Shown: piece by piece, positions 1-64,000 of the stretch
Layout of the letters: each line of letters opens with the position of its first letter
How positions within the stretch are numbered: the first letter of the stretch is position 1
From: Aerococcus viridans
GTDB lineage: Bacteria > Bacillota > Bacilli > Lactobacillales > Aerococcaceae
Length of the DNA: 64,000 nt
Reading direction: 5' to 3'
Assembly: GCF_001543285.1 (NCBI RefSeq)
Contig: NZ_CP014164.1
Span: 992,001-1,056,000, forward strand
The notes under the pieces: model-generated
The model's input: only the letters and a program-made list of their open reading frames with translations
What the model was told of the DNA's origin: nothing
The model's database searches: none
Position numbers and translations under genes: made by a program

Positions 1-573
1 TCAGATAACGGCTTAAACCAATTACGTATCGCTGAAACTGAAAAATACCCTCACGTTACATTCTTCATGAATGGTGGGGCAAATGACGAATTCGAAGGCG
101 AAAAACGTATTCTGATTAACTCACCTAAAGTAGCGACTTACGACTTGAAACCTGAAATGTCTGCTTACGAAGTGACAGATGCATTAGTTGAGGAGATTGA
201 AAATGACCGTCAAGATGCGATTATCCTAAACTTCGCTAACCCAGATATGGTAGGTCACTCTGGTATGTTAGAGCCTACTATCAAAGCAATTGAAGCTGTT
301 GATGAATGCTTAGGTCGTGTTGTGGATGCCCTATTAGCTAAAGACGGTAAAGCCATCATCTTTGCTGACCACGGAAACGCGGATACAGAATTAAATGAAG
401 ATGGTTCACCAAATACAGCGCATACGACAGTACCAGTGCCGTTAATTGTCACTGAAAAAGGTATTGAATTACGCACTGATGGTCGTTTAGCCGATGTTGC
501 GCCAACAATGTTAGATCTATTGAATGTTGACCAACCAGCTGAAATGACTGGTGAAACTTTAATTAAGCACTAA
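1..573 (+). CDS. gpmI: 2,3-bisphosphoglycerate-independent phosphoglycerate mutase, C-terminal part
   Basis: This is the 3' end of a gene that begins before the window; the frame is open from base 1. The enzyme interconverts 3- and 2-phosphoglycerate in glycolysis using two Mn ions in the cytoplasm. The visible 190 residues carry the phosphatase-domain metal motifs of the family in order: [15 protein letters not shown] and the histidine in TAHTTVPVP. The segment [20 protein letters not shown] is characteristic of the Firmicute enzyme. Enolase, the next glycolytic step, follows after 93 bases, the usual Firmicute order. An internal ATG at 67 is not the true start. Confidence 0.96.
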
Positions 574-586
574 ACAATGAATATCT

Positions 587-616
587 GTACCTACCAATTG
601 GTGGGTATGGTATAAT
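587..616 (+). promoter_or_regulatory. eno promoter with overlapping palindrome
   Basis: TATAAT lies at 611-616, preceded by TGG at 608-610 (an extended -10). Directly upstream is a 22-bp inverted repeat (587-608, centre 597/598) in which all positions pair, two of them as G-T. It covers the spacer and -35 region. No T-run follows, so it does not look like a gpmI terminator. An operator controlling eno is an inference. Confidence 0.6.
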
Positions 617-654
617 ATGAACGTAACAAATTTAAAAATTAATTTTGAATTTAA

Positions 655-1968
<1,314 letters not shown>

Positions 1969-2048
1969 TTTCTCTTAAATTAGGGCAATATACTGCACCA
2001 ATTTAAGTCGCAATGACACTTTTCGAATATTCAGACAGTTAACATCCT

Positions 2049-2079
2049 AGCGCAGGTACTTCGGTATCTGTGCTTTTTT
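2049..2079 (+). terminator. Terminator after eno
   Basis: An imperfect hairpin with a TTCG tetraloop (arms near 2049-2059 and 2064-2074) is followed by six T's. The rest of the 286-base gap to the next gene holds only the oppA promoter. Confidence 0.8.
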
Positions 2080-2186
2080 GTCTTCGTCAACTTCAACTTA
2101 AGTGAAAACTGCGCATGTAATGTTGCATAAAATTTTAGAAATTCGGGCATGATTGTTTTTCTGATAAATATTATAGCTTGATACCA

Positions 2187-2214
2187 TTGACATAATAAAA
2201 TAATGAGATAAAAT
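2187..2214 (+). promoter_or_regulatory. Promoter of first oppA
   Basis: TTGACA at 2187-2192 and TAAAAT at 2209-2214 are 16 bases apart, about 40 bases before the start codon. Confidence 0.65.
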
Positions 2215-2254
2215 GATATTTATATTAAAAATATATTAGAAGTGGGGGATTTTT

Positions 2255-3895
2255 ATGAAGATAAAGAAAAGTTTTTTGGTTACGCTAGCAACTGCGGCTT
2301 TATTAGGTGCTTGTGGTAGTAATGGGGGGAATACTGAAGCTGCAAATGGGGAAGCAAGTGCGGTAGTTAATTATGTGGCACCAACTGAAATTGCTACAAT
2401 GGACTCAGTATTAGTAACAGATATGAATAGTGCTAACTATATTGGACATGTTCAAGAAGGTTTATATTGGGAAAATGATGTAAATGAAATCCAACCAGCC
2501 TTGGCTGAATCATTGCCAGAGGTTTCTGAAGATGGATTAACTTATACAATCAAAATGCGCGAAGACGCAACTTGGTCAAATGGTGATCAAATAACAGCTC
2601 ACGATTTTGTATATGCAATTCAACGTTTAGCTAATCCAGATACGGCGGCACCATACTCATACTTACTAGCAGGATTTGAAAATGCTGAAGGTGTTTTGAA
2701 TGGTGATCAAGCGGTTGAAGAATTAGGTGTTGAAGCTTTAGACGATTACACTATTGAAATTCGTTTAGAAACACCAATTCCATATATTGAAAACTTATTA
2801 GCTTTCACGCCACTATATCCACAAAACCAAGCTTTCGTTGAAGAAGCAGGGGATGCATACGGTACTGATTCAGAAAGTCTTGTTTTCTCTGGTCCATTTA
2901 CTATGACTGACTGGGATGGTACAGGTTTAACTTGGTCGTTAGTGAAAAATGAAGACTACTATAATGCTGAAAATATTGCCATTGATGAAGTAGATGTTCA
3001 AGTTATCAAAGAAGTTTCGACAAACGTCAACTTATTTGAAGCAGGTGACGTTGATAACTCACTATTAACAGGAGAATTAGCTAAGCAATATCTAAATCAT
3101 GAAAACGCTGTACAACAAGAGAAAGCAAGAAACTACTGGGTAGCCTTCAACTATAATAACGAAGTATTCCAAAATAAAAATCTTCGGGAAGCGATCGACT
3201 ATGCAATCAACAACGAAGAGTTGGCAACTAATGTTATTGGTGATGGATCAAACCCTGTATCTACATTTGTACCTGAAAACTTTATCTTTAACCCAGAAAC
3301 AGAAGAAGACTTTGTCTCTGAAGTTGCAATTGAAGATAAATACGATCCAGAAGAAGCAGCTAGACTTTGGGCATTAGCACAAGATGAATTGGGTGTTGAA
3401 ACATTAACACTGAACTTATTAGGTGATGATGACGAGAAAAGTAAAACAACAGCTGAGTATATCCAAGGACAAATTGCAAATAACTTACCAGGTGTCACTT
3501 TAACATTGCAAAATGTACCTAAGAAAAACCGTCTAAGCCAAGAAGATGCGCGTGATTATGATTTAGTTATTACAGGTTGGGCAGCTGACTTTGCAGATGG
3601 TATCAACTTCTTTGAATTATTTGAAACCGATGGCCCATACAACCGTGGGGACTACTCAAACGAATCTTATGATGCAGAAATTACTGCTGCTAAAGGTGAA
3701 AATGCCAATGATCCAGTAGCACGTTGGGAAAACTTTGTTGCTGCCCAAGAGGTATTAACAGAAGATGCGGCATGGATCCCGTTATATCAAGAAGTAGAAA
3801 CACAATTAAGAAATCCTAAATTAGAAGGTATCACTTTCAGATCGGTAGGCAACGAATTTGACTTACGTACTGCCACTTTAATTAGTGCAGAATAA
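2255..3895 (+). CDS. oppA: Peptide-binding lipoprotein of the Opp transporter (copy 1)
   Basis: This is an extracellular solute-binding protein family 5 lipoprotein, the receptor for an oligopeptide ABC importer. The signal peptide has a lysine-rich start and a lipobox LLGAC with the lipidated cysteine at residue 20. The 546 residues match the OppA length. Family segments include the N-terminal PTEIATMDSVLV and ATWSNGDQITAHDFVYAIQRL, and a C-terminal GWAADFADGINFFELF. The start follows GTGGGGGA. It is one of two tandem paralogues, each with its own promoter and terminator, upstream of oppBCDF, so both probably share one translocator. Substrate preference cannot be read from the sequence. Confidence 0.93.
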   Translation: MKIKKSFLVTLATAALLGACGSNGGNTEAANGEASAVVNYVAPTEIATMDSVLVTDMNSANYIGHVQEGLYWENDVNEIQPALAESLPEVSEDGLTYTIKMREDATWSNGDQITAHDFVYAIQRLANPDTAAPYSYLLAGFENAEGVLNGDQAVEELGVEALDDYTIEIRLETPIPYIENLLAFTPLYPQNQAFVEEAGDAYGTDSESLVFSGPFTMTDWDGTGLTWSLVKNEDYYNAENIAIDEVDVQVIKEVSTNVNLFEAGDVDNSLLTGELAKQYLNHENAVQQEKARNYWVAFNYNNEVFQNKNLREAIDYAINNEELATNVIGDGSNPVSTFVPENFIFNPETEEDFVSEVAIEDKYDPEEAARLWALAQDELGVETLTLNLLGDDDEKSKTTAEYIQGQIANNLPGVTLTLQNVPKKNRLSQEDARDYDLVITGWAADFADGINFFELFETDGPYNRGDYSNESYDAEITAAKGENANDPVARWENFVAAQEVLTEDAAWIPLYQEVETQLRNPKLEGITFRSVGNEFDLRTATLISAE

Positions 3896-3919
3896 AATAC
3901 AATAATTGAACAAGTGACA

Positions 3920-3958
3920 AGACAACCGTAGATAAAATTTCAACGGTTGTCTTTGTTT
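3920..3958 (+). terminator. Terminator after first oppA
   Basis: Ten-base perfect arms (3920-3929 and 3943-3952, AGACAACCGT and its complement) are followed by a T-rich tract. Confidence 0.85.
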
Positions 3959-4003
3959 ATGAGGGGATTATGAATATTTCATGAAAATAATGAGAAAAAA
4001 AGA

Positions 4004-4032
4004 TTGACAACGTATTCAAAATCTAGTAAATT
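4004..4032 (+). promoter_or_regulatory. Promoter of second oppA
   Basis: TTGACA at 4004-4009 is followed after 17 bases by TAAATT at 4027-4032. Confidence 0.55.
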
Positions 4033-4092
4033 GTTTCCATGTTGTAATAAATATCTAATTAAGCAATTTGCTTAAATATGGAGGATGTTCTT

Positions 4093-5781
4093 ATGGAAAG
4101 AAAAAGTTTATTAAAATCACTTGCAGTGATAGGTTTATCAGGTCTAGTTTTAGCGGCCTGTGGTAATAGTAGTGACAATTCAGGCTCAAATGGTTCAGGC
4201 TCAAATGGTTCAGGCAATGGCGAACAAGTATTGAACTGGACGACATCTTCTGAATTACCAACAATGGATACGACAATGGTTACAGATACAGTTTCATTTG
4301 ATATCATGAACAACGTTAATGAAGGTTTATACCGTCAAAACGCTGAAGGTAAATATGAAGCTGGTGTATTAGACGGCGAACCGGAAATTTCTGAAGACGG
4401 TTCTGTATACACATACAAAATTAAAGAAGATGCTACATGGTCAAATGGGGACCCTGTAACAGCTAATGACTTTGTATATGCATGGCAACGTTTAGTTGAT
4501 CCTGATACAGCAGCGCCATACTCATACTTAGCGGACGGTATCATCCAAAATGCAACTGAAATCATCGCTGGCGAAATGGAACCTTCAGAGTTAGGTGCTG
4601 TTGCTGTAGATGAAAAAACATTAGAAGTAACATATGCGAAACCCGTGCCATATTTGGAAGGTTTACTATCAATGGCACCATTCTACCCGCTTAACCAAGC
4701 TTACGTGGAAGAACAAGGTGATAGCTATGCAACAAACTCAGATACAGTTTTATATAATGGACCATTTGCCTTATCTGGTTGGGATGGTACAAACTTGAAC
4801 TGGTCATTAGTGAAAAATGATAGCTATTGGGATGCAGATAATGTTCAGTTAGATACAGTTAACTACCAAGTACTTAAAGAAACTTCAACTGCATTAAATC
4901 TATTTGATTCTGGTGAGATTGACTATACTACAGTATCTGGTGAATATGTAGCGGCTCGTGAAGGTGATCCAAACATGGATAATGCGCCTGAATCGGTAGT
5001 ATTCTTTATCAAGATGAACCAAGAACGTAACGGTGAAGAAACACCATTAGCGAATACAAATATTCGTCGTGGTATCGCACAAGCGATTGATAAACAATCA
5101 TTTGCAGACCAAGTGTTACAAAATGGCTCGCTACCTGCTGACTACTTAGTACCAGAAGGATTAGCAAGCAATCCGTCAACAGACGTTGACTTCCGTGAAG
5201 ATTCAACTGAAGGTACAGGATTTGTTGACTATGATGTAGAAGCTGCTCAAGAAGCTTTCAATGCTGGTTTAGAGGAGTTAGGTACTGACTCAATTACACT
5301 TGAATTATTAGTAGATGATACAGAAAATGCGAAACGTTCAGCTGAATATATCCAAGGACAATTACAAACAAACTTACCAGGTTTACAAGTTCAAATTGTA
5401 TCAGTTCCATTCAAGAACCGTATAGCAGCTAATAACAGTCAAGATTACGATTTACAAGTCTCAGGTTGGGGCGCTGACTATGCTGACCCAATTAACTTCT
5501 TAGAATTGTTCGTAACTGATGGAAATAATAACAATTCTGGCTACTCAAACGAAGAGTACGATGCGTTAATTCAAGCTGCATCAGATGAAACTGAAGACTT
5601 AGATAAACGTTGGAGCGATTTAGTCGCAGCTGAGTCTTTAATTTTAGAAGAAGCTGGTATCGCACCATTGTACCAACGTTACGGTGCTTACTTAGAGCAA
5701 CCAACAGTTGAGGACGTTGTTCACCACCAAGTTGGTGCATCAACTTCATTCAAATGGGCTTCAAAAACAGCAGCAGAATAA
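4093..5781 (+). CDS. oppA: Peptide-binding lipoprotein of the Opp transporter (copy 2)
   Basis: This is a second family 5 solute-binding lipoprotein of about 562 residues, clearly paralogous to the gene before it (shared ATWSNGD, VYAWQRLVDPDTAAPYSYL and GWGADYADPINFLELF segments). The lipobox is VLAAC. A short Ser/Asn/Gly linker made of a repeated GSNGSG unit (a DNA tandem repeat near 4184-4217) follows the lipidated cysteine and probably acts as a flexible tether. The ATG at 4093 is preferred over 4078 because TATGGAGGA overlaps the earlier codon and is correctly spaced only for 4093. The paralogue pair suggests division of peptide specificity, which is an inference. Confidence 0.93.
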   Translation: MERKSLLKSLAVIGLSGLVLAACGNSSDNSGSNGSGSNGSGNGEQVLNWTTSSELPTMDTTMVTDTVSFDIMNNVNEGLYRQNAEGKYEAGVLDGEPEISEDGSVYTYKIKEDATWSNGDPVTANDFVYAWQRLVDPDTAAPYSYLADGIIQNATEIIAGEMEPSELGAVAVDEKTLEVTYAKPVPYLEGLLSMAPFYPLNQAYVEEQGDSYATNSDTVLYNGPFALSGWDGTNLNWSLVKNDSYWDADNVQLDTVNYQVLKETSTALNLFDSGEIDYTTVSGEYVAAREGDPNMDNAPESVVFFIKMNQERNGEETPLANTNIRRGIAQAIDKQSFADQVLQNGSLPADYLVPEGLASNPSTDVDFREDSTEGTGFVDYDVEAAQEAFNAGLEELGTDSITLELLVDDTENAKRSAEYIQGQLQTNLPGLQVQIVSVPFKNRIAANNSQDYDLQVSGWGADYADPINFLELFVTDGNNNNSGYSNEEYDALIQAASDETEDLDKRWSDLVAAESLILEEAGIAPLYQRYGAYLEQPTVEDVVHHQVGASTSFKWASKTAAE

Positions 5782-5808
5782 TTTCAGCTGACATTTGAAA
5801 CTTATTGA

Positions 5809-5843
5809 AACAACCCGCTAAGCCTTGGCGGGTTGTTTTTATT
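5809..5843 (+). terminator. Terminator after second oppA
   Basis: The perfect hairpin AACAACCCGC / GCGGGTTGTT is followed by a T-run. From here to 6195 (about 350 bases) I see no gene, RNA motif or repeat. Confidence 0.9.
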
Positions 5844-6195
5844 ATGATATGTGAGGAATGTTGACGCTAAATGATAATTGTGTTAGAATTTGTATTGTTT
5901 TTGGTGAATGTTTCTAAGAGATTGACTAGATTATAAATAATTCTAGACATGCCACCAAATTGATTTATTTGCGTTTTATGGCGGGCTAGGATTATGAACC
6001 CCGGTAGTACTAATTGGGTAATAAAAAGGCCTTAGCCGCAGATTAAGACCAAATTGAAGGTGGGTTGATAGGGATTTGCTTACTAGAAGTTAGGTAAGAA
6101 AAATAACATGATTAGGAATATAATGTTTCATGGTAATGATAACTAGTATAACATATCATAAAAGGGGCGGATAATTTGGTCCACCCCGGGTAATT

Positions 6196-6570
6196 CTATA
6201 TAATGTAATAGGCGATTAGGAAGATTAAACTTATTGCTAATAAGCTGCCACCGATTTTTAGGAAGCCGATGTACCAGTTGCCAATTGATTGGGACAAATT
6301 TTGTACATTTCTTTCTGAGTCATCATCATTTTTTGAATTATTTTGTGAGAAAACACTTGGTTTCCACTTACGCCAACTGTACTGAAACAGGTCAAAAGTC
6401 CCGTCTTTAAAGATTAATCCGAATAAACCGAGGATTAAAAAGGGCGCTGATAAGTAAAAGTAGCTGTTGCTCAAGTAAAATAAAGTGATACCTTCTTGCA
6501 AAAAAATTGATATAATGAACGGTATCGTGGCAAAAAGCAAAAGGATGCTTTTCCAACGTTTATAAATCAT
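6196..6570 (-). CDS. DUF3899-type small membrane protein
   Basis: A 124-residue protein on the opposite strand to the opp genes. It has hydrophobic segments near residues 8-28 and 33-53, a basic-aromatic stretch FDLFQYSWRKWK, a polar Asn/Asp/Ser-rich linker, and a third membrane segment at the C-terminus. This arrangement resembles DUF3899 proteins of Firmicutes. The ATG at 6570 is preferred because AAAGGA lies upstream; an upstream start at 6630 would overlap the oppB leader. It is divergent from oppB, so both promoters lie in a very short region. Function is unknown. Confidence 0.6.
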   Translation of the reverse strand: MIYKRWKSILLLFATIPFIISIFLQEGITLFYLSNSYFYLSAPFLILGLFGLIFKDGTFDLFQYSWRKWKPSVFSQNNSKNDDDSERNVQNLSQSIGNWYIGFLKIGGSLLAISLIFLIAYYII

Positions 6571-6631
6571 TGATAGATCAAATCCTTTCAGATATGTCAA
6601 TAATTTAACACAATATAGGAGGTGAAGCAAT

Positions 6632-7576
6632 TTGAAATCGTATTACAAATATCTACTTCGAAGAGTATTTTATATGTTCTTAACAATATTTCTAATTGCA
6701 ACAATTACATTTTTCTTAATGAAACTGCTTCCAGGTACACCTTTCCAAAATGAGGACCGGTTATCTGCGGAACAAATAATTATTATGAACGAACGTTATG
6801 GTTTGAATGATCCAGTGATCGTCCAATACGCACGTTACATGTTAGGTATTTTTACAGGTGATTTAGGTGTATCTTTCCAATTCTCAAATACACCAGTTAC
6901 TGACTTATTAAGTAGCCGTATTGGACCGTCATTACAATTGGGTGGTCAAGCAATCTTGTTCGGTACATCATTTGGTATCATACTAGGTGTTATTTCAGCT
7001 ATGTACAAGAATACTTGGATTGACTCTACTGCTACATTCGTGGCTATCTTGGGTCGTTCAATTCCTAACTTCGTTTTCGCGGTATTACTACAACTAGTAT
7101 TTGCCGTACAATTAGGTTGGTTCCCAATCGCTTTATGGAACGGTTCATTTGCAGCAACAGTCTTACCGACATTAGCATTGGCCATTTCGCCATTAGCCGA
7201 TTCGAGTCGTTTCATCCGTACCGAAATGGTCGACGTATTGAATTCAGACTATATTGAATTAGCGCGTGCGAAAGGTTTAAGCAAAACAGCCGTAGCTTTC
7301 AAACATGGTGTACGTAATGCCTTAATTCCATTATTAACATTGTTAGGGCCATTAACTGTTGCCTTGATGACAGGTTCAATGGTAGTAGAAAACATTTACG
7401 CAATTCCTGGTATTGGTGAGCAATTCGTTAAATCAATCCAAACAAATGACTATCCAACAATCATGGGTATCACAATTCTTTACTCATTCATGTTAGTGTC
7501 AATGTTATTAATTGTAGATGTGTTATACGGTATCGTAGACCCACGTATTCGTGTAAGTAATGAAGGAGGGGAATAA
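6632..7576 (+). CDS. oppB: Oligopeptide ABC transporter permease OppB
   Basis: First permease of the oligopeptide importer. It is 314 residues with about six membrane segments and the cytoplasmic EAA-type loop IELARAKGLSKTAVAFKHG, which contacts the ATPases. Translation starts at TTG 6632, nine bases or so after AGGAGGTGAAG; no ATG fits as well. It is the first gene of oppBCDF, spaced tightly with oppC (1 base between stop and start). Confidence 0.95.
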   Translation: MKSYYKYLLRRVFYMFLTIFLIATITFFLMKLLPGTPFQNEDRLSAEQIIIMNERYGLNDPVIVQYARYMLGIFTGDLGVSFQFSNTPVTDLLSSRIGPSLQLGGQAILFGTSFGIILGVISAMYKNTWIDSTATFVAILGRSIPNFVFAVLLQLVFAVQLGWFPIALWNGSFAATVLPTLALAISPLADSSRFIRTEMVDVLNSDYIELARAKGLSKTAVAFKHGVRNALIPLLTLLGPLTVALMTGSMVVENIYAIPGIGEQFVKSIQTNDYPTIMGITILYSFMLVSMLLIVDVLYGIVDPRIRVSNEGGE

Positions 7577-7577
7577 G

Positions 7578-8618
7578 ATGGCTGAAAACAATCAATCATA
7601 TAAATCAATTGCAGCTGACAAATTCCGCCCAGCTACGCAACATGACCACGTCGCTGAACGTGAGCAAATTGCTGGAGAATCATTGAACTTCCTTCAAGAT
7701 TCTTGGCGTCGTTTAAAGAAAAATAAAGTAGCGATTGTATCCCTAGTGGTATTGATCATTATCGTCATTCTTGCTATCTTGGCGCCAGTGATTGCACCTG
7801 CAGATCCAAATGCGCAAAACGTAGCCTTTGCCAACCTACCACCAAAGATTCCTGGATTGGAAAACTTTGCTTGGTTTGATGGTAAATCAGAAGTAGCCGG
7901 AACAGCTATTGACCAATACGCTACCAATAATGTACCAGAGGGCGTTTACTACTACTTAGGTACTGACGCTTTAGGACGTGACTTATTATCACGTGTCTTA
8001 TACGGTACACGTGTATCGCTATTTATCGGTATGATGGCTGCCTTATTCAACTTAGTAATCGGTGTACCTTACGGTATTATTTCGGGTTGGAATGGTGGTC
8101 GTATTGACAACATCATGATGCGTTTCTTAGAAATCCTATCAGGTGTACCGAACTTGGTTATCGTAATCCTAATGTTATTAGTATTACAACCAGGTATCAT
8201 GTCAATCATCATTGCATTAGCAATTACAGAGTGGATTTCTATGGCTCGTGTAATTCGTGCGCAAACAATGAAAATTAAAAACCAAGAGTACATCTTGGCT
8301 GCCCGCTCTTTAGGTGAATCTGCATGGAAAATTTCCTTCCGTCACATCTTACCTAACCTGTCAGGTATCATTATTATCCAAACAGTATTCTCAATTCCGT
8401 CTGCGATTTTCTTCGAAGCGTTCTTGAGTTTCATCGGTTTAGGTATTCCAGCACCAAATGCTTCTCTAGGTACATTAATCAATGATGGGTACAAGACATT
8501 TAGATTCTTGCCTCATTTAATGTGGTACCCAGCGGGTGTAATCTGTATCGTCATGATTGCATTCAACATGTTAGCAAATGGTTTGCGAGATGCTCTAGAT
8601 CCAAAAACGAATGATTAA
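7578..8618 (+). CDS. oppC: Oligopeptide ABC transporter permease OppC
   Basis: Second permease, 346 residues. It has an N-terminal cytoplasmic arm, the OppC_N-type first membrane segment (NKVAIVSLVVLIIIVILAIL), an extracellular insertion, and the conserved LGTDALGRDLLSR segment. The EAA loop is YILAARSLGESAWKISFRHI. The ATG at 7578 follows GGAGGGGAATAAG, which is the end of oppB. It forms the translocation pore with OppB. Confidence 0.95.
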   Translation: MAENNQSYKSIAADKFRPATQHDHVAEREQIAGESLNFLQDSWRRLKKNKVAIVSLVVLIIIVILAILAPVIAPADPNAQNVAFANLPPKIPGLENFAWFDGKSEVAGTAIDQYATNNVPEGVYYYLGTDALGRDLLSRVLYGTRVSLFIGMMAALFNLVIGVPYGIISGWNGGRIDNIMMRFLEILSGVPNLVIVILMLLVLQPGIMSIIIALAITEWISMARVIRAQTMKIKNQEYILAARSLGESAWKISFRHILPNLSGIIIIQTVFSIPSAIFFEAFLSFIGLGIPAPNASLGTLINDGYKTFRFLPHLMWYPAGVICIVMIAFNMLANGLRDALDPKTND

Positions 8619-8632
8619 GGAGTTGAGCAGAA

Positions 8633-9814
8633 TTGAGTAATAAAACAGAAAACATTTTAGAAGTAAAAGACTTAGAAATTAATTTCAAAACGTATTCTGG
8701 TGATGTTCAAGCCATTCGTAAAGTGAACTTTGACTTGAAACATGGGGAAACGTTAGCAATCGTAGGTGAGTCTGGTTCAGGTAAATCTGTAACCGTTCGT
8801 ACCGTAATGCGTTTATTAGCTAATAACGCTGATGTTAAAGGTGGTCAAATCCTTTTTAACGGCGAAGACTTATTGAAGAAATCTGAAAAAGAGATGCAAG
8901 GTATTCGTGGTAAAGATATCGCCATGATCTTCCAAGATCCGATGACTTCATTAAACCCTACAATGAAAATTGGTAAGCAAATTGCTGAACCGATTATCTT
9001 ACACCAAAATAAATCTAAAAAAGAAGCCTATGCAAGAGCGGAAGAATTACTAGAATTAGTAGGTATTCCAAAAGCACACGAACGTATGGACCATTATCCA
9101 CACCAATTCTCAGGTGGACAACGTCAACGTATCGTTATTGCGATTGCCTTGGCATGTAACCCGCGTGTCTTAATTGCGGATGAGCCAACAACGGCTTTAG
9201 ACGTAACCATACAAGCACAAATTCTTGAATTAATGAAAGAATTACAAGATAAAATTGATACATCAATCATTTTCATCACACATGACTTGGGTGTTGTTGC
9301 AAACGTTGCTGACCGTGTGGCCGTTATGTACGCTGGTAAAATCGTTGAATACGGTGATGTGGACGAAATCTTCTTCAACCCACAACATCCTTATACATGG
9401 GGGCTAATCGGTTCAATGCCAACATTAGATACTGCAGGTAAATTGGTTTCAATCCCTGGTACACCACCAGACTTATTGGATCCGCCAAAAGGTGACGCCT
9501 TTGCCTTACGTTCTGAATACGCGATGGAAATTGATTACTTGGAACAACCACCGTTGTTCCAAGTATCGCCAACACATGCCGCTGCAACTTGGCTATTACA
9601 CCCAGATGCACCAGCAGTAGAAGCGCCAGCTGAAATTCAACGTCGTCACAAAATCTACGAAAGCCTATCTAAAGGTATCGTGCAAGAAGGCTACAACGAT
9701 GGTGCACCTCGAGCTGAGTTAGATGAGCATACTGAAGTGGTTACATCAGCTGATACTGAAGGTGTAATCGCTACAGGTGGAGTAGATATGGAAGGAGATG
9801 ACGCAATTGGCTAA
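8633..9814 (+). CDS. oppD: Oligopeptide ABC transporter ATPase OppD
   Basis: ATP-hydrolysing subunit. Walker A is GESGSGKSVT (near residue 44), the signature is FSGGQRQR, Walker B is LIADEPTTALD, and the H-loop is FITHDLGVV. It starts at TTG 8633 behind AGGAGTTGAGC. At 393 residues it is longer than usual for OppD. The last 60 or so residues after the oligopeptide/dipeptide C-terminal domain form an acidic, low-complexity tail (TEVVTSADTEGVIATGG). The stop overlaps the start of oppF. Confidence 0.95.
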   Translation: MSNKTENILEVKDLEINFKTYSGDVQAIRKVNFDLKHGETLAIVGESGSGKSVTVRTVMRLLANNADVKGGQILFNGEDLLKKSEKEMQGIRGKDIAMIFQDPMTSLNPTMKIGKQIAEPIILHQNKSKKEAYARAEELLELVGIPKAHERMDHYPHQFSGGQRQRIVIAIALACNPRVLIADEPTTALDVTIQAQILELMKELQDKIDTSIIFITHDLGVVANVADRVAVMYAGKIVEYGDVDEIFFNPQHPYTWGLIGSMPTLDTAGKLVSIPGTPPDLLDPPKGDAFALRSEYAMEIDYLEQPPLFQVSPTHAAATWLLHPDAPAVEAPAEIQRRHKIYESLSKGIVQEGYNDGAPRAELDEHTEVVTSADTEGVIATGGVDMEGDDAIG

Positions 9815-10748
9815 TGAGCAGGAACCAATTTTAAAAGTTAGAAATTTAAAACAATACTTCAATGAAGGCTCAAAAGGTGAAGTACGCGCCATTGACGATA
9901 TCTCTTTTGACATTTTCAAAGGTGAAACATTTGGTTTAGTTGGTGAGTCTGGTTCTGGTAAAACAACTACCGGACGTGCTGTTATGCGTTTATACCAACC
10001 AACTTCAGGTGAAATCATTTTTGAGGAGAAAGATATTGCTTCATTAAAAAACCGTCGTGATATGTTAGACTTCCGTAAAGACATACAAATGATTTTCCAA
10101 GATCCGTACGCATCTTTAAATCCTCGTATGAAGGTTGAAGATATTATTGCTGAAGGTCTAGAAATTCACGGTTTGGTGAAGACAAAAGCTGAACGTAAAG
10201 AGAAAGTCGCTGATTTATTAGAGCAAGTTGGGTTAAACCCACAACATGCTACCCGTTACCCACATGAGTTCTCAGGTGGACAACGTCAACGTATCGGGAT
10301 TGCACGTGCACTTGCAGTGGCACCAAAAATGATTGTAGCGGATGAGCCGATTTCAGCCCTTGACGTATCGATTCAAGCCCAAGTAGTTAACTTACTTGAA
10401 GAATTACAAAAGGACTTTGGCTTAACATTCCTATTCATCGCCCATGACCTTTCAATGGTGAAATACATTTCTGACCGTATTGCCGTAATGTATATGGGTA
10501 AAATAGTAGAACTTGCTGATGCTGACGAATTGTATTACCACGGTCTACACCCTTATACGAAGAGTCTTTTATCTGCAATTCCTTTACCAGATCCAATTTA
10601 CGAACGCAACCGCCAACGTATTACTTACAACCATGAACCTTTCAAAGGTGACGAATCAATGGTTGAAATCGCACCAAACCACTTTGTATACTGTTCACCA
10701 AATGAAGTTGAATTATATAAAGAAATGCGTGCAAACCAAGACGAATAA
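9807..10748 (+). CDS. oppF: Oligopeptide ABC transporter ATPase OppF
   Basis: Second ATPase of the importer. It has Walker A GESGSGKTTTGRA, signature FSGGQRQRIGIA, Walker B MIVADEPISALD and H-loop FIAHDLSMV. Two starts are possible: ATG 9798, which lies too close to the AAGGAGATG site, and TTG 9807, which is well spaced and matches the TTG use in oppB and oppD. I prefer TTG 9807. The gene ends the operon and is followed by a terminator at 10757-10782. Confidence 0.94.
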   Translation: MANEQEPILKVRNLKQYFNEGSKGEVRAIDDISFDIFKGETFGLVGESGSGKTTTGRAVMRLYQPTSGEIIFEEKDIASLKNRRDMLDFRKDIQMIFQDPYASLNPRMKVEDIIAEGLEIHGLVKTKAERKEKVADLLEQVGLNPQHATRYPHEFSGGQRQRIGIARALAVAPKMIVADEPISALDVSIQAQVVNLLEELQKDFGLTFLFIAHDLSMVKYISDRIAVMYMGKIVELADADELYYHGLHPYTKSLLSAIPLPDPIYERNRQRITYNHEPFKGDESMVEIAPNHFVYCSPNEVELYKEMRANQDE

Positions 10749-10756
10749 TCAAATAG

Positions 10757-10782
10757 AAAAGGTGACTTCGGTCGCCTTTTTT
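10757..10782 (+). terminator. Terminator of the opp operon
   Basis: A hairpin AAAAGGTGAC-TTCG-GTCGCCTTTT with UUCG loop and T-run. Confidence 0.9.
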
Positions 10783-10853
10783 ATTTGCCCACAATTGTAT
10801 GTTAACCATACTTATGGTAGAATAACTAGGACATTAAAACGGAGGGGTATCTT

Positions 10854-11087
10854 TTGTATAATATATTATTAACCATTCTAATTATTATCGCCTTTTTACT
10901 AATTCTAGTAGTTGTTGCACAACCTTCTAAAGGAAACAGTGCAAGTAACTTAACTGGTGGTGGCGATGCAATGTTTGGTAAAAAGAAAAAAGCACGCGGA
11001 TTTGAAGCTGTTTTAAATCGATTTACAATCATCTTAGGTGTAGCCTTTATGGTGATTGCCTTACTATTAGCAAACTTATCTTCATAA
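10854..11087 (+). CDS. secG: Preprotein translocase subunit SecG
   Basis: A 77-residue membrane protein with two hydrophobic segments (residues 3-20 and 55-74) separated by a Gly/Ser/Lys loop containing LTGGGDAMFGKKKKARGFE, typical of SecG. It supports SecYEG-mediated export. Start is TTG 10854 behind GGAGGGGT. It heads the standard Firmicute order secG-est-rnr-smpB. A hairpin with T-run follows at about 11093-11123, so est may be partly separate. Confidence 0.95.
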   Translation: MYNILLTILIIIAFLLILVVVAQPSKGNSASNLTGGGDAMFGKKKKARGFEAVLNRFTIILGVAFMVIALLLANLSS

Positions 11088-11245
11088 CATTTGGGCGGTT
11101 CTGCTAGGGGACCGCTATTTTTATGCCTTACGTTTGCTGATGACAATGCAATTAATTGATTTAAAAGTGAATAAAACTTACAATGGAATAGCGAAGTCAT
11201 TATGTATAAATTATGATAATATAGTAAGATTGAGAGTGGATATGC

Positions 11246-12004
11246 ATGCAAGCAAAATTACCAGAACCATTTTTCTTTGAGGGTGATGAAAGGGCAGTAA
11301 TCCTTTTCCACGCCTTTACAGGTACTTCGAACGACGTGCGGATGTTAGGACGTCGGTTAAATCGCGAAGGTTACACTGTTTATGCACCTCATTTAACTGG
11401 ACATGGCACTATGGACGTCTTCGATTTAATTAAGGATGGCAATCCAGTTGCATGGTTACAAGACGGTCAAGATGCCTACGATTTTATGCTTGAAAAAGGC
11501 TATAAGCAGATGGCAGTTTTTGGCTTGTCATTAGGTGGGACAGTGGCTATTTCCGTGATTTTAAATAATCCGGCAATTGGTGGGGGCGTATTTAATACAC
11601 CTGTTGTCACAGATCAAGCTATTACTGATTCCAATGTACCAACATCATTTATGACCTATGCCCGAAAAGTCCAAAAATACGCTGGTAAGACCGAAGCAGA
11701 AATTAACCAGTCGGACGACAAAGTAGCCCAACAATTACATACAACCCTTACCGGTGTACATGCCATTAACCGTGATTTAAGCGCACGACTAGATGAATTG
11801 AAAGTGCCAATCTACATTGCAGCTTCTGGTCAAGATGAATTAGTTGACCCAACCGCTGGAGAGCAGTTTGCAGATGCCATTACCACTGCACCCGTTTATT
11901 TAAATACTTTTAATTCAGCAAGGCATGTAATCACAGTCGGTAAATACCACCACGAATTTGAAGACACAGTAATAGAATATTTAAACAACCTAAATTGGGA
12001 GTGA
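11246..12004 (+). CDS. est: Alpha/beta-hydrolase carboxylesterase (Est family)
   Basis: A 252-residue serine hydrolase. The oxyanion region is HAFTGT, the nucleophile elbow is GLSLGG (Ser near residue 95), the acid is in SGQDELVD, and the histidine is in SARHVI. These match the carboxylesterase or monoacylglycerol-lipase-like enzyme found between secG and rnr in Bacillus and Lactobacillales. Physiological substrate is not known. The gene lies 4 bases before rnr. Confidence 0.9.
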   Translation: MQAKLPEPFFFEGDERAVILFHAFTGTSNDVRMLGRRLNREGYTVYAPHLTGHGTMDVFDLIKDGNPVAWLQDGQDAYDFMLEKGYKQMAVFGLSLGGTVAISVILNNPAIGGGVFNTPVVTDQAITDSNVPTSFMTYARKVQKYAGKTEAEINQSDDKVAQQLHTTLTGVHAINRDLSARLDELKVPIYIAASGQDELVDPTAGEQFADAITTAPVYLNTFNSARHVITVGKYHHEFEDTVIEYLNNLNWE

Positions 12005-12008
12005 AATA

Positions 12009-14525
12009 GTGAGTAGAAAAATTAATTATATGAAAAAAGAAATCCTTGCCGAGTTGGCGAGTTCAGAAGAAAATTACACAGCACAAACTTTAAGCCAAGC
12101 CTTGTCTTATGACCAAGCAGATGATTTTGCCGATTTGGTGAAAACTCTCGCTAAATTAGAGCAAGCTGGTGACATTGCCATTACAAGCAACGGTACCTTA
12201 AGTATCAAACAAGACAAAGCCACATATACAGGGGTATTTACTCAGAATGCACGTGGATTTGGTTTCGTCAAAACTGATGAACTTGAAAAAGACATTTTCA
12301 TCGGTAAAGGCAAAACCAATGGTGCCTTGCAAAGTGATGAAGTGCGGGTGAAAATCACTAGAGAAGCTCTTCCTGTCAATGACAAGTCAGCTGAAGGTGA
12401 AATTGCTGAAGTATTAGTCCGTCATACAACACGCCTTACAGGTGAGTTTACGCCCTTTAATGATAATGATAAAGCGTCAACAGGTTTTATCGGTAGCGTG
12501 AAACCGCAAAACCATGGTTTAGACAATTTAACCGCCTTAGTAAGACCAGATGGCTTACACCCAGTAGAGGGTGAAATTGTTGTTGTCGAAATAGTGGATT
12601 ATCCAGATGACCAACACCCATTTGCAGTTGCAGGTAACGTCATACAACAAATCGGTCATAAAGATGAGCCGGGTGTAGATATCCTTGCCATTTTAAACAT
12701 GTTTGAAATTCCGCATGAATTCCCTAATGAAGTTTTAGATCATGCCAATGAAGTGCCTGAAACCATCTCAAATGATGACTTAAAAGGACGTAAGGACCAC
12801 CGTGACCTGTTGACTATTACAATTGATGGGGCAGATGCAAAAGACTTGGATGATGCCATCTCATTAAGTAAATTGCCAAATGGAAACTATCAATTAGGCG
12901 TCCATATTGCTGACGTGTCTTATTATGTGACAGAAGATTCAGCAATGGATAAAGAAGCCTATGAACGTGGGACGTCAGTTTATCTAACAGATCGCGTAGT
13001 CCCAATGTTACCGCAACGTTTATCTAATGGTATATGTTCATTACATCCAAATGTGGACCGTTTAACAATGACAGCTATCATGGAAATTGACCACAACGGC
13101 GGTATTGTTGATTATGATATTCATCCGTCAATTATCCACTCAGATTACCGAATGACTTATTCAGATGTAAATGCCATTATCACAGATAATGATTCAGAAT
13201 TACGGGAAAAATACAGTGAAATCACTGACATGTTAGAAAATATGGCAACCTTACATGAGATTTTATACAATAAACGTGTTAGTCGTGGTGCCATTGACTT
13301 TGACTCTAGTGAAGCTAAAATTATAGTTGATGGTGAAGGTCATCCTACTGCGATTGAAGTACGTGAACGTGGCGTTGGGGAGCGGATGATTGAATCATTC
13401 ATGTTATCAGCCAACGAGACTGTAGCTGGCCACTTTACAAGAAAAGTATTGCCATTTATCTACCGTGTCCATGAGCAACCGGATGAAGACAGAATGCAGC
13501 GTTTCTTAGAATTTGTGACGGCCTTTGGTATTGTGCCACAAGGGACAAAATCTTCTATCCGTCCAAAAGATATTCAAAATGTCTTGCGCGAGGTTGAAGG
13601 GGAGACTTTCCAACCGGTTGTATCCATGATGTTACTGCGTTCGATGAAACAAGCAAAATATGATATTGAACCAATCGGCCATTATGGTTTGGCGGCTGAA
13701 GATTACACCCACTTCACATCACCAATCCGTCGTTACCCAGACTTGATTGTTCACCGTTTAATTCACTTCTATGAAAGTCATGCACGTCCAAATGCAGACA
13801 AACAAGAGAAAATGAAGATGAAATTATCTGACATCGCAGAACATTCTTCTAAGATGGAACGTCGTAGTGTGGATGCTGAACGTGAAACAGATAGTTTGAA
13901 GAAAACAGAATTTATGTTGGATAAAATTGGCATGGAATTTGAAGGAATCATTTCGTCGGTTACTGGTTTTGGTTTATTCGTTGAATTACCAAATACAGTT
14001 GAAGGTTTAGTCCATATTTCTATGCTAAAAGACGATTACTACAACTTTGTAGATAGCCAGTTAGTGTTGATTGGGGAGAATACTGGAAAAACTTACCGTA
14101 TTGGGGACAGAGTGACTGTTAAAGTGATGGATGTTAACACAGATACACGTGACATCGATTTTGTCATTGTGAAGAGCGAAGATAACGGTGAATCAACTAG
14201 TTTACAGCGTCAAGATAACCGTAAAGGTGGACGTGGCAATAATAAAGGCCGTAAAGGCAACAATAGAAGCCGTAGACGCCAACAAGATAAAGAATCAAAT
14301 GGTGGCAACCGCCGAAATGACCAATCTGGTGCTAGCAAGTCTCATAAGGAGAATAAGAACAAGCACACAGGTAAACCTGGTCAGAAGGGTAAGAAGTCCG
14401 GTAGCAAGCCACAGAACGGCAAAGCTGGCGGTCAAGGACAAAATAATAAGCAAAATAGCAATAGTAAGAGTAAAAAATCAAATCAGAAACGGCGCTTTGT
14501 CATTCGTCAAAGTAAACGCAAATAA
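12009..14525 (+). CDS. rnr: Ribonuclease R
   Basis: 3'-5' exoribonuclease that degrades structured RNA and works with SmpB-tmRNA in removing non-stop mRNA. It has 838 residues: an N-terminal winged helix, cold-shock-like OB domains, the RNB catalytic domain with DAKDLDDAISL, and an S1 domain (FEGIISSVTGFGLFVEL). The last 120 or so residues form a Lys/Arg/Asn/Gly-rich tail, which is typical but long here. It starts at GTG 12009. smpB follows 28 bases later. Confidence 0.97.
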   Translation: MSRKINYMKKEILAELASSEENYTAQTLSQALSYDQADDFADLVKTLAKLEQAGDIAITSNGTLSIKQDKATYTGVFTQNARGFGFVKTDELEKDIFIGKGKTNGALQSDEVRVKITREALPVNDKSAEGEIAEVLVRHTTRLTGEFTPFNDNDKASTGFIGSVKPQNHGLDNLTALVRPDGLHPVEGEIVVVEIVDYPDDQHPFAVAGNVIQQIGHKDEPGVDILAILNMFEIPHEFPNEVLDHANEVPETISNDDLKGRKDHRDLLTITIDGADAKDLDDAISLSKLPNGNYQLGVHIADVSYYVTEDSAMDKEAYERGTSVYLTDRVVPMLPQRLSNGICSLHPNVDRLTMTAIMEIDHNGGIVDYDIHPSIIHSDYRMTYSDVNAIITDNDSELREKYSEITDMLENMATLHEILYNKRVSRGAIDFDSSEAKIIVDGEGHPTAIEVRERGVGERMIESFMLSANETVAGHFTRKVLPFIYRVHEQPDEDRMQRFLEFVTAFGIVPQGTKSSIRPKDIQNVLREVEGETFQPVVSMMLLRSMKQAKYDIEPIGHYGLAAEDYTHFTSPIRRYPDLIVHRLIHFYESHARPNADKQEKMKMKLSDIAEHSSKMERRSVDAERETDSLKKTEFMLDKIGMEFEGIISSVTGFGLFVELPNTVEGLVHISMLKDDYYNFVDSQLVLIGENTGKTYRIGDRVTVKVMDVNTDTRDIDFVIVKSEDNGESTSLQRQDNRKGGRGNNKGRKGNNRSRRRQQDKESNGGNRRNDQSGASKSHKENKNKHTGKPGQKGKKSGSKPQNGKAGGQGQNNKQNSNSKSKKSNQKRRFVIRQSKRK

Positions 14526-14553
14526 AAGATTTGAACAGTTAGAAGGTGACTAA

Positions 14554-15027
14554 ATGGCAAAAGGTAAGAAAGTGCAGAAAAATGACGATAACGTCGTTGC
14601 ACGTAATCGAAAAGCCAATCATGATTTTACGATTTTAGATACAATCGAGTGTGGCGTAGTCCTAACGGGGACTGAAATTAAATCTGTCCGCCAATCACGC
14701 TTGAATTTAAAAGATGGGTTCGCAAGAATCGAACGCGGAGAAGTCTGGATGTACAATGTCCATATTTCCGAATTTGAGCAGGGGAACATGTTTAACCATG
14801 ACCCACTACGCCCACGTAAACTTTTATTGAAGAAGGCTGAAATTAGTAAGTTACTAAAAGAGACACAAAGGGAAGGTCATACCCTAGTACCACTAAAAGT
14901 TTATATTAAACGCGGTTACGCAAAAGTGCTATTAGGCGTAGCTGAGGGTAAGAAAAAATATGATAAGCGTCGTGCTTTAAAAGAGAAAGATATGAAACGA
15001 GAAGCGCAACGAGCATTGAAAATTTAA
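14554..15027 (+). CDS. smpB: SsrA-binding protein SmpB
   Basis: A 157-residue protein that delivers tmRNA to stalled ribosomes. It has the family start ([22 protein letters not shown]), [20 protein letters not shown] and the basic C-terminal tail [20 protein letters not shown]. ssrA often follows smpB directly; here the nearest ssrA is about 5 kb further on. A terminator hairpin (arms ending in GCATACCTAT and ATGGGTATGC) follows at 15033-15080. Confidence 0.98.
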
Positions 15028-15032
15028 TCAGG

Positions 15033-15080
15033 AAGCATACCTATGTGAAAAACTGCAAAGTTTATGGGTATGCTTTTTTG
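15033..15080 (+). terminator. Terminator after smpB
   Basis: Arms AGCATACC(TAT) and (AT)GGGTATGCT are separated by a 20-base loop and followed by TTTTTT. Confidence 0.85.
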
Positions 15081-15269
15081 CTATTTTGTCATTAGTTAAT
15101 GATAGCAAGTTAATAGATTATTTAATATAATTAAAAAAGCAAATTAATAAGGACTTAAATAGCCAATTTTTTGAAAAAATCTCATGAATTTGTTAGAAAT
15201 AGTAATATTGCAATTTTTATCTTCTGCGAGACATGGTATGATGGTTGAAAGAAAGTGAGTGAAGTAGTG

Positions 15270-17240
15270 ATGGACTACAATGAACGTTATTTATTATTAT
15301 TATCTGAGCAATTTCCAGATATTGCCTCAGTAACAACAGAAATCATTAATCTAGAAGCGATTATGGAATTACCTAAAGCCACAGAGCATTTTATTAGTGA
15401 CCTCCACGGCGAGTATGATGCTGTTTCGCATGTGTTACGTAATGGGTCGGGGAATATTAAAGAAAAGATTCGAGAGGTATTCCAAAACCGGTTATCGACG
15501 AATGAAATGAACCAGTTGGCAACCCTTGTCTACTATCCAGAAGAGAAGCTAGACCGAGTGTTAGCGGATATTACAGATGTAGAGGAAGAGCATGAATTCT
15601 ATACGTTAACAATTTCTAGAATGGTGGAGTTGGGACAATTTGTTGTGTCTAAATACACCCGTTCAAAAGTGCGCAAGGCTATGCCAAAAGACATGTCTTA
15701 CATTCTTGAGGAGTTGTTATTTAAGGATTCTGTCTTGACCAACAAGGGGTCTTACTACTGGAATATCATTCAAAATGTAATCGAATTAGGGGCAGCAAAC
15801 CGTCTAATTGAAGCCTTGTCTGAATTGATGCAGGAACTTGTTGTCGATCATTTACACGTTTTAGGGGACATCTATGACCGTGGGCCGTCACCTGATAAAA
15901 TCATTGACTTGTTGGCTGCGCAGAAATCCATCGATATCCAATGGGGGAACCATGACGCCATTTGGATGGGGGCTGCTTCAGGGTCACGCGTCTTGATTGC
16001 CAATGTATTAAGGATTTGTGCCCGTTATGACAACTTAGAAATCATCGAGGATGGCTACGGTATTTCACTGAGACCCTTGGTGGCATTCGCGGAGGCGACA
16101 TACCCGGATGACTCTATCGCAGAATTCATGCCTAAGATTGACGAATCAGTAGACCATTTTCCAGAAGAAGTGAAACAAATTGCCAAGATGCAGCAGGCAA
16201 TCACGATTATTCAATTTAAATTAGAAGCGCAAGTCATTAAACGCCACCCTGAATTCCAAACCGACAACCGCCTATTCCTTGATAAATTAGACTTGGAAAA
16301 AGGGACTGTACTCGTTGGAGAGAAGGAATATGACTTGAAGAATACGACGTTCCCTACGGTAGACCCTGCAGATCCGTTCAAACTAACTGAAGATGAAGAA
16401 TATGTGATGGGGAAATTGCAAGCTGGTTTCTTAAACTCTGACCGTCTGCAAAAGCATATTGCCTACCTATATAGTAAGGGGTCATTGTATAAAGTCTACA
16501 ATGAGAACCTGTTATATCACGGTTGTATTCCGATGAATGAAGATATGTCATTTAAGGCGGTTGAAATTCACGGCCGTTCATATGCAGGACGGGCATTGTT
16601 GGATCAATTTGAGAAGGCTATGCGTCAAGCTTTTGCGGCTCAAGGACCAAATGAAGACGAAAACCCTGATTTGGATTACATGTGGTATATCTGGCAAGGG
16701 GAAGGGTCGTCCTTATTTGGAAAGACCAAGATGACGACGTTTGAGCGTTACTATATTGAGGATGCTGAAACACATCATGAGCCAAAAAATATTTACTATA
16801 CTTTACGTAATGACAAAGAGTGTGCTGAATTGATTTTAAGCGAGTTTGGTATTCGCCCAGATCGAGGGCATATTGTAAACGGTCATACACCGGTTAAAGA
16901 GCGTAAGGGTGAAGACCCAGTTAAAGCAGACGGTAAACTCTTAGTGATTGACGGCGGTTTTTCAAAAGCTTATCAACCAACCACAGGCCTAGCAGGTTAT
17001 ACCTTACTATATAATTCGTTTGGTATGTTATTAGTGAGCCACCAGCCATTCTCTAGTATTGAGGATGCAGTGGAACATGAAACAGATATCGTATCTACAC
17101 GTCGAATTATCGATAAAGAGCTAGAACGATTACAAGTGCGCCAAACCGATGTAGGGGTTAAACTGGAAGACCAAGTCGCCCAGTTAAAAAAATTACTTCA
17201 TGCCTATAGAAATGGTACAATAAGACCAAGAGTAGTGTAA
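15270..17240 (+). CDS. fbp: Class III fructose-1,6-bisphosphatase
   Basis: Gluconeogenic phosphatase of the Firmicute-specific class III (calcineurin-like metallophosphatase fold). Metal motifs are FISDLHGEYDA near residue 40, GDIYDRGPSPD, and GNHDAIWMGA, with a late histidine in NGHTPVKERKGEDP. The length of about 656 residues matches the family. Either ATG 15270 or GTG 15255 could be the start; neither has a strong ribosome site. The end is followed after 19 bases by the phosphatase gene. Confidence 0.96.
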   Translation: MDYNERYLLLLSEQFPDIASVTTEIINLEAIMELPKATEHFISDLHGEYDAVSHVLRNGSGNIKEKIREVFQNRLSTNEMNQLATLVYYPEEKLDRVLADITDVEEEHEFYTLTISRMVELGQFVVSKYTRSKVRKAMPKDMSYILEELLFKDSVLTNKGSYYWNIIQNVIELGAANRLIEALSELMQELVVDHLHVLGDIYDRGPSPDKIIDLLAAQKSIDIQWGNHDAIWMGAASGSRVLIANVLRICARYDNLEIIEDGYGISLRPLVAFAEATYPDDSIAEFMPKIDESVDHFPEEVKQIAKMQQAITIIQFKLEAQVIKRHPEFQTDNRLFLDKLDLEKGTVLVGEKEYDLKNTTFPTVDPADPFKLTEDEEYVMGKLQAGFLNSDRLQKHIAYLYSKGSLYKVYNENLLYHGCIPMNEDMSFKAVEIHGRSYAGRALLDQFEKAMRQAFAAQGPNEDENPDLDYMWYIWQGEGSSLFGKTKMTTFERYYIEDAETHHEPKNIYYTLRNDKECAELILSEFGIRPDRGHIVNGHTPVKERKGEDPVKADGKLLVIDGGFSKAYQPTTGLAGYTLLYNSFGMLLVSHQPFSSIEDAVEHETDIVSTRRIIDKELERLQVRQTDVGVKLEDQVAQLKKLLHAYRNGTIRPRVV

Positions 17241-17259
17241 TTTGAGGAGGAATTTATTC

Positions 17260-17988
17260 ATGTCAAAAGGTGTGACGATTTACTTCATGCGTCATGGAGA
17301 AACGTATCTAAATTATTATGGACGTATGCAAGGGTGGGCTGATGCGCCACTAACGCCACGCGGAGAAGAGGATGTACGTAGCAGTGGTCGTGGATTGGCC
17401 GACGTAGAATTTTCAGCAGTATATACGAGTGATTTACAACGTACGGTAAAAACAGCAGAACTTATTCTAGACGAAAATAAGGCAACTGCTAAAGATATTG
17501 AAATTGAGAAACGTCCAGAGTTTAGAGAAGTCTTCTTTGGTTCTTTTGAAGGATTAGACGCAAGAGGTTTATGGGACAAAGTAACAGAGATTGCTACTGG
17601 TAAAGATGGTTCCTATACTGGCGCAACTTCAGATGAAAGTGTGCGCTTAGAATTGAACGCCTTCAAAGAAATGGATCCATACCATGATGCGGAAAACTTT
17701 ATGGAATTTTGGATGCGCGTGGAATTAGGTTTGATCGATGTGATCACTAAACACAGAGAAACTGATCAAACGATTCTAATTGTGAGTCACGGGATGACTA
17801 TCCGTAATATGATCCACGAATTAATCCCACAATTTGAAATTGATTCAATGCTAGATAATGCGAGTGTGTCCGTGGTTAAATATCAAGATGGTTTATATCA
17901 TTTAGAAGCTTTTAATCAAACAGACCACTTTGCCCGTAAAGAAATCAATGATCAAGAAACAGATTTGGATCATTCAGATATCTCATAA
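17260..17988 (+). CDS. Histidine phosphatase family protein
   Basis: A phosphoglycerate-mutase-like phosphatase of 242 residues. The phosphohistidine motif is FMRHGETYLN, followed by SDLQRTVKTAE, the acid REVFFGSFEG, and the second histidine in VSHGMTIRNM. The ATG at 17260 follows GAGGAGGAATTT; the upstream ATG at 17242 would overlap that site. It probably shares a transcript with fbp. Substrate is unknown. A strong terminator (AAAAGCATGACA and its complement) follows at 17994-18044. Confidence 0.85.
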   Translation: MSKGVTIYFMRHGETYLNYYGRMQGWADAPLTPRGEEDVRSSGRGLADVEFSAVYTSDLQRTVKTAELILDENKATAKDIEIEKRPEFREVFFGSFEGLDARGLWDKVTEIATGKDGSYTGATSDESVRLELNAFKEMDPYHDAENFMEFWMRVELGLIDVITKHRETDQTILIVSHGMTIRNMIHELIPQFEIDSMLDNASVSVVKYQDGLYHLEAFNQTDHFARKEINDQETDLDHSDIS

Positions 17989-17993
17989 ACAAT

Positions 17994-18044
17994 AAAAAGC
18001 ATGACAGAATAGGCGAGTGCGTCTACTTTGTCATGCTTTTCTTT
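17994..18044 (+). terminator. Terminator after histidine phosphatase gene
   Basis: Twelve-base perfect arms flank a 22-base loop and the 3' arm ends in T's. Confidence 0.85.
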
Positions 18045-18064
18045 TAAGGATTGAGAGGTTACCT

Positions 18065-18835
18065 ATGTGTTTAATTACTTTTTCTATTCAAACGGATACT
18101 GAATACCCTTTCGTTCTGACCGCAAACCGCGATGAGGCTTATTCAAGAGCGAGTTTACCTATTCATGAATGGGAAGAACCTGCTAACATTATTGGCGGCC
18201 GTGACTTGAAACAAGGCGGGACTTGGTTGGCCTTTTCTAAGGCGGGTAAATTTGCTGCGCTAACTAATTATCCCTTTGCAGACCGCCAAGTAGCTGACCC
18301 GATTAGCCGGGGGTTCCTGATTATGGATTACCTGGATTCGGAAATTAGTGCTAGTGACTATGTATCTAATTTACGTTACCATAGAGAACAGTTTGAAGGG
18401 TATCATCTACTAGTTGGTCGAATTCATCCTAAAATAGAACTCAAAATGTACAATAATGTAGATGATAGCTTGACTAATTATGCAGCAGGTATTCATTCAA
18501 TATCTAACACCTACGATGATTTGTCAGCCTACCGGAAAAGTCAGTCGGTGAAAGATTTAACGCATTTAATGCAAGGTGAAATTGATTTAAATAAAATGCT
18601 AAAAAACTTTCAAAATACCGAGTCGAATCCCCGTTTAACAGATTTTCCTAGCTTTTTGACTCTAGATCAGGCCAAAAAGGCATCAGGCATTTTTATCGAA
18701 GGCCAAGGAGACTTTGGGACAGTTTCTACAACCGCTATCGCCTTGGATAAATCAGGAAAATTGTCCATGAAGGAGGTTCGTTATACGAGAGAACTTGGCC
18801 AAGAAGAGACAGAAATAATATACAATTTTGCTTAA
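18065..18835 (+). CDS. NRDE family (TANGO2-like) protein
   Basis: A 256-residue protein with the family start MCLITF (Cys2 as the likely N-terminal nucleophile), the eponymous motif ANRDE near residue 22, and IIGGRDLKQGGTWLAF. The ATG at 18065 is chosen because Cys2 must follow the initiator and an AAGGATTGAGAGG site precedes it. Bacterial members are related to the eukaryotic TANGO2 proteins; the biochemical role is not settled. Confidence 0.85.
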   Translation: MCLITFSIQTDTEYPFVLTANRDEAYSRASLPIHEWEEPANIIGGRDLKQGGTWLAFSKAGKFAALTNYPFADRQVADPISRGFLIMDYLDSEISASDYVSNLRYHREQFEGYHLLVGRIHPKIELKMYNNVDDSLTNYAAGIHSISNTYDDLSAYRKSQSVKDLTHLMQGEIDLNKMLKNFQNTESNPRLTDFPSFLTLDQAKKASGIFIEGQGDFGTVSTTAIALDKSGKLSMKEVRYTRELGQEETEIIYNFA

Positions 18836-18919
18836 ATAAAACAATATGGAGACATGATTACTATTTTGCCAAAATTCCTCAATAAAATATAATTAAAGAA
18901 TCATATATGGGGAAATGAT

Positions 18920-19684
18920 ATGGAGTCGATAGTTATGAACATGGGCGTTTGTGTTGGAGTAGCAATCGGAGCTGCGTTGGGTATAGCCATAGGTCAAATA
19001 GGGCGTTGGGTATCTGTGGGAATTGCTGCTGGACTTGTGGTCTGGTCAAGCGCTGACGTTATGCGGAGAGAAAAGCAAAAGACGATAAGATCAAAAACAG
19101 ATTTAGGTGTAAGTGATTTAGCTATTACATCTGATGGTCAAAAATATCAAAGTCAGCGACTACATTTGTCTTATAAGAAGCAATTACATTATTGGGAAAA
19201 GCGAATGGCCCGTAGACGTTTACAAGCCAAAAAGAACGGTGTGAATTTAGTGGATGCGAAAAACTACCAGCAAGCCAAACGCCAAGTGGCCCGTATTCAT
19301 CAACGTATCAAAAATATCCGCAAGGATTACATGCATAAAATCACAACCGATATGGTTAAAAGTTATGACGTTATCGTTCTAGAGGATTTAAAGACGACTA
19401 ATATGATGAAAAATCATCAATTAGCCCGTTCAATCGCTGGCCAATCCTGGCGGATGTTTAGAACAATCCTAGAGGCAAAGTGCGAAATGTACGATAAGAC
19501 ATTTGTAGCTATTAATCCGCACAAGACATCCCAGAAATGTTCTAATTGCGGGAATGATAGCGTTAAAAAAGTGTTAAATATACGTCATTGGACTTGTATG
19601 AAGTGTAATATGCATCACGATAGAGATATCAACGCAGCTAAAAATATATTAAATATTGGCCTGGAACAGGCCTTAGTTAAATAG
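18920..19684 (+). pseudogene. TnpB C-terminal half fused to a glycine-zipper membrane segment
   Basis: A 254-residue open frame made of two unrelated parts. Residues 1-55 are a hydrophobic, glycine-spaced segment (GVAIGAALGIAIGQIG, then GIAAGLVVW) ending in basic residues. From about residue 59 it is TnpB of IS200/IS605 elements: RuvC acidic residues D61 (TDLG), E155 (VLEDL) and D236 (HDRDINAAKN), and a zinc ribbon C207-C210/C226-C229. The TnpB N-terminal recognition domains are gone, so RNA-guided cleavage is not expected. The reading frame is intact across the junction and GGGGAAAT precedes the ATG, so a chimeric protein could be made. Probably a deletion joined two genes. Confidence 0.75.
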
Positions 19685-19768
19685 CTTAGACCGCTGTTTT
19701 GCTTTGAAATAAGTGGAACAAGTCATGAGTGTTCCTAGAAACACGCCATTTTAATGGCGTTGTAGTTC
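19685..19768 (+). mobile_element. Right end of IS200/IS605-type element (possible omega-RNA 3' end)
   Basis: Between the tnpB stop and csbD homology lies a short stretch with a perfect hairpin, ACGCCATT-TT-AATGGCGT at 19743-19760, as expected near an IS605 right end. csbD-derived sequence resumes at about 19769. The matching left end and the other half of csbD are absent, so the element is incomplete. Confidence 0.6.
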
Positions 19769-19846
19769 ATCGCCAGTAACTTTACCGACTGCTTCATTTA
19801 CTGAACCCTTAATTTTATCGAAAGTACCGTTATTTTCATTTGACAT
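19751..19846 (-). pseudogene. csbD: Truncated csbD, cut by the TnpB element
   Basis: From the ATG at 19846 the first 26 codons match the intact csbD at 38861 almost exactly (SNENNGTFDKIKGSVNEAVG, then KVTGD). The frame then runs into the transposon end, adding ELQRH and a stop at 19751. The C-terminal two thirds are missing. Its orientation relative to tmRNA copy 1 is the same as that of the intact pair at 38.3-39.1 kb, so the two loci form inverted arms. Confidence 0.9.
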
Positions 19847-19972
19847 GATATCATCCTATTTCTTTAAATTATATAAATGTTATAACATATAAGTGTTTAC
19901 GCTCAAATGAGAGCACTTATTAATTATAAAATACTCAAAAGCATCTAACCAGATTATAGTGACTCATATTTT

Positions 19973-20002
19973 TTGACATTCTTGTATAATTCGTGATATT
20001 AT
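19973..20002 (+). promoter_or_regulatory. Promoter of tmRNA copy 1
   Basis: TTGACA at 19973-19978 and TATTAT at 19997-20002 (18-base spacer) lie just before the RNA. The same elements are present before copy 2. Confidence 0.7.
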
Positions 20003-20017
20003 AAAGAGTACATTCAC

Positions 20018-20379
20018 GGGGGTGTTATTGGATTCGACAGGCATAGCCCGGTGTATGACTACTGCTCGGAGGTTACGGCTTCGCAACAACGTTACCAGTT
20101 TAAATATAACTGACAAACAAGAAACAAACACTTTAGCTTTCGCTGCCTAATAACAGCTAGCTAAGATTCGCCCGGCGTCACCTATGCGTTGGTTCCGAGT
20201 CCTATTATAGTAGGTTACGTTCTAAGCTTCCGTCTGGAGCAAGGAAAAGAGATTAATCAGACTAGCAATCTAAGTGGTTTGTTTATTCACCATTAGTGCG
20301 CAAATTCGAGAATAAACTATAGTGGTAAAAGTTATACAACCGGAGTGTTTGGACAGGGGTTCAAATCCCCTCACCTCCA
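20018..20379 (+). ncRNA. ssrA: tmRNA, copy 1
   Basis: Transfer-messenger RNA that rescues stalled ribosomes with SmpB. The 5' end GGGGGTG pairs with CACCTCC at the 3' end (7-bp acceptor stem with one G-U). GGATTCGACAGG is the conserved D-region, and GGGGTTCAAATCCCC is the T-arm. The tag frame probably starts at GAC 20112 and reads DKQETNTLAFAA before two stops at 20148-20153; the -LAFAA end fits a proteolysis tag. The CCA end is not encoded beyond its first bases. A terminator follows at 20403-20440. A second copy lies at 38327-38688. Confidence 0.97.
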
Positions 20380-20402
20380 CTATAGCTTTACTAAGCATTG
20401 CT

Positions 20403-20440
20403 AAGAGCTTTCAAACGCCGGTTTGAAGGCTCTTTTGCTT
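20403..20440 (+). terminator. Terminator after tmRNA copy 1
   Basis: A hairpin with arms AAGAGC(T)TTCAAAC and (G)TTTGAAGGCTCTT is followed by T-rich sequence. Confidence 0.85.
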
Positions 20441-20461
20441 TTTACACTTTGCCAGCAAATG

Positions 20462-20697
20462 CTATAAACCATTACCAACCATTACCATTTCCATTACTAC
20501 TTCAAAAATGGTAATGGTTTTTAGTTCTGGATTTTTAACGGCAGCTTTTACTATCTTCGTAGTATTTTCAATAAGAAAGATGTTATCGTAATCTACTACT
20601 ATTAGTTTATTGTCATCAATAGAAACAACCTCTATATATTGAAGTAGAAAGGCATAGACTTCAACTTCTGTTTGTGAATATAAAAAAAGTCAAAGGG
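20462..20697 (-). pseudogene. Unrecognised gene fragment
   Basis: On the minus strand a frame without a start codon reads about 75 residues (for example YAFLLQYIEVVSIDDNKLIV) to a stop at 20462-20464. A stop also lies just upstream, and the IS256-family end begins at about 20746. It looks like the 3' remnant of a gene broken during island assembly. I do not recognise the family; it does not resemble an integrase. Confidence 0.4.
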
Positions 20698-20745
20698 ATA
20701 TCCCTGATATATCGTTAATTGAGTTTTCAGATTGATGAATGAATC

Positions 20746-22061
20746 AAGTCCATAATCCTGTGTAAAATACTATACAATGTTTTACCGGTCTCTCATTGAT
20801 CAAACTTAATATATTTTCTTGTAGAACTGAGCCATTCGTCATGAAGGTCCATAAGGACAGCTCCAATTAATCGATTGGCAGACGTTCGGTTGGGAAAAAT
20901 CCGAATAATCTTTTCTCTTCTGCGGACTTCCTGGTTCAGTCGTTCAAGAAGGTTGGTGCTTTTTAGCCGATTGTGACCATTTCCGATAACCGTGTATTGA
21001 AAGGCATCTTCGAAGCCATTATCCAATGTTTCGCAAGCTTTTGTATATTTAGACTGGTCGATATATTCACCGATTAAGGCATTCTTAGCTGTTCGAGCGA
21101 GTTCAATATCCGTAAACTTAAAGATTGCTTTTACTGCTTCTCTAAACGGTTTTGAATTCTTTTTTGGAATGGAACTGAAGATGTTTCTTAAAAAATGGAC
21201 CTGGCATCTCTGCCAACTTGCGTTGGTAAATGACTTACGAATTGCAGACACTAGGCCTTTATGGGCATCAGAAATGATGAGTTCTGTCCCCTGTAGACCG
21301 CGTTCTTTTAAGTATTCAAAGAAGATGGACCATGTGTCATCACTTTCTTCATTTTGGATCATGAAGCCAATGATTTCACGATCACTACCTTCTGTTATCC
21401 CAATCGCAATATGGCAGCTTTTAGAAAGCACTCGATGGTCCTCACGGACTTTTATGTAGAGAACATCCGTCATCAGATAAGGATAACTCGTACCTGAGAG
21501 TGAACGGTTCTGCCATTCGTTGACCATCGGGTCTAACTGCTCAGTCAGGCTAGAAACAAAAGATTTCGATACCGATTTTCCACATAGCTCTTCAACAATC
21601 TTTGAAACTTTACGTGTCGAAACGCCTGAAACATACATCTCAAGCATTGAAGCGAGCAGTGCCTTTTCATTTCGCTGATAACGCTCAAACACCGTCGGTG
21701 AAAATTCACCATCACGTGTTCTAGGCACTTTTAACTCGAGTGTGCCCACACGAGTCGTAAAGTCTCGCTCATAATAGCCATTTCTTTGACTCTGACGACT
21801 TTCTGAACGTTCATAATCATCGGCTTGAATATATTCTGTTCGTTGATTTTCCATCAATTGGTTGAAAACAGTGGTCAAAATATTTTTAGAAACTTCATCT
21901 TTTACCGAATGTTCAATAATACTTTGAACCTCTTCGTTGTTCAGTGTAAAATGTACTTGGGTCATGTAACGTCCTCCTAGGTATGTTTTTGTGGTTAAAA
22001 ACATTGTACCGTAAAAGGGCTGTTACATGGCCTTTTATCTTTTACACAATTATATGGACTT
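20746..22061 (-). mobile_element. IS256-family insertion sequence
   Basis: Imperfect terminal inverted repeats (AAGTCCATAAT..TGTGTAAAA at 20746 onward, and its complement ending at 22061) enclose a single transposase gene. About 1.3 kb, the normal size. I could not see a clear 8-base target duplication, so one flank may have been rearranged. Confidence 0.8.
20793..21965 (-). CDS. IS256-family transposase
   Basis: A DDE transposase of about 390 residues. Acidic residues are in LMTDVLYIKV, IISDAHKGLVSAI and RLNQEVRRREKIIRIFPN, with CQVHFLRNI between the second D and the E as usual in this family. The start MTQVHFTL at 21965 is preferred over an upstream ATG at 22004, because GGAGG(ACG) lies directly before it. 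The frame is intact and could be active. Confidence 0.92.
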   Translation of the reverse strand: MTQVHFTLNNEEVQSIIEHSVKDEVSKNILTTVFNQLMENQRTEYIQADDYERSESRQSQRNGYYERDFTTRVGTLELKVPRTRDGEFSPTVFERYQRNEKALLASMLEMYVSGVSTRKVSKIVEELCGKSVSKSFVSSLTEQLDPMVNEWQNRSLSGTSYPYLMTDVLYIKVREDHRVLSKSCHIAIGITEGSDREIIGFMIQNEESDDTWSIFFEYLKERGLQGTELIISDAHKGLVSAIRKSFTNASWQRCQVHFLRNIFSSIPKKNSKPFREAVKAIFKFTDIELARTAKNALIGEYIDQSKYTKACETLDNGFEDAFQYTVIGNGHNRLKSTNLLERLNQEVRRREKIIRIFPNRTSANRLIGAVLMDLHDEWLSSTRKYIKFDQ

Positions 22062-22101
22062 TATCAATAGGTGTTTTTTTAATCTGTTTCTAATTTTCCG
22101 A

Positions 22102-22160
22102 TTGACATCCAAGTATATATAATTGTATATTTACATTATAGTTATTTAGATTACAATGTA
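22102..22160 (+). promoter_or_regulatory. Promoter and possible operator of the pxp operon
   Basis: TTGACA at 22102-22107 and TATATT at 22126-22131 (18-base spacer). Immediately downstream is a dyad, TACATT at 22132-22137 and AATGTA at 22155-22160. An IclR-family regulator gene closes the operon and is a natural candidate to bind it, but this is inference. Confidence 0.5.
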
Positions 22161-22176
22161 GTTATCAAGAAAGGTA

Positions 22177-22911
22177 GTGGACTATTTGGAAATTAAACAA
22201 TACACAGAAGACTCGTTAACATTACTATTTGGTGATGTGATAAGTCCCGATATTAATAAAAAAATAGTCAATTTAAGAAAATATATCGACAGCTTAAAAA
22301 TTAATGGAATAACAGAAATGATTATTTCATATACAAGATTGGTGATTTATTTTGATCCTTTAACATTAAATCAAAACATACTGATCGAAATCATTGAGCA
22401 GATTAATTTAGAAATAATCGATAATGAAGAATTCCCATATCGAGTTGTTGAAATCCCCGTTTGTTACGGTGGAGATTTTGGGCCGGATCTTTGGCGTTTT
22501 GAAGAAAAAGATCTAACAGTTGATGATGTGATTAAAAGACACACTGATAATGAATACTTAGTTTATATGTTAGGTTTTATGCCAGGGTTTGTTTATTTGG
22601 GTGGCTTAGATCCAGAAATTGCGATGGATCGATTAGAAACACCACGTACGCATATTGCGGCAGGCTCTGTCGGAATTGCTGGACAACAAACGGGTGTTTA
22701 CCCATATGATTCACCAGGTGGATGGAATCTAATTGGTCGTACACCGATTCAGCTTTATGATACACGTCGGGGTGAGGATACGATTTTATATAATGCTGGG
22801 GATCGTATTAAGTTTTATAGCATTTCAAATGAAGAATTTAATGAAATACAAAAACAAGTTGAAACAGGTACATATCAAGTTTCAGTCATATTGAAAGGTG
22901 TGAATGATTAA
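22177..22911 (+). CDS. pxpB: 5-oxoprolinase subunit PxpB (KipI/AHS1 family)
   Basis: A protein of about 240 residues of the allophanate-hydrolase subunit 1/KipI family. Typical segments are VVEIPVCYGGDFGPDL, YLVYMLGFMPGFVYLGGLD, and PRTHIAAGSVGIAGQQTGVYP followed by SPGGWNLIGRTP. In known PxpABC systems it works with PxpC and PxpA in ATP-dependent opening of 5-oxoproline to glutamate; the same domain is part of urea carboxylase. Starts GTG 22177 or TTG 22186 are both possible; AAAGG at 22170-22174 is better spaced for TTG. pxpC begins directly after its stop. Confidence 0.9.
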   Translation: MDYLEIKQYTEDSLTLLFGDVISPDINKKIVNLRKYIDSLKINGITEMIISYTRLVIYFDPLTLNQNILIEIIEQINLEIIDNEEFPYRVVEIPVCYGGDFGPDLWRFEEKDLTVDDVIKRHTDNEYLVYMLGFMPGFVYLGGLDPEIAMDRLETPRTHIAAGSVGIAGQQTGVYPYDSPGGWNLIGRTPIQLYDTRRGEDTILYNAGDRIKFYSISNEEFNEIQKQVETGTYQVSVILKGVND

Positions 22912-23904
22912 ATGGCATTTTACATACAAGAAGCAGGTATTTTATCCACCTTTCAAGATTTGGGCCGTTATGGTCATCAGTCGACAGGTATTTCACCAGC
23001 AGGCGTTTTAGATTACAAAAGTGCAATACTAGCAAACCAGTTAGTTGGCAATAACATTAATGAAGCGGTTATCGAAATGAATTTTACAGGAATTTCTTTT
23101 GATGTGATGAAGGATACGGTTATAAGTGTTGTCGGTGCTGAAATGCGTATCGATATAAATGGGCGACAATATACTGGTGGAAAAGCCATAAAACTCGCTA
23201 AAGGAGATCAGGTAAAATTTGGAAAAACTTTAAATGGTATCCGTTCATATTTAGCAGTTGCTGGAGGATTTCATCTAAAAAAAGAATTAGGTAGTTATTC
23301 GACTCACTTACGTACAGCAATGGGGGGTCATCAAGGTAGACCGCTTCAAAAGGGTGATTTGATAGCTTATAACGGAAAGAGTAATCATACATTTCCTTAC
23401 TATTCAAATGAAAAAGTAGGAGATACCAGAACGATACGAATTATTACAGGTCCTAATTATGATGACTTAACGATAGAAGCTAAAGAATCATTAACTAAAA
23501 CCCCTTATAAGATAACGCGGAGTAGTGATCGAATGGGTATCCGTTTAGAAGGAATAGCTTTAAAAACAACTGATGGCGTTCATGACATCCTCTCAGAACC
23601 AACCCAGCTTGGGAATATCCAAGTACCTAAAAATGGTCAACCGATTATTTTATTGAATGATCGACAGACCACAGGTGGATACAAGCGGATGGCTACCGTC
23701 GCAAAAATAGACTTACCTAAATTAGTACAAATACCACCAGAAGAAGAAATCTATTTTGAGTTAATCGAATTAGATGATGCAGTTTCACTATACAAAGATG
23801 AAATGAATAAATTATTGAACAATGACTATTTAAAGATTGATTCAGAACATAGTGATTACCGAAGAATTACTGCTGAAAAAGTTAAGACAATTTTAATGAG
23901 GTGA
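22912..23904 (+). CDS. pxpC: 5-oxoprolinase subunit PxpC (KipA/AHS2 family)
   Basis: A 330-residue biotin-dependent-carboxyltransferase-like protein (KipA/AHS2 domain). The family start is FYIQEAGILSTFQDLGRYG followed by GISPAGVLD; later come YLAVAGGF and the C-terminal NDRQTTGGYKRMATVAKIDL. Together with PxpB it forms the cyclophilin-like pair that in urea carboxylase makes the carboxyltransferase domain. Its ATG follows the pxpB stop with no gap, implying translational coupling. The biotin carrier gene comes 4 bases later. Confidence 0.9.
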   Translation: MAFYIQEAGILSTFQDLGRYGHQSTGISPAGVLDYKSAILANQLVGNNINEAVIEMNFTGISFDVMKDTVISVVGAEMRIDINGRQYTGGKAIKLAKGDQVKFGKTLNGIRSYLAVAGGFHLKKELGSYSTHLRTAMGGHQGRPLQKGDLIAYNGKSNHTFPYYSNEKVGDTRTIRIITGPNYDDLTIEAKESLTKTPYKITRSSDRMGIRLEGIALKTTDGVHDILSEPTQLGNIQVPKNGQPIILLNDRQTTGGYKRMATVAKIDLPKLVQIPPEEEIYFELIELDDAVSLYKDEMNKLLNNDYLKIDSEHSDYRRITAEKVKTILMR

Positions 23905-23908
23905 AAAT

Positions 23909-24343
23909 ATGAAAATGGATAATATAAAAGAATTAATCCAATTGATGAAAGATAATCATCTAAAAAGCTTAAAAGTAAAAGATGGGGATTTAGAAATTGA
24001 ATTAGAAGCTCATTCTAATTATTCAAATAAAGTGGTTGAATCGAGCAGTTCTCCAGAAACAAACTTAGAGAAAAGTGTGCCCAAAGATTCAAAACTAATT
24101 GAAATTCGTTCAACACAAATTGGAACTTTCTATACTCAGCCGGATGAAGATAGTACAGATACATTTGTTAAAGTAGGCGATAAAGTAACAAGCGGGGATC
24201 AAATTGGACTAATCGAAATTATGAAGTTATTTAATGAGGTTCGTGTAGACCATTCAGGAGTGATAGAGGAGATTTTAGTCACAAATGGTGAGCTGGTTGA
24301 GTACGATCAAGTATTGATGCTGCTTAGAACAGAGGAGGAGTAA
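23909..24343 (+). CDS. accB: Biotin carboxyl carrier protein of the pxp operon
   Basis: A 144-residue protein with an N-terminal AccB-type segment (DNIKELIQLMKDNHLKSLKV), a Ser/Glu linker, and a C-terminal biotinyl domain. The biotin-accepting lysine lies in IEIMKLFNEV; the usual Ala before Met is Ile. It is a paralogue of the fatty-acid accB at 50104 but more divergent in the biotin motif. Located between pxpC and a biotin carboxylase gene, it probably serves a carboxylation coupled to the Pxp proteins, and not malonyl-CoA synthesis. The symbol gives the family; the role is inferred. Confidence 0.88.
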   Translation: MKMDNIKELIQLMKDNHLKSLKVKDGDLEIELEAHSNYSNKVVESSSSPETNLEKSVPKDSKLIEIRSTQIGTFYTQPDEDSTDTFVKVGDKVTSGDQIGLIEIMKLFNEVRVDHSGVIEEILVTNGELVEYDQVLMLLRTEEE

Positions 24344-24345
24344 TT

Positions 24346-25701
24346 GTGCCAAAAGTTCTTGTCGCCAACCGAGGTGAAATTGCTGTCCGAATTATTAGAA
24401 CGCTAAAAGAGAAAAATATGAAAAGTGTGGCCATTTATAGTGTAGACGATAAAGACAGTTTACATGTTGCTTTAGCGGATGAAGCTTACTGTATTGGTCC
24501 AGCAAGTAGTTCGGAAAGTTATTTAAATATCGAACGGATTTTGTCCGCAGCTAAAATAAGCCAAGCAGATGCCATTCATCCGGGTTATGGTTTCTTAGCT
24601 GAAAATGAAACGTTTGTTCAACGATGTGAAGAAGAAGGCTTTAAATTTATTGGACCAAGCGGCAAATTAATTGGACTTATGGGGAATAAAGCAAAAGCTC
24701 GTGATACTGTTGGGAAAAATGGTTTACCGATTATACCAGGTAGCGAAGGCCCAATTAGAGATGCAAATGAAGGGTTAATCATTGCCAAAGAAATCGGTTA
24801 TCCAGTGGTGGTAAAAGCTGTTTCTGGAGGTGGCGGTAAAGGAATGCGCTTAATTGAATCTGAAAAAGAATTTAAGCGATTATTTCATGAAGCTCGAAAA
24901 GAGGCAATGAGTTCATTCAATGATAGTCGTGTTTATCTTGAGCGTTTTATTACTGATGCTCGCCATATTGAAGTACAGATTTTGGGAGATGGAAAAGGAC
25001 AAGCCGTTCATTTATTTGAAAGGGATTGTTCCATTCAAAATCATAATCAGAAAATTATAGAAGAAGCACCTGCAGTTATATTAGACGATTCTACAAGGAC
25101 TTATATCACAGAATTAACGGCTAAAGTAATGGCAAATTTACATTATGAGAGTGCTGGTACAGTTGAATATTTATATGTTGAAAAGGAAAAAGCTTTTTAT
25201 TTCATGGAAATGAATACACGAATCCAAGTAGAACATACTATTTCTGAGATGATTACTGGCATTGATATTGTGGAACAACAATTAGAAGTAGCCTTTAACG
25301 GACGCTTAACGGTTAATCAATCCGACATCCATATGAATGGTGTAGCAATCGAAGTTCGAATAAATGCTGAAAATCCTAGAAATAACTTTATGCCTTCACC
25401 AGGTAAAGTAGAATTACTGCACTTAAGTCAAGGGCATCATGTGCGAATAGATACACATTTATATCATGGATTTACAATATCACCACATTACGATGCGATG
25501 ATTGCGAAAATAATCACCTATGGCCATAATCGATCAGCCGCTATTTCAAAAATGAGACGTGTTCTTAGCGAAACAGTCATAGGACCAGTAGAAACAAATT
25601 TAGATTTTCAAGCATATATTATGGATCATCCTAAATATCAGGCGAATGATCTCAATATTCACTTTTTAAAAAATAATCACATTATTGAAGGAGGAGACTA
25701 A
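24346..25701 (+). CDS. accC: Biotin carboxylase of the pxp operon
   Basis: A 451-residue biotin carboxylase (ATP-grasp). It has the start VLVANRGEIAVRIIRT, the glycine-rich ATP loop SGGGGKGMRLIE, the catalytic stretch ERDCSIQNHNQKIIEEAPA (the usual HQK is NQK), and the metal/bicarbonate segment MEMNTRIQVEHT. Start is GTG 24346. It is clearly a second paralogue of accC at 51166. No AccA or AccD homologue lies nearby, so PxpB-PxpC could supply the acceptor-side domain. The stop overlaps the pxpA ATG (TAATG). Confidence 0.9.
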   Translation: MPKVLVANRGEIAVRIIRTLKEKNMKSVAIYSVDDKDSLHVALADEAYCIGPASSSESYLNIERILSAAKISQADAIHPGYGFLAENETFVQRCEEEGFKFIGPSGKLIGLMGNKAKARDTVGKNGLPIIPGSEGPIRDANEGLIIAKEIGYPVVVKAVSGGGGKGMRLIESEKEFKRLFHEARKEAMSSFNDSRVYLERFITDARHIEVQILGDGKGQAVHLFERDCSIQNHNQKIIEEAPAVILDDSTRTYITELTAKVMANLHYESAGTVEYLYVEKEKAFYFMEMNTRIQVEHTISEMITGIDIVEQQLEVAFNGRLTVNQSDIHMNGVAIEVRINAENPRNNFMPSPGKVELLHLSQGHHVRIDTHLYHGFTISPHYDAMIAKIITYGHNRSAAISKMRRVLSETVIGPVETNLDFQAYIMDHPKYQANDLNIHFLKNNHIIEGGD

Positions 25702-26459
25702 TGTATAAAGTTGATTTAAATGCTGATTTAGGCGAAAGCTATGGGAATTATACTATTGGAGATGATTCAGCAATTATTCCATTAATTTCTTCTGCTAATG
25801 TAGCTTGTGGTTTTCATGCTGGCGATCCGTTAGTTATGATGGATACACTTTTAAAAATAAAAGAAAGTGGCTCAACAGGTCTAGGAGCACATCCCAGTTA
25901 TCCAGATCGACAAGGGTTTGGACGTCGTTACATGGATATGTCGAAAGATGAAGTTCGAGCATTTCTATTATACCAATTAGCTGCAATAGACGGATTAGCA
26001 AAGACTGTTGGTTTAACGTTAAATCATGTTAAACCACATGGCGCACTTTACAACCAAACATTTAAAGATATTGAACTAGCTGAAACCATCGCCCAAACAG
26101 TGAAAGAATTTAATCCTAACTTAAAATTAGTAGGATTAGCGAATAACCACTTAGTCAAAGCAGGAGAAGCAATTGGTTTAAATATTGTACACGAAGTTTT
26201 TGCTGACAGAGCTTATGAATCTGACGGTACATTAGTTGATCGCCGTAAAGAAGGTGCCATGATAACCGATACTAAACATGCAGTTGAACGTGTTATTCGT
26301 ATGGTAAAAGAAGGAAAGGTAACCAGTATTGACGGTAAAGATATTTCCATCCAAGCAGATAGTATCTGTGTACATGGAGATGGAGAAAAAGCCCTTATTT
26401 TTGTTCGTGAAATTATAAAAGGATTAAAGGAAGATAATATTATGATTAACACATTTTAA
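25701..26459 (+). CDS. pxpA: 5-oxoprolinase subunit PxpA (LamB/YcsF family)
   Basis: A 252-residue protein with the hallmark start VDLNADLGESYGNY, then SANVACGFHAGDPLVM, GAHPSYPDRQGFGRR, and HVKPHGALYNQ, and the C-terminal SICVHGDGEKA. These carry the Asp/His residues of the YcsF deacetylase-like fold. In PxpABC it is required to convert 5-oxoproline to glutamate in the cytoplasm. It overlaps the preceding stop by one base, consistent with coupled expression. GGAGGAG precedes the start. Confidence 0.94.
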   Translation: MYKVDLNADLGESYGNYTIGDDSAIIPLISSANVACGFHAGDPLVMMDTLLKIKESGSTGLGAHPSYPDRQGFGRRYMDMSKDEVRAFLLYQLAAIDGLAKTVGLTLNHVKPHGALYNQTFKDIELAETIAQTVKEFNPNLKLVGLANNHLVKAGEAIGLNIVHEVFADRAYESDGTLVDRRKEGAMITDTKHAVERVIRMVKEGKVTSIDGKDISIQADSICVHGDGEKALIFVREIIKGLKEDNIMINTF

Positions 26460-26481
26460 AACTTGATTTGGAGGAACAAAA

Positions 26482-27714
26482 ATGAATAATGACAAAACAC
26501 TTTTAGAAACTGAAGCTGATAATAGAAAATTGAAAAGTAATCTATTAACAAGTATCTTTTTAATGATTACATCCGCAATTGGACCTGGATACTTAACTCA
26601 AACGGCAAATTTTACAGAGCAACTAGGTGCTAATTTTGCTTTTGCTATTATGTTAGCTATTGTAATTGCATTTGCAGCTCAAGTTAACGTATGGCGTGTA
26701 TTATCTGTAACTGGAATGTATGCACAAGATTTATCGAATAAAGTTTTACCTGGATTAGGATATGTTGTTAGTTTCTTTATTGTATTAGGTGGATTAGCAT
26801 TTAATATTGGTAACGTAGGTGGATCAGGTTTAGGTTTAAATGCTATTTTCGGTATAGACTACACAATTGGTGCTGTTATAACAGGAATTATTGCTATACT
26901 TATTTTTATCTCAAAAAACGGACAATCTTTAGTTGATCAATTTATTAAAATCCTTGGTGTAGTAATGCTAATATTAGCGCTATATGTAGCGGTTGTTACA
27001 AAACCACCAGTAGGAGAAGCATTGCAAAGTATGATTAGACCTCAAAATATTGAAAGTCTGATTTTACCTATAATTACATTAGTTGGAGGTACAGTTGGTG
27101 GGTATATTTCATTCTCTGGTGGTCATAAATTAATTGATGCAGGAATTACGGGTGTTAAAAATGCAAAAATTGCTTCGAATTCTGCAACATTTGCTATTTT
27201 AGGTTCTGGTGTAATGCGTTTGTTACTATTCTTTGTGTTTTTAGGTGTTGTTTCATCAGGCGTTGGATTAGATCCTAGTAACCCAGCAGCGTCAGGATTT
27301 GAAATTGCCTTAGGTCGTCCAGGTGAAATTATTTTTGGGATCATTCTTTTTTCTGCAGGAATTTCTTCAGTAATTGGTGCGGCTTATACAAGTGCATCAT
27401 TCTTGAAAACATTTCATCCGTTATTAGAAAAATATAATAACTTAGTTATTATAGGTTTTATAGTGTTTTCAACAATAGTATATGCCTTTATTGGACAACC
27501 CGTTATGTTATTAATTTTAGCCGGATCATTAAATGGCTTAATTTTACCTCTCACTTTAGGTACAATACTAATAGGAGCTAACCGAAAAAATATCGTAGGG
27601 GATGATTACAAACATCCTATATGGTTAACTGTGTTAGGTGTTATTGCAGCTGTTGCTACATTATACTTAGGAATTCAGTCATTAAGTGGTATAACAGCTC
27701 TGTGGCAAGGTTAA
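26482..27714 (+). CDS. NRAMP-fold transporter without metal motif (YcsG-like)
   Basis: A 410-residue membrane protein with about 11 hydrophobic segments, related to the NRAMP/MntH family. The family's first-helix metal motif DPGN is replaced by GPGY (SAIGPGYLTQ), and the sixth-helix MPH-type motif is replaced by a glycine-serine segment (VGGYISFSGGHKL). It is therefore unlikely to be a Mn/Fe transporter. Homologues next to PxpA/KipI genes (YcsG of Bacillus) are the closest context. Import of 5-oxoproline or a similar organic acid is my inference. It sits 22 bases after pxpA with its own GGAGG. Confidence 0.85.
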   Translation: MNNDKTLLETEADNRKLKSNLLTSIFLMITSAIGPGYLTQTANFTEQLGANFAFAIMLAIVIAFAAQVNVWRVLSVTGMYAQDLSNKVLPGLGYVVSFFIVLGGLAFNIGNVGGSGLGLNAIFGIDYTIGAVITGIIAILIFISKNGQSLVDQFIKILGVVMLILALYVAVVTKPPVGEALQSMIRPQNIESLILPIITLVGGTVGGYISFSGGHKLIDAGITGVKNAKIASNSATFAILGSGVMRLLLFFVFLGVVSSGVGLDPSNPAASGFEIALGRPGEIIFGIILFSAGISSVIGAAYTSASFLKTFHPLLEKYNNLVIIGFIVFSTIVYAFIGQPVMLLILAGSLNGLILPLTLGTILIGANRKNIVGDDYKHPIWLTVLGVIAAVATLYLGIQSLSGITALWQG

Positions 27715-27740
27715 TTTAGCAAGAGTAAAGAGGGATAAAA

Positions 27741-28511
27741 GTGTCTGGAAGTTATAAAATTATACAATCATTAGCAAGAGCATTTTTAATTATTGATTGT
27801 TTTACAGAAGAAGTAAAAGAATTGACATTAAATGAAATTAGTGAAAAAGTTGATTTAAATATTAATACGACACGTGGATTGGTTCAAACTATGCTGCACT
27901 ATAATTATTTATCTTACGACTTACAAGATAAACATTATCGATTAGGGTCAAACTTTTTAGAAAAAGTTGAGATAGCACAGTATGATTATACGGAAAAAAT
28001 TATTGAAATGATTCGTGGTGATTTACAGCGTATAGCAGATCAGTATTTTGTTTCTACTCGATTTCATAGTGTTGAAAATTTGAGTATTACCACTTTAATT
28101 GAACGTAAACCTAGTCGTTCGCGTTATATGCTCAGCATTCATAACCAAACAGATTTTCCACTAACGGCGTCCGCTTCTGGAAAGTTAATTCTAGCGCATT
28201 TATCCGAAACCCATTTAAATCAAGTTTTAAGTAAGGTACGATGGGAAAAATATGGACAAGGTACAATTACAGATCCCAATATTTTAAAAAAACAACTAAA
28301 GGATGTTACAAAAAATAATGTTTCAATTGAACGAGATGAGCTTGGAGATGGCTATGCTAGTATTGCTGTTCCAATTTTTAGGGACGAACAGTTGGTTTAT
28401 ACAATCTCCGTTGTTTCAACAACTCAGTTAATTAATGATTCATATGATGCATTAATTCAGGAGTTAAGAGACATTCAAGAAACCATTCATAAACTAGCTG
28501 AATTTCAATGA
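27741..28511 (+). CDS. IclR-family transcriptional regulator
   Basis: A 256-residue regulator. Residues 5-70 form a winged helix (SLARAFLIIDCF, LTLNEISEKVDLNINTTRGLV) and the remainder the IclR effector domain, ending with DELGDGYASIAVPIF and a last helical segment. It corresponds in position to kipR of the Bacillus kip operon. It closes the pxp operon and may control it through the dyad at 22132-22160. Start is GTG 27741 with an upstream AGAGGG site. A terminator follows at 28547-28578. Confidence 0.88.
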   Translation: MSGSYKIIQSLARAFLIIDCFTEEVKELTLNEISEKVDLNINTTRGLVQTMLHYNYLSYDLQDKHYRLGSNFLEKVEIAQYDYTEKIIEMIRGDLQRIADQYFVSTRFHSVENLSITTLIERKPSRSRYMLSIHNQTDFPLTASASGKLILAHLSETHLNQVLSKVRWEKYGQGTITDPNILKKQLKDVTKNNVSIERDELGDGYASIAVPIFRDEQLVYTISVVSTTQLINDSYDALIQELRDIQETIHKLAEFQ

Positions 28512-28546
28512 TAACATTTATTTCATATCAGTTGTAACGCCAAACT

Positions 28547-28578
28547 AAAACATTCCTTTAATAGGAGTGTTTTTTTGA
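28547..28578 (+). terminator. Terminator of the pxp operon
   Basis: The arms AAACATTCCT and AGGAGTGTTT (with one G-T) are followed by a T-run. Confidence 0.85.
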
Positions 28579-28654
28579 GTTCTCTTTTTGAAATCAGCGT
28601 AAAATATGCTATCTTTTATCAAGAAGGTATATTACAAAGAAAGATGTGAAGTCG

Positions 28655-29686
28655 ATGTTTCAAAAAGAACAAACACTGAATTTTTTAGAAGAATTACTAA
28701 TTATTAATAGCCCAACTGGCTATACAAAAGATGCAATTGATTTTTTAAGAGAATCAATTGAAGAGCTAGGATTCAAAACTACAACTACACCAAAAGGAAA
28801 CTTAATGGTAAAAGTTGAAGGACAAGATTCAACTATCACACGTGGATTAAGTGCTCACGTAGATACACTAGGATTAATGGTTCGTTCGATTAATGCTGAT
28901 GGGACACTTGCCTTAACAAAGTTAGGTGGACCATTAACTCCAACTCTTGATGGTGAATATTGTGAAATCATTACTCGAGATGGTCAATTATATACTGGAA
29001 CTATTCTATCTAAATCACCATCTATTCATGTTTTTAAAGATGCGGCAACTAAAGATCGTGACATTGATAGTTTAATGGTTAAGATTGACGAACGTGTCGA
29101 AAGTAAAGAAGATGTTCAAAAACTTGGAATTCAAAATGGTGATATTATTGCATACGAACCAAAAGTTATGATTACAGAATCTGGTTTTATTAAATCACGC
29201 TTCTTAGATGATAAAGCGTCAGTATCGGTCTTGGTATCTATTTTAACTTGGATAAAAGAAAACAATGTGACACCAACGACTAACTTAACGTTCATTTTTA
29301 GTACATATGAAGAAGTAGGACATGGTGCAGCTTGGATTCCAGAAAACATTACAGAGCTTCTAGCTGTTGACATGGGATGTATCGGTGATGATTTAGATTG
29401 TGATGAATATGACGTTTCAATCTGTGTGAAAGATTCATCTGGACCTTATGATTATGATTTAACGACTAAATTAGCTAACTATGCTAAACAAAAAGAGCTA
29501 AATTATGCTTTAGATATTTATCCAATGTATGGTAGTGATGCTTCTGCAGCTTTAGGTGGGGGAGCAAATATTCGTGCTGCTTTAATTGGACCAGGTGTAT
29601 CAAGTAGTCACGGTATGGAAAGAACACACGTGGATGCACTAGAAAATACATTTAAATTAATTCAAGGATATGTTTCATCGTTTTAA
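28655..29686 (+). CDS. M42 family metallopeptidase
   Basis: A cytoplasmic dinuclear metal aminopeptidase of about 343 residues (glutamyl-aminopeptidase/FrvX type). Metal ligands are visible in order: SAHVDTLGL, FLDDKASVSVL, the catalytic and ligand glutamates in TYEEVGHGA, AVDMGC, and a final histidine in SSSHGMERTH. ATG 28655 is preferred over GTG 28646 for spacing. It has its own short leader after the pxp terminator. Release of N-terminal residues from peptides could supply glutamate or pyroglutamate, but the link to pxp is only positional. Confidence 0.9.
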   Translation: MFQKEQTLNFLEELLIINSPTGYTKDAIDFLRESIEELGFKTTTTPKGNLMVKVEGQDSTITRGLSAHVDTLGLMVRSINADGTLALTKLGGPLTPTLDGEYCEIITRDGQLYTGTILSKSPSIHVFKDAATKDRDIDSLMVKIDERVESKEDVQKLGIQNGDIIAYEPKVMITESGFIKSRFLDDKASVSVLVSILTWIKENNVTPTTNLTFIFSTYEEVGHGAAWIPENITELLAVDMGCIGDDLDCDEYDVSICVKDSSGPYDYDLTTKLANYAKQKELNYALDIYPMYGSDASAALGGGANIRAALIGPGVSSSHGMERTHVDALENTFKLIQGYVSSF

Positions 29687-29858
29687 TAGTCTACAAACCT
29701 GTTGTTTGTTTCGATAAGAATAATGGGTTTGTATCTTTTTAATATCATTGATTAATCATTTCGTTTTAATATGATACTCGTTTAACGTAGACTAACTGTA
29801 GCCAACTATTCGATTGAAAGATTGTTTGATAGAACAACTAACTCATGGGGGGATACAA

Positions 29859-30473
29859 ATGAATATAACCGTTTTAGGAGCAGGAAATACTGGACTAGCA
29901 ATGGCAGCTCATGCTGTTGAACAAGGTAACCAAGTTACTTTATGGAATCGATTTGAAGAAGAAATTATTGATTTACTTCAAACAAATACGATCCACACAA
30001 CTGGAGAAGTAGAGGGATCTTTTCAACTAGATTTAGTTACAACAGATATGAAAGATGCTCTGAGAGATCCAGAACTCATCTTGATAACCACACCATCTTT
30101 TGTTCACCGTTATTTTGCTGAAGAATTGGCAAAATACCTAACCAATGACTCGCTCATTTTATTGTGTCCTGGAAGAACCTATGGCGCATTAGAATTTGTA
30201 GAAGTATTCAAGACATTTAATCGTGAAACAAAACCCACTGTAGCTGAAACTCAAACAGCTATTTATACCTGTCGCAAAACAAGTGACGATTCCGTAGAAA
30301 TCTTATCCATAAAATCAAATGTACTTTTTTCTGCACTGGATCATTCCATTAACCAATCGATTTATAACCAATTACCATCATATATAAAAGCGCAACTCGC
30401 TCCTGCAGATACAATAATTGAAACTTCAATTGGAAGTGTCGGCATGATTATGCATTGTTGTGTTTTGCAATAG
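29859..30473 (+). pseudogene. Opine (octopine/nopaline-type) dehydrogenase, N-terminal half only
   Basis: The product begins NITVLGAGNTGLAMAAHAVE, a Rossmann NAD(P)-binding motif, and carries the family's central ETSIGSVGMIMH segment (compare ETSLxNxGxxxHP) before stopping after 205 residues. Family members are around 350-360 residues, so the C-terminal catalytic domain is missing. The frame breaks where an IS3-type left end begins at about 30470-30490. ATG 29859 follows GGGGGGATAC. Almost certainly inactivated by insertion followed by deletion. Confidence 0.8.
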
Positions 30474-30826
30474 AGAAGTACATAGTTGGAGGTGCGGACA
30501 TAATCTTGGACAACTATAAGTCAGGAGAATGTCCATGTACTCTTACGAAGAAAGAATGAAAGCTGTAAAACTTTACATCAAATACGAACACTCTTTGGCG
30601 TCAGTCATTCATGAATTAGGCTATCCTTCTTCAAAAGCTTTATACAAATGGTTTAAGGAATATGAAGAGAATGGTGATCTTTCTAAGACTTCAAAAAGAA
30701 AACGTTGGAATGTCAACACATTATTGAACAGAAAATATAAAGTGTAAAAGATAATTAAGTTCACGTTCTTTTTGCCTCTCTCAACCGAATGGCGGAAGCC
30801 TTTCGTTCAATCGATCGGCTAATTAA
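30474..30826 (+). mobile_element. Fragment of an IS3-family element and other IS debris
   Basis: The segment begins with an IS-like end and encodes, from ATG 30529, about 60 residues of an IS3 OrfA helix-turn-helix domain (YEERMKAVKLYIKYEHSLAS). Homology stops near 30706. The frame then runs 13 residues into unrelated sequence and ends at 30747. The remaining 80 bases contain, on the minus strand, what may be the tail of another transposase gene. The next IS3 element starts at about 30827. Confidence 0.65.
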
Positions 30827-30847
30827 TGTAACAGTCTGTGTCCACGA

Positions 30848-31732
30848 CTACAAGGGCAAGACCACCCTTTCCGTCCTGGCCTCATACTGTTTTGACTCAG
30901 TGGCCGACCGATAGACGAATGACTTATCTCTTCCATTTTCAGACTGTTCTTCTTCCCAAGTTTTACGATAGTCTATGGGAGATTCGTAGTTTAGTGCGCC
31001 ATGCGGACGGAAATTATTCCACCAATGGACGTAGTCCATAAGTTGGACCTGCAGTTCATAGAGTGTATCGAATCGATTGTCGTAGACAAATTCAAACTTA
31101 AACGATTTATATGTCGATTCCGCTACGGCATTGTCATACGGATTTCCTTTTCTACTTAACGAGCGTTCAATGTCAAAGGTATCCAATAATTCATCGATCG
31201 TATGGTTATCAAATTCTTTTCCTCGATCGGTATGAAAAGTGTTCACCATATGTAGATCGCCCTTAACTGTCGCCAGGGCCTGCATGACTAAGTCAGCGGT
31301 CTTATGCGGTCCAGCGGAATAACCAATGATTTCACGATTAAATAAATCAAGGATAAAACATACATAAAACCACTTAGTAGCTACTTTGACGTAAGTCAAA
31401 TCCGTGACGATCACTTTCATCGGCTCTTCTTGTGAGAACTCACGGTTCAGGATGTTTTCGATTCTAGCTTGATTAACACCGGTTCTCTGGGGTTTGTAAG
31501 ACGGCCGGTTATATTTTGAGACGAGATGGAATTTTTTCATTATACGACCGATACGACGGCGAGAGACAGTAAAACCTCTCTTTTCAAGTACAGGTTTCAA
31601 TTTCCGCGTGCCGAACGCATTATTACTTCTTGCGAATTCTTCAATGATTGCTTGTTCGAGTTCTGATTCACTTTCTTTCTTTTTGGCTTCATAATAATAA
31701 GATCCTCTGTTAATTTTGAGGGCACGGCACAT
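30848..31732 (-). CDS. IS3-family transposase OrfB (integrase catalytic domain)
   Basis: A 294-residue rve-type DDE integrase. It has an N-terminal HTH_21 segment (CRALKINRGSYYYE) and acidic residues in VTDLTYVKV, TDRGKEFDN and NAVAESTYKSFKFE. The frame is open upstream of its first ATG and would be reached by -1 frameshifting from OrfA at the TTTAAAG heptamer (31804-31810, complement), giving a fused OrfAB. The reading KVEVIKANKHKYSISAM just before the ATG matches the family. Confidence 0.92.
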   Translation of the reverse strand: MCRALKINRGSYYYEAKKKESESELEQAIIEEFARSNNAFGTRKLKPVLEKRGFTVSRRRIGRIMKKFHLVSKYNRPSYKPQRTGVNQARIENILNREFSQEEPMKVIVTDLTYVKVATKWFYVCFILDLFNREIIGYSAGPHKTADLVMQALATVKGDLHMVNTFHTDRGKEFDNHTIDELLDTFDIERSLSRKGNPYDNAVAESTYKSFKFEFVYDNRFDTLYELQVQLMDYVHWWNNFRPHGALNYESPIDYRKTWEEEQSENGRDKSFVYRSATESKQYEARTERVVLPL

Positions 31733-31767
31733 CGCTGATATAGAATACTTATGTTTGTTTGCTTTGA

Positions 31768-32064
<297 letters not shown>

Positions 32065-32329
32065 AGATTCCTCCAGTGTGTTTCTTTTAGTATACACACC
32101 TTATCTTTTCTGTCCAACTCAGTGTAACCTATCCAAATTAAAGGAGAGATTTGAAAAGGGCGGCAAGATGTTTGAGCAGAAAAAGGAAGGTTAGGTAGTC
32201 AGCCCTTGCGTCTTTGAATGGGTTAGATTTTAAAAATGGGTGGTAGGGTGCTGGATAATTTTTGAATAGGTTGGTCTTGAGTAAGGGGAGATAGAAAGTA
32301 AAACAAGGGGAAGGGTTAGGGGGTAGCGA

Positions 32330-32952
32330 GTGAATGTTTTTTTGCTGACATTGCATGGAACAGACGAGGCCTATAGTCAGATCTTCCAGCCGCTCTTGAA
32401 GTGGCAGCTTCCACTCAAGTGGTATGTTGCCAGCCTCTTTCTTGTGCTTTTGCTGGCATTTCCCTCTATCCGTCAAGACGGGGGCCTAGCCCAAGCATTG
32501 AGCTCTCGACCAATAGGAGGAGCTGGCTGCTTTCCTTTGCCACCTACGTCGTTGCGGCTATCCCGGTGGAGGAAGTAGCCAGGCGGGGGTTCGCGCTCCT
32601 GCACCTGCAGAAGCGCTATAGCGCCTTTGTCGCGAGCATGATCATCGGTGTCCTCTGGGCAGTCTGGCATGCTCCGCTCCTGTTTAATTTGGACAATGTC
32701 ATGTCCACGTATCCGCTGCTGCCTTGGTTTGTCGACGCGATGATGGACTCAGTTATTTATGTTTGGCTCTACAATTCCATAAAGGGGAGCGTCTTTCTCT
32801 TGGTTCTTTACCATGCCTTGTCTAATACTTTGGGAGGTTTCGCGGGCTGGTCCACTGCTACTGCGAGCATCGTAATCGCCGCCCTCCTGCTCCTTATCTA
32901 CAAACCGGCCACCATCTCGGCGAATAGCCGAAAGTATAGCCTTTCGGATTAG
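32330..32952 (+). pseudogene. CPBP-family intramembrane protease, frameshifted
   Basis: The first frame (32330-32480) gives the family's N-terminal membrane part (PLLKWQLPLKWYVASLFLVL). The catalytic part continues in another frame from about 32480 to 32952: EEVARRGFALLHLQ (first glutamate motif), VLWAVWHAPLLF (FxxxH-like) and YHALSNTLGG (HxxxN-like). A frameshift near 32470-32510 separates them. The region is visibly richer in G and C than its surroundings, suggesting foreign origin. The 200 bases before it (32129-32329) are purine-rich and hold no recognisable gene. CPBP proteins are linked to bacteriocin immunity or protein processing; this copy is probably dead. Confidence 0.7.
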
Positions 32953-33054
32953 AAAAACTACTATAAAAGCAATAACTTGATATTCTTCAATTTTTTTCCT
33001 CCTTCTTTTCTTATGATAGAACCATCAATTGATGATTAAAAAAAGAAAGAGGAA

Positions 33055-33371
33055 TTGAATATGAGAAAGAACATAATGATGACAACAGGAGCCGTCTTGG
33101 CAGCCACAGGGGCACTGTTCCTAAATCCCCTGACGGCCAGCGCCCACTGCGAAACGATGGACGGACCAGTGATTGGCGATGCGCAAAAGCGCTCGCGGAG
33201 GAAAACTCTAGCTACATCGCGAAATGGGTATTGCCTGAACGGGAAGAAGACATTGAGGGTATCTTTGCTCAGGTGATGGAAGTGAGAGATGATAGCCCTG
33301 AGGCTCAGAAATTAGCCGATCAGTATCTCTTCGAGAATCTGGTCCGTATCCATTCAGAAATTTTTATCTAG
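33055..33371 (+). pseudogene. Secreted DUF6448-like protein, frameshifted
   Basis: From the start codon the frame gives a signal peptide (NIMMTTGAVLAATGALFLNP, cut after ASA) and the family start AHCETMDGPVIGDAQ. The frame then shifts near 33185; the continuation in another frame reads KALAEENSSYIAKWVLPERE, then SPEAQKLADQYLFENLVRIH, ending at 33371. These segments recall DUF6448 proteins. The sequence up to 33480 contains no further gene. Like its neighbour it is GC-richer and decayed. Function of the family is unknown. Confidence 0.65.
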
Positions 33372-33530
33372 CAGCCACCGAGGGTTCCAACTGGCCGAAG
33401 GCAAGCTGGAAGAAATGTTGCATGCCATGGCTATTGGCTAAAGAATGTTCTGCAGTCAGGAAGTCCATTTACACAGAATTATTGACACTCCCCTCGTTTT
33501 TCAATTCTAAAATAATAAAAAATGTTTAGT

Positions 33531-33559
33531 TTGCTATCGATTTTCTTTTCTAGTATACT
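33531..33559 (+). promoter_or_regulatory. Promoter of ykoFEDC
   Basis: TTGCTA at 33531-33536 and TATACT at 33554-33559, 17 bases apart, lie directly upstream of the riboswitch. Confidence 0.65.
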
Positions 33560-33584
33560 GAATTAACAAAATTAAATAGTTATT

Positions 33585-33718
33585 TAATCCGGAGAGCCTT
33601 TTAAAGGAGGCTGAGAGTGCTAGAAGCAGATTCGTGAACCTGATCAACTTTATTGTTGCGTAGGAAGATTGTAATTTTTACTATACTCTTTTTCTGGATT
33701 ATTAACTGGAAAAGGAGT
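33585..33718 (+). promoter_or_regulatory. TPP riboswitch with SD-sequestering expression platform
   Basis: The aptamer (33585-33670) has the conserved GGCTGAGAG (33609-33617) and GAACCTGATC (33636-33645) elements and the closing GCGTAGGAAG. P1 pairs AATCC (33586-33590) with GGAAGATT. Downstream, ACTCTTTTTC (33685-33694) is complementary to GAAAAGGAGT (33709-33718), which contains the ykoF ribosome site. A competing helix can form between 33578-33590 and 33696-33707. This predicts translational OFF with thiamine pyrophosphate bound; the aptamer is recognised, the switching scheme is inferred. Confidence 0.93.
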
Positions 33719-33725
33719 TTTTATT

Positions 33726-34358
33726 TTGTCAAAAAAAGAATATGTCTCGTATGGTAGTTGTGCAGTAGGCGTTCCTGGTTCAAAAGAAGGAATTGCCGGA
33801 ATTAGATTCAACTTAGCACCAATGTCTGATGACTTTGTGGATATTATCCTATCTTCACTTGAAAATGTAGATACTTCAATGGTGTGGAGTGAAACTGATC
33901 CCACTTCAACGGTTTATCGTGGTAGAGAATCGGCTGTATTTGACAGCGTTCGAGCAGTATTTTCTCAAGCATATCATGATGATGTACATATGAGTATTCA
34001 TATGACTATCTCGAAAGGTTGCCCAGGAGATCACGATGCAGACTACACGCTTGATTATGATGATAAGCGTATAAATAACCGCAACAGCCGCGAAATATCA
34101 TTCCCCGTTGTTGGTAAGTTTTCGCTGTATCCAATGGGCTCTGATAACTATATGTCACTTATTGAAGAGGTTGTTAACAATGGGATTGACCGAGGTGTTT
34201 TTGCTGGAAGTGGACATTACACGACTTACTTACAAGGTGATGTACATGATGTCTTTGATTATTTAGAATATGTTGCAGAAAGGGCTGGCAAAGATGTTAG
34301 TCATTATATCATAGAAGCTTCTTTACTCTGTAACTTACCGGAAGGTGAATCATTATGA
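33726..34358 (+). CDS. ykoF: Thiamine/HMP-binding protein YkoF
   Basis: A 210-residue YkoF-family protein, a soluble binder of thiamine or its hydroxymethylpyrimidine (HMP) moiety. It has two tandem ferredoxin-like halves: GIRFNLAPMSDDFVDIILSS in the first and FSLYPMGSDNYMSLIEEVVN in the second. Start is TTG 33726 behind AAAAGGAG, which the riboswitch can hide. First gene of ykoFEDC; its end overlaps the ykoE start (ATGA-type). Confidence 0.9.
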   Translation: MSKKEYVSYGSCAVGVPGSKEGIAGIRFNLAPMSDDFVDIILSSLENVDTSMVWSETDPTSTVYRGRESAVFDSVRAVFSQAYHDDVHMSIHMTISKGCPGDHDADYTLDYDDKRINNRNSREISFPVVGKFSLYPMGSDNYMSLIEEVVNNGIDRGVFAGSGHYTTYLQGDVHDVFDYLEYVAERAGKDVSHYIIEASLLCNLPEGESL

Positions 34359-34942
34359 ATAAAGAACCACTGAAATTAAGAGACTTTATTTTTATCGGAT
34401 TAATCTCTGTCGCATTTGGAATTGTTTATTTAATTGCATTATATTTAGGAGCTGCTTTAACAACTGCCCTTACTCCAGTAGGTATTGGTATTTTAGGATA
34501 TGAACCTTTTTATGGTATTTGGTTTATGGCACCTGTTGTTGCTCTTTATGTTCTTAGACGGCCAAGCGTTGGTATTATTACTGAAATATTTGCCGCTGTC
34601 ATAGAAGTTGTTTTAGGAAATGTTTTTGGTCCAATTGTTATAGTAAGTGCCTTTATCCAAGGTTTAGGTGTTGAATTGCCTTATATGTTTACGAAGTATC
34701 GTCGCTATAACATGAGAAATTCAATGGTAGGTGCCGTTTTGGCTACAATTTTCAGTTTTATCTGGACTGCATTCAGAAACGATTATGCTTCACTTGAAAT
34801 TTCTATTGTTATAGCTATCTTTGTTATTCGTTTAATAAGTTCACTTATTTTTACTGGATTTATTGCACATAAACTTTGTATTGCTTTAGACAACACTGGA
34901 CTATTGAAATCTTATGGTGTCAGTCATGAAAAAGATAAATAA
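34355..34942 (+). CDS. ykoE: ECF transporter S component YkoE
   Basis: A 195-residue membrane protein with five to six hydrophobic helices and the family segments ALTPVGIGILGYEPFYGIWF and EVVLGNVFGPIVIVSAFIQG. It is the substrate-capture subunit of an energy-coupling-factor importer for HMP/thiamine. It overlaps both neighbours by a few bases, so the four genes are translationally linked. Confidence 0.9.
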   Translation: MNKEPLKLRDFIFIGLISVAFGIVYLIALYLGAALTTALTPVGIGILGYEPFYGIWFMAPVVALYVLRRPSVGIITEIFAAVIEVVLGNVFGPIVIVSAFIQGLGVELPYMFTKYRRYNMRNSMVGAVLATIFSFIWTAFRNDYASLEISIVIAIFVIRLISSLIFTGFIAHKLCIALDNTGLLKSYGVSHEKDK

Positions 34943-36422
34943 TCACGGACTTGTTGTTGAACAATTAGAATTCTATCTAGAAAATAGCGTACAATTTTCA
35001 AATATGAGTTTTTCAATCAATCCTGGAGAAATTGTGCTCCTAGCGGGTGCAAGTGGATCAGGAAAAAGCACACTAGCAGGTGTTCTAACAGGATACTATC
35101 CTGAAAATGGCGGGACATTAAATTCCGGCACAATTTCTGTTTCGGGACAAGACATCTTATCTATGGACAATCAGGAATCTATGGAGTATATATCTGCATC
35201 ATTTCAGAATGCCCGACTAGCATTTGCTATGGAAAATCTCTATCAAGAATTAATTTTTTGCTTAGAGAACAAAGGTTTTGATCCTTCATTAATGGATGAA
35301 ATGGTTAAAGAACACGCAAAGAAAACAGGAGTTACCGAATTGCTTGAACGTTCTTTTGATGCCATGTCTGGCGGAGAATTACAGCGAGCAAACTTTTCAT
35401 GTTTGGAAATCATTGATCCACTCGTCTATATATTAGATGAACCATTTTCTAACTTGGATGATCAAAAAGCAAACGAACTTCAAGAAACAATTTTAGAACT
35501 AAAAAAACAAAATAAAATCATTCTAGTCATCGATCACCGTCTTGATAGGTGGCAATTCGTTGACCGAATGATGGTATTAAGTCGAGTGGGGCAACTTCTA
35601 GACACAAATATCTCACTTGATCCACTTTCTACTAACGATCAATCCCTACTTGAACAAGAAGGGTTATTATTAGAACTAGAAAGACCTCTGCAACGAGCAG
35701 AAGTATCAAATAACTTGGAGCCTATTTTTCAAATCGAAAATATTACGATTAAACTAGGAGAATATAAAACAAAGTGGCTGAAAAAAATGTGGCATCCTTA
35801 CCGCATTTTATTAAAAAACTGCAACATGAAGATTTACCCAGGAGAATTAATTGCATTACAAGGAAAAAGTGGATCCGGTAAATCAACTATTTTTCAGACG
35901 ATTCTGGGGGAATATCCTTTTGACGGGACTATGCATATGAAAGATTTAAAGTTTGATTCTAAGAATAGGAAAGATTGGCTTTCTCAAATTGGAGTTGTTT
36001 TTCAAGATCCTTCTCTTCAATTTTTAACAACTTCATGTTTTGAAGAATTGAAGATTGGAGTGCAAGCTGTTTATCCTGAAAAGAATGAAGAAGAAACTAC
36101 AAAATTAATCACTAATCTCTTGAAGCGACATAACTTAGAAGATCAAGCTTCTACTTCACCATGGCTTTTAAGTCAGGGTCAACAACGTCGATTAGCAGTA
36201 CTTTGTATGTTAATTAAAGGACAGAGACTGCTACTAGTTGATGAACCAACCTACGGTCAAGATAAACAAAATGCACTCGAAATTATGAATAATTTAAATG
36301 AACTCAGGCAAAATGGAACATCCATCATCTTCACCAGTCACGATCAGGAATTAGTAAAGCACTATGCTGATCGTGGTTATTTACTAGAAAACCAAGAGTT
36401 AATTGAGGTGTCCTATGATTGA
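34926..36422 (+). CDS. ykoD: ECF transporter ATPase YkoD (two ABC domains)
   Basis: A fused double ATPase of about 498 residues. Domain 1 has Walker A GASGSGKST, signature MSGGELQR and Walker B VYILDEPFSNLD. Domain 2 has GKSGSGKST, LSQGQQRR (signature with Q for the second G) and LLVDEPTYGQD, and TSHDQELV as H-loop. It powers the ECF importer with YkoC. ATG 34926 or 34914 could be the start; both lie within the end of ykoE. Confidence 0.92.
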   Translation: MKKINNHGLVVEQLEFYLENSVQFSNMSFSINPGEIVLLAGASGSGKSTLAGVLTGYYPENGGTLNSGTISVSGQDILSMDNQESMEYISASFQNARLAFAMENLYQELIFCLENKGFDPSLMDEMVKEHAKKTGVTELLERSFDAMSGGELQRANFSCLEIIDPLVYILDEPFSNLDDQKANELQETILELKKQNKIILVIDHRLDRWQFVDRMMVLSRVGQLLDTNISLDPLSTNDQSLLEQEGLLLELERPLQRAEVSNNLEPIFQIENITIKLGEYKTKWLKKMWHPYRILLKNCNMKIYPGELIALQGKSGSGKSTIFQTILGEYPFDGTMHMKDLKFDSKNRKDWLSQIGVVFQDPSLQFLTTSCFEELKIGVQAVYPEKNEEETTKLITNLLKRHNLEDQASTSPWLLSQGQQRRLAVLCMLIKGQRLLLVDEPTYGQDKQNALEIMNNLNELRQNGTSIIFTSHDQELVKHYADRGYLLENQELIEVSYD

Positions 36423-37137
36423 TCGCATTAACCCATTTATAAAACTAGTAACTGTTTTAGTCACCAGTTTACTCTTAATGTTCTCACCAGACTGGCGCCT
36501 CAATACTTTTATAATTGTGATTGTTCTCTTACTTCTATTTACTAGTAAAAGAGTTAAATTGAGGAAAGCATTAAAAATCATTCTTCCAGCTCTTATCTTA
36601 TCATGTGCTTTCTTCATTACTGGATGGCAGTTTAGTCATACTGGCGGTACTGACATTAGTCTATCTGCGCAATCAACACGTTTTGTTATGGAAGATGCTA
36701 CATTTTTAAATGGGCTACAATTAGGGACACGTATCTTTTCTTTCGCAGTACTCGGTTTATTAACAGCATTGACTATCTATCCAAATGAGTTAATTGCTAG
36801 TATGGTTCAGCAAGGAAAGTTATCGAATAGTCTATCTTATGGTGTTTTGGCATCTGTTTATCTAATCCCTTCAATGAGGAAAAATTATTCACAAGCAAAA
36901 CTAACTTATCAAGTTAGACAAATTAAATTGGGGAAATTTGATTATAGACCCATGATCGGACTCCTCATTCGGTCTATACGTTGGGCTGATGCATTGGCAA
37001 TGGCAATGCATGCAAAAGGTTTTTCTGAAGAACGGACCCATTACATTCAAACTAAAGTGAAGTGGTATGATGTTGTTTTTCTCATTACGCTTCCCCTCAT
37101 GACGTTAATCGGATTGGTATATCTCAGACTCCTCTAA
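36415..37137 (+). CDS. ykoC: ECF transporter T component YkoC
   Basis: A 240-residue EcfT-type membrane protein. It begins DRINPFIKLVTVLVTSLLLM and has the coupling-helix region near the C-terminus (SIRWADALAMAMHAKGFSEE, related to the family's AxxARGF motifs). It joins the ATPase to the S component. ATG 36415 follows GAGGTG and overlaps the ykoD stop. A strong terminator follows at 37236-37280. Confidence 0.9.
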   Translation: MIDRINPFIKLVTVLVTSLLLMFSPDWRLNTFIIVIVLLLLFTSKRVKLRKALKIILPALILSCAFFITGWQFSHTGGTDISLSAQSTRFVMEDATFLNGLQLGTRIFSFAVLGLLTALTIYPNELIASMVQQGKLSNSLSYGVLASVYLIPSMRKNYSQAKLTYQVRQIKLGKFDYRPMIGLLIRSIRWADALAMAMHAKGFSEERTHYIQTKVKWYDVVFLITLPLMTLIGLVYLRLL

Positions 37138-37235
37138 TTTAATTAAAAAATATTTTTACATTAGAAACGTATTTCGGTTGTACAATATTTGACGTTAGGG
37201 AATAAAAATGGTTCTATGTCAAACATACTAAGATT

Positions 37236-37280
37236 AGTAGTGTAATATACACGACGGTGGATTTACACTACTATTTTTTT
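37236..37280 (+). terminator. Terminator downstream of ykoC
   Basis: Ten-base perfect arms (AGTAGTGTAA at 37236-37245 and its complement at 37263-37272) are followed by a T-run. Confidence 0.9.
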
Positions 37281-37298
37281 ATCGACGAATTTACAATT

Positions 37299-38107
37299 GG
37301 TTCTGTTGCAAAGTTTTAAATAAAGAATAAAATCCCTTACGGTATCTATGATTTAAGCTGGGATTCCCAATAATACCTTGATTTCAGTACAGACCGAAAA
37401 CCCGAAGAGAGTGCCTTCTTTTCGGGTTTTCTTATATAATCCTCGAATGGCCTCCATGCCTTTAATCGTGGTAGAGGCAGTGCGTAAACTTCGATAGAAT
37501 TTATTGCGTCTCTTTACTGGACGATGGTCTTGTTCAATCAAATTATTCAGGTATTTAATGGTACGATGTTCTGTCCCTTGATAAAAGCCGTATTCTTTTA
37601 GTTTCTTAAAGGCACTTGTAATAGAGGGGGCTTTATCTGTGACTACAACCTTCGGTTCATCAAACTGCTTCACTAACCGCTTAAGAAAAGCATAGGCTGC
37701 TTGTGTGTCCCGTTTTTTACGTAACCAAATATCCAAGGTTAAACCATCTGCATCGATGGCTCGATACAAATAATGCCATTTTCCTTTAATTTTGATGTAC
37801 GTTTCATCCATTTTCCATGAATAAAAGGATTTTTTATTTTTCTTTTTCCAAATTTGATAGAGTAGTTTGCCATATTCTTGCACCCAACGATAAATCGTCG
37901 TATGAGAAACGTTAATGCCACGATCATATAAGATTTCTTGAACTTCACGATAGCTAAGGTTATAACGAAGATAGTAGCCCACGGCTACAATAATCACATC
38001 CTGCTGAAATTGCTTTCCTTTAAAATGATTCATCGTCATTCCTCCTGCTATCTTTTTCTATTATGCTACCTTATTTGATAGTAGATTTAAAACCTTGCAA
38101 CAGAACC
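37299..38107 (-). mobile_element. IS1216-like IS6-family insertion sequence
   Basis: Terminal inverted repeats start GGTTCTGTTGCAAAGTTTTA at 37299 and the complementary end at 38107 (one mismatch, AAGG for AAAG). Total length is 809 bases, the size of IS1216. No 8-base target duplication is visible, which is common after IS6-type cointegrate rearrangements. Confidence 0.95.
37353..38033 (-). CDS. IS6-family (IS1216-like) transposase
   Basis: A 226-residue DDE transposase. N-terminal HTH (SYREVQEILYDRGINVSHTT), catalytic residues in KMDETYIKIKG, VVTDKAPSITSAF and LIEQDHRPVKRR. The start MNHFKGKQF is the family start (codon 3 of the longest frame). Intact and probably active. Such elements drive gene capture and rearrangement in Enterococcus, Lactococcus and Aerococcus. 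Confidence 0.95.
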   Translation of the reverse strand: MNHFKGKQFQQDVIIVAVGYYLRYNLSYREVQEILYDRGINVSHTTIYRWVQEYGKLLYQIWKKKNKKSFYSWKMDETYIKIKGKWHYLYRAIDADGLTLDIWLRKKRDTQAAYAFLKRLVKQFDEPKVVVTDKAPSITSAFKKLKEYGFYQGTEHRTIKYLNNLIEQDHRPVKRRNKFYRSLRTASTTIKGMEAIRGLYKKTRKEGTLFGFSVCTEIKVLLGIPA

Positions 38108-38133
38108 AAAATGAATAATGGAAAAGAGTATAT

Positions 38134-38163
38134 AAAAAACCAGGCAATCTAATGATTACCTGG
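38134..38163 (-). terminator. Terminator after tmRNA copy 2
   Basis: On the minus strand, CCAGGTAAT and ATTGCCTGG form a hairpin followed by TTTTTT. It lies about 165 bases beyond the tmRNA 3' end; the bases between show no gene. Confidence 0.75.
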
Positions 38164-38326
38164 CAGATATTACTCATCAGTCCTATTTGACGAAGAGCCT
38201 ATTAATAAATACTAAATAACGTATTCGCGATATTTGAAATTATTTACCAACACTATTTGTAAAAGAACCATTTTCCTAAGCGCTTTTTTTATACCTCAGC
38301 AGTATATTACCGCTCGAATAAAATTA

Positions 38327-38688
38327 TGGAGGTGAGGGGATTTGAACCCCTGTCCAGACACTCCGATTATATAACTTTTACCACTATAGTTTATTCTCGA
38401 ATTTGCGCACTAATGGTGAATAAACAAACCAATTAGATTGCTAGTCTGATTAATCTCTTTTCCTTGCTCCAGACGGAAGCTTAGAACGTAACCTACTATA
38501 ATAGGACTCGGAACCAGCGCATAGGTGACGCCGGGCGAATCTTAGCTAGCTGTTATTAGGCAGCGAAAGCTAAAGTGTTTGTTTCTTGTTTGTCAGTTAT
38601 ATTTAAACTGGTAACGTTGTTGCGAAGACGTAACCTCCGAGCAGTAGTCATACATCGGGCCATGCCTGTCGAATCCAATAACACCCCC
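38327..38688 (-). ncRNA. ssrA: tmRNA, copy 2
   Basis: A second full-length tmRNA gene, also 362 nt, in the opposite orientation to copy 1. The acceptor stem, D-region, T-arm and tag frame (DKQETNTLAFAA with two stops) are all intact. Eight bases differ from copy 1. In the long helix beside the acceptor, positions matching 20051 and 20340 change together (G-C to A-U), 20337 changes a G-C to a G-U, and 20045/20349 change A-U to G-C. TTGACA and TATTAT promoter elements lie upstream (about 38703-38732). Both copies look functional. Confidence 0.96.
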
Positions 38689-38860
38689 GTGAATGTTCCC
38701 CTAATAATATCACGATTTATACAAGAATGTCAAAAAATACGTGCTAGTTCAACCTGATTAGTGGTTTTTTGAATATTTTATTATTAATAAGTGCTTTGAT
38801 TTGAGTGTAAACACTTATATGTTATAATGTTTATATATTTTAGAGAAAGAGGATGATATC

Positions 38861-39079
38861 ATGTCAAACGAAAACAATGGTACTTTCGATAAAATTAAAG
38901 GGTCAGTGAATGAAGCAGTCGGTAAAGTTACTGGCGATACAGAGCAAGAAGGTAAAGGTAAAGCGCAACAAGCTCGCGGTGAAGTAGAAGAAAAAGTCAA
39001 TGATGCGAAAAAATCTTTTGATGATGCCAAAGTTGATGTTAATGGTCGCATAGACGGTTTTACTAACAACGATAAATAG
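38861..39079 (+). CDS. csbD: CsbD family stress protein
   Basis: A 72-residue, highly charged protein (KIKGSVNEAVGKVTGDTEQE, KAQQARGEVEEKVNDAKKSF) typical of CsbD, a small general-stress protein of unknown biochemical function. ATG follows GAAAGAGGATGA. It diverges from tmRNA copy 2. The truncated csbD next to tmRNA copy 1 is nearly identical over its first 26 codons. A terminator hairpin (AAGATGT/ACATCTT, T-run) follows at 39100-39131. Confidence 0.93.
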   Translation: MSNENNGTFDKIKGSVNEAVGKVTGDTEQEGKGKAQQARGEVEEKVNDAKKSFDDAKVDVNGRIDGFTNNDK

Positions 39080-39099
39080 TAGATGAATAATAAATTTGA

Positions 39100-39131
39100 A
39101 AGATGTGGCTGAAAAGTTACATCTTTTTTCT
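39100..39131 (+). terminator. Terminator after csbD
   Basis: Arms AAGATGT and ACATCTT with a T-run. The remaining stretch 39132-39550 (about 420 bases) shows no gene, RNA motif or repeat that I can support. Confidence 0.75.
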
Positions 39132-39562
39132 ATACTCATCTTTTCACCATTAAGCAAAATATATTACTAGAAAAATTGAGAATGGATACAAGTTGTAAAT
39201 TACGGTTCGATACTAACTATATAGTAATCATTACATACAAGATAAATTGATTTCCTGGCGCTATACTTCTTCACAGTAGGATGGTAGTATACGGTATTAT
39301 AAGAGGTTCTATTAGGTTTTTAGAATAAGTAATTGTCATTATACAGCATACACTTTAAAGAAAAAGTTAAGGAGCGAATGATGTCTAATCTGTGCGCTTA
39401 TTTATATTAAATTTTCTTTGCTAGTGAATAAAAAATGGCCTATATATTTGAAATCGCTAAATTTGAAGCACCTATTTTGTATTGTTAAAATATGTTTTCT
39501 ACCCTTCACCTGATAGGCTATAATTTGAGATAGAGAAGTGAAATATATTAGGAGGTTTACGG

Positions 39563-40510
39563 ATGAGAAGAGTAATTATTGATTCAGATACTGCTGGGGA
39601 CGATACAACGGCCATATTGATGGCTTTGAAGTATTTTAAGGTTGAAGGTGTGACAATTGTTGCTGGAAATGTAGCTTTTGACCAAGAGGTTGAGAATGCC
39701 TTGACCACTATTGAAACCTATAATCCTGGTTACAAGGTCCCTGTTTATAAGGGTTACCAAAGTCCAATGATTGCCCTACCTAACGCGAAACACGATACGG
39801 TTGAAGAAATTCAAGGTGGCAATGGTATGGGAGATGCTGTTTTTCCAAAACCTCAGCAAGAACCGGAAAATGACCATGCCGTAGACTTTATTATTGATAC
39901 AATTAAAGCAAATCCTGGGGAAATTGAAATACTAGCTTTAGCGCCATTAACCAATATCGCGGTGGCTATTAAGAAGGCACCAGAGATTGCAGCGGATATC
40001 AAGCATATTTGGATTATGGGTGGGGTAAATAACCGCTTAGGGAATATGAATGTCTCGGCTGAATATAACTTCTATGTGGACCCTGAGGCGGCTAGAATCG
40101 TTTTAAATGCGTCAACAGCAAAAACCATGGTTACTTGGGATGCATCTTTAGACTTTGGCGTTATGTACGAGGAAGATATCGAAGAAATTCAAGCCTTGAA
40201 CACTAAGGGGTCGAAATTCTTCTTAGATATCAATTCGTTTGTCCGCGAATTTGAATTGGCAAAACGAGGAATCGACGGGATTACTTGCACAGACTCATTA
40301 TTGGTTGCAGTTGCTGCGGTACCAGAATTGATGCTTCAAGCGACTGAATATTACGTGGATGTTGAAACACAAGGTCAATTTGCCCGTGGCTACAACATTG
40401 TTGACTGGGAAGAAGAATTCAAGCGTGAACCGAATTGCCGAGTTGCAGAGCGGATTTCTAGCCAAGGATTTAAAGACCAATTGGTGAGCTTGTTAGCGGA
40501 AATTCAATAG
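39563..40510 (+). CDS. Nucleoside hydrolase (IunH/RihB type)
   Basis: A 315-residue purine/pyrimidine ribonucleoside hydrolase. The Ca-binding N-terminus is IIDSDTAGDDTTAI (family DxDxxxDD), followed by VAGNVAFDQ, LAPLTNIAVAIK, IWIMGGV, EYNFYVDPEAA and a late aspartate in CTDSLLVAV. It releases free bases for salvage in the cytoplasm. ATG 39563 follows TAGGAGGTTTAC. The next gene starts 10 bases after its stop. Confidence 0.92.
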   Translation: MRRVIIDSDTAGDDTTAILMALKYFKVEGVTIVAGNVAFDQEVENALTTIETYNPGYKVPVYKGYQSPMIALPNAKHDTVEEIQGGNGMGDAVFPKPQQEPENDHAVDFIIDTIKANPGEIEILALAPLTNIAVAIKKAPEIAADIKHIWIMGGVNNRLGNMNVSAEYNFYVDPEAARIVLNASTAKTMVTWDASLDFGVMYEEDIEEIQALNTKGSKFFLDINSFVREFELAKRGIDGITCTDSLLVAVAAVPELMLQATEYYVDVETQGQFARGYNIVDWEEEFKREPNCRVAERISSQGFKDQLVSLLAEIQ

Positions 40511-40837
40511 GGAGAATTCGATGGTGAATTGGCAGTACTTAATTGAAGAAATGTATGATCATGCAAGCGATGATGCTGAACCGATGGCCAAGTACCAACG
40601 TAACCAGTTTCCATTTCTTGGTATCAAAAGCCAAATGCGCCGGGATATTTTTAAACCCTACCTAAAGGAAGCGAAAGCAGAAGCAAAGTTGCGCTTCATG
40701 GAAAATCCTAATCAAGCAATTATAGTGGACCCAAAAAGTTAGACTAAATTTTATGAGAGTTGACCGATTGGTCAGCTCTTTTTAATACATGCAATTTGGC
40801 TTAATTCCTGTTGTCGACAATACTTCTCATAAATTTC

Positions 40838-40885
40838 AATCTGTCAAGAGTAGTAGCGGAGCGACTCTTGATAGATTGAAACTTT
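40838..40885. repeat. Long hairpin inside the IS3-family element
   Basis: TTTCAATCTGTCAAGAGT and ACTCTTGATAGATTGAAA are complementary except for one G-T-type position, with a 12-base loop. It sits between the left end and orfB and may stop outside transcription entering the transposase genes. Confidence 0.7.
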
Positions 40886-40893
40886 ATGTGAAA

Positions 40894-41739
40894 CTATGAA
40901 AAGACAATGGAATTAGTATATTGGCTGCGATACTGGACGGGGCTTAGCCATCCTAGTTTCTCTTTAATTCGTTCTTTATTATAATAGTTAATATAGTTGG
41001 TAATTGATTCAGCCAATTCTTCAAAACTATGATAAGTTTGACCATAATACATTTCTTGTTTGAGTATACTAAAGAAATTTTCCATTGGTGAATTGTCATA
41101 ACAATTCCCTTTTCTAGACATACTTTGGAAGATATCATTATCTTTTAAAGTTTTTGAATACCGTTTCATTTGATAAGCCCAGCCTTGGTCTGAATGAAAA
41201 GTTCTTCTGAATATGCAATCATTTGTACGTTCTATAGCTACCTTCAAAGCTTCCATCATACTTTCACCGTTAGGCCGTTTTGTTATTTGAAAACTGATGA
41301 TTTCGCTATTGAATAAATCCATATAAGGATCTAAATAAAGTCTGCCTGTCTGAGTATTGCCTAACTGGTCCGTATAATAGTATTTGAATTCAGTTGTATC
41401 AGTCGTAATTTTTTGATGTGGAACTGATGTGTTAAAACGTCGTTTTAAACGATTTGATGCTACTTTCCCTACAGTTCCCTTATAAGACTTATACTTTCTG
41501 CTTTTGTGTGAGAAGGCAGTTACAAGAATGCCTAATTCACGCATTAAGCGTAATACTTTCTTCCGATTTATATGATAACCTAATTTTTTTAACTCGGGAG
41601 TCAGTCTTTTATACCCATAATCCTTATTTTTCTCTCTTAGTTCTAGTAAAGCATCTTTGTAAACTTTATCCTTGTCTGGTCGTTTAGATTGCTTCCTAAT
41701 ATAGTGATAAGTTGCCTTTGGAAAGCCAGTTACTCTCAA
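40894..41739 (-). CDS. IS3-family transposase OrfB
   Basis: A 281-residue rve-type integrase. Acidic residues in TTDTTEFKYYY, HSDQGWAYQ and SPMENFFSILKQEMYYGQ; the N-terminal HTH_21 region is RVTGFPKATYHYI. Upstream of the first ATG the frame stays open (KQIAQAIYNLHTINKFKLVD), reachable by -1 frameshift from orfA near 41795-41810. Confidence 0.92.
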   Translation of the reverse strand: MRVTGFPKATYHYIRKQSKRPDKDKVYKDALLELREKNKDYGYKRLTPELKKLGYHINRKKVLRLMRELGILVTAFSHKSRKYKSYKGTVGKVASNRLKRRFNTSVPHQKITTDTTEFKYYYTDQLGNTQTGRLYLDPYMDLFNSEIISFQITKRPNGESMMEALKVAIERTNDCIFRRTFHSDQGWAYQMKRYSKTLKDNDIFQSMSRKGNCYDNSPMENFFSILKQEMYYGQTYHSFEELAESITNYINYYNKERIKEKLGWLSPVQYRSQYTNSIVFS

Positions 41740-41792
41740 AATATCAACTAATTTGAATTTATTAATAGTATGGAGATTGTAGATTGCTTGAG

Positions 41793-42338
41793 CTATTTGT
41801 TTCTTTGTTGCTGTTTCTCTGCTTCCTGCAATCTCCCTAATTCCTTTAAAAATTCATTCTCGATTCTCAAATCACGATTTTCATTTTCAAGTTGTCTCAG
41901 ACGCTCAACGTCTACATCTTCTCTAGTTATATTCTTTGGATCCTGAAATACTTTCTTATCAGCTTTCTTCCGTTTACCCATTTTCGGTGGCCTACCTCTC
42001 TGTTCTGATAAGCCATCGACACCTTTCTTGAGGATAGTAGTGCGCCAATTACAAATTAGACTAGGGTTATTCATCCCTAATGAATTGGCTACTTCTCGAT
42101 AACTCATCTCTGTTGTTTCATATAATTTTACAGCACTAAGCTTAAAATCAACAGAGTAATGAGTTTGATTCTTACTACGTTTCAGTCCTTCGATTCCAAA
42201 TTGTTGATAGCTATTAACCCATCTTCTTACAATAGAATCTTGTATATTATATTTCTTTGCTACCGCTAGGTAGCCACCATAGTTCCCCAGATAATGTTTT
42301 ACAATTTCCAATTTAAATTCTAGTGAATATTTTGCCAT
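41793..42338 (-). CDS. IS3-family transposase OrfA
   Basis: A double helix-turn-helix protein: MAKYSLEFKLEIVKHYLGNY and, later, YSVDFKLSAVKLYETTEMSY, then a coiled-coil-like end (RLRQLENENRDLRIENEFL). The start at MAKYS is chosen; an upstream ATG at 42398 would begin outside the element. It ends in an A-rich stretch suitable for frameshifting into orfB. Confidence 0.88.
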   Translation of the reverse strand: MAKYSLEFKLEIVKHYLGNYGGYLAVAKKYNIQDSIVRRWVNSYQQFGIEGLKRSKNQTHYSVDFKLSAVKLYETTEMSYREVANSLGMNNPSLICNWRTTILKKGVDGLSEQRGRPPKMGKRKKADKKVFQDPKNITREDVDVERLRQLENENRDLRIENEFLKELGRLQEAEKQQQRNK

Positions 42339-43003
42339 AAAAATAAACCCCCAAAAGTTAGATTTTTGGTCTAACTTTTGGGGGCCTCTACAAATCATTG
42401 ACTGGGCTTTTGTTGACGAATTTTGGTTATTTTCCGAAAGAGAATTTCAATATATAGTTTGTGATTATTTGAAAGAAATGAAGAAATATCTGCAGGTGGA
42501 TGATTTACCTAGATTAAAAACATTGATTGTACAAAAATCGTGGTGGGATTCGGTGGATGCCTTGGTTAAAACAATCGGTTATTTAGTCCATAAAAATCCT
42601 GGTTTGAAGTCGGAAATGGTGGCGTGGAGCTTATCTGACAATATCTGGTTAAAGCGAACTTCAATGATCCATCAACTGGGGATGAAGGGGCAAACAGATA
42701 CTATTTTATTGGCTGAAACTTGTGAAAATTGCTTGCATACAGATGAATTTTTTATTAATAAGGGAATGGGTTGGATCTTGCGTGATTATGCGAAAACCAA
42801 CCAAACTTGGGTGGAAAATTTCTTAAAAAACCATGAGAGTGACTTATCTAACTTAACCTGGCGCGAGGCCACAAAATACTTTTACTTAGAAAAAAACCAG
42901 ATATAATGCCGTTTTTCAACGGGTAAGCCTTTAAATTATTATTAAAATACAAAATATGGTACAATGGTGATTAGAAGGCGCATGGTTAACTAGGAGGCTA
43001 TAT

Positions 43004-43348
43004 ATGAGTATTAAAGTCACAGATGAAATGCAAGAACTAGTTGGAACTGAATTACGTCGTGGTACAAGTAAGTCGAGAATTGCATCATTACTGGATTTAC
43101 CCTACGATGAGGCAGTAGAAGTTATTAATACTGTAAAAGAGTCTGTACGACCAGATATAGGAGATGAAATACGCTTCACCTTCCGTGAACGCAACATGGT
43201 AGGGAGAATTGAAAAATTATTAACAAACTCAGCAGTTGTTAAAATTTATTGGGATTATTCTGATGAAGAGATGCGAGAAATTTGCGAATCAAAAACAATT
43301 GTCAATTTTAAAGACATCGATGAGTATGTTAAAGTGCCTTCTAGCTAA
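43004..43348 (+). CDS. DUF2187-like small protein
   Basis: A 114-residue protein. Residues 1-45 look like a helix-turn-helix (TSKSRIASLLDLPYDEAVEV). Residues 50-80 match the KOW-like DUF2187 core (GDEIRFTFRERNMVGRIEKL). The end is acidic. ATG 43004 follows TAGGAGGC, and a TATGGTACAATGG -10-like element lies upstream. Nucleic-acid binding is suggested by the fold only. The ISL3-family element begins 61 bases after its stop. Confidence 0.6.
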   Translation: MSIKVTDEMQELVGTELRRGTSKSRIASLLDLPYDEAVEVINTVKESVRPDIGDEIRFTFRERNMVGRIEKLLTNSAVVKIYWDYSDEEMREICESKTIVNFKDIDEYVKVPSS

Positions 43349-43544
43349 TATATACACGTATGAATAGTAAGAAAGAGAGCCGGGATGAAAATCTCGGCTT
43401 TTTCTTTTGGCTCTTCGACATTTAATGTGGATAGCTTAATTTAAGCAAGAAACTTAAATTCATTTTATATGGATTTGAGTTTCTTTTTTATTTTATTTTA
43501 AATGAGATTTGATAAAAGAAGAACTATCTTTTTTGTCCTTTGAA

Positions 43545-43670
43545 CTGCTGTGTACGTTCCTTAAGAGCCGTGACACCGGCGAGAGCCAAGGTCTCTCTGC
43601 CTTGATATCGAGCCAAGGTCTCGATATCATGCTTTTTCACGGCTAAGGACGTACACTTGCAGTTTTTTTC
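43545..43670. repeat. Nested hairpins at the 3' end of the ISL3 element
   Basis: An outer imperfect stem (CTGC.GTGTACGT.CCTTA..GCCGTGA and its complement, about 43546-43575 and 43637-43662) encloses two inner stem-loops, GAGAGCCAAGGTCTC and GATATCGAGCCAAGGTCTCG. Both loops carry the same GAGCCAAGGTCTC unit. It lies between the transposase stop and the left inverted repeat. Confidence 0.65.
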
Positions 43671-43704
43671 TTTGAACATAGCGAGCGGGATGTATCATGT
43701 TTAT

Positions 43705-45030
43705 TTAATTAAGGGAAGCGGGCTTGCCCGGTTTTAAAATGAAACTAATCATCACCCTATTTCTGAAATTGAAAAAATTTCGATATCCATAGGATACACG
43801 TTTTATGACTTTGATACGATTATTTTTTCCTTCTAGACTAGCGTTTGATCTAGTCTTGTAATGGAAGGTGTTTGCGATAAACGCTATATTCTTCAATAAT
43901 GTGTTCAGTGAGGTTTGCATATATTTACTGATATTTTGGTGACGTTCTGCAGTAATAGTCTCATGAAACATTTCGATATTATTTTCTTTAGAAGCCTCTA
44001 GTAAAGCTTGATATACCCAGTAATTTTCCGTTAAATCCTCATCTAAAGAAAGTAGATGATCAAGAATATCCATATCACAAACCATTTTCCCTTTAAATAA
44101 ACGTTGTTTTCTATAATTTATAAAATCAACTTCGTTGAAATCCTTTAGGATAAGCTTCCAAAAACTTTTCAGCTTGCGATACTCTTTTTTATCTTCACCA
44201 TTATTTCTATTTATATTGAAAGTATTCATTACTTGAACTCTCGTTTTGTTTAAAGAACGTGAAATCAATTGAATGATATGAAAACGATCAATAATTACTT
44301 TGGCGTTTGGAAACATTTCTCTAACCAAAGTCATATAAGGCGCATTCATATCAACAACAATGGTTTCAACAGCAGAGCGCTCTTTTAAACTAAATTGGCG
44401 GAAGTATTCTCTTAATTTGTATAGTTGTCGAGTGGGCAGTATACCAAGAACTTCATGAGTCTCCTCATTACTAAAAATAAAACTCATTTGATTGTCAGCT
44501 TGTTTTGTAGATTTGATCTCATCGAAGCACATGTGTTTCGCTAGTTTTGTGCGATTGCGACGAAAATAGTCATCCATAAAGCGATTAATAATTCGTCTAC
44601 TAGTATTATCTGAGATACAGTGCCTACGAGCGAGATCCTTGTTTGAAATCGTATCTGCAGCCTCAACTAAAACAGATTGCTTCACTTGTTTAGCGATATG
44701 ACAATTACGTGCAACCTCACTGGTATGAGCAATGAAGCGCTCATCGCATTCATGACACCAGAAGCGTTGCTTCTTAAGCTCTAGATAGGTTGGTGTATTG
44801 GATTGGCGTAACCACGTGATCCTGGACGTCATAAACCCATCTTTAACGATAGAATGGTCATTTACACAACCACATTTAGGGCAAGCCTTGGGCTTGTAGG
44901 TTAACGTGCCAGTAAAAACTTTTACATTTATTCCTTTAATATTACGCTCTTGAATCCAATTTTCTTCGTTAAATGTGATGTTAGTATCCTTAATGTTTAG
45001 TAAAAGTCTGATATTATCGTTCTGAGACAT
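43705..45030 (-). CDS. ISL3-family transposase
   Basis: A 441-residue DDE transposase. Zinc-finger-type cysteines lie near the N-terminus (CPKCGCVNDH, FWCHECDERF), followed by an HTH, and the DDE_Tnp_ISL3 domain with MCFDEIKSTK, VVDMNAPYMTLVREMFPNAK, IDRFHIIQLISRSLNKTR and the final NASLEGKNNRIKVIKR (catalytic E). ATG 45030 follows a GGAAATTC-like site. Intact. Confidence 0.95.
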   Translation of the reverse strand: MSQNDNIRLLLNIKDTNITFNEENWIQERNIKGINVKVFTGTLTYKPKACPKCGCVNDHSIVKDGFMTSRITWLRQSNTPTYLELKKQRFWCHECDERFIAHTSEVARNCHIAKQVKQSVLVEAADTISNKDLARRHCISDNTSRRIINRFMDDYFRRNRTKLAKHMCFDEIKSTKQADNQMSFIFSNEETHEVLGILPTRQLYKLREYFRQFSLKERSAVETIVVDMNAPYMTLVREMFPNAKVIIDRFHIIQLISRSLNKTRVQVMNTFNINRNNGEDKKEYRKLKSFWKLILKDFNEVDFINYRKQRLFKGKMVCDMDILDHLLSLDEDLTENYWVYQALLEASKENNIEMFHETITAERHQNISKYMQTSLNTLLKNIAFIANTFHYKTRSNASLEGKNNRIKVIKRVSYGYRNFFNFRNRVMISFILKPGKPASLN

Positions 45031-45254
45031 ATGAATTTCCTTTCTAATTTTGGTTTAGACGCTTAAATTTTAGCATAGGAAATATTCATATGTCTTTTTG
45101 TGTTTTTATACAAAATAGGTTTGAATGATTTCTCATCCACACCAAAAGTCGGAGACCCTTTCTTTTTGACAACTGACCCTCACTAAAGTTATAAGTTTAA
45201 GTTGTTGTGATCATCATTACGGTGCAGCCGGTGATGTATTTTGTCTTTGAGGCA

Positions 45255-45562
45255 CTAGCTAGTTTGTTTGTCATCTAAATAAGGCCAGTTGATTGCCTTG
45301 TAAGCAACCAGTAATATACTAAAGAATATTGAAATAACAGCAGAAATTATAAAGGCTCTAAGATAAACTTTTTCTTGTCTTAGGCCTTTTTTACGTATTT
45401 AGCACTTTATTAGAAAACTTTTTTAGTCTATTAATTGTCAATACCTTCTTTTTTTCCTGTCGTTTAAAGATGGCAATATTTTTAAAAGCTGATGATAAGA
45501 AGGACATCCTGTTTATTGTCAGGTTCAAGTATCCATTCTAATTCCATCAAATCACTAGATCA
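45255..45562 (-). pseudogene. Decayed minus-strand gene remnants upstream of the fab operon
   Basis: Three short frames run on in the same direction: LMELEWILEPDNKQDVLLII, then AFKNIAIFKRQEKKKVLTIN to a stop, then a fragment with one membrane segment (AFIISAVISIFFSILLVAYK) ending at 45255. Stops and a frameshift separate them, and no good start is present. They may be one or two decayed genes. I do not recognise the family; they do not resemble fabT or fabH. Confidence 0.4.
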
Positions 45563-45684
45563 AATAGTCTGAATACAATTTTTGTTTTACAAAAAAACAA
45601 GTTTTTACGCACCTGCTATAAACTTAAAGGCATTAACGCTCATTTTATAGCGCTTACAAATAATTTGTTTTTTAAAAATGATAA

Positions 45685-45759
45685 AACTAGTTTTGGTAAC
45701 TAGTTGACAAAGTTATATGCATAATCTAATATCTTGTTATTGACTTTATTACATGTCAA
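45685..45759 (+). promoter_or_regulatory. fab operon promoter with palindromic operator candidates
   Basis: TTGACA at 45704-45709 and TAATAT at 45727-45732 are 17 bases apart. The perfect repeat AACTAGT-7-ACTAGTT (45685-45705) overlaps the -35 box. A second dyad, TTGAC-10-GTCAA (45740-45759), lies at or after the start site. Neither is an obvious FabT box by eye. The rest of 45563-45857 shows only this control region. Confidence 0.6.
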
Positions 45760-45857
45760 ACAAAATTAATCTTTATCGTATTTATAAATCGATATCCTTT
45801 TTATAGGGATAGGCGACCTAATATATGATTACGCAAATTATGGAGGAATATAAAATA

Positions 45858-46082
45858 ATGACAACTTTTGAAAAAATCCAAGAATTAATCACTGAACAAT
45901 TAGACTTAGAGGCTGGCGAAGTGAAAGCAACTACAAATATTCGTGAAGATATTGACGCTGACTCTTTAGACTTATTCCAAATCATTAATGACATCGAAGA
46001 CGAATTCGATATCGAAATTGAAGATGAAGAAAAAATTAACACTGTTCAAGATTTAGTTGACTACGTAGAAGCAAACAAATAA
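45858..46082 (+). CDS. acpP: Acyl carrier protein
   Basis: A 74-residue acidic protein carrying the growing fatty acyl chain on phosphopantetheine. The attachment serine is in [10 protein letters not shown] near residue 35. The start at 45858 is chosen because TATGGAGGA lies 8 bases upstream; the frame's earlier ATG at 45825 would add 11 atypical residues. First gene of the type II fatty acid synthesis operon. Confidence 0.96.
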
Positions 46083-46127
46083 TTTCTGCCTACAAACTAG
46101 TCGATTAAGAGAGGAAGTAATCCTTTA

Positions 46128-47084
46128 GTGAAAACAGATTTTTGGGAACGCATAGGTGTTGAATACCCAATTATCCAAGGTGCTATGGCTTGGGTTGCCG
46201 ATGCGGATTTAGCATCAGCAGTTTCCAATGCTGGGGGACTTGGTGTAATTGGTACTGGACATGACCGTGTAGACGTAGTACAAGCCAAAGTTGAAAAGAT
46301 GCAACAATTAACAGATAAACCATTCGCTGTAAATGTCATGTTGTTAAATGAACATGTCGAGGAAGTGGTGGATTACATCTGTCAATCTGGTGTGAAGTCA
46401 ATTACAACTGGTGCTGGATCCCCAGGTAAATATATGGATAGATTCAACGCAGCTGGTATTTCAGTCATTCCAGTGGTCGCTTCTGTCGGACTTGCAAAAC
46501 GGATGGAACGTGAAGGCGTGCATGCGGTGATTGTTGAGGGGATGGAATCAGGTGGTCACGTGGGGCGACAAACTACCATGGCTTTATTACCACAAGTAAC
46601 AAAAGCTTTGGATATCCCAGTCATTGCGGCTGGTGGGATTGGTGACGGCAGGGGAATGGCAGCTGCACTTATGTTAGGTGCGGTTGGTATTCAAGTAGGG
46701 ACACGTTTTGTTGTTGCAGATGAATCAAATGCTCATGATAACTTTAAAAAGCGTATCATTAAGGCAAAAGATATCGACACTGTATTAACTGGCGAATCTA
46801 CTGGACATCCAGTCCGTGTATTACGGAACAAATTGACCAAAGAATATCTTAAAGTAGAAAAAGAAGAAGCAAGTAAGGCTAATCCTGATTGGGACAGACT
46901 TGAAGCGCTTGGATCAGGTGCTTTACGTCGAGCTGTTGTTGAAGGGGATTTAGACACGGGTTCATTTATGGCCGGCCAAATTGCCGGATTAGTGGATAAA
47001 CGTGAATCAGTTTCAGAAATTATTCAATCATATATGACGGAATGTAAACAAACAATTGCTGCTCGAGCAAGTGAATGGCTTTAA
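46128..47084 (+). CDS. fabK: Enoyl-ACP reductase II (FMN-dependent)
   Basis: A 318-residue TIM-barrel flavoprotein of the nitronate-monooxygenase-like family that performs the last reduction of each elongation cycle with FMN. Visible are YPIIQGAMAWVADADLASAV, SNAGGLGVIG, AVIVEGMESGGHVGR (flavin site) and PVIAAGGIGDGRGMAAAL. Start is GTG 46128 behind GAGGAAGT. Position after acpP is the standard Streptococcus/Lactobacillales order. FabK confers natural triclosan tolerance in other species. Confidence 0.96.
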   Translation: MKTDFWERIGVEYPIIQGAMAWVADADLASAVSNAGGLGVIGTGHDRVDVVQAKVEKMQQLTDKPFAVNVMLLNEHVEEVVDYICQSGVKSITTGAGSPGKYMDRFNAAGISVIPVVASVGLAKRMEREGVHAVIVEGMESGGHVGRQTTMALLPQVTKALDIPVIAAGGIGDGRGMAAALMLGAVGIQVGTRFVVADESNAHDNFKKRIIKAKDIDTVLTGESTGHPVRVLRNKLTKEYLKVEKEEASKANPDWDRLEALGSGALRRAVVEGDLDTGSFMAGQIAGLVDKRESVSEIIQSYMTECKQTIAARASEWL

Positions 47085-47163
47085 AGCTGAGAATTAAATT
47101 GACATATGTGAGCAGTGGGATGGTTTGTGCATTTCACTGCTTTTCTATTAAGAGGAGACGAAC

Positions 47164-48096
47164 ATGGCAATAGCTTTTTTATACGCTGGTCAAGGCGCAC
47201 AGTATACAGGGATGGGGCAAGACTTACTCAACCATCATCCTGAGATTGCATCTTACTTTGACAAAGCCTCAGAAGTTTTAGGCTATTCAATGGAAGACCT
47301 ATGCTTTCAAGAGGATACACAATTAAATCAAACAGAATACACACAACCCGCTATTTTAACCGTATCAACAGCCTTTACATCCCTTTTAAACGAGGCAGGC
47401 ATTACAGCCGACTATCTAGCTGGACTGAGCTTAGGCGAGTACACTGCCCTTGTTGAAGCGGGCGTATTGTCCTTTGAAGATGCGGTTGATTTGGTGAGCC
47501 ATCGTGGCCGTTTCATGCAAGCAGCTGCGCCTGCAGGTGCCGGCAAAATGGTCGCCGTGATGAAAGCTGAACGTGCGTTGATAGAGGATATCTGCCAGCA
47601 AGTGCGCGAAGCTTCTGGTCAATACGTTGCACCAGCTAACTATAATACACCAAAACAAATCGTAATCGGTGGTGACGCTTCGGCAGTAGATACTGCAGTC
47701 GCTAAGTTAACTCAAGCAGGCGTGAAGAAAATGGTGGAATTAAATGTTTCTGGTCCTTTCCATACGGCCTTATTATCACAAGCAAGTGACCAATTAGCTG
47801 ATTATTTAGACAAATTTGATTTTAAGCCACAAAGAGTACCGGTTATTTCAAATACAACAGCTACAGCGCACCAGGATGGACAAGTAAAAGACTTGTTAAT
47901 CCAACAAGTGATGAAGCCAGTTAAATGGTCAGATTCAATTGAATACTTAATTCAACAAGGGGTAGATACGGTCATTGAAATTGGCCCTGGTAAAACCTTG
48001 TCTTCATTTATGAAACAAATCAATAAAGAGATTAAGATTTACCGAGTTGAAGACGAAGACACCCTGCAGGCAACTATCGCAGGATTGAAAGGATAA
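47164..48096 (+). CDS. fabD: Malonyl-CoA-ACP transacylase
   Basis: A 310-residue enzyme that loads malonyl groups on ACP. It starts IAFLYAGQGAQYTGMG; the nucleophile is in GLSLGEYTAL near residue 91; the arginine is in SHRGRFMQ, and the catalytic His in VSGPFHTALL near residue 200. AAGAGGAGACG precedes the ATG. Followed by fabG after 3 bases. Confidence 0.97.
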   Translation: MAIAFLYAGQGAQYTGMGQDLLNHHPEIASYFDKASEVLGYSMEDLCFQEDTQLNQTEYTQPAILTVSTAFTSLLNEAGITADYLAGLSLGEYTALVEAGVLSFEDAVDLVSHRGRFMQAAAPAGAGKMVAVMKAERALIEDICQQVREASGQYVAPANYNTPKQIVIGGDASAVDTAVAKLTQAGVKKMVELNVSGPFHTALLSQASDQLADYLDKFDFKPQRVPVISNTTATAHQDGQVKDLLIQQVMKPVKWSDSIEYLIQQGVDTVIEIGPGKTLSSFMKQINKEIKIYRVEDEDTLQATIAGLKG

Positions 48097-48099
48097 GCT

Positions 48100-48846
48100 A
48101 TGACTGAGAATACACAAGAATTAAAGAAAACAGCCCTTGTCACAGGCGGTAGCCGTGGTATTGGTGCAAGCATCGCTCATAAGTTTGCAGACCAAGGATA
48201 CAATATTGTCATTGTTTCCCGCTCTGGTTCTACTGAAAGCCATATCCAGGCTTTAGAAAGCAAAAATGTTGTTGTGAAGGATTTCAAGGGTGACGTAACG
48301 GATACCAATTTTGCCAAAGAAATCATGACTTTCATCAAAGCAAATTTCCAAACCATCGATGTATTAGTGAATAATGCTGGTATTACCCGCGACACGCTAC
48401 TAATGCGTATGAAAGAAGCAGATTTCGATGCAGTGATCGATATTAACTTAAAAGGGACTTTCAATTTCATTCAAGCAGCTAGCAAACTAATGATGAAGCA
48501 ACGTCAAGGTGCCATCATCAATATCGCATCAGTGATTGGTCAAATGGGTAACGTTGGTCAAGCTAACTATGCCGCTTCTAAAGCCGGGATTCTTGGTTTA
48601 ACGAAGGCTGCAGCACGTGAATTAAGTATGCGTGGTGTCACAGTTAATGCCGTTGCACCAGGTTACGTTGAAACAGAAATGACAGATGAAATTCCAGAAA
48701 AAGCCAAAAGGGCTATGCTGGAAAATATTCCTTTACAGAAACTTGGACAACCATCGGACATCGCTGAAGCCGTGTACTTCTTAGCTAACCAAAGCTATAT
48801 CACAGGCACAACGCTTGATGTCAACGGTGGCTTGTATATGAATTAG
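48100..48846 (+). CDS. fabG: 3-oxoacyl-ACP reductase
   Basis: A 248-residue short-chain dehydrogenase using NADPH. The cofactor motif is TGGSRGIGAS, the structural NNAG is present, and the catalytic residues are S (NIASVIGQMG), Y and K (YAASKAG). It ends with the family DVNGGLYM. It reduces beta-ketoacyl-ACP in the elongation cycle. Confidence 0.97.
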   Translation: MTENTQELKKTALVTGGSRGIGASIAHKFADQGYNIVIVSRSGSTESHIQALESKNVVVKDFKGDVTDTNFAKEIMTFIKANFQTIDVLVNNAGITRDTLLMRMKEADFDAVIDINLKGTFNFIQAASKLMMKQRQGAIINIASVIGQMGNVGQANYAASKAGILGLTKAAARELSMRGVTVNAVAPGYVETEMTDEIPEKAKRAMLENIPLQKLGQPSDIAEAVYFLANQSYITGTTLDVNGGLYMN

Positions 48847-48858
48847 GAGGCAATAAAT

Positions 48859-50100
48859 ATGACAAACAGAGTAGTCGTAACAGGTATGGGTGCTATTACA
48901 CCTATCGGAAATGACGCAAAAACATTTTGGACCAATTTAAAAGCCGGAGAGCATGGTTTTGGACCAATCACAAAATTTGATGCCAAAGACTTAAACGCGA
49001 AATTAGTGGCTGAAGTAAAAGACTTCAATCCAAAAGATTTCATGGACCGTAAAGAAGCGAAACGTATGGATTTATACAGTCAATACGCTGTAGCTGCAGC
49101 CGTCGAGGCTGTTGCGGACGCAAATCTAGACATTGAAAATGCTGACGTTGACCGTATCGGGGTTTACTTAGGTACTGGTATCGGTGGTATTCAAGAAATC
49201 GAAAAAGGTGTGTTAAAAATGCAAGATAAAGGAATCAAACGAGTGAATCCTTTATTCGTACCTGTTTCTATTTCAAACATGGGTGCTGCCAGTATCTCTA
49301 TGCACTTTGGCTTAAAAGGGCCAGCTTTAACTATGGTTACAGCTTGTGCTTCTGCTAACAATGCCATTGGTGAAGCTTTCCGTTATATTAAACATGGTTA
49401 TGCAGATGTCATGATTGCTGGTGGTGCTGAAGGTGCGATTAACGAAATCGGTTTAGGAGGTTTCGACAACCTAACAGCGACAAGTGATTCAACTGATCCA
49501 GACCGCGCCTCAATCCCCTTCGATAAGGACCGAAATGGTTTTGTGATGGGTGAGGGTGCTGGAATCTTGGTATTAGAGTCCTTAGAATCAGCGCAAGCTC
49601 GTGGCGCAAACATCTATGCTGAAATCGGTGGTTACGGTTCTACTTCAGATGCTTACCACTTAACTGCGCCATCTGAAGATGGTTCTGGTGCAGCGAAAGC
49701 GATGTTAAACGCTTTAGAAGAAGGTAACATCGCTAAAGAAGAAGTTTCTTACATAAATGCTCACGGTACAAGTACCCCAGCAAATGATTCTTCTGAAACA
49801 GTTGCGATTAAACGAGCATTTGGTGAAGAATTGACTTATAAAATTCCAGTTTCTTCTACAAAATCATCAGTTGGTCACTTATTAGGTGCTGCTGGTGCTG
49901 TTGAAGCCATTGCAAGTATCATGGCTATCCAAGATTCATTTATTCCAGCTACATTAGGCTACAAGAATCCAGATCCATTATGTGATTTAGATATCGTACC
50001 GAATGTTGGACGCGAACAAGAAGTAAACGTTGTTGTCAGCAACACTTTAGGTTTTGGTGGACACAACACAGTTATTGCCTTTAAAAAGGTTGGTGAATAA
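48859..50100 (+). CDS. fabF: 3-oxoacyl-ACP synthase II
   Basis: A 413-residue condensing enzyme that elongates acyl-ACP with malonyl-ACP. The catalytic cysteine is in VTACASANNAIG near residue 164; the two histidines are in INAHGTSTPAND and SSVGHLLGAAG; the end is NTLGFGGHN. An AGGAGG site precedes the ATG. No FabH for initiation is seen in the window. Confidence 0.97.
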   Translation: MTNRVVVTGMGAITPIGNDAKTFWTNLKAGEHGFGPITKFDAKDLNAKLVAEVKDFNPKDFMDRKEAKRMDLYSQYAVAAAVEAVADANLDIENADVDRIGVYLGTGIGGIQEIEKGVLKMQDKGIKRVNPLFVPVSISNMGAASISMHFGLKGPALTMVTACASANNAIGEAFRYIKHGYADVMIAGGAEGAINEIGLGGFDNLTATSDSTDPDRASIPFDKDRNGFVMGEGAGILVLESLESAQARGANIYAEIGGYGSTSDAYHLTAPSEDGSGAAKAMLNALEEGNIAKEEVSYINAHGTSTPANDSSETVAIKRAFGEELTYKIPVSSTKSSVGHLLGAAGAVEAIASIMAIQDSFIPATLGYKNPDPLCDLDIVPNVGREQEVNVVVSNTLGFGGHNTVIAFKKVGE

Positions 50101-50103
50101 GGC

Positions 50104-50616
50104 TTGAAACACGAAGAAATTAAAGATTTAATCAGCCAGATTGATTCGTCTACGATTCAAGAGTTTTCATTCCAAACACAAGCAGATTCTTTATATATTT
50201 CAAAAATTAAAGAACGCCAAACACAAACTGAACACACTGCAAGCACAAGCGCGAATCAACAAGCTACCACAAACGCAGAAGCTACACCTCCTGCAGTAGC
50301 CCAAGAGACGAAGAGTAAAGAAACTATAGCGCCTGCCACAGAAGCAGCAGCAACACCTAGTGCACCTACTATGTCAGCTGGCAAAACGATTGACAGTCCT
50401 TTAGTTGGTATTGTTTATCTAGCTAAGAACCCTGATCAACCTGCCTTCAAGAAAGTAGGCGACCGCGTTGAAACTGGTGAAACTGTTTGCATCGTTGAAG
50501 CGATGAAAGTGATGAACGAAATTCCAGCTGATATTTCTGGAACGGTCGTGAACGTCTTAGTTGAAGACGGCCAAGTTGTTGAATTCGGCCAACCATTATT
50601 TGAAGTTAGCGAATAA
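50104..50616 (+). CDS. accB: Acetyl-CoA carboxylase biotin carboxyl carrier protein
   Basis: A 170-residue carrier. The N-terminal domain begins HEEIKDLISQIDSSTIQEFS. An Ala/Thr/Gln-rich linker (residues 50-95) leads to the biotinyl domain with the lysine in CIVEAMKVMNEI near residue 136. The start is TTG 50104, 3 bases after the fabF stop. It is the fatty-acid paralogue; a second carrier lies at 23909. Confidence 0.96.
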   Translation: MKHEEIKDLISQIDSSTIQEFSFQTQADSLYISKIKERQTQTEHTASTSANQQATTNAEATPPAVAQETKSKETIAPATEAAATPSAPTMSAGKTIDSPLVGIVYLAKNPDQPAFKKVGDRVETGETVCIVEAMKVMNEIPADISGTVVNVLVEDGQVVEFGQPLFEVSE

Positions 50617-50639
50617 TTATACTTAAGGAGTATTAAAAA

Positions 50640-51113
50640 ATGACTGAATATGCAGAACGTAAAGAACCTGTTCTAACAGCTATGCAGGTACAAGAAATCA
50701 TCCCTAACCGTTTTCCAATCTCATTTGTGGACCGAGTGGATGAAATTATCCCAGGTGAAAAAGTTGTTGCCCGTAAAAACGTGACGATCAACGAAGAATT
50801 CTTTGTTGGTCACTTCCCAGGAAACCCTGTAATGCCTGGTGTTTTACAAGTAGAAACAATGGCACAAGTGGGCTCAATTCCATTATTATCTCAACCAGAC
50901 TTTAAAAATAAAATCGCTTATTTAGCTGGATTAAACAACGTGAAATTCCGTAAAAACGTTGTACCTGGTGACGTACTTGAAATCACAGTTGAAATTGTGA
51001 AATTGAAGAAACGTATGGGTATCGGTAAAGGAACTATCCGTAATGAATACGGCGAGGTTTGTTCAGAAGCAGAAATGACCTTTATCATTTCTAACGTAGA
51101 TAAAGTCGACTAG
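50640..51113 (+). CDS. fabZ: 3-hydroxyacyl-ACP dehydratase
   Basis: A 157-residue hot-dog-fold dehydratase. The catalytic motif is HFPGNPVMPGVLQVETMAQ with His near residue 57 and Glu near 71. The N-terminus has IIPNRFPISFVDRV. TTAAGGAGT precedes the ATG. Only one FabZ-type gene is seen in the operon, as in Lactobacillales that use FabM or a second FabZ elsewhere for unsaturated chains. Confidence 0.97.
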   Translation: MTEYAERKEPVLTAMQVQEIIPNRFPISFVDRVDEIIPGEKVVARKNVTINEEFFVGHFPGNPVMPGVLQVETMAQVGSIPLLSQPDFKNKIAYLAGLNNVKFRKNVVPGDVLEITVEIVKLKKRMGIGKGTIRNEYGEVCSEAEMTFIISNVDKVD

Positions 51114-51165
51114 TTTGCTGGTCCAACCTGAAATAGGGCGAACGGCATAGAATAAGAGGTATTTG

Positions 51166-52536
51166 ATGATTAATAAAGTATTAATAGCGAATAGGGGCGA
51201 AATTGCCGTCCGCATTATTCGTACATGTATTGAATTGGGAATCGAAACAGTGGCTGTGTATTCAACCGCTGATAAGGATGCCCTACATGTGAAATTGGCT
51301 GACGAAGCAGTCTGCATCGGAGGGCCAAAATCAGTCGATTCTTATTTGAATATGCAAGCCATTCTTTCGGCAGCTGTGGTCACGAACGTGCAAGCTATCC
51401 ACCCGGGTTTTGGTTTCCTAGCAGAAAACAGCAAATTTGCCAAATTATGCGCAGAAATGAATATTGAGTTTATAGGGCCAAGCCCAGAAGTGATTGACTT
51501 GATGGGGGACAAGCAAAATGCTAGAGATACCATGAATGCAGCCAAAGTACAGACCGTTCCTGGTTCTGATGGTATCTTGGAAAGTCCTGGAGCTGGAATT
51601 GAGATTGCCAAAAAAGTTGGCTATCCAGTCTTATTGAAAGCAACTTCTGGTGGTGGTGGTAAAGGGATGCGGATGGTACATGAAGAAAGCCATTTCGCAG
51701 ATGCATACTATGAAGCATCACGTGAAGCAAAAAATGCTTTTGGTGATGACCGTTTATACATGGAGAAAGTTATTTTCCCAGCCCACCATATCGAGGTTCA
51801 AATCTTAGGGGATAAATTCGGCAACGTCATCCATTTAGGTGAACGTGAGTGTTCAATGCAACGGAACCATCAAAAGGTGATTGAAGAGACGCCAAGTCCC
51901 TTTATTACTGAAAAGACGCGGACACAAGTGACTCAAGCAGCGGTTCGAGCGGCTGAGCAGTTAAATTATGAATCTGCTGGTACCATTGAGTTTTTAGTGG
52001 ATGCAGATCAAAATTATTATTTCATGGAAATGAATACGCGTATTCAAGTTGAACATCCAATTACGGAAATGGTTACGGGTGTTGATATTGTAGCTCAACA
52101 GCTACGGATTGCTTCTGGCTTACCTTTAGCCTATGAACAAAAAGACATTACCTTTACTGGTCATGCCTTGGAGTGCCGGATCAATGCAGAAATGCCAGAG
52201 AAAAACTTTATGCCATCTTCAGGTACGTTTGACTTTGCGCATTTTCCAGCGGGTGGTTTAGGTATTCGTGTGGATTCTGGTATTTATGCTGGCTACAAGT
52301 TGCCACCTTACTATGATTCTATGGTAGCGAAACTGATTACGCATGGTGATAATCGTCCAAAAGCCATCAACCGTATGCTACGTGCGGTTTCAGAAATGAC
52401 TATTAAGGGTGTGGCGATAAACCAACAATTCCAATACGACCTACTATTTGATGAGGCCTTTGTAAAAGGTAACTATACCAATGATTACCTGGAAGCTAAA
52501 TTCTTACCTGAATGGGCGAAGAGTCATCAAGCATAA
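51166..52536 (+). CDS. accC: Acetyl-CoA carboxylase biotin carboxylase
   Basis: A 456-residue ATP-grasp enzyme. Motifs: KVLIANRGEIAVRIIRTCIE, SGGGGKGMRMV, ERECSMQRNHQKVIEETPS, and MEMNTRIQVEHPITEM. The ATG at 51166 is preferred over TTG 51163 with AAGAGGT upstream. It carboxylates the biotin on the AccB at 50104. Confidence 0.97.
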   Translation: MINKVLIANRGEIAVRIIRTCIELGIETVAVYSTADKDALHVKLADEAVCIGGPKSVDSYLNMQAILSAAVVTNVQAIHPGFGFLAENSKFAKLCAEMNIEFIGPSPEVIDLMGDKQNARDTMNAAKVQTVPGSDGILESPGAGIEIAKKVGYPVLLKATSGGGGKGMRMVHEESHFADAYYEASREAKNAFGDDRLYMEKVIFPAHHIEVQILGDKFGNVIHLGERECSMQRNHQKVIEETPSPFITEKTRTQVTQAAVRAAEQLNYESAGTIEFLVDADQNYYFMEMNTRIQVEHPITEMVTGVDIVAQQLRIASGLPLAYEQKDITFTGHALECRINAEMPEKNFMPSSGTFDFAHFPAGGLGIRVDSGIYAGYKLPPYYDSMVAKLITHGDNRPKAINRMLRAVSEMTIKGVAINQQFQYDLLFDEAFVKGNYTNDYLEAKFLPEWAKSHQA

Positions 52537-52563
52537 ATTAGCACGAAAGAAAGTAGATGAATT

Positions 52564-53463
52564 ATGGCATTAAAACGCAGAAAAGCATATATTCCTATGC
52601 CAGAGGAAGATCAAGCAAAATTGAGCTTTCCTACAGATCCAAATAACCAAGCCTTCGTGCCAGATGGCATGTGGCAAAAGTGTCCGCAATGTCACCAAAC
52701 GATTCTAACCGACGACTTGGGTGCTGAAAAAATCTGTCCGCATTGCCAATACCACTTTAGAATTTCATCTAGTGAGCGGTTAGCAAACGTGGTGGACAAA
52801 GGGACTTTTGTTGAAATGTCCCAACTAAAGGATAACCGCAATGAAGATCCTCTTTCTTTTCCAAAGTATCTGGAAAAGAAAGAAAAAGCGCGCGCTACAA
52901 CTGGTTTAGACGAAGCTGTCGTAACTGGGGTGGGTGAAATCTTCGGCTACCGAACTGCTATTGGTGTGATGGACTCATTTTTCATGATGGGGTCTATGGG
53001 GACTGGTTTAGGTGAAAAAATTAAAAACTTGTTCAACTATGCAACTGAACACCAGTTACCAGTCGTCCTATTTACCGCTTCTGGTGGTGCCCGGATGCAA
53101 GAAGGCACACTGTCTTTAATGCAAATGGCTAAGATTTCCATTGCTGTTCAAAATCATTCTAAAGCTGGTTTATTATATATTCCCGTCTTAACTGACCCAA
53201 CGACTGGTGGTGTAACGGCATCATTTGCTATGGAAGGGGATATTACCATTGCTGAACCAGGGGCCTTAATCGGTTTCGCTGGTAAACGGGTAATTGAACA
53301 GACGATTAGACAACAATTGCCTGAAGGTTTCCAAACGGCAGAACACCAACTGCAACACGGTTTTATCGATATGATTGTTGAACGTTGGCGCCAAAAAATC
53401 GTAATTGCTGAGCTATTACAAATGCACGGTGTCGCTAAAGGAGGTGCTCGATTTGAGCGTTAG
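52564..53463 (+). CDS. accD: Acetyl-CoA carboxylase carboxyltransferase beta subunit
   Basis: A 299-residue subunit with an N-terminal C4 zinc ribbon (CPQCHQ, CPHCQYHF, residues 40-61) and the crotonase-like carboxyltransferase core (VLFTASGGARMQEGTLSLMQ, DPTTGGVTASFAM). It moves CO2 from biotin to acetyl-CoA with AccA. Its end overlaps the accA start. Confidence 0.97.
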   Translation: MALKRRKAYIPMPEEDQAKLSFPTDPNNQAFVPDGMWQKCPQCHQTILTDDLGAEKICPHCQYHFRISSSERLANVVDKGTFVEMSQLKDNRNEDPLSFPKYLEKKEKARATTGLDEAVVTGVGEIFGYRTAIGVMDSFFMMGSMGTGLGEKIKNLFNYATEHQLPVVLFTASGGARMQEGTLSLMQMAKISIAVQNHSKAGLLYIPVLTDPTTGGVTASFAMEGDITIAEPGALIGFAGKRVIEQTIRQQLPEGFQTAEHQLQHGFIDMIVERWRQKIVIAELLQMHGVAKGGARFER

Positions 53464-54295
53464 TATGAAACAATTATTAAAAACCGTTGAGCAACCTAAT
53501 GCGAAAATTACGCAAAAAATCCCTGCAGAAGTGGTAACAGCTTCACGTGATATCAACCGATTAACCACGTCTGAATTGGCTAAGAAAATCTGTGACGTCT
53601 TTTATGAGATGCATGGTGACCGTCGTTATGGTGACGACGGCGCGATTGTTGGTGGTGTCGGACAAATTAATGGCCGCGCAGTTACAATTGTTGGAACTGA
53701 AAAAGGCCACTCGGTACAAGAAAATATCAAGCGTAACTTTGGGTCGCCTCATGCTGAGGGTTACCGTAAAGCCATTCGTTTGTTTGAACAAGCTGAAAAG
53801 TTCAACCGTCCAGTGATTACCATTGTTAATACCTCCGGCGCCTTCTGTGACGTTGAAGCAGAAGACCGGGGGATTGGACAAGCAATAGCTGTATCCATGC
53901 AAACAATGGCTGGCTTAACTGTACCAACTATCACGATTTTAATGGGTGAAGGTGGGTCTGGTGGCGCGTTAGCACTTGCTGTTTCAAATAAGGTGTGGAT
54001 GATGGAGAATGCCATGTATTCAGTCTTATCGCCAGAAGGGTTTGCAACAATTTTATGGAAAGACCCGAGTCGTGTACCAGAAGCTGCTGAATATATGAAA
54101 TTCACGGCGCCTGACTTGCTAGATTTTAAGGTTATTGATCAAATTATCCCAGAGCATTACGGGAAAAAGGTCTTAGACCACGATGTTCAGGCCCAATTGA
54201 TTAAAGAAATGGTCTTGAAAGAAATTGACCAGCAATTGGCCATATCAAAAGCAGATTTAATTGCTGCCAAAGAGGCACGCTTTAATCAATTCTAG
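53453..54295 (+). CDS. accA: Acetyl-CoA carboxylase carboxyltransferase alpha subunit
   Basis: A 280-residue subunit with VTASRDINRLTTSELAKKI, GDRRYGDDGAIVGG, and the core VNTSGAFCDVEAEDRGIGQA and GEGGSGGALALAV. The start TTG 53453 fits the AAAGGAGG site (spacing 9) and overlaps accD by 11 bases; ATG 53465 is the alternative. Last gene of the fab-acc operon. Confidence 0.96.
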   Translation: MSVSMKQLLKTVEQPNAKITQKIPAEVVTASRDINRLTTSELAKKICDVFYEMHGDRRYGDDGAIVGGVGQINGRAVTIVGTEKGHSVQENIKRNFGSPHAEGYRKAIRLFEQAEKFNRPVITIVNTSGAFCDVEAEDRGIGQAIAVSMQTMAGLTVPTITILMGEGGSGGALALAVSNKVWMMENAMYSVLSPEGFATILWKDPSRVPEAAEYMKFTAPDLLDFKVIDQIIPEHYGKKVLDHDVQAQLIKEMVLKEIDQQLAISKADLIAAKEARFNQF

Positions 54296-54478
54296 TCAAC
54301 TGACAGTTTGAATAAATAACCACTTTTAAAGGAAGGTGTGTCCTATGGTCGCATCTTCTTTTTTCGAATTATTGGATAAAAATATTCATGGATATGATAT
54401 TGTGATAATATAAGCATAGAAGGAAGGGCGTTTACAGCCTGCATTTCTACCAGAAAATAAGATTTAAGAGGATGTATA

Positions 54479-55489
54479 ATGAGAAACCAAGACAATGATT
54501 TTGAACGATCATTTAAATTAGATATTGAAGAAGCGATTCAGCGTATGAAAGCGGGCGAAATGAGTGAATCGCTGAAATTATTGCTGATTGCCCGTAAGAA
54601 AAGAAAGAGTGTCGTTGATTTTAGAAATTATATCATCGGCGTTTTATATGAAGAAGAATTAGAAAATGATTTAGTGGATATTTTCTCATTATTGATTGAA
54701 TTTTATGGGGAAGGTGTAATGGCTAATCCTGATTTAATCGATGTCGAGGCAGAAATTGACTGGAAGTCTTTCTACCAATTTGTGCAAAAAGCCATTCAGG
54801 GACAAGTCAAATTGAACCTCCCTCAACACGGTCAAATGACACCCATTATGCAAATTATTATTGTGCCAGAAACGATGGAAAAGTTGGCCCAATTTGAGGC
54901 GACTTCAGATGATGATGCTAGTAATGTGGAGGTTTTACAAGGTCTACAAAAGTTATTCGACCAGTTAGTGGCCAGGGATAAACCCTTGACTATCCTTGAG
55001 AAGGCGCAGGTCAACCATCTGCTGGAATTGAGCGACAAGGTATCCATCGATAAATTGTTAAGTCTCTTAAATCGGGACCGGGATTTTGTCTTCCAATCGG
55101 ATATTTTGCTTTATATTTTCCACCATCCACACGAGGACCAGGAAATTACCTTAACCAATATTTACGATGAGGCGACGACCATTTTACTCAGTGACTTATT
55201 TGAGATTGAAACCAATAGTCACTTCTTAGACTTGGTTTCCTATGTGGAGGAAGTGTATATCCACGAACCCTATCGCGTAGCCTATTTGATGGAGAATATT
55301 TATGATATATACACCGTCATGTACCCATTTGTCGATGATTTAAACCAAATTGACCCAGAAGATATGGTAGAAGCCATTGGCCAATTAATGGAAAGTGGCG
55401 ATCCACTGGCAATTGACAATCAAGTCGTACAAGATATTTACCAATATTGGTTTTATGAGTATATGCAGAACTTTGCGAGTTTTGAATAA
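54479..55489 (+). CDS. Unrecognised helical protein
   Basis: A 336-residue, mostly helical, acidic soluble protein. It begins FERSFKLDIEEAIQRMKAGE; repeated helical hairpins of about 35 residues in the first 60 residues and the acidic, leucine-rich remainder suggest a TPR-like or scaffold fold. There is no signal peptide or membrane segment and no catalytic motif I can name. ATG 54479 follows AAGAGGATG. It lies between the fab operon and an RNase HI-like gene and probably shares a transcript with the latter (32-base gap). Confidence 0.6.
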   Translation: MRNQDNDFERSFKLDIEEAIQRMKAGEMSESLKLLLIARKKRKSVVDFRNYIIGVLYEEELENDLVDIFSLLIEFYGEGVMANPDLIDVEAEIDWKSFYQFVQKAIQGQVKLNLPQHGQMTPIMQIIIVPETMEKLAQFEATSDDDASNVEVLQGLQKLFDQLVARDKPLTILEKAQVNHLLELSDKVSIDKLLSLLNRDRDFVFQSDILLYIFHHPHEDQEITLTNIYDEATTILLSDLFEIETNSHFLDLVSYVEEVYIHEPYRVAYLMENIYDIYTVMYPFVDDLNQIDPEDMVEAIGQLMESGDPLAIDNQVVQDIYQYWFYEYMQNFASFE

Positions 55490-55521
55490 GAAGATGTAAT
55501 GGATGATTAAAGGGTGATTGG

Positions 55522-55941
55522 ATGTTAAAAATAGCCATAGACGGATCAGTGGACGGGCAATTTGGGCCGGCAGGCGTTGGTATGGTCATTATCCATGACG
55601 GGCAACAACGACAAGAGAAATACCCTTTAAGTGGGGAAATGGACAACCATGAGGCCGAATTCCATGCCTTGCTACTATTGTTAGAAAAATTACAAGCTGA
55701 AGGACTAGAAAGTGAGTGGATCCTGTGTCAAACAGACTCTAAAATCGTCTTTGATGCCGTTAATAAGAGATTCCATAAACGCGACCCCTATAAAAGTTTG
55801 TTAAAGGCCATTTTAAATCAACTAGACCATTTTCCCATGTTTAATCTAAAGTGGGTGCCGGACCAAGCCAATAGAGGGGCAGATAACTTAGCCCGCCAAG
55901 CCATGCACCAGGCCAAGAAACTAAGCAACCAGCAGGACTAA
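55522..55941 (+). CDS. RNase HI-like protein (reverse-transcriptase-like RNase H family)
   Basis: A 139-residue RNase H fold protein. The four acidic residues are visible: D7 in IAIDGSVDG, E in NHEAEFHALLLLL, D in CQTDSKIVFDAV, and D in NRGADNLARQA. It lacks the basic protrusion of classical RNase HI, resembling the YpeP/YpdQ-type proteins of Bacillus. Activity on RNA-DNA hybrids is plausible; the residues support it. Start ATG 55522 behind AAAGGGTGAT. Confidence 0.82.
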   Translation: MLKIAIDGSVDGQFGPAGVGMVIIHDGQQRQEKYPLSGEMDNHEAEFHALLLLLEKLQAEGLESEWILCQTDSKIVFDAVNKRFHKRDPYKSLLKAILNQLDHFPMFNLKWVPDQANRGADNLARQAMHQAKKLSNQQD

Positions 55942-56002
55942 TTAAGGGATAAATGCAGACTGTCAATCGCATAAACTGGATTTAAATTCGAATAAAAGAC
56001 AC

Positions 56003-56049
56003 AAAAAAACCAGGTAGCAGGCGAATAAAGCCGTTTACCTGGTTTTTTA
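56003..56049. terminator. Bidirectional terminator
   Basis: AAAAAACCAGGTA and TACCTGGTTTTTT are perfect arms with A and T runs, placed between two convergent genes. Confidence 0.92.
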
Positions 56050-56066
56050 TTACGATCGTAAATAAC

Positions 56067-57221
56067 TTATTCTGCCTCTACTTTTTTAGGACGTGGTTTG
56101 CGCGCGCCCCAGTATTGGAATAGGTCAGTACGGATAGCCCCATTGTATAATTTACGTTTCTTAGTCGCTTTCTCACCGTAGTATTCTTCAAAGGCTAAGT
56201 CAGAGGTCAGGATGTATTTGCTCCAAGTTTTCATTGGCCGGTAAAGATCACCCATTTGTCTGTATAACTTATGCACGTACTCTTCGTCATTCAAACGCTC
56301 ACCGTATGGTGGGTTGGCTACGATAACGCCGTATTCTTTATTCGTTGTAAAGTCAGATAATTGCATTTGTTTGAATTCAATTTGATCCCCGACACCAGCT
56401 GCTTCTGCATTGGCTTTTGCGATTTCAATCATCCGGTGGTCAATATCTGATCCCATGATATCTAATTGAATGTCATGACGGATAGCCGCTTTAGCCTCTT
56501 CACGGGCTTTTGAATATTCACGGTTATTGAAGATATCCCATTCCTCAGAAATGAAGGCACGGTTAATCCCTGGGGCAATATTTTTCCCGATTAATGCCGC
56601 TTCAATGGTTAGGGTACCTGAACCACATGTTGGATCGTAAAATGGCTTGTCAGGGAACCAGTTAGTTAATTTAACTAGGGCTGCAGCCATGTTTTCTTTA
56701 AGTGGTGCGCCACCTTTTTCAGTACGGTAACCACGTTTGAATAGGGAAGAGCCAGACGTATCAATAGTAATCAAGGCTTCGTCCTTGTGGATGCTCACTT
56801 CAATAGGGTATTTAGCGCCTGTTTCAGGTAACATACCACGGCGGTGGTAGTGGTCGCTCAGACGGTTAACAATCGCTTTTTTCACGATTTTTTGCACGTT
56901 AGGAACAGAATGCAATTTTGAATTGACTGATTTACCTGATACTGGGAACTCTGCGTCCATTGGTAGAATATCTTCCCAAGGGATAGCCTTAGTCGATTCA
57001 AATAATTGGTCGAAGGTGATAGCTTTGAAATCGCCCATGACGATTTTGATACGGTCCGCAGTCCGTAAGTTAATATTTGTTCGAGCTACGTCATCAAGAC
57101 TGCCTTCAAAGCGGGCACGGCCATTTTCTACTTGAACCTCGTAACCCATGTCACGTAATTCTTTGCCGACTAAGGCTTCAATCCCTGCGGCAGCTGTTGC
57201 GATAAGTGGATATGTTGTCAT
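56067..57221 (-). CDS. rlmL: 23S rRNA (guanine-N2)-methyltransferase, RlmL/YpsC family
   Basis: A 384-residue class I SAM methyltransferase. The N-terminal THUMP domain (residues 1-155) is followed by DPTCGSGTLTIEAALIGKN (SAM-binding) and the catalytic VANPPYGERL. It corresponds to the N-terminal half of E. coli RlmL and to YpsC of Bacillus, predicted to methylate a guanine of 23S rRNA. ATG 57221 follows AAGGAGTAC. It lies downstream of gpsB-rnpB on the same strand, the usual Firmicute neighbourhood. Confidence 0.9.
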   Translation of the reverse strand: MTTYPLIATAAAGIEALVGKELRDMGYEVQVENGRARFEGSLDDVARTNINLRTADRIKIVMGDFKAITFDQLFESTKAIPWEDILPMDAEFPVSGKSVNSKLHSVPNVQKIVKKAIVNRLSDHYHRRGMLPETGAKYPIEVSIHKDEALITIDTSGSSLFKRGYRTEKGGAPLKENMAAALVKLTNWFPDKPFYDPTCGSGTLTIEAALIGKNIAPGINRAFISEEWDIFNNREYSKAREEAKAAIRHDIQLDIMGSDIDHRMIEIAKANAEAAGVGDQIEFKQMQLSDFTTNKEYGVIVANPPYGERLNDEEYVHKLYRQMGDLYRPMKTWSKYILTSDLAFEEYYGEKATKKRKLYNGAIRTDLFQYWGARKPRPKKVEAE

Positions 57222-57297
57222 ATTGTACTCCTTTTGGGTGGTAAAGCTTCGTCTTATATTTAAGTCTATTTTACCATGATTTCATCTTAATAAAAAA

Positions 57298-57322
57298 AGG
57301 TTGGAAAAGAATCCAACCTTTT
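57298..57322 (-). terminator. Terminator of rnpB
   Basis: On the minus strand, AAGGTTGGATTC..TCCAACCTT with TTTTTTT follows the RNA. Confidence 0.85.
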
Positions 57323-57326
57323 GCCT

Positions 57327-57706
57327 GTTTGTAAATTTCGATAAGCCATGTTCTGTTCCCCGATATTACAGGTTTAATACCGGTTCGGTAATCATCTGTC
57401 TACTAAATAATTAGTCTCTTATTCCGTTTGTTTCCAGTCAAAGAGCGCCCCTACCAATGTTTGGGTTGCTCGCTCGAGGGGTTTACCGCGTTCCATTCAA
57501 CTACTTTCATAGTTGACTCGTCTCTGTGGCACTTTCAAACTTACTAGCACATAGTCCAAAGACCTTAGTGGGTTCTGTTGCCGTCAAATTAATGCTTTAG
57601 CTTATTTTTTCGCTAAACACGAACACTACAAGCGTTTCAGCTTGTGCGAGCATGGACTTTCCTCAGGTATAAGTATATACCCGCGATTACCTGAAATTTA
57701 CAACTC
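57327..57706 (-). ncRNA. rnpB: RNase P RNA, class B
   Basis: Catalytic RNA of RNase P, which matures tRNA and tmRNA 5' ends. Read on the minus strand, it has the Bacillus-type conserved blocks in order: GAGGAAAGTCCATGCTCGCAC, CGTAGTGTTCGTG-like, TTTGAAAGTGCCACAG.GACGA, GAACGCGGTAAACCCCTCGA, AACCCAAA, and GGAACAGAACATGGCTTA. The 5' GTTTGTAAATTTC and its 3' complement form P1. Ends are estimated from this helix. Confidence 0.95.
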
Positions 57707-57735
57707 CTAATGATAACACGAAAGTGATCAAATGA

Positions 57736-58137
57736 CTAGTTATTTTCAAAAATAATAGTATGATCTTTCGTATCGCCTTTGTTCTCTTCACTAGCATCTA
57801 CTGTATTTTCGGCTTTGGCGTTTTGGCCACCGAATACAGCTTTTTCTAACTTAGACAAGCGACGTAGAATGTCATAGTTGGTTGTCCCTTTTGATTGAGG
57901 TACTGTTGTAGATTTTGAGCGTTGGTTAGCGGCTTGGCGGCCACTTTCACTTAGACCGGTTGAGTGTTTTGCACGCTCTAACTCATTTTTAAGTGAGGCA
58001 ATTTCTTTTTCATATGACTCATAGTCACGAATGATTAAGTCTAAGAATTCGTCTACTTCCTCTGTGTTGAATCCACGAAGAGCAGGTTTAAATTCTTTCT
58101 GTAAAATATCTTTTGTCGTCAAATTACGATCGGCCAT
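57736..58137 (-). CDS. gpsB: Cell division regulator GpsB
   Basis: A 133-residue DivIVA/GpsB coiled-coil protein. The membrane-binding start is NLTTKDILQKEFKPALRGFN followed by EEVDEFLDLIIRDYE (coiled coil to about residue 55). A flexible linker leads to the trimerisation segment TTNYDILRRLSKLEKAVFG. An extra 30-residue acidic tail ends the protein. It coordinates septal and peripheral cell-wall synthesis. It sits directly upstream of rnpB, as in Bacillus and Lactobacillales. Confidence 0.94.
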   Translation of the reverse strand: MADRNLTTKDILQKEFKPALRGFNTEEVDEFLDLIIRDYESYEKEIASLKNELERAKHSTGLSESGRQAANQRSKSTTVPQSKGTTNYDILRRLSKLEKAVFGGQNAKAENTVDASEENKGDTKDHTIIFENN

Positions 58138-58348
58138 TTAAATAACACCTCATCATTTATATTTCTAACTTCTATTATAGCACAGCTTTCATTATTTGTA
58201 ATAAATGTAATATAATAATAGTTTAAGATTCTATCAAATTCAACAACAATCAATAGCTTAATTGAATCCGTTAGAACATTGGCGCGGTAGTTATTTTCGT
58301 GTGGGTATATTATAATAATTAAAAAAGACGAAAGTGAGGAATCAACAG

Positions 58349-58840
58349 ATGCACACCGTATACACTTTTCTTGAAGAAACGTTAGAGAATAGCCACATTG
58401 ATATTCCTTGGCGCTTATCCTATGTATCAGTAGCTAAACAGGTGGTATTACAAACTTATCTGCCAGTGGTTGCCAGTGATGAAATCACTTTTTTAGACAA
58501 AAATAACCAACCTTTAGAAGGTATCGATTACTTAGAATTGAAGTTTATTTTTACAGCTGACCACCGTGCTAATCAAACAGAGAACGGGATTTTTATTATT
58601 CAACCAAAAGACACTGAACAGTTTCAAAAAGGGCACTTAGATATTCTAGCCCAAGAAATTAGCCATCTTTTATATGAAGCCCGCTTGCAAATTAATGAAT
58701 TAGTTAAAGGGGAAAGAATGGCGGTTGATTTGAAATGGCCAGCAGAAGAAGTCGACCAAATGATCACAACAAGAAGAGCCATTAAGCGCTATGATGACAG
58801 CTTATTGTATTTAGGAGATGATACGAATGACTTGGTATGA
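58349..58840 (+). CDS. DUF3013-like protein
   Basis: A protein of about 163 residues. It begins HTVYTFLEETLENSHIDIPW and has the C-terminal acidic segment KRYDDSLLYLGDDTNDL. Its position immediately before prmA matches the DUF3013 proteins of Lactobacillales, whose function is unknown. ATG 58349 behind GTGAGGAA is preferred over GTG 58334. It overlaps the prmA start. Confidence 0.65.
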   Translation: MHTVYTFLEETLENSHIDIPWRLSYVSVAKQVVLQTYLPVVASDEITFLDKNNQPLEGIDYLELKFIFTADHRANQTENGIFIIQPKDTEQFQKGHLDILAQEISHLLYEARLQINELVKGERMAVDLKWPAEEVDQMITTRRAIKRYDDSLLYLGDDTNDLV

Positions 58841-59786
58841 GGTAACAATTGAAACAGATAATAAAAGTGAAAATCTATTAACTGAAATTTTGTGGGGCTT
58901 AGACTCTGCTGGGGTGTCCATCAAAGACGAGCAAGACTATATTGACTGGTCAGATGACGGCTTTGGTTCAGTGAAGAATGACCAGCCGGCACCAGGAACC
59001 TATGAAGTTAACCCGGTAGTTTTAGGTTACTTTTCAGACGATAAAAATATCGAAGACATCATCTCTGAAATCAAAACCTACCAAGCAAACTACAATAAGG
59101 AATTAGCAGCGGACCAACAAATTGTTATCCATGACATCCGCTATAGTCCCTTAGAAGATAAGGACTGGGAAACAGCTTGGCAGGCCTACTATGAACCAAT
59201 CCATGTATCGCGCTTTATGGATATTGTGCCAATTTGGGAGAAAGACGACCAAGTAGCTGATCCGAAGAAAACCACTTTATTCCTAGATCCAGGTATGGCC
59301 TTTGGGACCGGTTCACATGAAACCACTAAGCTGGCATTACGTTTACTGGAAATCGCTATGGCTGGCGGGGAAGATGTCATTGATGTGGGGACTGGGTCTG
59401 GTGTCTTAGCCATCGCTGCGAAGAAATTAGGCGCTAATGACGTCGCTGCTTATGATTATGACGGGTCCATTTTAGATATTACCCGCAATAATTTCGCTTT
59501 AAATGATGTAGAAGACGCTATTTCCGTTGCACAAAACAACATCTTGAATGATATCGATACTCAAGTGGATATCATCACAGCCAATATCCTATTTGAAATC
59601 CTAGAACCCCTGATCCCGCAAGCATACACCAACCTAAAAGCAGGCGGGCAATTGGTGCTATCAGGTATTTTCCATGACAAGAAAGACGACATGTTGGCCT
59701 TACTTGCTGCCAATGATTTTACCGTCGAAATCGTTATGAACATGGGTGAATGGTACGGTATTTTAGCCCATAAAGGACAAGATTAA
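58827..59786 (+). CDS. prmA: Ribosomal protein L11 methyltransferase
   Basis: A 319-residue SAM methyltransferase that trimethylates L11. The N-terminal substrate domain starts MTWYEVTIETDN. The catalytic domain has PGMAFGTGSHETTKLALRLL, VIDVGTGSGVLAIAAKKLGA, and ANILFEIL. ATG 58827 follows AGGAGATG, better placed than 58818. rsmE follows directly. Confidence 0.95.
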   Translation: MTWYEVTIETDNKSENLLTEILWGLDSAGVSIKDEQDYIDWSDDGFGSVKNDQPAPGTYEVNPVVLGYFSDDKNIEDIISEIKTYQANYNKELAADQQIVIHDIRYSPLEDKDWETAWQAYYEPIHVSRFMDIVPIWEKDDQVADPKKTTLFLDPGMAFGTGSHETTKLALRLLEIAMAGGEDVIDVGTGSGVLAIAAKKLGANDVAAYDYDGSILDITRNNFALNDVEDAISVAQNNILNDIDTQVDIITANILFEILEPLIPQAYTNLKAGGQLVLSGIFHDKKDDMLALLAANDFTVEIVMNMGEWYGILAHKGQD

Positions 59787-59787
59787 G

Positions 59788-60552
59788 ATGCAAAGATATT
59801 TTATCGAAGAGGAAACCGTTCAATTAAATGACCAAATAGAGATGGATAAAGAGGCTTACCATCATATGCTCAACGTTATGCGGATGCAGATTGGGGACCA
59901 GGTAATGCTAGTCACCCAAACTGAACAGGTATTTATCGGCGAACTTATATCTGATCAAGGGAAAAAGGCAGTCCTTCGCTTAGTTGAATTGCGGGAAGAA
60001 ATTAAAGAAATCCCTGTCGATACCACACTATTTGTCGGCCTACCTAAAGGCGACAAGCTAGATCTAATCGTACAAAAGGCCACCGAATTAGGGGCCCGTC
60101 ATATTGTGCCAGTTGCCATGCGGTATTCCGTCACTAAATGGGACCAAAAGAAAGCGGGCAAAAAAATTGACCGTTTGAAAAAGATTGCCAAGGAAGCTGC
60201 TGAGCAATCTCATAGAACTTTTGTCCCAACCATCGAAGATTTGCATAGTGTTAGCATGGTAAAAAATAGACTAGGTGAATTTGACCAAGTTTGCGTGGCT
60301 TATGAAGAGGTGGCCAAGTCGGGTGAAGCGGCCCTTTTGGCAAAGACTTATGCCTCGCTAAAAGCCAAGGACCGTATTGCCTTCATTACCGGACCTGAAG
60401 GGGGCATTCATTCAGATGAAATTGCCGACTTCACTGACGGCTTAGATCATGTGCACTTGTGCGGGTTAGGGCCACGGATTTTACGGACAGAAACAGCACC
60501 CTTATATTTATTATCAAGTCTGTCATTTGCAACAGAATTATTAGGTGACTAA
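59788..60552 (+). CDS. rsmE: 16S rRNA (uracil1498-N3)-methyltransferase
   Basis: A 254-residue SPOUT methyltransferase. N-terminal PUA-like domain (MQRYFIEEE, HHMLNVMRMQIGDQV), then the knot motifs LPKGDKLDLIVQKATELGA, FITGPEGGIHSDEI and LGPRILRTETAPLYLL. One base follows the prmA stop. The prmA-rsmE pair is conserved across Firmicutes. Confidence 0.95.
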   Translation: MQRYFIEEETVQLNDQIEMDKEAYHHMLNVMRMQIGDQVMLVTQTEQVFIGELISDQGKKAVLRLVELREEIKEIPVDTTLFVGLPKGDKLDLIVQKATELGARHIVPVAMRYSVTKWDQKKAGKKIDRLKKIAKEAAEQSHRTFVPTIEDLHSVSMVKNRLGEFDQVCVAYEEVAKSGEAALLAKTYASLKAKDRIAFITGPEGGIHSDEIADFTDGLDHVHLCGLGPRILRTETAPLYLLSSLSFATELLGD

Positions 60553-60661
60553 GAAGGGTTTGATAGGGTTTCTAGTCCATTTATATGGTAAAATAGGAGA
60601 AATATACAATCTAAATATGATGCCAACCATATAAGTTATACCAAGGAAAGTAGGTGGTAAC

Positions 60662-62917
60662 ATGCCGAATAAAAAGAACTATACAAAAGCAGAAGTTTTA
60701 GCCTTATGTGCTAGCTACATGTCTGAAGCGAAGGTGGACTATGTCCAGAAGGCAGCAGACTTTGCTGAACGTGCACATATTGAGCAAATCAGAAAATCAG
60801 GCGAACCGTACTTTGTACATCCAGTTCAAGTAGCAGGTATTTTAGCCGAATTGAAAATGGACCCGGATACAGTCATTACTGGGTTCTTGCATGATGTTGT
60901 GGAAGATACCGGTATCTCATTAGACGATATCGCCTACTTCTTCTCACCAACAATTGCCACCCTAGTAGATGGCGTCACCAAATTAGGGAAATTTAAATAT
61001 AAGTCACATGAAGAGCAATTAGCTGAGAACCACCGTAAAATGTTGCTAGCCATGGCCAACGATTTACGGGTCATCATGGTGAAATTAGCCGACCGTTTGC
61101 ATAATATGCGGACCCTAAAATGGCATAAGCCAGAGAAGCAAGTGATTATTTCTACAGAAACATTAGAAATTTACGCTCCCCTAGCTGACCGTTTAGGTAT
61201 GAACCAGATTAAATGGGAACTAGAAGATACAGCGCTTCGCTATATAGATCCAGAATCGTATTATTCAATTGTTCAGTTGGTAGATTCAAAACGCGACGAG
61301 CGGGCTGAATTTATTCAAACGACTATTGATGAATTAGAGTCACAAGTAAAGGGAGCTATTACTGGTAAATTTGAAATTTACGGCCGGCCTAAACACATCT
61401 ATTCTATTTACCGGAAGATGAAAGACCAAGGCAAGGAGTTCGACCAGATTTTTGATCTACAAGCTATTCGGGTTTTAGTGGAATCTGTTCGTGACTGTTA
61501 TGCGGTACTTGGGATTGTTCATACCAACTGGAAGCCCTTACCAGGCCGGTTTAAAGACTACATTGCCATGCCAAAAGCTAACATGTACCAGTCTATCCAT
61601 ACAACCGTAGTTGGTAAACAGCCAAGTCCGGTAGAAGTGCAAATTAGAACCTACGAAATGCACGAGGTTGCTGAGTACGGGGTTGCTGCGCATTGGGCTT
61701 ACAAAATGGGTAACCATGAAAAGGTGGAGGCTTCACCTTTAGACGCCCAGCTAGATTGGTTTAACCAAATTGCGGAGTTGCAGGACGAATCTAAAGATGC
61801 CACCGATTTCATGGAAAGCGTGAAAGAGGACATTTTCCAAGATAATGTCTATGTATTCACCCCAACTGGCGACGTGACTGAATTACCAGCGGGTTCCTAC
61901 CCATTAGACTTCGCCTACTCTATCCATTCAGAAGTCGGGAATAAGACGATTGGAGCTAAGGTTAACGGCAAGATTGAACCTTTGAATTACCAATTGAAAA
62001 ATGGTGACATCGTGGAAATTCTAACGTCACCGAATTCGGCAGGACCATCGCGTGACTGGGTAAACTTGGTGAAAACTTCGCGGGCCCGCAACCGTATCAA
62101 GCGATTCTTTAAATTGCAGGACCGTGACCAAGCGGTAGAACAAGGTCGACATGCGCTTGAAGAAACCCTTGATAATCTAGGTTTCAAATTAAAAGATGTC
62201 TACAAAAAAGAAGATATCAGTAAAACATTAGACCGGTTCAACTTCTCGACTGAAGAAGACTTGTTTGCGGCGATTGGCTTTGGCGAATTATCATCAACTG
62301 CAGTCGCTAACCGTTTAACTGAGCGGGAACGCCGGTTACGTGCAGCTGAGAAGAACAGAGAATCCGTTGAAGAGACCCTGAAAGAATCAGGCGAACAGAA
62401 GAAACTCAGCAAGACTCAAAAGCAATCTAGTCATGTGCGCCGTAAAGCGTCTAAATCTAGTTCTGGTGTCATTGTTGAAGGTTTGGATTCACTCCTAGTC
62501 CGACTAGCCCATTGTTGCAATCCTGTACCAGGAGACGATATTGTGGGGTATATCACTAAAGGGAGAGGAGTTTCCGTCCACCGCAGAGACTGTAAGAATG
62601 TGCAGGTCCCTGAGGATGAACAAGACCGCTTGATTTCAGTTGAGTGGGAAGATGCCAGCAAGAATGTGGATAACCAATATGAAGTGGAAATTGTGGTTGA
62701 AGGTGAAGACCGGTCTGGCTTCTTGAATGAGGTGTTACAGATCATCACGCCGATTGCTGGATCAGTTACCAATATTAACGGTAACGTCAACCATGACGAT
62801 AATTCTGTCAAAGTGAGACTTCGTTTTGTCATTCAAAACGTCAATCAACTGGATAAGATTATCGACCGGGTGAAGAATATTCCGGATGTTTATACGGTTG
62901 CCCGTGCTAAGGAATAA
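60662..62917 (+). CDS. relA: Bifunctional (p)ppGpp synthetase/hydrolase RelA/Rsh
   Basis: A 751-residue stringent-response enzyme. The HD hydrolase domain has GFLHDVVEDTG, with ADRLHNMRTL downstream. The synthetase domain has IYGRPKHIYSIYRKM and FDLQAIRVLVES; a TGS domain starts VYVFTPTGDVTELPAGSYPL. Then come an LAHCCNPVPGD zinc-finger-like segment and a C-terminal ACT domain. All key motifs of both activities are present, so it should be bifunctional. A TATGGTAAAATAG -10-like element lies at about 60583-60595, and GGAAAGTAGGTGG precedes the ATG. Confidence 0.96.
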   Translation: MPNKKNYTKAEVLALCASYMSEAKVDYVQKAADFAERAHIEQIRKSGEPYFVHPVQVAGILAELKMDPDTVITGFLHDVVEDTGISLDDIAYFFSPTIATLVDGVTKLGKFKYKSHEEQLAENHRKMLLAMANDLRVIMVKLADRLHNMRTLKWHKPEKQVIISTETLEIYAPLADRLGMNQIKWELEDTALRYIDPESYYSIVQLVDSKRDERAEFIQTTIDELESQVKGAITGKFEIYGRPKHIYSIYRKMKDQGKEFDQIFDLQAIRVLVESVRDCYAVLGIVHTNWKPLPGRFKDYIAMPKANMYQSIHTTVVGKQPSPVEVQIRTYEMHEVAEYGVAAHWAYKMGNHEKVEASPLDAQLDWFNQIAELQDESKDATDFMESVKEDIFQDNVYVFTPTGDVTELPAGSYPLDFAYSIHSEVGNKTIGAKVNGKIEPLNYQLKNGDIVEILTSPNSAGPSRDWVNLVKTSRARNRIKRFFKLQDRDQAVEQGRHALEETLDNLGFKLKDVYKKEDISKTLDRFNFSTEEDLFAAIGFGELSSTAVANRLTERERRLRAAEKNRESVEETLKESGEQKKLSKTQKQSSHVRRKASKSSSGVIVEGLDSLLVRLAHCCNPVPGDDIVGYITKGRGVSVHRRDCKNVQVPEDEQDRLISVEWEDASKNVDNQYEVEIVVEGEDRSGFLNEVLQIITPIAGSVTNINGNVNHDDNSVKVRLRFVIQNVNQLDKIIDRVKNIPDVYTVARAKE

Positions 62918-62959
62918 AGTAAGAATTGATCGTAATGAGAAATTTATTGGAGGGTTTGA

Positions 62960-63409
62960 ATGCGAATTATCGTGCAAAGAGTTAGTCAAGCTAACGTTGC
63001 CATTGATGAAAAAGTTGTTGGTGAAATTAGTAAAGGGTTTGTACTTTTAGTCGGCGTTCATGATGATGACACGGCGGAAACTGTGGCATATATGGCTAGA
63101 AAGATTGCAAATATGCGGATTTTCGCTGACGAGGATGATAAGTTGAACCTGAACATCGACCAGGTGTCTGGTGCAATATTATCTATTTCGCAATTTACCC
63201 TTTATGCTAGAACTAAAAAAGGCAACCGACCATCATTTATCGATGCTGCCAAACCAAACCACGGCGATAAAATGTATCAATTATTAAATGAAACATTACG
63301 TAATGAATATGGGTTAAAGGTTGCAGAGGGTGAATTTGGTGCCGATATGCAGGTATCACTCATCAATGACGGTCCAGTGACCATCATATTAGACTCGGAT
63401 GAAGGTTAG
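62960..63409 (+). CDS. dtd: D-aminoacyl-tRNA deacylase
   Basis: A 149-residue proofreading enzyme that removes D-amino acids from tRNA. The start is [20 protein letters not shown]. The active-site motif [17 protein letters not shown] and the Gly-cisPro motif NDGPVTI are present. GGAGGG precedes the ATG. relA-dtd is a conserved pair. Confidence 0.96.
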
Positions 63410-63435
63410 CATGAAGATTAAGATAGATCAAACAT

Positions 63436-63482
63436 AAAAAAATACCGATTGCTAGAGAATTTCCGGCAATCGGTATTTTTCT
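63436..63482. terminator. Bidirectional terminator between dtd and the amidase gene
   Basis: AAAAATACCGATTGC and GCAATCGGTATTTTT are perfect 15-base arms with a 13-base loop, between convergent genes. Confidence 0.92.
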
Positions 63483-63510
63483 TGTTTTGGCAGTAGTGAC
63501 AAAAAATCAA

Positions 63511-64000
63511 TTATTGATAGTAAATCACTAAAGCGTTGTAAATGGCGTCGGCAACTTGGTTCCAGTATTCTTCTTGACTGAATACGGCCACGTCACTTGG
63601 TGTTGACATGTATCCAAGTTCTAGTAGGACACCTTCGCCAGCTAATTCTCGGATAACTTGGAAGTCACCGAATTTAACACCGTTAGATTCTAATGGTAAT
63701 TGTTCCATTAATTGGGCTTGAATCTCATGGGCTACTGGGATGGAATCGTCGCCGTAGTAGTAAGCTGTTGTGCCGGATGCACCTGTTGATTCAATTGCAT
63801 CATAGTGGAAGGAAATCAATAGGTCAGCGTCTGCTTGGTTGGCTGTATATGGAATATCAGCTAAAGCAACATCTGAATCATCATCTCGGGTTAAAATCAC
63901 ATTTACGCCTGCTGCTTCAAGTTTTTCCTTAACGGTTAGGGCAGTTTGTAAGGTGACTTCTTTTTCATATAGACCGTCTGTTACAGCACCTGGGTCGATA
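63511..64000 (-). CDS. N-acetylmuramoyl-L-alanine amidase, C-terminal part
   Basis: The gene continues past the window end; the frame is open to base 64000. About 162 residues of an Amidase_3 domain are visible, cutting the amide between muramic acid and peptide in the cell wall. Zinc and catalytic residues: the glutamate in DGLYEKEVTL, the histidine in ISFHYDA, and the final catalytic glutamate in LLELGYMS. The first zinc histidine should lie beyond the window. It ends with the catalytic domain, so any wall-binding repeats or signal peptide must be N-terminal. Confidence 0.88.
   Translation of the reverse strand, partial: IDPGAVTDGLYEKEVTLQTALTVKEKLEAAGVNVILTRDDDSDVALADIPYTANQADADLLISFHYDAIESTGASGTTAYYYGDDSIPVAHEIQAQLMEQLPLESNGVKFGDFQVIRELAGEGVLLELGYMSTPSDVAVFSQEEYWNQVADAIYNALVIYYQ

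Follow-up and report, generated by a model that had tools for sequence, protein, structure and literature searches.

Two intact ssrA alleles in one Aerococcus viridans chromosome, probably joined by recombination in a region rich in insertion sequences

A stretch of 64,000 nucleotides of the A. viridans genome (contig NZ_CP014164.1), called here the window, has been analysed. ARAGORN made exactly two tmRNA calls in it, at the positions where a previous sequence-only reading had placed two complete 362-nt ssrA genes, and the window also holds the gene for the tmRNA partner protein:

14554..15027, + strand: smpB, tmRNA partner protein gene (Pfam SmpB)
20018..20379, + strand: ssrA copy 1, tmRNA (ARAGORN; RF00023, 149.8 bits)
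38327..38688, - strand: ssrA copy 2, tmRNA (ARAGORN; RF00023, 150.9 bits)

Scoring with the covariance model, proposed in that reading, gave a full-length match (model 1-374) for both copies, above the curated RF00023 cut-off of 47 bits and with values normal for the genus; no other sequence in the genome, a single contig, exceeded the cut-off. The same tag, DKQETNTLAFAA, is encoded by both genes in an open frame that ends in AA (ARAGORN), and in both a long helix links the tRNA-like to the mRNA-like part, as in a one-piece tmRNA. The third acceptor pair is G.U in both, by sequence. Direct comparison confirmed the eight differences reported earlier, located at positions 28, 34, 61, 172, 257, 320, 323 and 332 of the 362 (gene numbering). 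Neither ssrA gene is spurious or truncated. An assembly artefact or a mixed culture is scarcely credible as the source of the pair in a single-contig assembly that is 99.96% complete and 0.8% contaminated, in which differences between the copies are spread along the whole repeat and the flanks are unlike on both sides.

Each ssrA gene belongs to a larger duplicated unit, surrounded by mobile elements and by the following features:

19100..19770, + strand: IS605-type (TnpB) element, its right-hand 671 bp, matched to 15 longer copies in the genome (Pfam OrfB_IS605)
19769..20379, + strand: duplicated unit copy 1 (csbD start, spacer, ssrA), inverted repeat
19771..19846, - strand: csbD-like remnant adjoining copy 1, severed by the IS605-type right end
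19973..20002, + strand: promoter-like site of copy 1, TTGACA-18-TATTAT, 11 of 12 matches
20403..20434, + strand: terminator-like hairpin behind copy 1
20793..22004, - strand: Mutator/IS256-type transposase (Pfam Transposase_mut)
37353..38039, - strand: IS240/IS6-type transposase (Pfam DDE_Tnp_IS240), bounded by inverted ends (37297-37333, 38073-38109)
38139..38164, - strand: first terminator-like hairpin behind copy 2
38200..38278, no strand assigned: ISL3-type element end behind copy 2, 98.7% match to a stretch of the relative G003 that adjoins an ISL3 transposase gene
38327..38938, - strand: duplicated unit copy 2, inverted repeat
38704..38733, - strand: promoter-like site of copy 2, TTGACA-18-TATTAT, 11 of 12 matches
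38861..39079, + strand: intact csbD-like gene of 72 aa adjoining copy 2, by resemblance
39563..40510, + strand: nucleoside hydrolase gene (Pfam IU_nuc_hydro), right-hand marker of the ancestral-looking order, by gene order in relatives

The name csbD for the frame at 38861..39079 is our assumption, based on resemblance. The arms of the inverted repeat measure 443 nt (94% identity) and 172 nt (91%), and the two ssrA genes, both chromosomal, lie 18 kb apart in inverted orientation. The possibility of an integrative element at the 3' end of ssrA was considered and set aside: no further piece of this end was found in the window (at up to 3 mismatches) or in the genome, and no integrase family turned up in the 30 window ORFs scanned, which are part of those in the window. 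In G003, a segment similar to the 3' end of ssrA was seen by eye before the nucleosidase gene, and a pattern search for it in the loci gave no match. A plasmid- or phage-borne extra ssrA was also rejected: no close carrier of ssrA and its flank was found, all 13 plasmid matches falling within the IS end (19700-19772) and two Enterococcus phage records matching ssrA at 73% over 28% of the query.

The sequence-only reading had further claimed three covarying pairs, of which only two held in the folding and in the genus alignment. The P2-type helix concerned was paired in 94.7% of cells across 17 genus sequences (G009, present as two loci, L046 and L054, being counted once), a value matched by none of 500 shuffles. 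Pairs 34/323 (window 20051/20340; G-C in copy 1, A-U in copy 2) and 36/320 (20053/20337; G-C in copy 1, G-U in copy 2) had pairing probabilities of 0.93-1.0 in both copies, and the second was upheld as it had been described. The first stands as a pair and not as one double change, because G003, G013, Aerococcus agrisoli and G009 carry G.U there, so that each copy is one step away from a G.U wobble pair. The third proposed pair, 28/332 (20045/20349), failed: position 332 pairs with 23 in all 17 sequences, and in the four sequences that were folded at full length position 28 had no partner with a probability above 0.05. A covariance model with other pairings had been named as a refutation, and the Rfam alignment does pair these positions differently (33/323, 34/322 and 23/332); however, a standard pair at 34/322 occurs in only one of the 17 sequences, against 15 of 17 at 34/323, and the genus data therefore back the pair first proposed. 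Nothing requires these changes to postdate the union of the copies in one genome; they tell only that each lineage retained a working gene.

Between copies 1 and 2 there were 33 differences in 249 upstream positions and 8 in the 362 of the gene, while other pairs gave 35/250 with 5/362 and 4/250 with 2/362. In this comparison of seven sequences, limited to close relatives, the upstream-to-gene ratio of the two copies falls inside the range of the other pairs, and gene conversion was rejected on this basis as what chiefly kept divergence low within the gene; a short conversion might still have occurred near positions 285-288, where copy 1 equals copy 2 and is unlike G007. At the eight differing sites, 15 of the 16 states have the same base in one of five close single-copy relatives. 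In these alignments the copies were shown to differ from relatives as orthologues do, copy 1 shows no decay and both carry marks of purifying selection. The earlier argument for selection is thus retained in its conclusion, but its appeal to compensated changes rests on two pairs and no double substitution.

It is rather improbable that one copy is silent or being lost, its retention since a recent event being a matter of chance. The ISL3-type end lies about 50 nt behind copy 2, whose first terminator-like hairpin is 163 nt past the gene, and copy 1 lacks two pairs, 61/72 and 257/275, that the Rfam alignment gives to copy 2; against this, at 61 and 257 the bases of copy 1 are also present in single-copy relatives, and the tag, acceptor stem and promoter-like site are kept in both genes. 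Had expression been lost very recently, the sequence would bear no mark of it. The promoters claimed earlier were found upstream of both genes as promoter-like sites, which are equally common in shuffled sequence (4 found against 4.1 expected near copy 1, 6 against 5.5 near copy 2). One terminator-like hairpin was found behind copy 1 (0.7 expected in shuffles), and three in the stretch behind copy 2 (0.5 expected). Both copies are presumably transcribed; being ordinary tmRNAs of the one-piece type that share a tag, they would each be expected to work with SmpB in the rescue of stalled ribosomes, one redundant to the other.

The orientation ssrA(-)/csbD(+) beside the nucleosidase gene is found in G007, A. 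agrisoli, G009 and copy 2, and csbD(-)/ssrA(+) is that of G003 and of copy 1. Copy 2 with its intact csbD is 97-99% like G007, whereas the adjacent nucleosidase gene is 92-93% like G007 and, over most of its first half, 97.7-97.9% like G003. The 150 bp behind copy 1 match only G003, at 75%, IS-end matches aside. The surroundings of the two copies are thus shown by sequence similarity to be mosaic, and the contrast at the nucleosidase gene shows that exchange took place at copy 2 but does not tell which of the copies is the added one.

The copy 1 gene has 8 differences to copy 2, 10 to G007 and 19-21 to the other four close relatives. The ssrA tree proposed earlier gave a partial answer: with upstream sequence copy 1 groups with copy 2 and G007 at 73%, and with ssrA alone it is not placed (nearby supports 64-69%). 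An old duplication, in which the csbD-ssrA unit was doubled in inverted order in a common ancestor with G007, both copies stayed under selection and G007 lost copy 1, would give the same grouping and accords with these distances; it is nevertheless unlikely, given that a second copy was absent from all 14 other genus genomes examined, that the stretch downstream of copy 1 matches G003 and not G007, and that the mosaic from copy 2 to the nucleosidase gene reveals exchange in the region. The G007 assembly, a draft of 93% completeness, reaches a contig end directly behind ssrA, and the missing second copy there is therefore weak evidence. Differences to G003 number 21 for copy 1 and 19 for copy 2; copy 1 being no nearer, its link to G003 consists of the arrangement and the 75%-alike downstream stretch only.

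The pair probably represents two alleles of a single locus, both functional-looking, that recombination brought together in this IS-rich region. The csbD-ssrA locus would exist in two alternative arrangements, each single in relatives (one of the G007/A. agrisoli/G009 type, one of the G003 type), and recombination between Aerococcus lineages would have placed both in one chromosome. We infer transfer, rather than old duplication, as the source of the pair. That one copy came from a related strain, as first suggested, is kept insofar as an origin from two related lineages appears to fit best; either copy may be the newcomer, copy 1 being the more distant allele, with no donor for it found among the relatives compared.

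The expectation of one ssrA per bacterium was borne out in 387 of 395 Lactobacillales genomes searched, and a genome with two diverged, intact alleles therefore offers a natural experiment on tmRNA dosage and redundancy. Two matches occurred in two of the 395, and in the other genome the second copy is degenerate. Relative to one-piece tmRNA RF00023, both copies are full-length with a normal tag, and only copy number differs. No paper combining 'two tmRNA genes' with 'ssrA' was found; nevertheless, complete genomes with a second or third ssrA allele are already reported in PMC4131195, in a passage that holds no details comparable to the chromosomal, inverted, same-tag Aerococcus copies 18 kb apart. 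According to PMC9569102, four mycobacteria have extra tmRNA genes, thought to be horizontally acquired, which resemble those of phage Nappy or Tsukamurella and have a different tag, whereas both alleles here are Aerococcus-like with the same tag. Two intact ssrA alleles in one chromosome are uncommon, yet not new in kind.

None of these observations requires a new mechanism. The sequence adjoining the IS605-type right end at copy 1, presumably the place of the TnpB RNA guide, matches the intact csbD beside copy 2. TTTAT precedes the left end in all 15 longer IS605-type copies, and in the intact csbD the motif reads TGTAT via Lys27Thr, where five relatives have Lys. Were these elements RNA-guided, the haplotypes might coexist only because the second csbD has become uncuttable, or a past cut might have driven the joining, both of which we regard as very unlikely. 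Pair 34/323 offers a clear case of two alleles leaving a G.U wobble oppositely, to G-C and to A-U. The inverted copies, with an identical run of up to 110 nt, predict that flipping of the intervening 18 kb could occur.

The analysis of the window with ARAGORN has revealed exactly two tmRNA genes, which share the tag DKQETNTLAFAA, and both were matched end to end by the Rfam tmRNA covariance model RF00023 (cut-off 47 bits):

20018-20380, + strand: ssrA copy 1, tmRNA (ARAGORN; RF00023, 149.8 bits)
38327-38688, - strand: ssrA copy 2, tmRNA (ARAGORN; RF00023, 150.9 bits)

No third match over the cut-off was found in the whole genome (one contig, 2,199,877 bp). Neither copy is low-scoring for the genus, since the single matches found in each of the other 14 genus genomes ranged from 133.5 to 167.5 bits. 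Comparison of smpB placed the genome in Aerococcus, its nearest named relatives being an Aerococcus MAG (99%), A. agrisoli (87%) and Aerococcus sp. 1KP-2016 (87%). Among 395 Lactobacillales genomes surveyed with RF00023 at E <= 1e-25, one match was present in 387, two in 2 and none in 6. The two-match genomes were the A. viridans genome of the window and G099, whose second match scored 72.2 bits and was not called by ARAGORN. In the six genomes without a match (G398, G188, G193, G257, G310 and G035), RF00023 over the cut-off was not found in a repeat search either; G398 is a single contig at 99% completeness. By match count alone, at least two matches were present in seven genomes (G000, G401, G448, G465, G527, G595 and G788) of a phylum sample of 398, and 25 of these 398 carried none.

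The two copies differ at gene positions 28, 34, 61, 172, 257, 320, 323 and 332. The sequence-only reading had proposed three covarying pairs between them (34/323, 36/320 and 28/332). Folding retained the first two, with states across 17 aligned genus sequences of G-C 4, A-U 6, G.U 5 and G.G 2 for 34/323, and G-C 6, G.U 10 and G.A 1 for 36/320. The third was abandoned because position 332 pairs with 23, and not with 28, in the folds, 23/332 being paired in 17/17 sequences; 28/332 could also make a standard pair in 14/17, so the argument against it rests on 23/332 plus the folds. In the whole helix, 94.7% of cells were paired and both-sided changes were found in 10 of the 20 pairs; none of 500 shuffles matched either value, a test inflated by the relatedness of the sequences. 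Slid versions of the helix showed 23-41% of cells paired, a comparison biased too because the structure was derived from the same sequences. The weakest pairs were 43/313 (8/17) and 35/322 (11/17). Checking the pairing against the covariance model gave a divided answer: the Rfam alignment uses a different register at 33-35, of which the pair 34/322 forms in just 1/17 sequences, and 33/323 (15/17) and 35/321 (12/17) are no worse there than the folding-based register.

The pair 34/323 is G-C in copy 1, A-U in copy 2 and the related genome G007, and G.U in G003, G013, A. agrisoli and G009; therefore, the two-sided contrast combines two one-base changes, each starting from a wobble pair. The pair 23/332 is G-C in copy 2 and G007, and G.U in copy 1 and the other four. 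At the eight sites, 15 of the 16 states were matched by a base in at least one of these five relatives, the sole exception being C323 of copy 1, which completes the G-C pair found also in 3 more distant genus sequences.

No sign of decay of copy 1 was detected from upstream and gene differences or from distances to relatives. The copies differ at 33/249 positions upstream and 8/362 in the gene, where about 48 would be expected at the upstream rate. The corresponding values were 35/250 and 5/362 for A. agrisoli versus G009, and 4/250 and 2/362 for copy 2 versus G007. Gene differences to the four outer relatives were similar for both copies, at 21, 19, 21 and 21 for copy 1, and 19, 21, 23 and 21 for copy 2. 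These sequence comparisons indicate a working past for copy 1 and do not imply its present expression, because a recent arrival would show an identical pattern. The promoter-like site of each copy has 11/12 matches, such matches being no commoner there than in shuffles. A terminator-like hairpin begins 24 nt past copy 1 (1 found, 0.7 expected). The 3' end of copy 2 may be made differently, since this side of the gene enters an ISL3-type end and the nearest terminator-like hairpin begins 163 nt past the gene.

The repeat unit is inverted, comprises about 611 bp and takes in the start of the csbD-like gene. A. agrisoli and G009 carry, in order, fbp, a phosphatase gene, ssrA(-), csbD(+) and nucleosidase; copy 2 with csbD and nucleosidase corresponds to the right-hand part of this arrangement, which G007 also keeps from a contig edge onward. 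The order in G003 is csbD(-), ssrA(+), about 25 kb and then nucleosidase, and copy 1 has this orientation; in G013, ssrA(+) adjoins csbD(+). Three relative orientations thus occur in close Aerococcus (L050 5970-6960 from G013, L040 6004-6760 from G003 and L053 11488-12220 from A. agrisoli). Of the 411 bases behind copy 1, 150 are alike to G003 at 75%, and the G004, G007 and G009 matches are limited to the last 47-54, bases that also recur in the A. viridans genome. From 38261 to about 39400 the identity to G007 is 97-99%; from there to about 40000 it is 92-93%, with 97.7-97.9% to G003, which falls to 94.0% past about 40000, and G007 returns to 98.3% from 40300. The ssrA genes of G003 and G013 differ at 2/362 positions and their upstream regions at 117/227 compared positions, so gene and surroundings were separated at least one further time in the group. 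By eye, a short stretch in L101, ahead of the G003 nucleosidase gene, resembles the ssrA 3' end; it lies about 25 kb away from intact ssrA and may represent the distal boundary of an element that had inserted there.

In a tree of ssrA only, copy 2 grouped with G007 at 69%, the next branch had 64% and the position of copy 1 was unsettled. When upstream sequence was included, copy 2 and G007 grouped at 94%, and copy 1 was placed with this pair, apart from the remaining four relatives, at 73%. Both transfer from an unsampled lineage and an old duplication followed by loss in G007 would fit this tree; transfer is preferred because the other 14 genus genomes all lack a second copy and the region is mosaic. 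Both copies are intact and represent alleles of one ordinary gene, most likely joined in one chromosome by recombination between related lineages, a case that is uncommon but of an already known kind.

An IS605-type element is present in the genome as 15 copies of about 1.8 kb, 10 of them with a 380-aa ORF and all 15 preceded by TTTAT at the left end, plus a 16th shorter match. The remnant next to copy 1 retains just 671 bp from the right-hand side of the element (19100-19770). The left side of this remnant joins a small ORF behind a TANGO2-family gene; a similar ORF after a TANGO2-family gene match was seen by eye in G013. Its right end adjoins csbD at a site reading TTTAT in G007 and G003, and TGTAT in the intact csbD of copy 2 (38861-39079); this target sequence is present at just two genome places, the csbD of copy 1 and that of copy 2 (at most 3 mismatches). 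TnpB proteins carry out RNA-guided cutting, an activity that these elements may share. The change to TGTAT produces Lys27Thr, five relatives having Lys. As this csbD differs from that of G007 at 5/219 positions, from which the chance of a difference falling in the 5-base motif is by our own reckoning about 0.11, the change is at most suggestive.

Identity of 73% to ssrA was seen in two Enterococcus phage records, PQ520091.1 and OR846644.1, which are short, lack annotation and may contain host DNA. A class B RNase P RNA (57337-57698, - strand) and a TPP riboswitch (33580-33683, + strand), the latter located ahead of ABC transporter genes and a gene of the YkoF family, both look ordinary.
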